A DNA stretch of 32,738 nucleotides from positions 1-32,738 of the forward strand of contig CADCEQ010000041.1 in NCBI GenBank assembly GCA_902800435.1. The letters run 5' to 3'. The notes under the pieces are model-generated. The model was not told the DNA's origin. It did no database searches and was given only the letters and a program-made list of their open reading frames with translations. Both the position numbers and the translations under genes were made by a program. This document shows, piece after piece, positions 1 to 32,738 of the stretch; the first letter of the stretch is position 1, and each line of letters opens with the position of its first letter. This DNA is from an uncultured Prevotellaceae bacterium. GTDB lineage: Bacteria > Bacteroidota > Bacteroidia > Bacteroidales > Bacteroidaceae.

Positions 1-276
1 CCCCGTCCTAACTTCGGCGGTGGTCAGGGAATGGGCCAGGGTGGCCAGCGTCCCGAGATGACCGAGGAGCAGCGCGAGCAGTTTGCCAAGATGCGCCAGG
101 AGCGCGAGGAGGCCCAGAAGCAATATGAGACCGAGCTCCAGCAGATTATGACTCCCGAGCAGTACAAGGCTTACCAGGCCGACCAGGAGGAGATGCGCCG
201 AAATTTCGGTCGTCGCGGCCAAGGCGGTCAGCGTGGCGGTCGCGGAAACCGGGGAAACAGAGAAAACGTGCAATAA
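1..276 (+). CDS. DUF4890/Spy-like periplasmic protein, C-terminal fragment
   Basis: The frame is open from the first base, so the start lies outside the window and only the last 91 residues are visible. The visible part has a Gly/Gln-rich stretch (PNFGGGQGMGQGGQRP), then a charged helical segment (TEEQREQFAKMRQEREEAQK) and the phrase MTPEQYKAYQ, and ends in an Arg/Gly-rich tail (RRGQGGQRGGRGNRGNR). The 'LTPEQ...Y' helix with a basic Gly-rich end is typical of Bacteroidales proteins annotated DUF4890 or Spy/CpxP-like, which are small secreted helical proteins of uncertain role. An ATG at 31 exists but is only an internal methionine. Two hairpins, at 325-340 and 383-411, follow the gene. The family assignment is from memory and moderate. 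Confidence 0.5.
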   Translation, partial: PRPNFGGGQGMGQGGQRPEMTEEQREQFAKMRQEREEAQKQYETELQQIMTPEQYKAYQADQEEMRRNFGRRGQGGQRGGRGNRGNRENVQ

Positions 277-324
277 ATAGAATATTCGTATCATAGTGAT
301 TTAGGTTAACATAGTGTTTTTGAA

Positions 325-340
325 AAGGCAAGCGTGCCTT
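325..340 (+). other. small hairpin downstream of the first gene
   Basis: AAGGCA (325-330), loop AGCG, TGCCTT (335-340): a perfect 6-bp stem in the untranslated region between the first gene and its terminator. It lacks a T-tract, so it is probably an mRNA 3' structure rather than a terminator. Confidence 0.3.
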
Positions 341-382
341 CTTCGATGAGTATTAAACGGTAAAAGATATTGGATAACGCCC

Positions 383-411
383 GCCCGCTATGAAAATAGC
401 GGGCTTTTTTT
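383..411 (+). terminator. Rho-independent terminator
   Basis: GCCCGCTA (383-390), loop TGAAAA, TAGCGGGC (397-404) form a perfect 8-bp stem followed directly by seven T (405-411). It ends transcription from the first gene. Its T-tract also overlaps the probable -33 element of the next promoter. Confidence 0.85.
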
Positions 412-442
412 GTGGCCGTCTGACAATTATTTTGTAACTTTG
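409..442 (+). promoter_or_regulatory. Bacteroidetes-type promoter of the DUF4738 lipoprotein gene
   Basis: The -7 box is TAACTTTG at 435-442, matching TAnnTTTG. A TTTG at 409-412 lies 22 bases upstream, slightly longer than the usual 19-21, and could serve as the -33 element. The start codon is at 469. Confidence 0.6.
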
Positions 443-468
443 CCGACGAATTTCAAAAGAACGACAAA

Positions 469-1026
469 ATGAACAAGAATACGACGATAATGGCGCTGGC
501 CTGCCTGTTGACGCTGGCCGGGTGCAAGGAGAAGAAGCAGACGCAGGACATCATTGCGCCGCGTATTGAAGTGGCTAAGCCCTCGGGGCCTATCCGCATG
601 CAGCCGTATAACGACCAGCGCGACGTGAAGTGGCTGGGCAAGACTTATAAGGTGGAGATTAACCGCGCGCCCAGCGACAGTCTGCCGATGGTGAAGGACG
701 AGACGGGGCAGAAGTTCGTCGACAACCGCATCAGCCTCGTCGTGCGCCGTGCCGACGGCAGCGTGGCCATCCAGAAGTCGTTTACCAAGGCGACGTTCGA
801 GGGTTATATCGATGCCGGCTACCGCAAGGCGGGCATCCTCGAAGGGCTGGTGTTCGACGAGGTTGACGACCAGCAGCTGAAGTTTGCCGCCAGCGTCTGC
901 CTGCCCCAGACCGATGAGTATATTCCCCTGAACGTGCAGATTGACAACTTCGGGAATGTGCGCATTGCCCGCGACTCGCAGATGGACACCAACGGCGACA
1001 TGAGCGAGGACGAAGACGAGGTGTAA
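469..1026 (+). CDS. DUF4738 family lipoprotein
   Basis: The 185-residue product begins with a short hydrophobic leader and a lipobox, LAGC with Cys19, so it should be a lipoprotein processed by signal peptidase II. The mature part is mixed alpha/beta and contains WLGKTYKVEINRAPSDSLP, VKDETGQKFVDNRI and CLPQTDEYIPL, which I recognise as the Bacteroidetes DUF4738 family, also about 180 residues long. The C-terminus is acidic (DMSEDEDEV). Function is unknown. It has its own promoter just downstream of a terminator and appears to be monocistronic. The stop codon falls inside an 8-bp tandem repeat that fills the convergent gap to the HAD gene. The ORF is certain; the family name comes from memory. 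Confidence 0.75.
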   Translation: MNKNTTIMALACLLTLAGCKEKKQTQDIIAPRIEVAKPSGPIRMQPYNDQRDVKWLGKTYKVEINRAPSDSLPMVKDETGQKFVDNRISLVVRRADGSVAIQKSFTKATFEGYIDAGYRKAGILEGLVFDEVDDQQLKFAASVCLPQTDEYIPLNVQIDNFGNVRIARDSQMDTNGDMSEDEDEV

Positions 1027-1075
1027 AGGTAAAAAAGTAAAAAGGTAAAAAAGTAAAAAGGTAAAACGGTAAAAG
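1020..1075. repeat. 8-bp tandem repeat array (GGTAAAAA/AGTAAAAA)
   Basis: Octamers run GGTGTAAA, GGTAAAAA, AGTAAAAA, GGTAAAAA, AGTAAAAA, GGTAAAAC, GGTAAAAG. The array begins across the stop codon of the lipoprotein gene and reaches almost to the 3' end of the convergent HAD gene. It is one of six 7/8-mer arrays in this window and the only one between convergent genes. Confidence 0.85.
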
Positions 1076-1083
1076 GCGGAGTC

Positions 1084-1797
1084 TCAGAACAGCTGATGCC
1101 AGGCGTCGCGCAGGTCGGTCATCCGGCTGAAGAGCAGGTCGGCTCCGCACGAAAGGAGGACGTCGTCGGGTAGGGGACCCGTGTTGACGGCAATGGTCAG
1201 GGCCTGCGCTGCCACACCGGCACGGACACCGAGCGGCGCATTCTCGACGACGACGGTCTGCCAGGGTTGCGTGCCCGCTTTCTGCATACCTTTATTATAT
1301 GGATCTGGATTGGGCTTGCCGCGGCTGACGTCGTAGGCCGTCACGATGTGCGCTTCGTCCAGGAACTCGCCGAAGTCGTCGAGCAGCCGGGCGATGAGCG
1401 GGCGCTGTCCGCTGCCTGTCACCACGCCGATTGTTAGTCCCTGCCGATGGATGTTCCCCATCAGCTCTTTCACGCCCGTCATCACCGGCGGATTGCCCAT
1501 GGCGTGGAACAGCCGCGTCTTCTCGTCGTACATCTGCTGGGCTTTCTCCAGCGTAATCTCCTCACCCTTCTGGCGGAGCACCATCTGGCGGATGGTGTCG
1601 ATGCCGCGGGCACCCTCGGTGGCGTAGGCGTCGGCCTCGGTCATCGTGATGCCGAACTCCTGCATCGACTGCTGCCAGGCAACGGCGTGGTGGGGCATCG
1701 AGTTGTAGAGCACGCCGTCCATATCGAAGAGCACGGCTTTGGGCTCAAACTGCTCAAAGCCGTGCTTCTCCAAATACTGTTTGATGTCAGCCTTCAT
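1084..1797 (-). CDS. HAD-IA hydrolase, beta-phosphoglucomutase-like
   Basis: A 237-residue cytosolic haloacid-dehalogenase-superfamily phosphatase or mutase. Motif I is FDMDGVLYNS, with nucleophile Asp25 and acid/base Asp27. A helical cap follows (about 35-100). Motif II is VVTGSG (Thr127), motif III Lys161 in GKPNPDPY, and motif IV VVENAPLGVRAG (about 183-194). The ENAPLGV form of motif IV and the cap position fit the beta-phosphoglucomutase/sugar-phosphatase group. The exact substrate cannot be read from sequence. The ATG abuts the pgi stop codon (TAAATG on the minus strand), so translation is probably coupled to pgi, which suggests a sugar-phosphate substrate (inference). Confidence 0.88.
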   Translation of the reverse strand: MKADIKQYLEKHGFEQFEPKAVLFDMDGVLYNSMPHHAVAWQQSMQEFGITMTEADAYATEGARGIDTIRQMVLRQKGEEITLEKAQQMYDEKTRLFHAMGNPPVMTGVKELMGNIHRQGLTIGVVTGSGQRPLIARLLDDFGEFLDEAHIVTAYDVSRGKPNPDPYNKGMQKAGTQPWQTVVVENAPLGVRAGVAAQALTIAVNTGPLPDDVLLSCGADLLFSRMTDLRDAWHQLF

Positions 1798-3153
1798 TTA
1801 TGCTTCTTTGGCAAGTCTTTCCTTGATGGCCTTCGAGTCGGCCTCGTAGCCGGGCTTGTCGAGCAGGGCAAACATATTCTTCTTGTAGGCTTCGACGCCG
1901 GGCTGGTTGAACGGGTTCACGCCGAGCACGTTGCCGCTGATGCCGCAGGCAATCTCGAAGAAGTAGATGAGCTGTCCGATGTAGTACTCGTTCAGACAGG
2001 GCACCGAGATGCGGATGTTGGGCACGCCGCCGTCGACGTGGGCCAGGCGTGTGCCGAGCTCAGCCATCTTGTTCACCTCGTCGACGCGCTTGCCTGCCAG
2101 GAAGTTCAGACCATCGAGGTTCTCGTCGTCGCTGGGGAACAGCAGCGTGCGGTTGGGCTGCTCGATGGAGATAACCGTCTCGAAGATGGTGCGCTCGCCG
2201 TCCTGAATCCACTGACCCATCGAGTGCAGGTCGGTGGTGAAGTCGACGCTGGCGGGGAAGATGCCCTTCTTGTCCTTACCCTCCGACTCGCCGTAGAGCT
2301 GCTTCCACCACTCGCTGACGAAGTGCAGCTTGGGCTGGTAGTTTACCATGATCTCAATCTTCTTGCCTGCCTCGTACAGCCCGTTGCGCACGGCAGCATA
2401 CTGGGCAGCGAGGTTCTCGTCGAAGGGAACGTCCTTGCCGCAGGCCTTCTCCATGTCCTGTGCACCGGCAACGAGCTGCTTGATGTCGAATCCGGCGCAG
2501 GCGATGGGCAGCAGACCCACCGGCGTGAGCACCGAGAAGCGGCCGCCCACGTTGTCGGGGATGATGAACGACTTGTAGCCCTCCTTGTCGGCGCAGGTGC
2601 GGGCAGCGCCGCGCTTGGCGTCGGTGACGGCCACGATGACGTCCTTGGCAGCCTCCTTGCCCATCTGTGCCTCGCACTGCTTCTTCAGCAGGCGGAAGGT
2701 GAGGGCGGTCTCGGTCGTCGTTCCACTCTTCGAAATATTGATGACGCCGAACTTCTTGTCCTTCAGGTACTCGGTCATCTCCGAGAGGTAGTCCTCGCCG
2801 ATGTTGTTGCCGGCAAAGAGGATGGTGGGGTTCTTCTTGTCCTGTATGAGCCAGGCGAACGTGTTGCCCAAGGCCTCGATGACGGCACGGGCACCGAGGT
2901 AGCTTCCGCCGATGCCGGCCACGACGACCACCTCGCACTTCTCGCGCAGCGTGTTGGCTACGGCCTGTACCTCGTCGAGGAACTGTGGCGTGATGCCCGA
3001 TGGCAAGTGCAGCCATCCGAGGAAGTCGTTACCGGGACAGGTCCCATTCTCCAAAGCCTCCTGAGCGGCCTTTACCTTCGGCTCGAAAGCCTTTACTGCG
3101 CCTGCCTCAAGGAAACAGGCGGCCTTTGTGATGTCAAGACTGATGTTCTTCAT
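1798..3153 (-). CDS. pgi: glucose-6-phosphate isomerase
   Basis: The 451-residue enzyme interconverts glucose 6-phosphate and fructose 6-phosphate in glycolysis and gluconeogenesis. It has the two SIS folds and the family signatures [46 protein letters not shown] and the C-terminal active-site segment [14 protein letters not shown]. Length matches the short bacterial form. The ATG at 3153 is chosen because the protein starts there in the expected MKNISLDI style and a good promoter lies upstream. It is first in a two-gene unit with the HAD gene. From memory, many Bacteroidales have pgi next to gpsA; here two envelope genes separate them. Confidence 0.97.
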
Positions 3154-3192
3154 TTGTTTCGCTATTTTTAGTTATGATATTATTTCGGCTTG

Positions 3193-3223
3193 CAAAAATA
3201 CAAAAAAAAGGCGTAACCACAAA
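3193..3223 (-). promoter_or_regulatory. promoter of pgi-HAD operon
   Basis: On the minus strand TATTTTTG (3193-3200) matches TAnnTTTG, with TTTG at 3220-3223, spaced 19 bases. This is a near-ideal Bacteroidetes primary-sigma promoter. It is divergent from the promoter of the MG2 gene. Confidence 0.75.
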
Positions 3224-3243
3224 AGATTTCGGCAAAATATGTT

Positions 3244-3251
3244 TATCTTTG
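3244..3251 (+). promoter_or_regulatory. -7 box of the MG2-like gene
   Basis: TATCTTTG matches TAnnTTTG and lies 25 bases before the ATG at 3277. I see no clear TTTG 19-21 bases upstream, so only the -7 element is supported. Confidence 0.6.
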
Positions 3252-3276
3252 CAGACGATTAACAAACCTTGACGAT

Positions 3277-6171
3277 ATGAAAGCGACGTTACTAACCCTT
3301 ATGATGATACTTGGCACCGCTTCGGCTATGGCCAAGGATGCCCTTGACAGCATACAGTACCTGCTGGACGATGCCCCCATTCAGGAAAAGGTGTATCTGC
3401 ACTTAGACAACAACTGCTACTACAGGGGCGAGGAGATCTGGTACAAGGCATACGTGGTGCGCGCCGACGACAACAGCTATACCGACATGAGCCGCCTGCT
3501 CTACGTCGAACTGGTGTCGCCCGACGGGATGCTCGTGGAGCGCCAGACCATCACCATCTCCGAGGACGGCGACGGCGAGGGCTCGTTCTATCTCACCGAC
3601 TCGCTCTACTCAGGCTTCTACGAGTTGCGCGCCTACACCCGCTGGATGATGAACTTCTGCGTCACCGAGCATGCGTCGAACCGCCAATCGCGCGAACTCT
3701 TCTACACGCAGCAGATGGCCAACGACTTCTACCGCCTGTATGGTACGGTCTACAGTCGCGTGGTGCCGGTCTACGAGACGCCCGAAGAGCTGGGCGACTA
3801 CGCCAGGAAGTACATCGTGGAACGCCCGAAGACGCGCCTCGACAAGGAACTGAAGGCCAGCCTCAAGGTCAACTTCTACCCGGAGGGCGGCCACCTGATA
3901 GCGGGTACCAAGGCCAACGTGGCCTTCGAGGCTGTCAACGAGCTGGGCGAGCAAGTAGACATCTCAGGCCGGGTAAATGGCGAGGTCATCAAGACCGAGC
4001 ACGAGGGGCGCGGCGTCTTCACCATAGACGTGCCTAAGGAAGGACGGCTGAGAGCCCTTTTCCACTATGCCGGAAAGGACTACACCATCAATCTGCCGAG
4101 GACTGAGAAGACGGGCTGCGCCTTGAGCGTCAAGAGCATTGGGCGCAATGTCAGGGCCGACATCGCCGTGCGCGACCTGCCTGCCGACAAGGAGTGTGCT
4201 GCCATTGTGCTCTCGCGCGGCCAACTGAAGGTGTTCGAGCGCTTTATGCCCGACGTCAAGGGCGTGACCACTATAGACATCGACACCAGAGAACTGCCAG
4301 CGGGCGTCAGCGACCTCATCATCGTCGATAACGATGGGCAGCCCATGGCCGACCGTCTGTTCTTCGTCAACCAGCACGACTGTACCGACGGCCACATCAA
4401 GATGATGACCAAGCAAACCGACTATCAGCCCTACGAAGCCATCGACCTGGAACTGCGGGTGCCCGAGGGTACCGACCAGGTCTCGGTCAGTGTCCGCGAT
4501 GCCGGTACCGACGATGCTACCTTCGACACGGGCAACATCATGACCGAGCTGTTGCTGTCGAGCGAGCTGAAGGGCTTCATCCCCCATCCCGACTACTACT
4601 TCGAGGCCGACGACCAGCAACACCGCCACCATCTGGACCTGCTGCTGATGGTGCAGGGCTGGCGACGCTACAACTACGGCGAACTGACCAGCACCAAGCC
4701 CCTGCGCTACGGACCGGAGCAGGGCATCACCGTAGAGGGCAATGTCTACGAAACCGTTGCCGCCGACTGGGAAGCCGACGAGGTGAAGTATTGGCAGCAG
4801 GGCGTCTTCGGCTATAGCGAGACCAAGGCTCTGCATGCCGACCCCGAAGACCCGATATTCAAGAAATTGATGGAGCGCGTTACCGGCGTCAAGTCAGAGT
4901 CGGAAAAGCTGGCATCGCTTGACGGCTCGATGGAACTGGAGCCGATGGGTGAGGCCATCTTTATCAAGGAGCCGAACTTCGTGCCAGAGGCATCGAGCAC
5001 CACCGTCAATGAACAGAAGAAGGTGGCTGAGGTGCACGGCTTTCTGGGGCGCGAGGTGACGGTGGAGTGCGAACTGGTGGAACTTGACGACAACGGCGAG
5101 CAACTGCCGGGTTCCACAGTTACCACTCTCAAGGCTGAGACCACCAACGGCGGGCACTTCTGCTTTAATCTGCCTGAGTACAAGAATGCGGGCGCCCTCT
5201 TCCTGAGGGCCTACAATACCAACATCAGCCAGAAGAAACTGGATAAGATGTCGAGAAAGGGATTTCTCAGTGAGGAGGCCATTGCGCCATACTTCGTCAA
5301 GCGCAACCTCTTCTATCCCGTCTTCGCCAAGAAGTACTCCTATTACCAGTGCCATCTGCCTGACGACGAGGAGAATCTGCCGCAGACTTTCTCCTTCGAC
5401 CAGGTGAAAGCCCTCGACTCCATCTCGAAGATGGACCGCGTGCTCAGCGAGGTCACCGTGAAGAAGCGCCGTCGCCGCGGGCGCCGCGCCATCGACTATA
5501 CGAAGCCGGTGTGCGTCTACGATACCTACGAGCTCTACAACCTCTGCACTGATTTGGGACTCTGCTACGGACAGTTCGACATGATGAATTTCCCCGAGGC
5601 CGTCAGCACGGCCCTGTTCGGCACTTATAACGCCGTCCGCTTCTTCAACGTTCAGGCCAGGTTCAAAGATGAATATATGACGCCTTACGTCTTCTATCGT
5701 AACTTTGCGCTCACTATTCCGCCCATCACGCCGTTTATCAGTGATGCTAAGATGGCCGCTAATATGCGCCTGGGTCGTCAGAATGTCGTCAGGTGCTACA
5801 CCGACTTTGAGTTGCGCAACGAGGACCGTCCCGTTCCGATGGAGACAGAAACTGCCGATGTCACCCTCCAGTTCGACCTTATTCCCGACGACGGGGAGCG
5901 CTATGTGTGGAGGGACCGCCGTCTGATTTTGCCCGGCATCATCGAGCCTGACGAGTTCTACCTGAAGCCCGACTACAGCCGACGTCCGCCACGCGAGGAC
6001 AGCTACGACTACCGCCGCACACTCTACTGGGACCCTGCCGCCACGCCCGACGACGACGGCCGGCTGAGGCTCCACCTGTTCAACAACGGCAAGCAGAGCC
6101 GCATCTGCGTCAGTGCGGCGGGAATCGGTGAGGATGGTAAACTGCTGTATCTGTCAGAATACGCCAAATAG
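3277..6171 (+). CDS. large exported MG2-domain (macroglobulin-like) protein
   Basis: The 964-residue product starts with a signal peptide (hydrophobic core then ASAMA, about residues 1-19). Residues about 35-125 carry the macroglobulin-type beta domain common in Bacteroidetes: EKVYLHLDNNCYYRGEEIWYKAYVV, a YVELVSPDG strand, GSFYLTDSLYSGFYELRAYT and a WMMNF ending. Further Ig-like domains follow, then LLLMVQGWRRYNY near residue 460. A basic patch KKRRRRGRR (about 729-737) sits after LSEVTVK, which resembles the plug-like linker of TonB-dependent transporters. The protein is probably periplasmic or outer-membrane associated; its role is unknown. The 3' end overlaps the convergent gene at 6154-7356 by 18 bases. 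Confidence 0.75.
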   Translation: MKATLLTLMMILGTASAMAKDALDSIQYLLDDAPIQEKVYLHLDNNCYYRGEEIWYKAYVVRADDNSYTDMSRLLYVELVSPDGMLVERQTITISEDGDGEGSFYLTDSLYSGFYELRAYTRWMMNFCVTEHASNRQSRELFYTQQMANDFYRLYGTVYSRVVPVYETPEELGDYARKYIVERPKTRLDKELKASLKVNFYPEGGHLIAGTKANVAFEAVNELGEQVDISGRVNGEVIKTEHEGRGVFTIDVPKEGRLRALFHYAGKDYTINLPRTEKTGCALSVKSIGRNVRADIAVRDLPADKECAAIVLSRGQLKVFERFMPDVKGVTTIDIDTRELPAGVSDLIIVDNDGQPMADRLFFVNQHDCTDGHIKMMTKQTDYQPYEAIDLELRVPEGTDQVSVSVRDAGTDDATFDTGNIMTELLLSSELKGFIPHPDYYFEADDQQHRHHLDLLLMVQGWRRYNYGELTSTKPLRYGPEQGITVEGNVYETVAADWEADEVKYWQQGVFGYSETKALHADPEDPIFKKLMERVTGVKSESEKLASLDGSMELEPMGEAIFIKEPNFVPEASSTTVNEQKKVAEVHGFLGREVTVECELVELDDNGEQLPGSTVTTLKAETTNGGHFCFNLPEYKNAGALFLRAYNTNISQKKLDKMSRKGFLSEEAIAPYFVKRNLFYPVFAKKYSYYQCHLPDDEENLPQTFSFDQVKALDSISKMDRVLSEVTVKKRRRRGRRAIDYTKPVCVYDTYELYNLCTDLGLCYGQFDMMNFPEAVSTALFGTYNAVRFFNVQARFKDEYMTPYVFYRNFALTIPPITPFISDAKMAANMRLGRQNVVRCYTDFELRNEDRPVPMETETADVTLQFDLIPDDGERYVWRDRRLILPGIIEPDEFYLKPDYSRRPPREDSYDYRRTLYWDPAATPDDDGRLRLHLFNNGKQSRICVSAAGIGEDGKLLYLSEYAK

Positions 6172-7356
6172 GTCGTTGCGCTCGAAGAGTTCCAGAACGG
6201 CCTCCTCGGCCCGGGTGCGGCGCACAAACTCGTTCTTACGCCAGTAGTCGCGGTCGTACTCCTGCCCTTCAATGCGCTTGTGCAGGTCGTCTTCAAACTT
6301 CAGGTCCCTGCCCTTCTTGCCGCCCTGGTGGACACCGATGTTGAAGAGCGTTGACTTCGTGCGCACCAGTGTGCTGTCAACGTGGTGGTAGGTGTCGACA
6401 TAGACCGACTGCACCTCGGTGAATCCATTCTCCTCGGTCATGTTGATGCTGAAGTTGAAGGTCACCGGCAGCACCTCGTCCTTCCGCTTCAGGGCCTTGG
6501 GATACTTTTGCAGGATGCGGAAGTTGCGGCCGCTGCCGTCGCAGCGCAGGATGTGGTTGTTCACGGAGTCGACGTAGAGCGTACAGTCGAGAATGGTGTA
6601 GCCCTTGATGTGGTCCTTTGGCTGGAAGCGGATGACGTAGATGCAGCTGACCGAGTCGCTCAGAATGTCGTAGTCGATGTCGTAGAGCTTGGTGGCCTTT
6701 TCGTAAAGCGGCATGACGTCATCCCTGGGGTCCAGCTGTGACTTGTTCGTCGCCAGCTCTATCTGCGAGAATGTAAAGAAGTTCTTGTAGAACTGCAGTA
6801 TCTGGCCCGTCGTGCTGTCAGGCATAATGCCTGCATAGCGGCCGCTGTTCAGCTTGAGATCGCTGAGCGCAACGGCTGATTTCCCCGTCAGGAACGCCTC
6901 GACATACTCGTAGCATGTGGAGTCGACAAAGGCCGTCTGGCGGTAGAAGTAGTCAGCCGTCTTGCGGCGGTGCTTCTTCTGCTGGCGCACCGTCTCCTTC
7001 CTGATCTCCTTCAGTGGCAGCGCCCTGACTTCCACGCCGCTCACCATCAGCGTGGCGGGTTCAAGCTTCACCTTGCGGCCTACGGCTTTCGGAGTCAGCG
7101 TCGCCGCCTTGTAGCCGGCATACGTGAACTGCAGCCGCTCGCCCTTCTCAACCGTGATGCGGAACCGGCCCTCGGCATTGGTGATGGTCGATAAGTGGCG
7201 GCCGCCAACCACGGTGATGCTGGCAAACGGCAACTCCTCGCCCGTCTCGGAATCCACCACCAAGGCCTCTACCACGTTCTCAGCCTCCTCCTGGGAGAAT
7301 ACATCCGAGGAGAAAAACGGTAGCATCAGGATGCACAGGCAAATAAGTGTGCGCAT
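6154..7356 (-). CDS. exported protein with CarboxypepD_reg-like domain
   Basis: The 400-residue protein begins with a signal peptide (hydrophobic residues about 3-20, cleavage near VFSQ). Residues about 28-105 form a carboxypeptidase regulatory-like beta sandwich: ALVVDSETGEELPFASITV, NAEGRFRITVEKGERLQFTYAGYK. In Bacteroidetes this domain usually precedes outer-membrane or surface modules. The remaining 290 residues are beta-rich with no motif I can name. It is the last gene after lysS and gpsA on the minus strand (11-base gap) and may be cotranscribed. Its 3' end overlaps the MG2-like gene by 18 bases. A shared surface function for the two is possible but unproven. Confidence 0.7.
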   Translation of the reverse strand: MRTLICLCILMLPFFSSDVFSQEEAENVVEALVVDSETGEELPFASITVVGGRHLSTITNAEGRFRITVEKGERLQFTYAGYKAATLTPKAVGRKVKLEPATLMVSGVEVRALPLKEIRKETVRQQKKHRRKTADYFYRQTAFVDSTCYEYVEAFLTGKSAVALSDLKLNSGRYAGIMPDSTTGQILQFYKNFFTFSQIELATNKSQLDPRDDVMPLYEKATKLYDIDYDILSDSVSCIYVIRFQPKDHIKGYTILDCTLYVDSVNNHILRCDGSGRNFRILQKYPKALKRKDEVLPVTFNFSINMTEENGFTEVQSVYVDTYHHVDSTLVRTKSTLFNIGVHQGGKKGRDLKFEDDLHKRIEGQEYDRDYWRKNEFVRRTRAEEAVLELFERNDLFGVF

Positions 7357-7367
7357 ATCTTTAGTGA

Positions 7368-8363
7368 TTAACGGAAGGAGTCGGTAAGGAGCTTGATTTC
7401 TATCTGCGGGCTGATGCGCTCGTACAATATATTATATACGGCGTCGAGGATGGGCATGTTGACGTGCCAGTGGCGGTTGATTTCCTTCATGCACTTCGTG
7501 CCGAAGAACCCCTCGGCTATCATCTCCATCTCTATCTGGGCCGACTTCACCGAGTAGCCCTTGCCAATCATCGTGCCGAAGGTGCGGTTACGCGAGAAGT
7601 TGGAGTAGCCCGTGACGAGCAGGTCGCCCAAGTAGACGGAGTCGTAGGGGTTGCGGTCGATGGGGTGGACGGCGGTAAGGAAGCGCGTCATTTCCTGCAC
7701 GGCGTTCGACATCAGTACGGCCTGGAAGTTGTCGCCGTACTTCAGTCCGGAGCAGATGCCGGCAGCGATGGCGTAGACGTTCTTCAGCACCGACGAGTAC
7801 TCGATGCCGATGACGTCGTCGCTGGTCTTGGTCTTGATGAATTCGCTGGTGAGGACGGCGGCGAAGGCGCGTGCCTTCTCAATGTCGGAACAGCCGACGG
7901 TGAGGTAGCTCAGTCGCTCTAAGGCCACCTCCTCGGCATGGCTGGGGCCACCCAGACAGGCGAGGTTCTCGTGGGGCACGTCGAACACCTGATGGAAGTA
8001 CTCCGAGCAGATGAGGTTCTCGTCGGGAACGATGCCCTTGATGGCGGTGACGATGAACTTGTCCTTGATGCGCGTCTTAAGTTTCTTCAGGTGGTTCTTC
8101 AGGTAAGGCGAGGGCGTGACGAAGACCAGCGTGTCGTAGGCAGCGGCAATGCGGTTGATGTCGCTCTCGAACTGTATTTCTGAGACGTCGAAGTGTACGC
8201 TGGTCAGATAGCGTGGGTTGTGGCCCATGCGGCGGAAGTCTTCTATCTGGTCGTCGCGGCGCATATACCAGCCGATGTGGTGCGTGTGTTGCACCACAAT
8301 CTTGGCAATGGCCGTTGCCCAGCTTCCGCCGCCAATAATGGCTATCTTTCCACAATCGTACAT
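7368..8363 (-). CDS. gpsA: NAD(P)H-dependent glycerol-3-phosphate dehydrogenase
   Basis: The 331-residue enzyme reduces dihydroxyacetone phosphate to sn-glycerol 3-phosphate for phospholipid synthesis. The N-terminal Rossmann motif is GGGSWATAIAKI (from residue 11). Residues FVTPSPYLK, TAIKGI and LGGPSHAEEVA are the family's nucleotide and substrate loops, and Lys194 in SSVLKNVYAIAAG is the expected catalytic lysine, followed by GLKYGDN. Length is normal. It follows lysS by 23 bases, and that junction consists of an octamer tandem repeat reaching the gpsA ATG. Confidence 0.96.
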   Translation of the reverse strand: MYDCGKIAIIGGGSWATAIAKIVVQHTHHIGWYMRRDDQIEDFRRMGHNPRYLTSVHFDVSEIQFESDINRIAAAYDTLVFVTPSPYLKNHLKKLKTRIKDKFIVTAIKGIVPDENLICSEYFHQVFDVPHENLACLGGPSHAEEVALERLSYLTVGCSDIEKARAFAAVLTSEFIKTKTSDDVIGIEYSSVLKNVYAIAAGICSGLKYGDNFQAVLMSNAVQEMTRFLTAVHPIDRNPYDSVYLGDLLVTGYSNFSRNRTFGTMIGKGYSVKSAQIEMEMIAEGFFGTKCMKEINRHWHVNMPILDAVYNILYERISPQIEIKLLTDSFR

Positions 8364-8402
8364 TTGACGGTTAGTCTATTTGACGGTTAGACGGCTTGAC
8401 TT
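8363..8402. repeat. octamer tandem repeat across the lysS stop and gpsA start
   Basis: Plus-strand octamers: TTTGACGG, TTAGTCTA, TTTGACGG, TTAGACGG, CTTGACTT. A perfect 13-bp direct repeat, ATTTGACGGTTAG, occurs at 8362-8374 and 8378-8390. The lysS stop codon (8387-8389) lies inside and the gpsA ATG (8361-8363) abuts it, so the array occupies the gpsA ribosome-binding region. Confidence 0.8.
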
Positions 8403-10192
8403 TTTTCAATCCATGCTGCGACCTCGTCTACCGAAGGCTTTTGGAGGTCGAGCTTGAACTTCTTGACGATGTCGCCAATCTTCTGCTGCAGACCCTGGGG
8501 CTTCTCGTCGCGGATGTTCTGGATGAGGTTGAAGCCGGCCTTGCGCAGCACGTAGACCCAGTCTTCGGCAACGCCGATGGCGGCCCACTCCTGGATGGTC
8601 GACTGGGGTGCACGCTTCTCGGGCTTCATCTGCGGGAAGAACAGCACCTCCTGGATGAACGTCTTGCCCGTCATCAGCATCACCAAGCGGTCGATGCCAA
8701 TACCGATACCCGACGTCGGCGGCATACCGTACTGCAGGGCGCGCAGGAAGTCCTGGTCGATGATCATCGCCTCGTCGTCGCCCTTGTCGGCCAGTCGCAT
8801 CTGCTCCTTGAAGCGCTCCTCCTGGTCGATGGGGTCGTTCAGCTCGGAGTAGGCGTTGGCCAGCTCCTTGCCGTTGACCATCAGCTCGAAGCGCTCGGTC
8901 AGTCCGGGCTTCGAGCGGTGCATCTTGGTCAGGGGCGACATCTCAACGGGGTAGTCGGTGATGAACGTCGGCTGTATGAACGTGCCCTCGCAGAACTCGC
9001 CGAATAGTTCGTCAATCAGCTTGCCCTTACCCATCGTCTCGTCGACCTCCATACCTTTCGACAGGCAGAAGGCGCGAATCTCTTCTTCCGTCTTGCCGTC
9101 GCAGTCGAAGCCGGTCTTCTCCTTGATGGCGTCGAGGATGGGCAGCCGGCGGTAGGGTGCCTTGAACGACACGATCTGGCCGTCAATCTCGCGTTCCGTC
9201 GAACCGTTCACGGCAATGCAGACGGTCTCAAGGAGTTTCTCGGTGAACGACATCATCCAGTTGTAGTCCTTGTACTGCACGTAGAGTTCCATACAGGTGA
9301 ACTCGGGGTTGTGGTTGCGGTCCATGCCCTCGTTGCGGAAGTTCTTGCCAATCTCGTAGACACCCTCGAAGCCGCCCACGATGAGGCGCTTCAGGTAGAG
9401 CTCGGTAGCGATGCGCATGAACATATCCTGGTCGAGCGCGTTGAAGTGGGTGATGAACGGACGGGCCGAGGCGCCGCCGGCAATCATCTGCAGCGTCGGT
9501 GTCTCCACCTCGGTATAGCCGGCCTCGTCGAGTACGCGGCGAATGGTGCGGATGACGGTGGCGCGCTGCAGGAACGTGTCCTTCACGCCGTCGTTCACCA
9601 CGAGGTCGACGTAGCGCTGGCGGTAGCGCAGCTCGGGGTCGTCGAACTTGTCGTAGGCCACGCCGTCCTTGTACTTCACGATGGGCAGAGGCTTGAGCGA
9701 CTTCGACAGCAGCGTCAGCTCGTGGGCATGGACGCTGATTTCGCCCGTCTGGGTGCGGAACACCGTTCCGCGCACGCCGATGAAGTCGCCGATGTCGAGC
9801 AACTTTTTGAAGACGACATTATAATAAGCCCCCTCTACGGCCCCCGAGGGGGCTTCATTACCTTGCTGACCGGTCTTGGCGGCAATTGTAGCCCCCTCGG
9901 GGGCGGTGGGGGGGGCTTGCAGGTCGTCTCGGGTGACGTAGACCTGAATACGTCCCTTGGAGTCCTGCAGCTCCACGAACGAGGCCTTGCCCATCACGCG
10001 GCGGCTCATCATACGGCCGGCGATGGATACCTCGCGGGCGGGGGCGTCGTCGCTGAATTCGGCTAAGATGTCGGTTGAAAATGCGTTGGTGGTATACTCT
10101 GCTGCGGGGTAGGGGTTGATGCCCATCCGGCGCAGCTCGTCGAGCGACTGGCGTCGCAGGATTTCTTGTTCGCTAAGTTCTAAAATATTCAT
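8387..10192 (-). CDS. lysS: lysyl-tRNA synthetase, class II, with repeat-derived insert
   Basis: The 601-residue enzyme charges tRNA-Lys. The N-terminal OB fold (REVSIAGRMMSRRVMGKASFVELQDSKGRIQVYV, about 53-86) is followed by the catalytic domain with GGASARPFITHFNALD, motif 2 (FRNEGMDRNHNPEFTCMELY) and motif 3 (GIGIGIDRLVMLMTG). About 70 residues extend past the core, as in related Bacteroidales enzymes. Residues about 92-123, between OB-fold strands, are an Ala/Gly/Pro-rich insert (QAPPTAPEG...EAPSGAVEGAY) encoded by two inverted hairpin elements and their spacer. As I recall them, Bacteroides homologues have only about ten residues there. The frame is intact, so the enzyme is presumably functional. 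Confidence 0.96.
   Translation of the reverse strand: MNILELSEQEILRRQSLDELRRMGINPYPAAEYTTNAFSTDILAEFSDDAPAREVSIAGRMMSRRVMGKASFVELQDSKGRIQVYVTRDDLQAPPTAPEGATIAAKTGQQGNEAPSGAVEGAYYNVVFKKLLDIGDFIGVRGTVFRTQTGEISVHAHELTLLSKSLKPLPIVKYKDGVAYDKFDDPELRYRQRYVDLVVNDGVKDTFLQRATVIRTIRRVLDEAGYTEVETPTLQMIAGGASARPFITHFNALDQDMFMRIATELYLKRLIVGGFEGVYEIGKNFRNEGMDRNHNPEFTCMELYVQYKDYNWMMSFTEKLLETVCIAVNGSTEREIDGQIVSFKAPYRRLPILDAIKEKTGFDCDGKTEEEIRAFCLSKGMEVDETMGKGKLIDELFGEFCEGTFIQPTFITDYPVEMSPLTKMHRSKPGLTERFELMVNGKELANAYSELNDPIDQEERFKEQMRLADKGDDEAMIIDQDFLRALQYGMPPTSGIGIGIDRLVMLMTGKTFIQEVLFFPQMKPEKRAPQSTIQEWAAIGVAEDWVYVLRKAGFNLIQNIRDEKPQGLQQKIGDIVKKFKLDLQKPSVDEVAAWIEKSQAV
9826..9855 (+). repeat. C/G-rich hairpin element, copy A1 (in lysS)
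   Basis: A perfect 10-bp inverted repeat, AAGCCCCCTC (9826-9835) and GAGGGGGCTT (9846-9855), with a 10-base loop. It matches copy A2 (9889-9918, opposite strand) at 26 of 30 positions and faces it across a 33-base spacer. In lysS it is read as EAPSGAVEGAY. Confidence 0.85.
9889..9918 (-). repeat. C/G-rich hairpin element, copy A2 (in lysS)
   Basis: On the minus strand it begins AAGCCCCCCCCACCGCCCCC and ends GAGGGGGCTA. It is the inverted partner of A1 and is read in lysS as QAPPTAPEGA. It contains an internal palindrome GCCCCC-TC-GGGGGC (9891-9904, plus strand). Confidence 0.85.
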
Positions 10193-10223
10193 TTCTATCC
10201 GGATATATGTGCTTTGATGGGTG

Positions 10224-10231
10224 CAAAGTTA
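10224..10231 (-). promoter_or_regulatory. -7 box of the lysS operon
   Basis: TAACTTTG on the minus strand fits TAnnTTTG, 32 bases before the lysS ATG. No convincing TTTG is seen at the -33 position. Confidence 0.55.
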
Positions 10232-10291
10232 CGAATTTCTCTCGAAAAAACGTCCTTTTGGGTAAATAATTGCAAAAAAAACAGCGAAAGT

Positions 10292-10323
10292 TTTGCGGGG
10301 TAGTGGAAAAAGCTATAAATTTG
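10292..10323 (+). promoter_or_regulatory. promoter of menI-menF-menD
   Basis: TTTG at 10292-10295 and TAAATTTG at 10316-10323, spaced 20 bases, form a strong Bacteroidetes promoter. The ATG is at 10334, only ten bases past the -7 box, so the mRNA should have a leader of just a few bases. Confidence 0.75.
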
Positions 10324-10333
10324 TAGCATTATT

Positions 10334-10750
10334 ATGAATGTAGAACGAATAAACGGAATCATCAACGCGAAGCCTAACCTGAGCACGGCCCTCGGTATGG
10401 AGTTTATTTCCACGCCCGAGGAGGATACCTGTCTGGCCCGGATGAAAGTCGACGAGCGCAACCGCCAGCCTTTCGGTTTCCTGAGCGGCGGCGCATCGCT
10501 GGCCTTGGCTGAGAATGTGGCGGGCGTGGGCTCGTCGGCACTGTGTCCGGGTTGTGCCTGTGTGGGCATCGAGGTCAGCGGCAGCCACGTGAAGGCTGTT
10601 GCCGAGGGCGACACAGTCACCGCCTTTGCCCGTCTGCTGCACAAAGGCACCACCCTCCACGTCTGGAATGTCGACATCCGTGACACCTCGGGCGACCTGA
10701 TATCCAACGTTCGTGTCACCAATTATGTGATTCAATCAAAGAAGAAGTGA
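10334..10750 (+). CDS. menI: hotdog-fold PaaI-type thioesterase, probable DHNA-CoA thioesterase
   Basis: A 138-residue single hotdog domain. FGFLSGGASLALAENVAG (about 47-64) aligns with the active-site helix of YdiI/MenI-type thioesterases (HGGAS...AE), with Glu60 as the likely catalytic acid; Ser51 occupies the usual His position. The C-terminal half has the GDTVTAFARLLHKGTTLHVWNVDI strand pattern. Its position at the head of the menF-menD unit suggests it hydrolyses 1,4-dihydroxy-2-naphthoyl-CoA, the step after MenB. The function call depends on that context; PaaI-like thioesterases also act on phenylacetyl-CoA and other acyl-CoAs. It overlaps menF by one base (TGATG). Confidence 0.8.
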   Translation: MNVERINGIINAKPNLSTALGMEFISTPEEDTCLARMKVDERNRQPFGFLSGGASLALAENVAGVGSSALCPGCACVGIEVSGSHVKAVAEGDTVTAFARLLHKGTTLHVWNVDIRDTSGDLISNVRVTNYVIQSKKK

Positions 10751-11802
10751 TGCTATCTGAAGCCTATGCCATCTATCGTCTGCCGTATGACAGTCATGCC
10801 ACGCTCGTCCGCCAGTCGGACGGAAAACCAGCCGAGCTGTTGTCGTGTGTCGACCTCAACAGCCGCAGGGGTTTCGTGATGGCTCCTTTCGAGGTCTCTC
10901 CCGCTCAGCCCATCCTTGTCATCCGTCCCGATGAGGTGTCCCGTATGGAGATACCCTCCGTCCCGGTCCCCATTCCGGCCTCTGTGCCCGAGGCCTCTCC
11001 CGAGGCAGGTCGCTCCTATTACGCCATCGACTTTGCCAACTTCCACGCCCAGCTTATGCAGGGCATGTTCCGCAAGATTGTCCTTGCCCGCTGTGCTGAC
11101 GAATCGATGCCCGCTGAGGCCGACCCACAGCAGCTCTTTTACCGTGCCTGCCAGCTCTATCCCCGAATGTTCATCGCCCTTGTCCATACACCGCAGAGCG
11201 GCACTTGGCTGACGGCGACACCCGAGATTCTGCTCGAAGGCAGCGAACGTCACTGGCGCACCATCGCACTGGCCGGTACGATGAAACTGGAAGGCGACCA
11301 GCTCGACAGCGAGGGCGAGACCGTCACCTGGAGTACCAAGAACATTGAGGAGCAGCGTATCGTTGCCACCTATATTGCCGAGTGTCTGGAGCAGTTCTCG
11401 GCAGACTTCAGCGAGGAAGGGCCGCGCACCGTACGTGCCGCTAATCTGGTGCACCTTCGCAGCGACTTCAACTTCACGCTCCCTACGAACGACCGTATCG
11501 GCGACCTCCTACAGTCGCTTCATCCCACACCCGCCGTCTGCGGACTGCCCAAGCGCGAAGCCTTCCGCTTCATCGTCGGCAACGAGCATACGCCCCGCCG
11601 CTATTACAGCGGTTTTATGGGAATGCTCGACCCGCAGTCAGATACTCACCTCTATGTCTCGCTGCGCTGTATGAACATTGATGGCCACTGCTGTCATCTC
11701 TTTGCCGGAGGCGGCCTTTTGCGCGAGAGTACTGGTGAGCAGGAGTGGCAGGAGACGGAGGCCAAGCTCGAAACGATGCGCCGCCTCCTGAATCGTAAAT
11801 AG
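10750..11802 (+). CDS. menF: isochorismate synthase
   Basis: This chorismate-binding-family enzyme (350 residues) converts chorismate to isochorismate, the first committed menaquinone step. The C-terminal two-thirds carry the family motifs: MFRKIVLARC, TWLTATPEILLEG, TIALAGTMK, STKNIEEQRIV, VRAANLVHLRSDF, LHPTPAVCGLPKREAF and YYSGFMGMLD with a GGGLLRES end. The ATG at 10750 shares its A with the thioesterase stop (TGATG), indicating coupled translation; a GTG three bases upstream is an alternative. Men context favours MenF over a siderophore or salicylate role. Its last codons (AATCGTAAATAG) are already part of a heptamer tandem repeat. Confidence 0.93.
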   Translation: MLSEAYAIYRLPYDSHATLVRQSDGKPAELLSCVDLNSRRGFVMAPFEVSPAQPILVIRPDEVSRMEIPSVPVPIPASVPEASPEAGRSYYAIDFANFHAQLMQGMFRKIVLARCADESMPAEADPQQLFYRACQLYPRMFIALVHTPQSGTWLTATPEILLEGSERHWRTIALAGTMKLEGDQLDSEGETVTWSTKNIEEQRIVATYIAECLEQFSADFSEEGPRTVRAANLVHLRSDFNFTLPTNDRIGDLLQSLHPTPAVCGLPKREAFRFIVGNEHTPRRYYSGFMGMLDPQSDTHLYVSLRCMNIDGHCCHLFAGGGLLRESTGEQEWQETEAKLETMRRLLNRK

Positions 11803-11851
11803 AAAATCGTAAATCGTAAATCGAAAATAGAAAATAGAAAATAGTAAATCC
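11791..11851. repeat. heptamer tandem repeat between menF and menD
   Basis: Eight consecutive 7-mers of form AAT(C/A)G(T/A)A: AATCGTA, AATAGAA, AATCGTA, AATCGTA, AATCGAA, AATAGAA, AATAGAA, AATAGTA, then AATCC. The first two contain the menF stop codon, and the array ends four bases before the menD GTG. Confidence 0.9.
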
Positions 11852-11855
11852 TTCG

Positions 11856-13508
11856 GTGTATAGCAATAAGGAAAGCGTCAACCAACTGACGGCTCTGCTC
11901 GTCAAGCACGGCATTCGTCACGCCGTCGTCTGCCCAGGCAGCCGCAATGCCCCCATCGTCCATAACCTGAACGAGTGCCCCGACATCGCGTGCTATCCCG
12001 TTACCGACGAACGGTCGGCGGGATTCTATGCCCTCGGTATGATGCAGGCTCTCGACGAGCCTGTCGCCGTCTGCGTCACCAGCGGTACGGCCTTGCTCAA
12101 CCTGGCCCCAGCCGTTGCTGAGGCTTGGTATCAGCACCAGCCGCTCATCGTTGTCAGTGCCGACCGTCCCGAGGCGTGGATCGACCAGCTCGACGGTCAG
12201 ACGCTGCCGCAACCCGGTGCCCTCGGCCGTTTCGTGCGTCGGGCAGTCTCCCTGCCCGAAACAGATGCTTGGCATTGCAACCGCCTTATCAACGAGGCCC
12301 TGTTGGCTGCCACTGCCGACGATGCCCGCCCCGTCCACATCAATGTGCCCATCAGTGAGCCGCTGTTCACCTTCGACGTGCCTCAGCTGCCTGCTGTCCG
12401 ACAGATTCTCCGTACATCGCCCACTCGCGACTACGACTGTCTCTGTCCCGAGTTCGTCGACGGCCTTTTGGCTGCCCGCCGCCCGATGATTGTCTTCGGC
12501 CAGACCAATCCCCACGACTTCGAGGGCATCGACGTCGAGTTCCTGTTCAGCCACGTCATCGTGCTTCACGAGTCGCTTTCCCCCTTTCCTCATGTGAGTC
12601 ATTTCGATGAAGTTCTCTATCACGGGCAGATGGAACCGCCCGACTTCATCATCCACGTCGGCGACACCGTTGTCAGCAAGCGGTTGCGCCATTTCCTGCG
12701 TAGTGCCGTTGACGCTCAGACGTGGCGCATCAGCCAGTCGGGCGACGTCGAGGATACGTTCCAGAACCTGCGTGGCATTATCGTCGGCGACCCGGAGTCC
12801 GTCCTTCAGTCGCTCAGCCATAAGATAAACCATCGTAAACTGTTGTCGACAAACTACCGCCGCCAATGGCTTGCCGCCTTGACACAAGCCTCCCAGCGTG
12901 CCGCCGACTATCAGCCCGCCTATTCGCAGATGGCTGCCGTGAAGTATTTCGAGGAAAAACTATCCTCCCTCTTCGGGGGGGAGCCAGAGGGGGGCTTCCA
13001 TTACGCCAATTCGTCGGCCATCCGTTTGGCCAATATCTACGCCGCCCACCACGTCTGGTGCAATCGTGGCGTCAATGGCATCGAAGGCTCGCTCTCGACG
13101 GCAGCCGGCTTCTCCTGCGTCACCGACGAGCGCGTCTTCTGCGTCGTCGGCGACCTAAGCTTCTTCTACGACCAAAACGCCCTGTGGAACCAGAACCTGC
13201 GCGGCAACCTCCGCATCCTCCTGCTGAACAACGGTTGTGGCGGCATCTTCAACCTCCTGCATGGTCTGGAACAAAGCCCCGCCCGCGACCGCTTCGTAGC
13301 CGCCGCTCACCAGACCACAGCTGAGGGCATCTGCCGCCAGAACGATGTCGTCTATCTGAAGGCAGAGAATATGGAGGAGATGCAACGGGGCATTGACACC
13401 TTATTAAATATGGAGAGCACGCGCCCCGTTCTCCTTGAAGTCACGACCTATGCCGCCGAAGACGAGCGCGCCTTCAAGGGATATTATAAGACACAGAAGC
13501 AGGAATAA
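11856..13508 (+). CDS. menD: 2-succinyl-5-enolpyruvyl-6-hydroxy-3-cyclohexene-1-carboxylate synthase
   Basis: The 550-residue ThDP-dependent enzyme joins isochorismate and 2-oxoglutarate. Visible motifs are CPGSRNAPIVH, TDERSAGFYALGMMQAL (catalytic Glu of the Pyr domain), VTSGTALLNLAPAVAEA, SADRPEAWIDQLDGQTLPQP and, in the C-terminal ThDP/Mg domain, NRGVNGIEGSLSTAAG, VVGDLSFFYDQNAL and LLNNGCGGIFNLL. The start is a GTG; the sequence after it (MYSNKESVNQLTALL) matches the family N-terminus and no nearer ATG exists. Residues about 369-381 (SSLFGGEPEGGF) come from a hairpin element. The gene ends eight bases from the convergent nucleoside kinase gene. Confidence 0.95.
   Translation: MYSNKESVNQLTALLVKHGIRHAVVCPGSRNAPIVHNLNECPDIACYPVTDERSAGFYALGMMQALDEPVAVCVTSGTALLNLAPAVAEAWYQHQPLIVVSADRPEAWIDQLDGQTLPQPGALGRFVRRAVSLPETDAWHCNRLINEALLAATADDARPVHINVPISEPLFTFDVPQLPAVRQILRTSPTRDYDCLCPEFVDGLLAARRPMIVFGQTNPHDFEGIDVEFLFSHVIVLHESLSPFPHVSHFDEVLYHGQMEPPDFIIHVGDTVVSKRLRHFLRSAVDAQTWRISQSGDVEDTFQNLRGIIVGDPESVLQSLSHKINHRKLLSTNYRRQWLAALTQASQRAADYQPAYSQMAAVKYFEEKLSSLFGGEPEGGFHYANSSAIRLANIYAAHHVWCNRGVNGIEGSLSTAAGFSCVTDERVFCVVGDLSFFYDQNALWNQNLRGNLRILLLNNGCGGIFNLLHGLEQSPARDRFVAAAHQTTAEGICRQNDVVYLKAENMEEMQRGIDTLLNMESTRPVLLEVTTYAAEDERAFKGYYKTQKQE
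12961..12999 (-). repeat. C/G-rich hairpin element, copy B (in menD)
   Basis: On the minus strand it starts GGAAGCCCCCCTCTGGCTCC and continues with C7, GAAGAGGGAGG. The inner inverted repeat CTCCC...GGGAG lies at 12965-12983. It resembles A1/A2 more than C-F. In menD it is read (reverse sense) as LFGGEPEGGF, the same frame as A1 in lysS. Confidence 0.75.
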
Positions 13509-13516
13509 GCCTCCGA

Positions 13517-15214
13517 TTAATACTTAAAGCTCGACCCACCTACGAACTCGCGCATAATCGAGGTCGGCGGAATCTCCTTGTCGCTGATGGGCAGGAAGTA
13601 GTGGATGAACTTCAGCAGGCGGTGGGCCTCGCTGTATTCCGGGCAGTTCTTCGGCACGCTCGACAGAATCAGCTCGGCGTGGATGCGCAGCACAGCGAAC
13701 TCAATGTTCAGCGCCGAGTTGAACATCACGTCGGCGGTCTCCTGATAGGGGAATATCCACTGCTCCTCGGCCTCGCAGACGTTCTTCCACTGGCTGATGG
13801 TCTGCTGGGCGGTGTAGGCGCCCTTGTTGTAGTCGCGGATGATGCGGCGCAGCAGTCGGTTGTCGCGCACGGGAATCCAGTTGTGGTCGTCGAGCGAGAT
13901 GCTGGTCAGCGCCGAGATGTAGACCTTGTACTTCAGCGAGTCGCTGACCCCCTTGGTCAGCAGCGGGTTCAGGGCGTGGATGCCCTCGATGATGAGCACC
14001 GTGTCGCCCGACAGCCTGAGCCGCTTGCCGTTCCACTCGCGCTTGCCCGTCACGAAGTTGTACTCCGGCACCTCTACCGTCTCGCCCTTCATCAGCCTTG
14101 ACAGGTGCTCGCCCAGCAGCTGGTAGTCGACCGTCTCCACATTGTCGAAGTCGTAGTCGCCGTTGGGCAGCTTCGGCGTGTCCACACGGTTCACGAAATA
14201 GTCGTCCGTTGAGAACGATATCGGCCTCAGACCGCAGGCCAGCAGCTGCACCGACAGTCGCTTGCAGAAGGTGGACTTTCCCGAGCTCGACGGGCCTGTA
14301 ATCAGCACCAGACGTACGGGATTCTTCTTGCGGTGGAAGCGGCGGTCAATCTCCTCGGCTATCTGCACAATCTTCTTCTCCTGCAGGGCCTCCGAGACCT
14401 GAATCAGCTCCGAGGCGTGGCCCCGCATGATGGCCTTGTTCACGTCGCCGGCATTCGACAGCCGCATGATGATGTCCCAGCGCGTCTTCTCGGCAAACAT
14501 CTCGAACGTCTTGGGCTGGTCCACCTTCTCGGCCAGCTTTGTGGGATTGTTCCAGTCGGGTACGCGCAGCAGCAGGCCCTCCTCGTAGCGCTCCAGGCCC
14601 CACACCTTCAGGTAGCCGGCACTGGGTACCAGCGGCCCGTAGTAGTAGTCGACGGTGTCGCCCAGCGTGTAGTAGTCGCTGTAGATCTGTCCGCTGGTCT
14701 CCAGCAGCTTCACCTTGTCCGAGAACCCGCGGTCAGTGAACACGCGGATGGCCTCCTCGTTGGTGGCCTCGGTGCGGCGGAAGGGCATGTCCATATCGAT
14801 GATTTCCTTCATCCTTGCCCTGATGCGCTCCACCATCTCGTCGGTAACCGTCCTCCCCTCCCTTGGGGAGGGGCCGGGGGTGGGCCTGAAGTTACAGTAG
14901 AACCCCCGGCACAGCGAGTGCTCGATGAAGAGCTTGCTCCCGGGGAACAGGTCCTGCGTGGCCTTATAGAGCACGAAGCTCAGTGACCGCACGTAGGCGC
15001 GGTGGCCGCTTCCCTCGCGGGCGTCCAGGAATTCTACGTCGCGGTTCTGGAACAGGCGGAACTTCAGTCCCTGCGACACGTTGTTCACCTTTGCCGACAC
15101 CACGGGGTACGGCAGCTTGATTTCGTCCTGGAACTCCTGGTAGACGTCCAGCAGCGAGCACCCCTCGGGGAAACTCTTCGTCGTGTTTGTATTCTTACAG
15201 CGTATTTGTAGCAT
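13517..15214 (-). CDS. nucleoside kinase: TGS/tRNA-SAD/uridine kinase fusion
   Basis: A 565-residue three-part protein. Residues 1-65 resemble the TGS domain of threonyl-tRNA synthetase, and about 70-200 its second additional domain (HSLCRGFYCNF, then an AIRVFTDRGFSDKVKLL segment). Residues about 280-480 are a phosphoribulokinase/uridine kinase domain with P-loop GPSSSGKST, DDYFVNR, DYDFDNVETVDY and IEGIHALNPLL. This architecture is known in Bacteroidetes, Clostridia and Thermotogae, and the kinase part phosphorylates a nucleoside such as uridine. Residues about 110-121 (RPTPGPSPREGR) are encoded by a hairpin element. It is downstream of and codirectional with the hydrolase gene (13-base gap). 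Confidence 0.9.
   Translation of the reverse strand: MLQIRCKNTNTTKSFPEGCSLLDVYQEFQDEIKLPYPVVSAKVNNVSQGLKFRLFQNRDVEFLDAREGSGHRAYVRSLSFVLYKATQDLFPGSKLFIEHSLCRGFYCNFRPTPGPSPREGRTVTDEMVERIRARMKEIIDMDMPFRRTEATNEEAIRVFTDRGFSDKVKLLETSGQIYSDYYTLGDTVDYYYGPLVPSAGYLKVWGLERYEEGLLLRVPDWNNPTKLAEKVDQPKTFEMFAEKTRWDIIMRLSNAGDVNKAIMRGHASELIQVSEALQEKKIVQIAEEIDRRFHRKKNPVRLVLITGPSSSGKSTFCKRLSVQLLACGLRPISFSTDDYFVNRVDTPKLPNGDYDFDNVETVDYQLLGEHLSRLMKGETVEVPEYNFVTGKREWNGKRLRLSGDTVLIIEGIHALNPLLTKGVSDSLKYKVYISALTSISLDDHNWIPVRDNRLLRRIIRDYNKGAYTAQQTISQWKNVCEAEEQWIFPYQETADVMFNSALNIEFAVLRIHAELILSSVPKNCPEYSEAHRLLKFIHYFLPISDKEIPPTSIMREFVGGSSFKY
14852..14889 (-). repeat. C/G-rich hairpin element, copy C (in nucleoside kinase gene)
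   Basis: On the minus strand it reads CAGGCCCACCCCCGGCCCC and onward. Stem CCCCTCCC (14855-14862), loop TTG, GGGAGGGG (14866-14873) is perfect. The plus strand at 14865-14884 is a canonical four-run G-quadruplex motif. The core CCCACCCCC-NN-CCCCTCCC is shared with copy E, and both are translated as RPTPxPS. Confidence 0.85.
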
Positions 15215-15227
15215 GATAGTTATGTTT

Positions 15228-16931
15228 TTACCAGCCCCATTGTTTGAAGCCCGTCTCGACGCCGGCCTCGATGAGCCACTTGGCCAGTGTCTGCTCGTAC
15301 ATCTTTGTCAGGTAGACTGCGGCCTCCACGTCCTCCTCCGTATCTTCGGCTTCAGCCAGCCGTGAGCCGTCGTCCGATGAGGTCAGGTACATATATACTT
15401 CCAGAATGTCCAGGATGGTGATGCCTGAGTCGTCAATCATCTCAAGAACGTCGGTAATGGTCAGGTCCACCTTCGCAAAGGTCTCTGACAGGCTGTTCAG
15501 CACGTCGAAGAAGTCGCGTCTGGGAACATAGAGCCGGCTCAGGTTGTCGCCGGGCTGCAATGTTCCGTTCTCAAGCTCCTCGCGGATGTCCTGCTCGAAG
15601 GTGCGTGAGAGACCTTTGTTCTTGATGATTTTTCGCAGGTCGATGCCAATGCCTTCCAGATACTGGATGACCTTCTTGATATTCAGCGTACTCACGAATT
15701 CGTGATAATAGCGGTTCTGCTCACCCTCGTAGTAGATGACGGGCCACACCTGGGCGGCCACCATTGTCTGAATGCCCCAGACGATGGCCGACTGCTGGTG
15801 CTTCAGCTTGAATACCACCATGTTGGTCTGCAACGACGTCTTTCCCGGCACGATGCTCTTGGTGAATCCCTTCTTTGTCATCCAGGGCAGGATGCCGCGT
15901 ACACACTGTATCGGAACATAGTTGTCGTGGCGGCTGTGCTCAATGTAATAGTTCTTCGTGACGTCAGGCTCCCATCCCTCAGCGAGGCTGATTTCCTTGA
16001 GCTTGGCCCTGAGCGCCTTGGCCTGTTCGCTGTTCTTGTTCATGTAGGCCGGTTGGAATACCTGGCTGAGAGAGTCCAGGTCCATGATGCCACTCCTTGA
16101 TGCCACACCCTTGTCCTTCGTGTCGAACAGTTCCTTGGCGTACGATGCTGCCGGCTCCTTGAACAGGTCGTGGTAGTCAATGCCCAGGTGGCAATTTTCG
16201 TTGACAGAGGTGATCATCAGCACCACGTCCGTCACGTCGTCGCATACGTCCTTGTCCACATAGTCGGTGTAGATGCGCTCGAAGTCCAGTGGACCGCCGC
16301 CGGCGAAGGTCTTGTCAAACCGGATTCCCTTGTACTTGTCCACCATGTCGGTCAGCTTGGCGGCATACATCGACTCCGTGCCGCCTTGCGAGAAGCCCAT
16401 GTTGAACAGGTACTTTCCCTGTGGTATCTCTGCGTCGGTCAGCAGCTGCTGTGCGGCCAGCAGTCCGTCCAGACAGTTGCGGGCGTTGGTGTCGCCACAC
16501 AGATAGGCTATCGGATGGTTGATGGACGAGCCGTAGCCAATGTAGTCGCTCATGACCATGATGTAGTTGGGCTTTAGAGGGTTGGCCGGCAACCCGCTGG
16601 GCACGTCGAGTTCGCCCTGTGACGGGGCCTGGCGAGGCGACCCTATCGTGTGGTGGTTCATCATGATAACGCCGTCGCAAGGCACACTGCCGTCGACGAT
16701 GTCGGAGGGTGCCATGATGATGCCGCTCACGGTGGCCGGCTGACCATCGGCATTGACCGACGGGTACTCGTAAATATACAGACGCACGTCGCGGCTGCCC
16801 AGCGAGAAACCATCAATCTGCGCCTTGACCGTCGTGTCACACTGTGAGAGTATGGTGTAGGCGTTGTCCTGTGCCGTTGCCGTCAGCGTGGTGCCGACGA
16901 GTGCCAACAGCGTAAGTACGTATTTCTTCAT
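15228..16931 (-). CDS. secreted alpha/beta hydrolase, possible lipase
   Basis: The 567-residue protein has a signal peptide (about residues 1-20, TATAQ). The nucleophile elbow GFSQGG puts the catalytic serine at 181. It is preceded by IMVMSDYIGYG and a helix ARNCLDGLLAAQQLL, an arrangement seen in secretory lipases and S9-like esterases. A later HSRHDNYVPIQCVRG segment resembles the region holding the acid residue in this fold. The last 150 residues have no motif I recognise. It follows the EEP-family gene by ten bases, so the two exported enzymes are probably cotranscribed. A lipid or ester substrate is inference. Confidence 0.7.
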   Translation of the reverse strand: MKKYVLTLLALVGTTLTATAQDNAYTILSQCDTTVKAQIDGFSLGSRDVRLYIYEYPSVNADGQPATVSGIIMAPSDIVDGSVPCDGVIMMNHHTIGSPRQAPSQGELDVPSGLPANPLKPNYIMVMSDYIGYGSSINHPIAYLCGDTNARNCLDGLLAAQQLLTDAEIPQGKYLFNMGFSQGGTESMYAAKLTDMVDKYKGIRFDKTFAGGGPLDFERIYTDYVDKDVCDDVTDVVLMITSVNENCHLGIDYHDLFKEPAASYAKELFDTKDKGVASRSGIMDLDSLSQVFQPAYMNKNSEQAKALRAKLKEISLAEGWEPDVTKNYYIEHSRHDNYVPIQCVRGILPWMTKKGFTKSIVPGKTSLQTNMVVFKLKHQQSAIVWGIQTMVAAQVWPVIYYEGEQNRYYHEFVSTLNIKKVIQYLEGIGIDLRKIIKNKGLSRTFEQDIREELENGTLQPGDNLSRLYVPRRDFFDVLNSLSETFAKVDLTITDVLEMIDDSGITILDILEVYMYLTSSDDGSRLAEAEDTEEDVEAAVYLTKMYEQTLAKWLIEAGVETGFKQWGW

Positions 16932-16941
16932 TGTCCTGACT

Positions 16942-18075
16942 CTATCTGATGATACGTTTCTTGTTGTCCTGATGCTGACGCTCGATGACCAGTCCCTTCG
17001 TGGACTGGCCTATGCGCTGGCCGCCCAGGTTGTAGTATTCGGCATCGCCCTGCTCCGCATCCATAAGTCCGTTGACGCCAGTGACGGTCGAATACTCCTT
17101 GCCCACAACCTGGAATGTGGCCGACAGAGGATAATGGTCGCCCAGCGGCTTGCCGTCCTGGAGGTAGCCCTCCTTGTCGAGCTTCATGCTCACGGCCTTG
17201 ATCTGCGTGCCGGTAGAGGGGTTCACATATAGAATCTTGTCAAGCACTTCGCCGCCACTGATGCCGTCGTCTTTCGTCTCAGGGAACAGCCCCTTGTTCT
17301 GCAGTTCCACCCAGACATCTGTGACGGTGCCTTTGCCTGAATTGTTGATGGCGTCAATGAACGCTGCCTTCACGTTGTCCTGACCGTAGAAGCTGTTCAT
17401 GTCGCCCATGATGATGATGGGGCGTGTGTCGAGGCGGCTTAGTATCTCGTCCCTGAGCTGCTGCCACTGCACCTGTCGGGCTTCCTTGTCCTTTGCGTCC
17501 TTGCCTTCCAGCTCGTCCTTGTCGTCGCTGGCGTCCATGTGCATGTTATATACCAGCAGGCTCAGGCCGTTGGCGAGCGTCACATTGTAGCGGCGGAATC
17601 CCTTGGTGATGATGTCGTCCAGCGCATGGCTGAACTTTCCGAAGCTGGCCGTCCACGCCGTCCGTTCGGTCGACTCCAGGGTGATGTCCTTCTTCCAGAA
17701 TGTGCAAAGGCCGTCGCACTCGAAGCGGTGGTTCTGCAGGTGCAGGAAGTCGATGTCGCGCCCTTCAACGCCGATGTCGCCGCTCCATGTGTCGTTGGCA
17801 TAGTCGTCCTCCATCCAGGGGATGAGCACATCGTGGTAGTTGAAGTCCTCCTGCATACAGACGATGTCATAGCCCTTCTTCATCAGGTACTTCCCGATTC
17901 TGGCCGTGCCCACTGCACCAGGGCCGTCAGCATTTACATTGACTACCAGAATCTTCTGCGGAAGGCCGTCGACGTTCAGCGTTGCAACACTGAACGTCTC
18001 TGACTTTTGGGCGCTTGCACCCATACAGAGCAAGGCCATCAGCGCAGTAGCGATAGTACGCTTTTTTTCTTTCAT
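16942..18075 (-). CDS. secreted endonuclease/exonuclease/phosphatase (EEP) family protein
   Basis: The 377-residue exported protein has a signal peptide (about 1-22, ASAQ) and a DNase I-like fold. Likely catalytic residues: Asn34 (ATLNVDGLP), Glu76 (CMQED), His179 (YNMHMDA), Asp225/Asn227 (IMGDMNSFYG), Asp279 (VLDKIL) and His314 (GDHYPLSATF). This fold covers nucleases, inositol phosphatases and neutral sphingomyelinases; the sequence alone does not decide. The last 32 residues (EYYNLGGQRIG...KGLVIERQ...KKRIIR) resemble the short C-terminal 'YNLxGxRV...KGI.I..GKK' signals of Prevotella secreted proteins. It leads an operon with the hydrolase and has a strong promoter. Confidence 0.78.
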   Translation of the reverse strand: MKEKKRTIATALMALLCMGASAQKSETFSVATLNVDGLPQKILVVNVNADGPGAVGTARIGKYLMKKGYDIVCMQEDFNYHDVLIPWMEDDYANDTWSGDIGVEGRDIDFLHLQNHRFECDGLCTFWKKDITLESTERTAWTASFGKFSHALDDIITKGFRRYNVTLANGLSLLVYNMHMDASDDKDELEGKDAKDKEARQVQWQQLRDEILSRLDTRPIIIMGDMNSFYGQDNVKAAFIDAINNSGKGTVTDVWVELQNKGLFPETKDDGISGGEVLDKILYVNPSTGTQIKAVSMKLDKEGYLQDGKPLGDHYPLSATFQVVGKEYSTVTGVNGLMDAEQGDAEYYNLGGQRIGQSTKGLVIERQHQDNKKRIIR

Positions 18076-18116
18076 CGTTTTCAGTCTTTTTTACTTCTTT
18101 AGTTGATATGAGTTGG

Positions 18117-18148
18117 CAAAGGTAGGAAAAAATAGGGAAAAGAACAAA
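18117..18148 (-). promoter_or_regulatory. promoter of the EEP/hydrolase operon
   Basis: On the minus strand TACCTTTG (18117-18124) with TTTG at 18145-18148, spaced 20 bases, fits the Bacteroidetes consensus. It is back to back with the menB promoter. Confidence 0.75.
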
Positions 18149-18166
18149 TAATTCAGGGAAATTGTG

Positions 18167-18174
18167 TATCTTTG
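18167..18174 (+). promoter_or_regulatory. -7 box of menB-preA-menC-menE
   Basis: TATCTTTG matches TAnnTTTG, 28 bases before the menB ATG. No clear -33 TTTG. Because the promoter lies here, the in-frame GTG at 18164 cannot be the translation start. Confidence 0.6.
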
Positions 18175-18202
18175 CACAGAAATTTATAAAAAAAGAAACA
18201 AG

Positions 18203-19060
18203 ATGGCAAACAGACAGTGGAAAGAGATTCGTAAGTTCGAGGAAATTCTCTTCGAAGAGTATAATGGCATCGCCAAAATCACCATTAACCGCCCGCACTA
18301 CCGCAACGCCTTCACCCCGCGGACGACGTTAGAGCTGAGCCAGGCTTTTGCCGAGTGTCGCGAACTGGCCCGCATCCGGGTGGTGCTGCTGACGGGGGCT
18401 ATGTCAGAAGTGCCCGAAGGCAAACGGCCCGAGGACGTGAAGCACGCCTTCTGTTCAGGTGGCGACATGCACGTCAAGGGCCGTGGCGGCTACATCGACG
18501 ATGAGGGCGTTCCGCGTCTCTCCGTGCTCGATGTGCAGATGCAGATACGCCGTCTGCCGAAGCCCGTCATTGCGATGGTCAACGGCTACGCCATTGGTGG
18601 TGGCCACGTGCTCCACCTCGTCTGCGACCTCACCATTGCCAGCGAGAACGCCATCTTCGGACAGACAGGTCCCAAGGTTGGCTCCTTCGATGCCGGCTTC
18701 GGCTCCTCATACCTCGCCCGCATCGTCGGCCAGAAGAAGGCGCGCGAAATCTGGTTCCTCTGCCGCCAGTACTCCGCCGCCGAGGCTGAGCGCATGGGCC
18801 TGGTCAACAAGGTCGTGCCCCTTTCGGAGCTGGAGGACGAGTGCGTCCGCTGGGCCGAGGAGATGATGCAGCGCTCGCCCATTGCCCTGCGTATGATCAA
18901 GGCCGGACTCAACGCTGAGCTCGACGGCCAGGCCGGCATTCAGCAGCTGGCCGGCGACGCCACCATGCTCTACTACTTCCTCGACGAGGCCCAGGAGGGC
19001 GGCCGTGCCTTCCTCGAGAAGCGCAAGCCCGACTTCGAGCAGTACCCCAAGATTCCGTAA
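18203..19060 (+). CDS. menB: 1,4-dihydroxy-2-naphthoyl-CoA synthase
   Basis: The 285-residue crotonase-fold enzyme cyclises o-succinylbenzoyl-CoA. The sequence is characteristic throughout: [44 protein letters not shown], the oxyanion loop [58 protein letters not shown] and the C-terminal [16 protein letters not shown]. The ATG at 18203 ([17 protein letters not shown]) is chosen because it matches the family N-terminus and the promoter lies upstream. It starts the second men block, 24 bases before the PreA-like gene. Confidence 0.97.
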
Positions 19061-19084
19061 GTTCACATTAATATATTAATAACC

Positions 19085-20557
19085 ATGGGACTGATGCATA
19101 TTAAGGAAGAGGCATCACGGTGTCTGCTATGTGTGGATGCACCGTGTAGTAAACCGTGTAAGAAGGGCGACCCCGCAAGGGCTATCCGTGCCATCCGCTT
19201 TGGCAACGAGACGTTGGCAGGGCGCTGGGTTGCCGAGTGTAATGACCAGGAACTGGAGGCTGCTGAGAGAGCCTGCATCCACTACGACCGCCCGATACGT
19301 ATTAGGGAGCTGCTACGCTCTGTGGGCTATGAAACGGCTGCCCCAGACACGACCCCTTCGCTCAGCATCGACTTTTGTGGCATTCGGTGTGAGAATCCGT
19401 TCTTCCTGGCCTCGTCGGCTATCTGTACGAACTACGAGATGGTGGCGCGAGCCTTCGATGCCGGCTGGGCGGGTGTGTTCTACAAGACTATCTGCCTGCA
19501 GGACATCAGGGAGGTGTCGCCGCGATTCGATGCCCTTCACAAGGAGGGAACGGGCGACTTTTTCGCCTTCCGGAACATGGAGCAGTTGAGCGAGAATCCC
19601 GTCTCTGTTGACTTCGACATCCTCCGGCGGCTGAAGCAGGACTACCCGACGAAGGTGGTGGTCGCCTCTATCATGGGGCAAACGGAGGAGGAGTGGATAG
19701 AACTGGCCAAGATGGCCGAGGAGGCTGGCGTCGATGCAGTCGAACTGAACTTCTCGTGTCCTCAGATGCGTCTGGCGGGTATGGGTAGTGACGTGGGGCA
19801 GGATTCTGAGTTGGTACTCTTCTACACGGCATACGTCAAGCGCACTGTTAAGATTCCCGTCATTCCCAAGATGACGCCGAATATCACCCAGATAAACCAG
19901 CCCGCTATGGCGGCCTATTTCGCCAGTGCCGATGCTATCTCGGCCATCAATACCATCAAGAGTGTCACGATGGGCGACCGTGCAGAGGTCAGCGGATGTA
20001 AGACCATCAGCGGACTCTCGGGACGCGCCGTGAAGCCCATCGCACTGCGTTTTATCCTCGAGATGGCCAAGAACCCCCTAATCACTGGTGCGCACGGACA
20101 GGCCGTCCAATTGAGCGGTATCGGAGGCATCGAGACGTGGCGCGACGCTCTAGAGTTCATCCAGTTGGGATGCCGTAATGTGCAGGTGTGTACTGCTGTC
20201 ATGCAGTATGGCTACCGTATCATCGACGATTTGATACTTGGCCTCCAGCACTATATGGCCGAGCGTGGTCTCGCCTCGGTTGAAGCTCTGGTCGGTGAGG
20301 AACTGCCAAACTTCGTAACCCCCACCGACCTAGACCGCGATACGATTGTTTATCCGAAGATTGACCGTGAACGCTGTATTGGCTGTGGCCGCTGCTACGT
20401 GTCGTGCCAGGACGGTGGTCACCAGGCCATCACGTTCGACGCCGACAGCCGTCAGCCGCGAATCGTCGGCACGAAGTGCGTCGGCTGCCACCTCTGCCGT
20501 CTCGTCTGTCCGACGGGAGCCATTGGTGTCACGAAGCGCATCGACAAGAAATTCTGA
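19085..20557 (+). CDS. PreA-like dihydropyrimidine dehydrogenase subunit with extra N-terminal Cys motif
   Basis: A 490-residue iron-sulfur flavoprotein. Residues 1-90 hold a Cys cluster (C13, C16, C21, C25: CLLCVDAPCSKPC) like the first half of the Fe-S domain of GltD/PreT. Residues about 93-400 are a dihydroorotate-dehydrogenase-type FMN barrel (NPFFLASSAICTNYEM, ELNFSCPQM, PVIPKMTPNITQI, GLSGRAVKPIALRF, LSGIGGIETWRDALEF). The C-terminus has two 4Fe-4S motifs (CIGCGRCYVSC, CVGCHLCRLVC). PreA reduces uracil or thymine with a PreT partner, but no PreT-like gene is here. Where mammalian DPD, as I recall, has catalytic Cys (LACGQD), this reads SDVGQD. Its place between menB and menC is unusual, so the substrate is uncertain. 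Confidence 0.82.
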   Translation: MGLMHIKEEASRCLLCVDAPCSKPCKKGDPARAIRAIRFGNETLAGRWVAECNDQELEAAERACIHYDRPIRIRELLRSVGYETAAPDTTPSLSIDFCGIRCENPFFLASSAICTNYEMVARAFDAGWAGVFYKTICLQDIREVSPRFDALHKEGTGDFFAFRNMEQLSENPVSVDFDILRRLKQDYPTKVVVASIMGQTEEEWIELAKMAEEAGVDAVELNFSCPQMRLAGMGSDVGQDSELVLFYTAYVKRTVKIPVIPKMTPNITQINQPAMAAYFASADAISAINTIKSVTMGDRAEVSGCKTISGLSGRAVKPIALRFILEMAKNPLITGAHGQAVQLSGIGGIETWRDALEFIQLGCRNVQVCTAVMQYGYRIIDDLILGLQHYMAERGLASVEALVGEELPNFVTPTDLDRDTIVYPKIDRERCIGCGRCYVSCQDGGHQAITFDADSRQPRIVGTKCVGCHLCRLVCPTGAIGVTKRIDKKF

Positions 20558-20561
20558 AAGA

Positions 20562-21581
20562 ATGAAGGTAACGATAGAGGAGCGCGTGCTCCATTTCAAG
20601 CAGCCGGCGGGGACGTCGCGAGGGGTGTATACGGAGCGGAAGAGCTGGTTTGTAACCGTCAGCGATGGTGACCGCTGTGGAGTGGGGGAGTGTGCCCCGC
20701 TGCCTGACCTCAGCTGTGACGCGAGGTCTGACTACGCTGAGGTGCTGCGACGGTTCTGCGATGAGTTGGAGCAGACGGGCGAGATTCCCTACGAGGCGAT
20801 GCGTGACTATCCCTCGATGCTCTTCGGGCTGGAGACGGCGATGCTTAACCTCCGTCATGGCAACAGGCTGTTTGACACGGCCTTCGCTCGCGGCGAGATG
20901 GGCATTCCCATCAACGGACTGGTGTGGATGGGCAGCTACGACGAGATGCTGCAGCGGATGGAACAGAAGCTGGAGCAGGGCTTCCGCTGCGTGAAGCTGA
21001 AGATCGGGGCCATCGACTTCGAACAGGAGGTGGATCTGGTGCGCCGCATTCGCGACCGATTCTCTTGGCACGAGGTAGAAATCAGGCTCGATGCCAACGG
21101 CGGCTTCAGCTACGATGACGATGTGCTCTACAAGCTGGAACTGCTTTCGCAGTATGCCCAGAGTATCGAACAGCCGATAAAGGCAGGCCAGTGGGCCTAT
21201 ATGGCCAGACTGTGCCGCGAGTCGCCGCTGCCCATCGCCCTCGACGAGGAACTGATTGGCGTTAACGACCTTGAGCAGAAGGCACAGCTGCTGAACATCA
21301 TCAAGCCTGCCTACATCGTGCTGAAGCCGTCGCTGCACGGCGGCATGGCGGGCTGTCGCGAGTGGATAGAGGCGGCCCGGCAGCACGATGTGGGGTCGTG
21401 GATTACGTCGGCCCTGGAGAGCAACGTCGGGCTGAATGCTATTGCGCAGTTCTGCAGCAGCGTCTACGGCGACCACATCACGATGCCGCAGGGGCTGGGC
21501 ACGGGGCAGTTGTTTACCGATAATATTCCGATGCCGCTGGAGATACGCGGCGACCAACTGTGGATCTCAAGGAATTCTTAG
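20562..21581 (+). CDS. menC: o-succinylbenzoate synthase (enolase superfamily)
   Basis: The 339-residue enzyme dehydrates SHCHC to o-succinylbenzoate. It has the enolase-superfamily layout: an N-terminal capping domain (GVGECAPLPDLS), then a barrel with the KxK pair in CVKLKIGAIDF, metal ligands in RLDANGGFSY, SIEQPI and ALDEEL, and the second lysine in IVLKPSLHGG, ending in TSALESNVGLNAIAQF. The ATG at 20562 is four bases after the preA stop; the reading frame upstream is only a shadow of preA. It overlaps menE by 22 bases. The men context makes OSB synthase far more likely than another enolase-superfamily activity. Confidence 0.92.
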   Translation: MKVTIEERVLHFKQPAGTSRGVYTERKSWFVTVSDGDRCGVGECAPLPDLSCDARSDYAEVLRRFCDELEQTGEIPYEAMRDYPSMLFGLETAMLNLRHGNRLFDTAFARGEMGIPINGLVWMGSYDEMLQRMEQKLEQGFRCVKLKIGAIDFEQEVDLVRRIRDRFSWHEVEIRLDANGGFSYDDDVLYKLELLSQYAQSIEQPIKAGQWAYMARLCRESPLPIALDEELIGVNDLEQKAQLLNIIKPAYIVLKPSLHGGMAGCREWIEAARQHDVGSWITSALESNVGLNAIAQFCSSVYGDHITMPQGLGTGQLFTDNIPMPLEIRGDQLWISRNS

Positions 21582-22528
21582 CCGAATGGCACAACGACAG
21601 TCCGACGGTGCTGGTGCATACCAGCGGCTCGACGGGCAAGCCGAAGCCGATGTGGGTCGAGAAGCGGCGCATGGAGGCTTCGGCGCGGATGACGTGCGAC
21701 TTCCTCGGACTGCGTGAGGGCGACACGGCGCTGCTGTGCCTGCCGCTTGACTATATTGCCGGGAAGATGGTGGTGGTGCGGTCGCTGGTTAGGGGGCTGA
21801 GGCTGGTCTGCGTGGAGCCCAGCGGAGAACCGCTGGGCACGGAGACGGACCGGATTGATTTCGCGGCGATGGTGCCGATGCAGGTGTGGAACTCGCTGCG
21901 GGTGCCGGAGCAGCGGGAGCGGCTGATGCGGATACGCCAGCTCATCGTCGGCGGCGGTGCCATCGACGACGCACTGGCCCGTGAACTGGTCGGCCTTCCC
22001 AACCAGATATGGAGCACCTACGGCATGACAGAGACCTTGTCGCATATAGCGCTGCGGCGCCTCAACGGGCCGGAGGCCAGCGAGTGGTACACACCGTTTG
22101 CTGGTGTCACGCTGTCGCAGACCGCTGAGGGCTGTCTCGTCATCGACGCGCCCGCCGTCTACGACGGACAACTCATAACCAACGACATCGCAGAACTCGC
22201 CAATGACGGGCGTTTCAAGATTCTCGGTCGCAAAGACAACGTTATCTGTTCTGGTGGGTTGAAGATTCAGGCTGAGGAGGTAGAACGGCTGCTTAGTGCT
22301 CATTTGCGCGAACCTTTTATCATTACGAAGCGGCGCGATGAGAAGTTTGGCGAGGTGGTTGTGCTGCTGACTGAGGGCGACACCGCTGCCGCCAAAACCA
22401 TCAGCGAGCAAGTGCTGCCCAAATATTGGCAGCCGCGTGCATACGTCCATACAGACCGCATTCCCTTGACGGCCACAGACAAACCTGCCCGCCGCCAAGC
22501 CGAACAAATAGCAAAAAACAACGCTTAA
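21560..22528 (+). CDS. menE: o-succinylbenzoate-CoA ligase (short form)
   Basis: The 322-residue AMP-forming ligase activates o-succinylbenzoate with CoA. The P-loop-like motif is HTSGSTGKPKPMWVEK, and further ANL motifs are STYGMTETLSHIA, GQLITNDIAEL, FKILGRKDNVICSGGLKIQAEEVE and the C-terminal catalytic-lysine region LTATDKPARRQA. It lacks the first ~100 residues of longer MenE proteins, which is usual in Bacteroidetes. The start is GTG at 21560, inside menC, giving MDLKEFLAEWHNDSP. Its stop overlaps the convergent aroB stop by four bases (TTAA). Confidence 0.94.
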   Translation: MDLKEFLAEWHNDSPTVLVHTSGSTGKPKPMWVEKRRMEASARMTCDFLGLREGDTALLCLPLDYIAGKMVVVRSLVRGLRLVCVEPSGEPLGTETDRIDFAAMVPMQVWNSLRVPEQRERLMRIRQLIVGGGAIDDALARELVGLPNQIWSTYGMTETLSHIALRRLNGPEASEWYTPFAGVTLSQTAEGCLVIDAPAVYDGQLITNDIAELANDGRFKILGRKDNVICSGGLKIQAEEVERLLSAHLREPFIITKRRDEKFGEVVVLLTEGDTAAAKTISEQVLPKYWQPRAYVHTDRIPLTATDKPARRQAEQIAKNNA

Positions 22529-23574
22529 AGACCTTCGCGATAGAAGTCGAGGGCTTCTTCAATCTCCTGCGTCGTGGCTGTCTGGTTGATGCGTATGTCG
22601 CCGACGTCACCCAGCAGGGTGAAGTTGATGTCGTCAAGCAGGGTGGGGTAGTCGTCGCAGGTGATGGGCATGCGGCCGTAGTGGTCGAGGATGAACCGCA
22701 CGGTCTGGCGCATCTTGTCAGTGGGGAAGCCCGTCTTGATACAGCTGAGGTAGAGCTCGCAGACCAGGCCGTAGGCAACGGCATAGCCGTGCAGTACAGG
22801 AGCCTCCCCCTGCCCCCTCCGAAGAGAGGGGGTTCTTAGAGCCAACGACTCGAAAGCGTGGCCGACGGTGTGGCCAAGGTTCAGGGCCTTGCGCAGGCCC
22901 CGCTCCATCGGGTCTTCCTCGACGATGCGCTCCTTCACCTTCACCGAGTCTTCGAGCATGCGGCTCAGTTGGTAGTAGTCGATGATGTCGAGGTCGAACG
23001 TCAGCAGCTCTGCCCACATCCCGCTGTCGGAACTTATCAGCCCGTGCTTCAGCATCTCAGCGTAGCCCGACAGGATATTCTCGTGGTCGAGCGTTCGCAG
23101 GAAGGTGGTGTCGAGGATGACGCTGCGGGCCGTGCTGAATACTCCAATCTCATTCTTCAGTCCGCCGAAGTTGATGCCCGTCTTGCCGCCTACCGAGGCA
23201 TCGACCATTGCCAGCAGCGTGGTGGGGATGTTGATGTAGTTGAGTCCGCGCTTGAACGTCGAGGCCGCGAAGCCGCCGAGGTCGGTCACCATACCGCCGC
23301 CGAGGTTCACCATCAGCGAGTGGCGGGTGGCGCCGCCCTGCTGCAGGCACGTCCACACGTGGCTGAGCGAGTCGAGCGTCTTATGGCTGTCGGTGGCTCC
23401 GATGGTGATGATTTCAGCACCGCGCAGGCAGTCGAAACCCGCGACGACGGGCAGACACAGCTGTTCCGTCGTCTCGTCTACTAATATAAATGTACGGTCG
23501 CGCTCGCATTCCTCGACCGCTGTGGTCACTGCTGTCTCCAGTTTAGTTGATATGATAACCTTCTGCTTTTCCAT
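22525..23574 (-). CDS. aroB: 3-dehydroquinate synthase
   Basis: The 349-residue NAD- and metal-dependent enzyme catalyses the second shikimate step. Signatures: NLGGGMVTDLGGFAASTFKRG, NIPTTLLAMVDASVGGKTGIN, the metal-ligand Glu in SGYAEMLKHGL, and the His ligands in LNLGHTVGHAFE and LHGYAVAYG. The ATG at 23574 (MEKQKVIIS) is chosen; the frame runs 90 codons further upstream, but across the promoter and into the divergent gene. Residues about 246-259 (RTPSLRRGQGEAP) are encoded by a hairpin element placed between the two His-ligand segments. The product feeds chorismate, the substrate of MenF. Confidence 0.95.
   Translation of the reverse strand: MEKQKVIISTKLETAVTTAVEECERDRTFILVDETTEQLCLPVVAGFDCLRGAEIITIGATDSHKTLDSLSHVWTCLQQGGATRHSLMVNLGGGMVTDLGGFAASTFKRGLNYINIPTTLLAMVDASVGGKTGINFGGLKNEIGVFSTARSVILDTTFLRTLDHENILSGYAEMLKHGLISSDSGMWAELLTFDLDIIDYYQLSRMLEDSVKVKERIVEEDPMERGLRKALNLGHTVGHAFESLALRTPSLRRGQGEAPVLHGYAVAYGLVCELYLSCIKTGFPTDKMRQTVRFILDHYGRMPITCDDYPTLLDDINFTLLGDVGDIRINQTATTQEIEEALDFYREGL
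22800..22838 (+). repeat. C/G-rich hairpin element, copy D (in aroB)
   Basis: Plus strand begins GAGCCTCCCCCTGCCCCCTC; stem CCCCCTC (22813-22819), loop CGAAGA, GAGGGGG (22826-22832). The TCCCCCTGCCCC core is shared with copy F. aroB reads it in reverse as PSLRRGQGEA, the same frame as F in the S4 gene (PLPHREGQGES). Confidence 0.8.
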
Positions 23575-23582
23575 AACGGCGG

Positions 23583-23590
23583 CAAAATTA
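23583..23590 (-). promoter_or_regulatory. -7 box of aroB
   Basis: TAATTTTG on the minus strand fits TAnnTTTG, eight bases before the aroB ATG, so this mRNA would be leaderless or nearly so. No clear -33 element. Confidence 0.4.
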
Positions 23591-23671
23591 AAAAAAATAA
23601 TTGAAAAACGTTTCAGTTCATTAAACTTTTCTTTCGCTCTAACGTCAGAAAGGAGTAAATGTAACTTTTTT

Positions 23672-26600
23672 ATGAAAAAAATTCTACTATTCATGCTCGT
23701 CGTTTTGACGACATCATCAACCGCCTTAGCACAACGCACCGTTAGCGGAAAAGTTATTGAACAGGATTCCAGAGAGGCCGTCATCCAGGCCACAGTTGCC
23801 CTGCTGAAGAGCGACTCGTCGTTAGTCACCAATGCTGTCACCAATATGGACGGCCAGTTTAAGATGACAGCCCCGAGGGACGGCAGCTACATCGTCCGTG
23901 TTACTTACGTAGGCTTCAAGACCTACACCAAGAGTGTCACTGTCAGCGGCGGCAAGCCTGTCGCCATGGGCACCATCTCGCTGGCTCCCGATGCCATCAT
24001 GCTGAAGGGCGTCACGGCTACGGCCCACGTGGCCAAGGTGCAGTCGAAGGGCGACACCTTAATATATAATGCCGATGCCTACCGCACGCCGGAGGGTTCC
24101 GTCGTTGAGGAACTGGTGAAGCGCCTGCCGGGTGCCGAGGTCGACGACAATGGTAACATCAAGATCAACGGTAAGCAGGTGACGAAGATTAAGGTCGACA
24201 ACAAGGAGTTCGGCGATGCCCAGACAGCACTGAAGAACCTGCCTACCAGCATCATCGAGCGTATCCGCGCCTACGACGAGAAGAGCGACCTGGCCCGTAT
24301 CACGGGTATCGACGACGGTAACGAGCAGACCGTGCTCGACTTCGGACTGCGTGCCGGCATGAACCGCGGAACGATGGCCAATGCCGACCTGGCTGCGGGT
24401 ACGAAAGACCGTTATGCCGCTCGCCTGTTTGGCATGATGATGCGCGGCGACCATCGCCTGATGGGTATGCTCAACGCCAACAACACCAACGACATGGGCT
24501 TCGGCGGCGGTGGCGGCCGTGGCTTCGGTGGTGGTCGTGGCATGGGTGGCGGCGGTCTGAACGCTGCCAAGTCGGGTATGCTCAACTACAACTACGAGAA
24601 GACAGACCTCCTCATTGCTCAGGCCAGCGTGAACTGGAACCATCGCGATGGCGACACCTGGTCGCGCCGCTCAAGCGAGAACTTCGTGGGTGGTCAGACC
24701 AGCTCATTCCAGAACTCCGTCAACCAGAGTTATTCTCGCTCGAACAACTGGAGCGCCAACGGTCGCATTGAGTGGACGCCCGATACGCTGTGGAACATCA
24801 GCTTCCGTCCCCAACTCAGCTATGGCACCAACGACGGAACGGGCAACAATCTCTCGGCCTCATTCAACAGTGATCCCTATAGCTTATTAGACACTCAGAT
24901 AGGAACTGCTGTGCTGCAGGAGATTATCTCTAAAAGTGGCGGCTATGGTCTCGACTCCATCCTCGTCAACGCCACCAGCAACCGCTCTCTCTCCTACGGT
25001 GAGAACAAGCGTTTGGGTGGTACCTTAATGGTTAACCGCCTGCTCAATGGGCGTGGACGCAACATCACCCTCCAGTTGAGCGGTAACTACAGCGATAACG
25101 AGAACCAACAGCTGTCGAGCAACTATACGAAACTATTCAGGGGAACGCAGTCTTTCAATGGTCACAGAGGTCTCACAAACTATCAGACCAACCGCTATAA
25201 CCTGTCGCCGACCACGTCGTATGACTACAGCGCGCGTGCTACCTATAGCGAACCTATCGCCTACGCAACGTTCCTGCAGTTCAGCTATACCTTCCAATAT
25301 CGCTATAACGAGAGCGACCGTCAGACGTATGACTACTCTCAGCCTCGGCCATTTGCCATAGACCCTGACCCCACTCACGGCTTCATGCTCAATGATGTTA
25401 ATCCCAGCTATCGCCACTGGAGTGAGTATTTCGACAGAATCGGCCAAGGCTACAGCCCAACCTATGGCGACCAGTACTACACGAAGGACCAGAGCCGCTA
25501 CTCGGCTTACAAGAACTTCATTCACACGGGTGAAATCATGCTGCGCTTTATCCGCAATACCTACGACTTTAATGTCGGTGTCCAGGTTATTCCGCAGAGT
25601 TCAGAATATACCCAGCGCTACTTGGGTGTTGACACCGTCGTCAACCGTACCGTCACTAACTGGAGCCCGACGGCTAACTTCCGCTGGCGCTTCAATCAGC
25701 AGGGCCAGCTGCGCTTCGAGTATCGTGGTAGCACCAGCCAGCCTTCCATTGAACAGCTGCTTGATATCAACGATGATACCAACCCCATGAACAAGACAAG
25801 GGGTAATCCCGACTTGAAGCCCTCGTTCACGCAGTCGTTCAACCTGCGCTTCAACAACTATATCATGAACCACCAGCGCTTCATCAATGCCAATGCCAAC
25901 TTCTCGATGACGTCGAACAGCATTGCCAACATGGTGAAATATGATGCGGCAACAGGTGCACGTGAGACGCGCCCCGAGAACATCAACGGCAACTGGAATG
26001 CTGGTGGTAACATCATGTGGAGTTCAGCTATCGACTCACTTGGCTACTTCAGCTACAATGTATCGGTGAACGACAACTATAACCACCGCATCAGCTACCT
26101 GTTCCAGAATAACGAGAACGTGCGCAACGTCACCAACACCAACAACTTCGGTGGACGCCTTGGCACCAGCTACCGTAACGACTGGCTTGAAGTGGAGCTT
26201 AACGGTTCGGCCAACTACCAGCGTACACGTAACGAACTGCAGCCCCAGTCTGACCTTGACACATGGAGCTTCGCCTACGGCTTTAACTCGACGTTCACCC
26301 TGCCTTGGGGCACGCAGATTGCTACCGACATGGGTATGAACAGTCGTCGTGGTTACAACGACGCTTCGATGAACACCAACGAGCTTATCTGGAACGCTCA
26401 GATTGCTCAGAGCTTCCTGCAGGGTCGTCCCCTTACCGTCTCGCTGCAGTTCTACGACATCCTCGGACAGCAGTCGAACTTCTCGCGTACGATTTCTGAC
26501 ATGGCCCGTACTGATAACGAGTACAATGCCATTACCAGCTACGCTATGCTGCACGTCATCTACCGCATCAACCTATTTGGTACCCGCGAGGCCCGTCGTG

Positions 26601-26776
26601 GCATGCGTGGCGGCATGGGAATGGGCGGCTTCGGTGGCGGCATGCCTATGGGTGGCATGGGCGGCGGCCGCGGCGGCAATCGTGGTGGCGGCAACCGTGG
26701 CGGAGGCTTCGGCGGAGGCGGCTTCGGTGGTGGCGGCTTCGGTGGTGGCGGCTTCGGCGGCGGTCGTATGATGTAA
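23672..26776 (+). CDS. outer-membrane beta-barrel receptor, TonB-dependent-receptor-like, Gly-rich tail
   Basis: The 1034-residue product has a signal peptide (MKKILLFMLVVL...ALAQ) and a carboxypeptidase-regulatory-like domain (about 22-105: VSGKVIEQDSREAVIQATV, GQFKMTAPRDGSYIVRVTYVGFK). A plug-like region follows (DTLIYNADAYRTPEGSVVEELVKRLPGAEVDDNGNI), then a long beta barrel rich in aromatic and Asn residues. This is the OMP_b-brl-type family, not a classical SusC. A Gly-rich loop (GFGGGGGRGFGGGRGMGGGG) lies near residue 280. The last 60 residues are Gly/Met/Arg-rich, ending in four GGFGG-type repeats. The start at 23672 gives the signal peptide; the longer upstream frame runs into aroB and is not real. 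Substrate unknown. Confidence 0.85.
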   Translation: MKKILLFMLVVLTTSSTALAQRTVSGKVIEQDSREAVIQATVALLKSDSSLVTNAVTNMDGQFKMTAPRDGSYIVRVTYVGFKTYTKSVTVSGGKPVAMGTISLAPDAIMLKGVTATAHVAKVQSKGDTLIYNADAYRTPEGSVVEELVKRLPGAEVDDNGNIKINGKQVTKIKVDNKEFGDAQTALKNLPTSIIERIRAYDEKSDLARITGIDDGNEQTVLDFGLRAGMNRGTMANADLAAGTKDRYAARLFGMMMRGDHRLMGMLNANNTNDMGFGGGGGRGFGGGRGMGGGGLNAAKSGMLNYNYEKTDLLIAQASVNWNHRDGDTWSRRSSENFVGGQTSSFQNSVNQSYSRSNNWSANGRIEWTPDTLWNISFRPQLSYGTNDGTGNNLSASFNSDPYSLLDTQIGTAVLQEIISKSGGYGLDSILVNATSNRSLSYGENKRLGGTLMVNRLLNGRGRNITLQLSGNYSDNENQQLSSNYTKLFRGTQSFNGHRGLTNYQTNRYNLSPTTSYDYSARATYSEPIAYATFLQFSYTFQYRYNESDRQTYDYSQPRPFAIDPDPTHGFMLNDVNPSYRHWSEYFDRIGQGYSPTYGDQYYTKDQSRYSAYKNFIHTGEIMLRFIRNTYDFNVGVQVIPQSSEYTQRYLGVDTVVNRTVTNWSPTANFRWRFNQQGQLRFEYRGSTSQPSIEQLLDINDDTNPMNKTRGNPDLKPSFTQSFNLRFNNYIMNHQRFINANANFSMTSNSIANMVKYDAATGARETRPENINGNWNAGGNIMWSSAIDSLGYFSYNVSVNDNYNHRISYLFQNNENVRNVTNTNNFGGRLGTSYRNDWLEVELNGSANYQRTRNELQPQSDLDTWSFAYGFNSTFTLPWGTQIATDMGMNSRRGYNDASMNTNELIWNAQIAQSFLQGRPLTVSLQFYDILGQQSNFSRTISDMARTDNEYNAITSYAMLHVIYRINLFGTREARRGMRGGMGMGGFGGGMPMGGMGGGRGGNRGGGNRGGGFGGGGFGGGGFGGGGFGGGRMM
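26705..26763 (+). repeat. 15-bp coding tandem repeat (GGFGG units)
   Basis: Four units based on GGCTTCGGTGGTGGC (two central copies identical) encode the glycine/phenylalanine repeat at the C-terminus of the barrel protein. Unit number could vary between strains by slippage. Confidence 0.85.
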
Positions 26777-26791
26777 TTAAAGAGATAATTA

Positions 26792-26829
26792 AGCAAGAGG
26801 GCTTCGGATGCGTCCGAAGCCCTCTTGCT
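26792..26829. terminator. long perfect hairpin, probable bidirectional terminator
   Basis: A 17-bp perfect stem, AGCAAGAGGGCTTCGGA (26792-26808) and its complement (26813-26829), with loop TGCG, sits between convergent genes. Flanks are A/T-rich but without a clean T-run on either strand, so termination is likely rather than certain. Confidence 0.7.
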
Positions 26830-26838
26830 GTAGTATTC

Positions 26839-27285
26839 TTATTCCTGTTCCTTGCGGTCGTCGATGTTATCGCCCTCGGTAGGTTTCATCTCTTCCTCGA
26901 AGTCGGTGATGCCGGCCTCAATGAGGATGTTATACCACTGTATGAGCTTCTGGATGTGTGAATTCTTCACGCGGTCGCGGTCCCACTCGGGTAGCACTTT
27001 GGTGAAGTATTCGTGCAGTTCGTCAGCAGAGGCTTTCTTGGGGTCGATGCTGGCCTTTTTGCCGTCCTCCAGCTTCTTGACGCTTTCGAGGATGGTCATC
27101 AGGGGGACATCGTCGGTCTCAGTGAACATGGCGATGTCGGCCAGTGATGTTATACGGTCGGTGCCGAAAGCTGGCTGGCGACGGTGGGTGGCGTCGAGAG
27201 CCTCGACGATAAGGTTGTTCTTTCCACGTGAAATCAGTTTGTAGAGGCCGGGTTTGCCGGCGATTGCTAAGATTGTCTGTTGCAT
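26839..27285 (-). CDS. DUF5606 family protein
   Basis: The 148-residue cytosolic protein has the family's N-terminal pattern ILAIAGKPGLYKLISRGKNNLIVEALD, then SLADIAMFTETDDVPL, a helical part ASADELHEYFTKVLPEWDRDRV and IQKLIQWYNILIEAGITDF, and an acidic tail. DUF5606 is Bacteroidetes-specific, with a small N-terminal beta domain and no assigned function. It overlaps the 3' end of coaE by 19 bases and is last in the nusB-yajC-ybbR-coaE unit. Its ATG is immediately preceded by an octamer repeat array. Confidence 0.9.
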   Translation of the reverse strand: MQQTILAIAGKPGLYKLISRGKNNLIVEALDATHRRQPAFGTDRITSLADIAMFTETDDVPLMTILESVKKLEDGKKASIDPKKASADELHEYFTKVLPEWDRDRVKNSHIQKLIQWYNILIEAGITDFEEEMKPTEGDNIDDRKEQE

Positions 27286-27854
27286 TTTTCTTTTTGTTTT
27301 ATTTTCGATGTTTCGATGTTTTGGGATAACGAGTGAATGATGTCGTCGATCTGCTTGTCGATGTCTTGCTGTCCGTCGTTGACGATTTCGTAGTCGGCTA
27401 ACTGACGGACTTTATCCTGCGGCCACTGGCGGGCTATCCACTGCAAGGCTTGCTCCCTGGTGATGTTGTCGCGTCGCATGATGCGCTTAATACGTACTTC
27501 TTCAGGAGCAGTGACCACGACAACGCGGTCGACGTAGCGGTCTGCCCCCGACTCGTACATAATGGCTGATTCGAGCCAGTCGAGGCCACTGTCCAAGAAG
27601 TCGGCGAAGACGGCGGGGTGAACGATGGCGTTGATAGCCCGCTGGTTGTCCTCGCTGGCCAGAAGGAAACGGCTGATGGCTGCTTTGTCGAGCGAACCGA
27701 TGAGCTCGGTCAACTGCTGGCGCAACTCAGGCGAGGTGCGCATCAGTCGTTTGGCTGCTGTGTCGCAGTCGTAGACCGTGATGCCACGGGCGGCTAAGCG
27801 TGCCGCTACGTAGCTCTTGCCACTGCCGATGCCTCCGGCTATACCGATTTTCAT
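27267..27854 (-). CDS. coaE: dephospho-CoA kinase
   Basis: The 195-residue enzyme makes the last step of coenzyme A synthesis. P-loop GGIGSGKS is at residues 7-14, YDCDTAAKRLM follows, then a family segment INAIVHPAVFADF, the ESGADRYVDRVVVVTAPEEVRIKR core and RDNITREQALQWIARQWPQ. The last ~20 residues are encoded by an octamer tandem repeat and are Lys/Gln-rich (ETSKIKQKEKCNRQS), probably a non-conserved tail. The start overlaps the ybbR stop by four bases (ATGA). Confidence 0.96.
   Translation of the reverse strand: MKIGIAGGIGSGKSYVAARLAARGITVYDCDTAAKRLMRTSPELRQQLTELIGSLDKAAISRFLLASEDNQRAINAIVHPAVFADFLDSGLDWLESAIMYESGADRYVDRVVVVTAPEEVRIKRIMRRDNITREQALQWIARQWPQDKVRQLADYEIVNDGQQDIDKQIDDIIHSLSQNIETSKIKQKEKCNRQS
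27285..27324. repeat. octamer tandem repeat in coaE tail, upstream of DUF5606 gene
   Basis: Plus-strand octamers: TTTTTCTT, TTTGTTTT, ATTTTCGA, TGTTTCGA, TGTTTTGG. It abuts the DUF5606 ATG (27283-27285). On the coding strand it is A-rich (AAACATCG units) and also encodes the end of CoaE. Confidence 0.75.
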
Positions 27855-28879
27855 GGGGCTGTTTTCTCAATGAGATAGTCTACCTGTTTGGTGACCAAAG
27901 CAGCTCGGGTAATGCCCTGAGGCACTTTCTGCAAGTAGAGGTTACACTTCTCTGTCGGGTGGTCGCGCAGTTCGTTATAGTCGGCGACGACGGTAAAATC
28001 CTTGGCTGATAGCGTACGGTAAACATTGACGCCAGTGACGAACTTGACCGAAACCTTAGCAGGGAAAGTACGGAGTATCATGTTCGGGGGCAGATTGATG
28101 CCTTCGATAGGAATATCGTCGATGCTCTCTTCCGTCAGCACGTCGGTGTAGAAGGTGGTCTTCACATGGTCGGGCACGATCTTAACCCCTTCCATCTTGC
28201 GTAGCTTGCAGTCGACGGCGAGTGTGTCGCGGAATCCTACGTGGTTGAGCGTCTCAGTGTAGGCCATACGGATACTGTCGAGCCTTTCTTCTGAAGCATA
28301 GATGGTAACGCTGTCGGGGTCGTAGCTGACGTGGCTAAGGAAGTACAGATGCTCTGGAATCACACGACCTCGCCAGCGCACAGGGACACGCTTGAACGAG
28401 CCTGACGTGTAGTAGTAACGGAGTTTGTCGGGCTTGATACTGACAATCTTGCTTGAAACAGCCAAGTGGTTCTGCACAATCTTTGCCAGTTCGGAGGCAG
28501 GAATAGCGCCATTGCCGCCCGACAGATCATAGTACTTGAAACTGGCTTCAACCTTTTTCAGAGCATCGCCGTACATATAAGTAAGGAGCGTGATGCCGCG
28601 GTCGCGGATGACGACCTTGATGGTGTCGGTCTCGTCGCTGGTAAGCATCACGTCCGTTGGCACACCGGTAATGCGAATGGGCACTTTCACCTCCCGCTCA
28701 TAGCTCTCGTTGAGGGTCATCAGCAGCCAGAAGACCGCTGAGAGCGCGAGAAAGAATAAGAAAATCAGAAACTCTCTGTTTGTACGGCTAAACAGAAAGT
28801 TCCTGATTCGTCTGCGGCGTGTTGGCCATGTCCTTGAACACGTAGGTCTTGTCGACGGTGATAACCACGTCGCGAGCAA
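27851..28879 (-). CDS. YbbR-like domain protein with unusual start
   Basis: The membrane-anchored protein has one transmembrane helix (EFLIFLFFLALSAVFWLLMTL) after a basic stretch RRRRIRNFLFSRTNR, then YbbR-like beta domains (VPIRITGVPTDVML, VKVSVKFVTGVNVYRTLSAKDF). Related proteins regulate c-di-AMP synthesis in Firmicutes (CdaR); the Bacteroidetes role is unknown. The start is a problem: homologues, as I recall them, begin a few residues before the basic stretch, but no ATG, GTG or TTG is in frame there. The nearest candidate is TTG at 28879, 92 bases inside yajC, giving 342 residues of which about 20 look like noise. ATC (28805-28807) or CTG (28793-28795) are other options. Confidence 0.82.
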   Translation of the reverse strand: MLATWLSPSTRPTCSRTWPTRRRRIRNFLFSRTNREFLIFLFFLALSAVFWLLMTLNESYEREVKVPIRITGVPTDVMLTSDETDTIKVVIRDRGITLLTYMYGDALKKVEASFKYYDLSGGNGAIPASELAKIVQNHLAVSSKIVSIKPDKLRYYYTSGSFKRVPVRWRGRVIPEHLYFLSHVSYDPDSVTIYASEERLDSIRMAYTETLNHVGFRDTLAVDCKLRKMEGVKIVPDHVKTTFYTDVLTEESIDDIPIEGINLPPNMILRTFPAKVSVKFVTGVNVYRTLSAKDFTVVADYNELRDHPTEKCNLYLQKVPQGITRAALVTKQVDYLIEKTAP

Positions 28880-29126
28880 TCTTCACGTCTACGGTGTTCT
28901 TTGCCAGGTCGATGCTCTTAACAGTGCCGTGAACACCGCCGCCGACGATGACATCGGCGCCCTCGGTGAGAGAGTTCTGGAACTTCTGGATTTCCTTCTG
29001 CTTCTTCTGCTGAGGCTTAATCATGAAGAACCACATGATGGCGAAAATGGCCACCATCATCAGAATCATCGACATGCCGCTGCCGTTTCCCTGTGCTGCC
29101 TGTGCAGCTAAAATAATCTGTGTCAT
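28788..29126 (-). CDS. yajC: preprotein translocase subunit YajC
   Basis: The 112-residue inner-membrane protein, an accessory of the Sec-SecDF complex, has one transmembrane helix (MSMILMMVAIFAIMWFFMI) followed directly by the hallmark KPQQKKQKEIQKF. The C-terminal small beta domain follows: LTEGADVIVGGGVHGTVKSID, ARDVVITVDKTYVFKDM. It lies 36 bases after nusB, with an octamer array filling that gap. Its 3' end is overlapped by ybbR in another frame. Confidence 0.95.
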   Translation of the reverse strand: MTQIILAAQAAQGNGSGMSMILMMVAIFAIMWFFMIKPQQKKQKEIQKFQNSLTEGADVIVGGGVHGTVKSIDLAKNTVDVKIARDVVITVDKTYVFKDMANTPQTNQELSV

Positions 29127-29127
29127 T

Positions 29128-29159
29128 TTGTTTCGTTATTTCGTTGTTTTATTGTTTCG
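29128..29159. repeat. octamer tandem repeat between nusB and yajC
   Basis: Four plus-strand octamers: TTGTTTCG, TTATTTCG, TTGTTTTA, TTGTTTCG. The array fills the junction from near the nusB stop (29163-29165) to one base before the yajC ATG (29124-29126). Confidence 0.85.
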
Positions 29160-29162
29160 ATG

Positions 29163-30107
29163 TTAATTGGCCGGTCTGTCGTCCATGCGCTTCATCAGCC
29201 TGCCGCTCTTGATGAGGTGGCGGGCGATGGCGTCGAGCATGCCGTTGATATAGCTTCCGCTCTTCGGCGTGGAGTAGAGCTTGGCTATGTCTACAAACTC
29301 ATTGATGGTAACGCTCACCGGGATTGAGGGGAAGGTCATCATCTCGGCAATGGCTATCTGCATAATGATGAGGTCCATGTAAGGCATGCGCGATAAATCC
29401 CAGTTGCGCGAGGTCTCGCTCATGTAGTGCTGGTACTCATCGCCATTGAGTATCGAGGCGCGGAACAGTTTGCGGGCATAGTCCTTGTCCTCTTCATTGT
29501 CGTACTCGGGCAGCAGTTCCTGGCGGGCACCGTTCTGCTCGTCGAAGCGCTTGATAGTCTTCAGTACGAAGGTGTCGACAATCTCCTTATCGTCATTCCA
29601 GTAGAGACTCTGCTCTTCAAATAGGTCGTCGAGGTCGGGGTTGTCCTGAATGAGTGTCCTGTAGATTTTGCGCCAGAGCTCGCGGTCTGTGCCGTAGTTG
29701 TCATCCGGGTTACTCATGTAATCCTTGTAAATCTCGCTTTGCTCAATCAGTTCGTAGAGTTTGCCTACGAATTCCGGGTGGTCGGCCCAGGTTTGCTTCT
29801 GGTTGCTGATGAAGTCGCAAAGCTGCTTGTTTTCTTCAAGCTGTAATGTAAAGCGGTTATATGCAAAGCGTGTCGAAGGAACCTTCGTCCCCTCGCGACG
29901 TGCCTTGCCCTCAGCTATCTCCAGGCGTCTCTTCGCCTCTTTCGCAACAGCCACCATCAGCGCCAGCAGATAGTTGTACAGGTCGTAAGCCTTTGAAAGG
30001 CTGAACAACAGTTCTTTCTCAGCAGAGTCGATGTTCTTGTTGCCGTTTTGATAGTACGCATAGGTTAACTGGACAATCTTGATGCGTATAATTTCACGAT
30101 TAATCAT
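29163..30107 (-). CDS. nusB: transcription antitermination factor NusB, long Bacteroidetes form
   Basis: The 314-residue protein begins MINREIIRIKIVQLTYAYYQNG, the NusB-type first helix. The C-terminal third is the canonical NusB helical core (RMPYMDLIIMQIAIAEMMTFPSIPVSVTINEFVDIAKLYSTPKSGSYINGMLDAI). The middle insertion explains the length, about twice that of E. coli NusB and usual in this phylum. It should bind boxA RNA with NusE for rRNA antitermination. The ATG at 30107 is chosen; the frame extends 18 codons upstream across the promoter. First gene of the nusB-yajC-ybbR-coaE-DUF5606 unit. Confidence 0.92.
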   Translation of the reverse strand: MINREIIRIKIVQLTYAYYQNGNKNIDSAEKELLFSLSKAYDLYNYLLALMVAVAKEAKRRLEIAEGKARREGTKVPSTRFAYNRFTLQLEENKQLCDFISNQKQTWADHPEFVGKLYELIEQSEIYKDYMSNPDDNYGTDRELWRKIYRTLIQDNPDLDDLFEEQSLYWNDDKEIVDTFVLKTIKRFDEQNGARQELLPEYDNEEDKDYARKLFRASILNGDEYQHYMSETSRNWDLSRMPYMDLIIMQIAIAEMMTFPSIPVSVTINEFVDIAKLYSTPKSGSYINGMLDAIARHLIKSGRLMKRMDDRPAN

Positions 30108-30130
30108 GCTCTTGTGCTTTGTTTCGACTG

Positions 30131-30161
30131 CAAAAATACTTATTTTCCACTGATTATGCAA
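30131..30161 (-). promoter_or_regulatory. promoter of the nusB operon
   Basis: On the minus strand TATTTTTG (30131-30138) is the -7 box, and TTG (30159-30161) lies 20 bases upstream as -33. It is divergent from the rplY promoter. Confidence 0.65.
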
Positions 30162-30189
30162 GAAAAACGCACTTTTTTTGTAATTTTTT

Positions 30190-30217
30190 CAATTGTCAAT
30201 TGTCAATTATCAATTTT
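30190..30217. repeat. heptamer tandem repeat at the rplY promoter
   Basis: CAATTGT, CAATTGT, CAATTAT, CAATTTT: four 7-mers that contain the probable -33 TTG of rplY. A change in unit number would alter the sequence at and above the -33 site. Confidence 0.8.
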
Positions 30218-30231
30218 TCTTCGTACCTTTG
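30200..30231 (+). promoter_or_regulatory. promoter of rplY-pth
   Basis: TACCTTTG (30224-30231) fits TAnnTTTG, with TTG at 30200-30202 spaced 21 bases. The leader to the ATG is about 80 bases and contains small inverted repeats around GCTTTTCGCGAAAAAGC (30237-30253) and CACACCGTGTG (30253-30263). Confidence 0.7.
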
Positions 30232-30315
30232 CACCCGCTTTTCGCGAAAAAGCACACCGTGTGATGGTGAATTAACAACAAACCAAGTATTAATTTAGAG
30301 TAACACAACAACGTT

Positions 30316-30918
30316 ATGAAAGAAATCAATGTGAGCGGTCAGAAGCGTACCGCTACTGGCAAGAAGGCTTCAAAGCTTCTGCGCAAGGAGGGACTCGTTC
30401 CCTGTAATCTGTATGGTGAGAAAAAAGGTGAGAACGGTCTGCCCGAGGCTCTGGCTTTCCAGGCTTCTTTCGCTGACCTCCGCAAGGCCATCTATACACC
30501 TCACGTGTATGTAGTCAACCTCGACATCGACGGCGAAATTCATAAGGCCATTATGAAGGAACTGCAGTTCCATCCCACGACGGACGCTCTGCTGCACGCC
30601 GACTTCTTCGAGGTGAACGAGACGAAGGACATCACCGTTGGTATCCCCGTCAACCTGACTGGTCACGCTCAGGGTGTTCGCGATGGTGGTCGCCTGAACC
30701 TCTCTATCCGTAAGATCGACGTTACCGCTCCTTATAAGAATATTCCTGAGAAACTCGACATCGACGTTACCGACCTCCAGCTGGGCAAGGCCATCAAGGT
30801 GGGTGCTCTGCAGTTCGAGGGCCTGAAAATCGCCACCTCGCCCGAGGTTGTCGTCTGCTCAGTGAAGGCTACCCGCGCTTCTCGCTCGGCTGCCGCTGCT
30901 GCTGAGGCCGCTCAGTAA
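30316..30918 (+). CDS. rplY: 50S ribosomal protein L25/general stress protein Ctc
   Basis: The 200-residue protein has the L25 N-terminal 5S-rRNA-binding domain (about 1-95: [49 protein letters not shown]) and the longer C-terminal Ctc/TL5 domain ([38 protein letters not shown]). An Ala-rich tail follows. It has its own promoter and a fairly long leader. pth follows by eight bases; the rplY-pth pairing is common in bacteria and supports both calls. Confidence 0.96.
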
Positions 30919-30926
30919 TCTGTTAT

Positions 30927-31532
30927 ATGGATAAGTATTTGATTGTTGGGCTGGGGAATCCGGGCGACGAGTACGCCACGACCCGCCACAATACAGGCTA
31001 CATGGTGTTGGACGCTTTTGCTAAGGCGTCCAATACTGTTTTCAGCGACCGCCGCTACGGCTATGTCGCTGAGACGTCGCTGAAGGGACGTAAGGTGGTG
31101 CTGCTGAAGCCCACCACGTACATGAACCTCAGCGGCAATGCCGTGCGCTATTGGCTCAACAAGGAGAACATCGACCAGCAGCGGCTGCTCGTCGTCAGCG
31201 ACGATGTGGCCCTGCCTCTCGGTCAGTTCCGTCTGAAGGCCGGCGGCTCGAACGGCGGCCACAACGGTCTGGGGCATATCCAGCAGCTCATCGGTCAGAA
31301 CTATGCCCGTCTGCGCATGGGCATCGGCAACGACTACCCTCAGGGCGGGCAGATTGACTGGGTGCTTGGCAGCTATAGCGAGGACAACCTGCGCCAGCTG
31401 CAGCCCGCCATTGATACCGCCGTCGAGATCATCCGCAGCTTCGTGCTGGCCGGCATCGACATCACGATGAATCAGTTTAATAAGTTAGGCAAAAGACCCA
31501 CCCCCAACCCCTCCCTGAATGGAGGGGAGTGA
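30927..31532 (+). CDS. pth: peptidyl-tRNA hydrolase with repeat-derived C-terminus
   Basis: The 201-residue enzyme recycles peptidyl-tRNAs. Signatures: [23 protein letters not shown] with the catalytic His, [40 protein letters not shown] and RLRMGIG. The conserved fold ends near MNQFNKLGK. The last dozen residues ([12 protein letters not shown]) and the TGA stop itself lie inside hairpin element E, so the element has replaced or extended the native end. The S4-domain gene begins 12 bases after the stop. Confidence 0.96.
31493..31532 (+). repeat. C/G-rich hairpin element, copy E (pth 3' end)
   Basis: The core CCCACCCCCAACCCCTCCC (31497-31515) is nearly identical to copy C. Stem CCCCTCC (31508-31514) pairs with GGAGGGG (31521-31527). 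The minus strand at 31497-31515 is a four-run G-quadruplex motif. It supplies the pth stop and faces copy F across 39 bases. Confidence 0.85.
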
Positions 31533-31544
31533 ATACCTGCTGAG

Positions 31545-31982
31545 ATGAAAGACAAGAGCGTAAATGGAGTATCTTCTCCCCTCCCTCACAGGGAGGGGCA
31601 GGGGGAGAGTCTTGCGCGTTTAGACAAATGGCTTTGGGCGTCGCGCATCTTCAAGACGCGCACCATTGCTGCCGACGCCTGCAAGAATGGCCGCGTCACG
31701 GTGAACGACGTGCTGGTCAAACCGTCGCGCATGGTGAAGGTGGGCGATGTCATCGGCGTGCGCAAGCCGCCCGTCACCTACACCTTCCGCATCCTGAAGA
31801 CCATTGAGCAGCGTGTGGGGGCCAAGCTGCTGCCGGAAATCTACGAGAACATCACCACGCCCGATCAATACGAACTATTGGAAATGAACCGCATCAGCGG
31901 TTTCGTCGACCGCCAGCGCGGCACCGGTCGTCCCACGAAGAAGGAGCGCCGCGCTATGGATGCATTTTTGAATGATGAATAA
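31545..31982 (+). CDS. S4-domain RNA-binding protein, Hsp15-like
   Basis: The 145-residue protein has an S4 RNA-binding domain (about 25-85: ARLDKWLWASRIFKTRTIAADACKNGRVTVNDVLVKPSRMVKVGDVIGV), an HslR/Hsp15 pattern, then a basic C-terminal helix (RGTGRPTKKERRAMDAFL). Hsp15 binds stalled 50S subunits carrying peptidyl-tRNA, which fits its place after pth. Homologues as I recall them start just before RLDKW; here about 24 extra residues precede it, and residues 10-22 (SPLPHREGQGES) come from hairpin element F. The ATG at 31545 is the only in-frame start. Stop and next ATG are one base apart. Confidence 0.9.
   Translation: MKDKSVNGVSSPLPHREGQGESLARLDKWLWASRIFKTRTIAADACKNGRVTVNDVLVKPSRMVKVGDVIGVRKPPVTYTFRILKTIEQRVGAKLLPEIYENITTPDQYELLEMNRISGFVDRQRGTGRPTKKERRAMDAFLNDE
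31573..31613 (-). repeat. C/G-rich hairpin element, copy F (S4 gene 5' end)
   Basis: On the minus strand it starts AAGACTCTCCCCCTGCCCCT. Plus-strand stem CCCCTCCC (31578-31585), loop TCACA, GGGAGGGG (31591-31598) is perfect. It is inverted relative to copy E and lies within the first codons of the S4 gene, so the mRNA hairpin is close to the start codon. Confidence 0.85.
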
Positions 31983-31983
31983 T

Positions 31984-32738
31984 ATGAAGAGAATCAAACT
32001 GTTTGCAAACATTTTGGCCGTGCTGGCCGTTGCAGCCCAGTTGACGGCTTGTCTCGAGAACGAGGACCCCTACACCGCAGGGTTCCAGTTCATGAAGCCT
32101 ACCAACGTGCGTACAAACGTCTATGCCAATACCTCAACCGACTCGCTGGTCATGCTGAGTCAGGGGCCTTGGCAGATAAAAGCCGACACGCCTGAGGCTC
32201 GTTGGTGCAGCATCGACCTGCTGACCGGCAAGGGCTATACCATATACGGGCTTGGCGTGCATTTCGACCAGAATACTACGGGCCAGCAGCGCCTCGCGCA
32301 GTTCACCGTCACCGATACCAACCATCCTGACAAGGCACACGCCTCGTGGCAGTACCTTCAGCATGCCACTCGTGGCGACGGTTCACTGGGCTCTGCTGCC
32401 GACGTGAAGTCAATCACAGGTTCTGACGACAGTAACATCACACTCGAATATGACACGCTGCACCGTCCTACGCTGGTGAAGATCCAGAAAGCCGAACAGA
32501 CATTGAACAACCTGCAGATTACCTATGGTAAAAAGCAGATGACGGTGAAGGATGTCAAAAAAGGCATCACCTATAGCGTGGACTGCGACAAAGACTGCCA
32601 GCCTCAGCTGCTTATCAATAGTGGCGATACCGTGGGCTATTTCAACCGCTTTTACAGTAGTATGGTGGCAGCTCCGGCCAATTATATCTTCAACTTCGAG
32701 CATCGTGGTGTGCAGACCTCTTCCTGCGTCACATACCG
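31984..32738 (+). CDS. BACON-like domain lipoprotein, N-terminal part
   Basis: The ORF is open to the window edge; 251 residues are visible. It begins MKRIKLFANILAVLAVAAQL followed by TAC, a lipobox with Cys23, so it is an exported lipoprotein. The region QGPWQIKADTPEARWCSIDL...GKGYTIYGLGVHF...RLAQFTVTD resembles the Bacteroidetes BACON domain, a beta sandwich often found on surface glycan-related or adhesive proteins. Two nearby cysteines (DCDKDCQP) occur near residue 200. Its ATG is one base after the S4 stop, so translation may be coupled although function is unrelated. Full architecture cannot be seen. Confidence 0.7.
   Translation, partial: MKRIKLFANILAVLAVAAQLTACLENEDPYTAGFQFMKPTNVRTNVYANTSTDSLVMLSQGPWQIKADTPEARWCSIDLLTGKGYTIYGLGVHFDQNTTGQQRLAQFTVTDTNHPDKAHASWQYLQHATRGDGSLGSAADVKSITGSDDSNITLEYDTLHRPTLVKIQKAEQTLNNLQITYGKKQMTVKDVKKGITYSVDCDKDCQPQLLINSGDTVGYFNRFYSSMVAAPANYIFNFEHRGVQTSSCVTY

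Follow-up and report, generated by a model that had tools for sequence, protein, structure and literature searches.

The window analysed here, a stretch of 32,738 nucleotides from an uncultured Prevotellaceae bacterium (contig CADCEQ010000041.1), carries a family of short C-rich hairpins that are likely elements of the REP/REPIN type, dispersed as single units or as inverted doublets, with a transposase in trans as the probable means of their spread. A search for exact C-rich hairpins with 7-nt arms revealed 10 strand hits in the window, compared with a mean of 0.04 and a maximum of 2 in 200 trinucleotide-Markov simulations, and 1.96 Mb of simulated sequence contained 0 strict matches.

Copies in the window and their host genes

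The first-pass annotation had described seven elements with inverted repeats, none of them purely intergenic, in host genes that all stay open. All seven inverted repeats were recovered at or near the places it gave, none lies wholly between genes within the window, and every host frame is open despite the repeats. The number of insertions is smaller: A1-A2 in lysS and E-F at the pth/S4 junction each form one inverted doublet, so that with the singles in menD, the kinase gene and aroB there are five insertions, not seven. E does form the 3' end of pth and F does lie in the 5' end of the S4 gene, not as separate elements but as one doublet across the junction. The units and their hosts are:

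8387..10192, - strand: host lysS (lysine--tRNA ligase), open across A1-A2; NCBIfam cut-off passed
9826..9857, + strand: A1, outer member of the lysS doublet; A-type, with a C-run, 4 nt and GCCCCC-GA-GGGGGC
9887..9918, - strand: A2, inverted partner of A1
11856..13508, + strand: host menD; MenD above the NCBIfam cut-off
12960..12998, - strand: B, single in menD, third subtype with a CCCCCCTC-TGG-CTCCCCCCC hairpin; resembles the copy in L008
13517..15214, - strand: host uridine-kinase/PRK-family protein; passes the Pfam PRK/uridine-kinase family only
14846..14884, - strand: C, single, co-sense with the host kinase; translated PTPGPSPREG
22525..23694, - strand: host aroB, start at 23694 from our own gene finder; AroB passes Pfam, below the NCBIfam cut-off
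22797..22840, + strand: D, single, antisense to aroB; translated TPSLRRGQGE
30927..31532, + strand: host pth; Pth above the NCBIfam cut-off
31494..31533, + strand: E, left unit of the pth-S4 doublet; supplies the pth tail (12 protein letters) and stop (GAG TGA)
31534..31569, + strand: spacer of the pth-S4 doublet, with the start codon of S4 at 31545, which the predicted fold places in the apical loop
31545..31982, + strand: host S4-domain protein; passes the Pfam S4 domain, Hsp15-like below cut-off
31570..31613, - strand: F, right unit of the pth-S4 doublet; N-terminus of the S4 protein, read PLPHREGQGES

Each doublet folds as a single long hairpin (A1-A2, -65.2 kcal/mol; E-F, -66.2 kcal/mol), which was matched by 0 of 200 shuffles in both cases. 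For the singles B, C and D, many shuffles of the same bases fold at least as well.

Filled and empty sites in relatives

Among 80 loci (recounted), the insertion site was covered in 52 for lysS, 80 for menD and 27 for the kinase gene. The lysS insert was detected in 1 of the 52 relatives covering the site, and all 80 menD relatives lack the B insert. In lysS, A1-A2 takes the place of a short loop within the N-terminal OB-fold region; here and at pth-S4, native residues are replaced, not merely interrupted, a point against the REP/REPIN reading. The 27 relatives for the kinase site include three with a similar insert (L001, L032, L018), one with an altered insert (L043) and two with possible scars (L002, L009). 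D is absent from 23 aligned loci of 20 genomes. The aroB loop that holds D carries other short inserts in several relatives.

The pth-S4 doublet is present in 2 of 21 relatives in addition to the window. At this junction G003 displays a CCCACCCC stretch without a hairpin, perhaps a remnant, which was scored as empty. The site of a further doublet, between lysS and gpsA, is filled in 6 of 49 relatives, whereas the other 43 and the window have it empty, the tally covering 49 of the 50 loci that have both genes. Both junctions are thus filled at the same site in separate assemblies. An insert in FtsY of the relative G015 is absent from all 18 other orthologues, which are 49-58 residues shorter; FtsY was found in 18 of 21 other genomes, and G006, G008 and G037 gave a weaker match only, probably to a paralogue. 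Two checks proposed in the first-pass annotation, for orthologues sharing the same residues and for genome copies at chance level, were made on relatives and neither overturned its reading.

Placement relative to genes and reading frame

The annotation had presented an in-gene family. A dispersed palindromic family, in-frame insertion into essential genes and presence or absence among relatives were supported; a restriction wholly or mainly to housekeeping genes was not, as 56 of the 85 copies in G015 are intergenic and 28 lie within genes; the row for the set G017 was left out of these counts by genome, since L023 and L209/L210 there come from one contig and some places were counted twice. 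All 85 copies were examined, and the loci fetched around them are 86.8% coding. The intergenic copies often lie directly past a stop codon. Pooled over loci, 100 of 155 main-subtype copies fall outside called genes. Genes of the relatives were called by a simple codon-usage finder, whose starts may be wrong, so that copies near starts are possibly miscounted as inside.

Doublets wholly within one gene of G015 have a length divisible by 3 in 6 of 6 cases, compared with 4 of 10 intergenic ones. Ten of the 18 G015 hosts were scanned, among them RecG, LigA, Mfd (with two doublets), MetH, FtsY and DnaG. The commonest codon phase per orientation accounts for 9 of 10 sense and 15 of 18 antisense in-gene copies in G015. 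With genomes and subtypes pooled the phases are distributed 11, 5 and 3 (sense) and 22, 12 and 2 (antisense), a weaker bias, and we rejected a fixed frame as a general law; run length differs between subtypes and gives different phases, which are therefore not strictly comparable. Under the rather unlikely gene-start reading given below, the single-phase bias in G015 would reflect selection for harmless peptides acting on the element itself. Most likely, the encoded peptide is tolerated as a linker and is not a functional part.

Several doublets bracket start codons, and at two junctions (pth-S4 and lysS-gpsA) the host start codon seemingly lies within the doublet, which a ready-made doublet inserted in one step would not explain and which counts against the REP/REPIN reading. 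The S4 protein has no alternative in-frame start ahead of the conserved RLDKW. Units whose predicted translation forms the N-terminus were found in the S4 protein, in GpsA of relatives and in several called genes of G015. A rather unlikely extension of the REP reading is that this is a coding-compatible REP family with gene starts as its niche: paired units would flank both ribosome-binding site and start codon, the latter would sit in the loop of a stem of >60 kcal/mol (a value computed for the window S4 gene alone), and the downstream unit would become a new N-terminus.

Bracketed start codons, together with the two thirds of G015 copies that are intergenic and often right past a stop codon, the very stable hairpins of A1-A2 and E-F, and a T-rich tail (ATGTTTTTATAG) carried by one subtype, would also suit host-maintained regulatory structures in RNA or DNA, such as bidirectional terminators, mRNA stabilisers or translation-start hairpins, with the in-gene copies as by-products. 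We consider this improbable, since sites vary among close relatives, one third of the copies are within genes, TTTT occurs within 12 nt past the stem in just 7 of 85 G015 copies, and a comparison of the window with Rfam revealed no match at gathering scores.

Architecture and subtypes of the units

Units from the window and from relatives share a common architecture of a C-run, a few nucleotides, a C-rich hairpin and a short tail. The main-subtype unit is 40-50 nt long and reads about RAAR-CCCACCCCC-NN-CCCCTCCC-loop-GGGAGGGG-AGTTTGGTTAG. The inner tail is conserved, the outer flank is A/G-rich, and of the two hairpin feet one reads NN and the other mostly AGTT or ATGT. None of the REP tag tetranucleotides GTAG, GTGG and CGTC is present at the hairpin foot, GTGG being found solely within the outer run. 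Subtypes differ from genome to genome; for the window, three describe the copies better than the two proposed earlier, B being set apart from A1/A2.

In the main subtype, the four G-tracts of the G strand (GGGAGGGG-NN-GGGGGTGGG) would allow a G-quadruplex (or i-motif), the second run being retained for this. The four tracts persist while their length varies by subtype (CCCACCCAAGCCCTCCC vs CCCACCCCCAACCCCTCCC). They were, however, selected by the search pattern itself, neither D nor F of the window has four distinct tracts of three, the tracts of A1/A2 and B are fewer and longer, and in doublets the second run pairs with the partner unit, which makes this explanation highly improbable.

A unit may stand alone or form an inverted doublet with a second one, the C-runs then facing outward. 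The orientation of neighbouring pairs in G015 (n=32) was +- in 21, ++ in 6, -- in 5 and -+ in 0 cases; G142 has 5 +- and 1 ++, and G005 2 +- and 1 -+. Miniature inverted-repeat elements (MITEs) derived from a DDE-type insertion sequence would likewise be short, with inverted ends and a high copy number. We give this origin a very slender chance: 36 doublets showed no target-site duplication, their flanks giving the same result as shuffled flanks, and doublet spacers range from 40 to >400 nt.

Distribution and search for a mobilising transposase

The repeat family was detected in 16 of 20 relatives with up to 99 copies per genome, in 31 of 151 genomes of the family and in 37 of 395 of the phylum; copies were found by exact patterns, which miss diverged ones. 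A reversed-pattern control gave 0 in each listed genome. The A-type pattern revealed copies in 11 of 20 relatives, again with 0 for the reversed control. The evidence is all comparative, no copy having been observed to move, and comes from mostly draft, mostly metagenome assemblies; copies are present in genomes with megabase contigs (G112, G076) too. Chance GC-rich sequence, slippage or an assembly artefact, to which low complexity, the metagenome origin and the other short repeats in the same loops might point, has practically no credence given the excess over simulation, the copies in megabase contigs and the identical sites occupied in separate assemblies.

Searches with Y1_Tnp and related models in overlapping sets of 20, 151, 151, 301 and 34 genomes revealed several transposase families, and no cognate transposase was identified among them, which, like the missing GTAG tag, counts against the REP/REPIN reading. 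Other repeats adjoin those Y1 families whose flanks were compared, so no partner could be shown. The element-bearing genomes G017, G109, G168, G103 and G085 showed no match to the commonest Y1 family, and the last four showed no PF01797 match. A C-run hairpin lies within about 1.1 kb of some Y1 genes in G142, G019, G037, G098, G012, G112 and G076, with variants in G192 and G220, and one Y1 gene (G037, C13) has a C-run hairpin on both sides; most Y1 genes have no such hairpin, and other repeats are closer. A Y1 family of 340-500 aa (alignment A1) looked promising as partner, but its genes carry TTGCTGT...ACAGCAA repeats. This alignment matched in 26 of 34 selected genomes, 14 of them chosen for carrying the element, and some matches are weak, fragmentary or of other Y1 types. 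A C-run hairpin was nearby in 2 of 20 scanned loci, plus one locus added for its known copy. 

For the REP/REPIN reading, the following course would account for the copies. Single-stranded hairpins may be moved by a Y1/HUH enzyme in trans, present or lost, and selection would then filter the insertions. Four kinds of place could then keep a copy: the space between genes, a gene end if the stop comes from the unit, a gene start if the doublet spacer retains the start codon, and a loop or linker if the insert is open and a multiple of three. The window shows three of these outcomes, namely the gene-end stop, the gene-start spacer and the in-frame loop or linker.

Comparison with known systems

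The cyanobacterial small dispersed repeats associated with Elhai et al. are reportedly small mobile repeats that may also be placed within genes. The literature search, which covered open-licence papers only, gave no recognised description of the present family; its absence in print is not implied. The earlier statement that no named equivalent exists does not stand, as REP/REPIN is a named kind and intragenic REPs of replication and repair genes are already published (PMC3733652). The present family shares with GTAG- and CGTC-tagged REPs the intragenic copies in DNA repair, DNA ligase and tRNA synthetase genes and the dimers that encode 20-30 residues; CGTC REPs, too, have no dedicated transposase (PMC3733652). 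It further resembles REPs, REPINs and BIMEs in size, in the hairpin, in occurring as singles and inverted dimers, in a mainly intergenic position often near gene ends, in some intragenic copies and in units that provide stop codons (PMC3733652). It differs from them in having no GTAG/CGTC tag, an extra C-run by the hairpin, a Bacteroidota host and no cognate RAYT identified.

The likeness to Rickettsia palindromic elements seen in the first-pass annotation holds by description, in that dispersed palindromes are inserted in frame in essential genes and vary among relatives. The present family is, in contrast, mostly intergenic, and RPE-1 is longer (PMC3733652). The TnpA-REP subclass 2.4 (RAYT group 4) is found in Cyanobacteria and Bacteroidetes and has REPs in frame within the transposase's own gene (PMC6006769). 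The repeats most evident beside the group-4-like RAYTs here are, however, GTAGGGGC...GCCC, not the C-run element.

Intragenic REP behaviour is already known, and the present family extends such elements to a lineage that is abundant in gut and rumen and whose sequenced relatives offer many empty sites. The entry of a mobile hairpin into essential genes without host death thereby becomes testable, and for annotation, some runs of Pro/Gly/Arg in these proteins (PTPxPSPREG, PLPWGGxGGG, APSGAVGGA) are explained as encoded by repeats of this REP/REPIN kind.

Hairpin copies in the window

A search for exact C-rich hairpins with 7-nt arms revealed 10 strand matches in the window, against a mean of 0.04 and a maximum of 2 in 200 simulated windows. 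The seven copies named in the first-pass annotation are all present: A1 and A2 in lysS, B in menD, C in the kinase gene, D in aroB, and E and F at the junction of pth and the S4 gene. By orientation, A1 pairs with A2 and E with F as inverted partners whose C-runs point outward, and each pair is predicted to fold into one hairpin (A1-A2: -65.2 kcal/mol, z -7.0; E-F: -66.2 kcal/mol, z -6.1; none of 200 shuffles as good in either case). Orientation and folding therefore describe the window as two doublets and three singles. The singles B, C and D folded ordinarily compared with shuffles of their own bases. All host reading frames in the window are open. The window also contains the following repeats:

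26785-26836: hairpin with 24-bp arms, located where two genes converge; it is probably a bidirectional terminator
1025-1072, 11786-11848, 27279-27320 and 29115-29172: direct repeats, short and rich in A/T, lying within intergenic gaps or close to them; the period is 7-8 bp in several

Distribution and anatomy of the family

Relatives were genomes found with the window's MenD, mostly rumen Prevotellaceae assemblies; the first ten showed 77-82% identity to it. The main-subtype pattern CCCACCC-N(0-5)-CCCTCCC-N(2-12)-GGGAGGG was detected in 16 of 20 relatives with up to 99 copies, at least 29 copies being present in 12 of the 20, and the reversed pattern, used as control, in none of them. A family sample of 151 genomes contained it in 31, with a maximum of 138 copies. 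In a phylum sample of 395 genomes it was found in 37; G005 is one of these, and the other 36 have at most 18 copies each. The A-type pattern of lysS (CCCCCC-N-GCCCCCNNGGGGGC) occurred in 11 of 20 relatives (reversed control 0); A-type copy counts are inflated, because one place may match with two gap lengths. Loop and run lengths vary from genome to genome, as expected of lineage-specific expansions.

In G015, a genome with 85 copies, the unit comprises from outside to inside an A/G-rich flank, CCCACCC(CC), 2-3 variable bases, the hairpin and a conserved tail of about AGTTTGGTTAG or ATGTTTATAGATAA. Neighbouring copies at most 300 bp apart were oriented +- in 21 pairs, ++ in 6, -- in 5 and -+ in 0; smaller samples gave +- 5 and ++ 1 (G142) and +- 2 and -+ 1 (G005). 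The spacer of a doublet can be as short as about 40 nt or exceed 400 nt, and for the most part spacers have nothing but their ends in common; in G017, one group of doublets agrees in spacer and flanks as well. No target-site duplication was detected at 36 doublets, a 4-5 nt match in 5 of them being the same as for shuffled flanks.

Filled and empty sites

The lysS insert has no counterpart in E. coli LysU (alignment: query 91 to 121 against chain residues 103 to 106) and was found in one of 52 relatives covering the site, locus L005. About 10% of lysS bases differ between the window and L005, but none of 90 in the bin with most of the insert; one other 90-base bin had a single difference. This identity suggests recent exchange, recent common insertion or constraint. 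Among 27 relatives, the kinase insert is similar in L001, L032 and L018, altered in L043 and possibly decayed in L002 and L009. Insert B was found in none of 80 relatives for menD, and D in none of 23 aroB loci from 20 genomes. Other short inserts occupy the aroB loop of D in several relatives, e.g. L396 and L398; taking the loops of D and B together, such inserts are in frame and repeat-like (L396, L398, L026, L045, L063, L073), which makes these loops look generally tolerant of insertions.

The pth-S4 doublet is present in the window, G002 and G001, the last with a different subtype, and in none of the remaining 19 of 21 relatives; a CCCACCCC stretch in G003 may be a remnant. In L379 and L380, a GACATGAGTACAGGAGTACAATTTA-like repeat and then its inverted counterpart form long arrays between pth and the S4 gene. 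Doublets between lysS and gpsA were found in L001, L003, L004, L005 and L006, and in L012 with a different subtype, and neither in 43 other relatives nor in the window. Two doublet subtypes are thereby seen at one junction, where GpsA gains a new N-terminus. For FtsY, 18 orthologues were found in other genomes; all of them lack the G015 doublet and fall short of the G015 protein by 49-58 residues. The peptide that this doublet encodes turns up again in further open frames, with 22 matches in G015 and 17 in G011 (totals that count FtsY itself and a paralogue, as well as sites read on either strand).

Placement relative to genes

The 85 G015 copies comprise 56 intergenic ones, 28 within called genes (30 with a different training set for gene calls) and one at a 5' end, while coding sequence makes up 86.8% of the DNA sampled; over several genomes, 55 of 155 pooled main-subtype copies lie within called genes. 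The family therefore avoids genes overall, though about a third of its copies are in them. Domain scans of 10 of 18 G015 host genes identified RecG, LigA, Mfd, MetH, FtsY, DnaG, an OEP-type efflux protein, a VapE-domain protein, an ABC-type ATPase and a hybrid two-component protein. Inserts lie between Pfam matches in RecG, MetH, FtsY, the hybrid protein and one of two Mfd sites, and split the domain match in LigA and DnaG.

Doublets wholly within one G015 gene measure 111, 111, 123, 135, 135 and 225 nt, all divisible by 3, as are 4 of 10 intergenic ones. In G015, one codon phase is common to 9 of 10 sense copies (PTPxPSPREG) and one to 15 of 18 antisense copies (mostly PLPWGGxGGG), a bias that weakens when genomes are pooled. 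Five of six pooled A-type copies lie within called genes, all reading APSGAxGG like the window lysS.

Within the doublet spacer is the S4 start codon (31545), which the fold prediction puts in the hairpin's apical loop. No in-frame start exists between unit F and the conserved RLDKW in the window, so F is translated if the S4 protein is made. In several cases at lysS-gpsA and pth-S4, the first spacer codons resemble native ones (M-x-D; M-T-D or M-D), as though the original start codon had been left between the two units. If so, as far as such short matches indicate, these doublets would derive from two insertions or from an inverted copy of one unit, and not from a doublet inserted ready-made.

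Search for a mobiliser

The search covered Y1 (HUH) transposases together with the repeats next to them. Among group-4-like RAYT genes, several are flanked by GTAG-tagged repeats GTAGGGGC...GCCC (L131/L284 of G015, L288-L295); two of the YIHQNP type have GGGGAC-type repeats beside them. A further, larger family of Y1_Tnp (HUH) transposase-like proteins of about 340-500 aa (alignment A1, distinct from hairpin copy A1) was matched in 26 of 34 chosen genomes, with as many as 10 matches in one genome. In the C-terminal part, about 150 residues are conserved but matched by no Pfam model. In several members, the palindrome TTGCTGT...ACAGCAA occurs upstream of the gene and also inside it.

Alignment A1 family loci: L267, L268, L270, L271, L314-L316, L353-L372

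A C-run hairpin lies within about 1.1 kb of some Y1 genes (G142, G019, G037, G098, G012, G112, G076), one G037 gene having it on either side, and variant hairpins lie near Y1 genes in G192 and G220. Most Y1 genes have no C-run hairpin nearby. No Y1 match was found in the element-bearing G109, G168, G103 and G085 (32, 23, 13 and 11 copies), assemblies that may be incomplete. Our reasoned guess is that a Y1 enzyme mobilises the elements in trans.

Comparison with known repeats

PMC3733652 describes REPs as mostly intergenic, often near gene ends, supplying stop codons and forming dimers. It also reports REPs inside genes, many of which serve DNA synthesis or repair; DNA ligase and tRNA synthetase genes are among these hosts. 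Its CGTC repeats lack a dedicated transposase. Compared with that description, the present family is alike in most respects and differs in tag, second C-run and host phylum. PMC6006769 describes in-frame REPs within TnpA-REP genes of a subclass that is abundant among Cyanobacteria and Bacteroidetes. Because of this likeness, we file the hairpin family of the window neither as a proven RAYT-dependent REP nor as a Rickettsia element, but as a REP/REPIN-like element, a variant of an already known kind.
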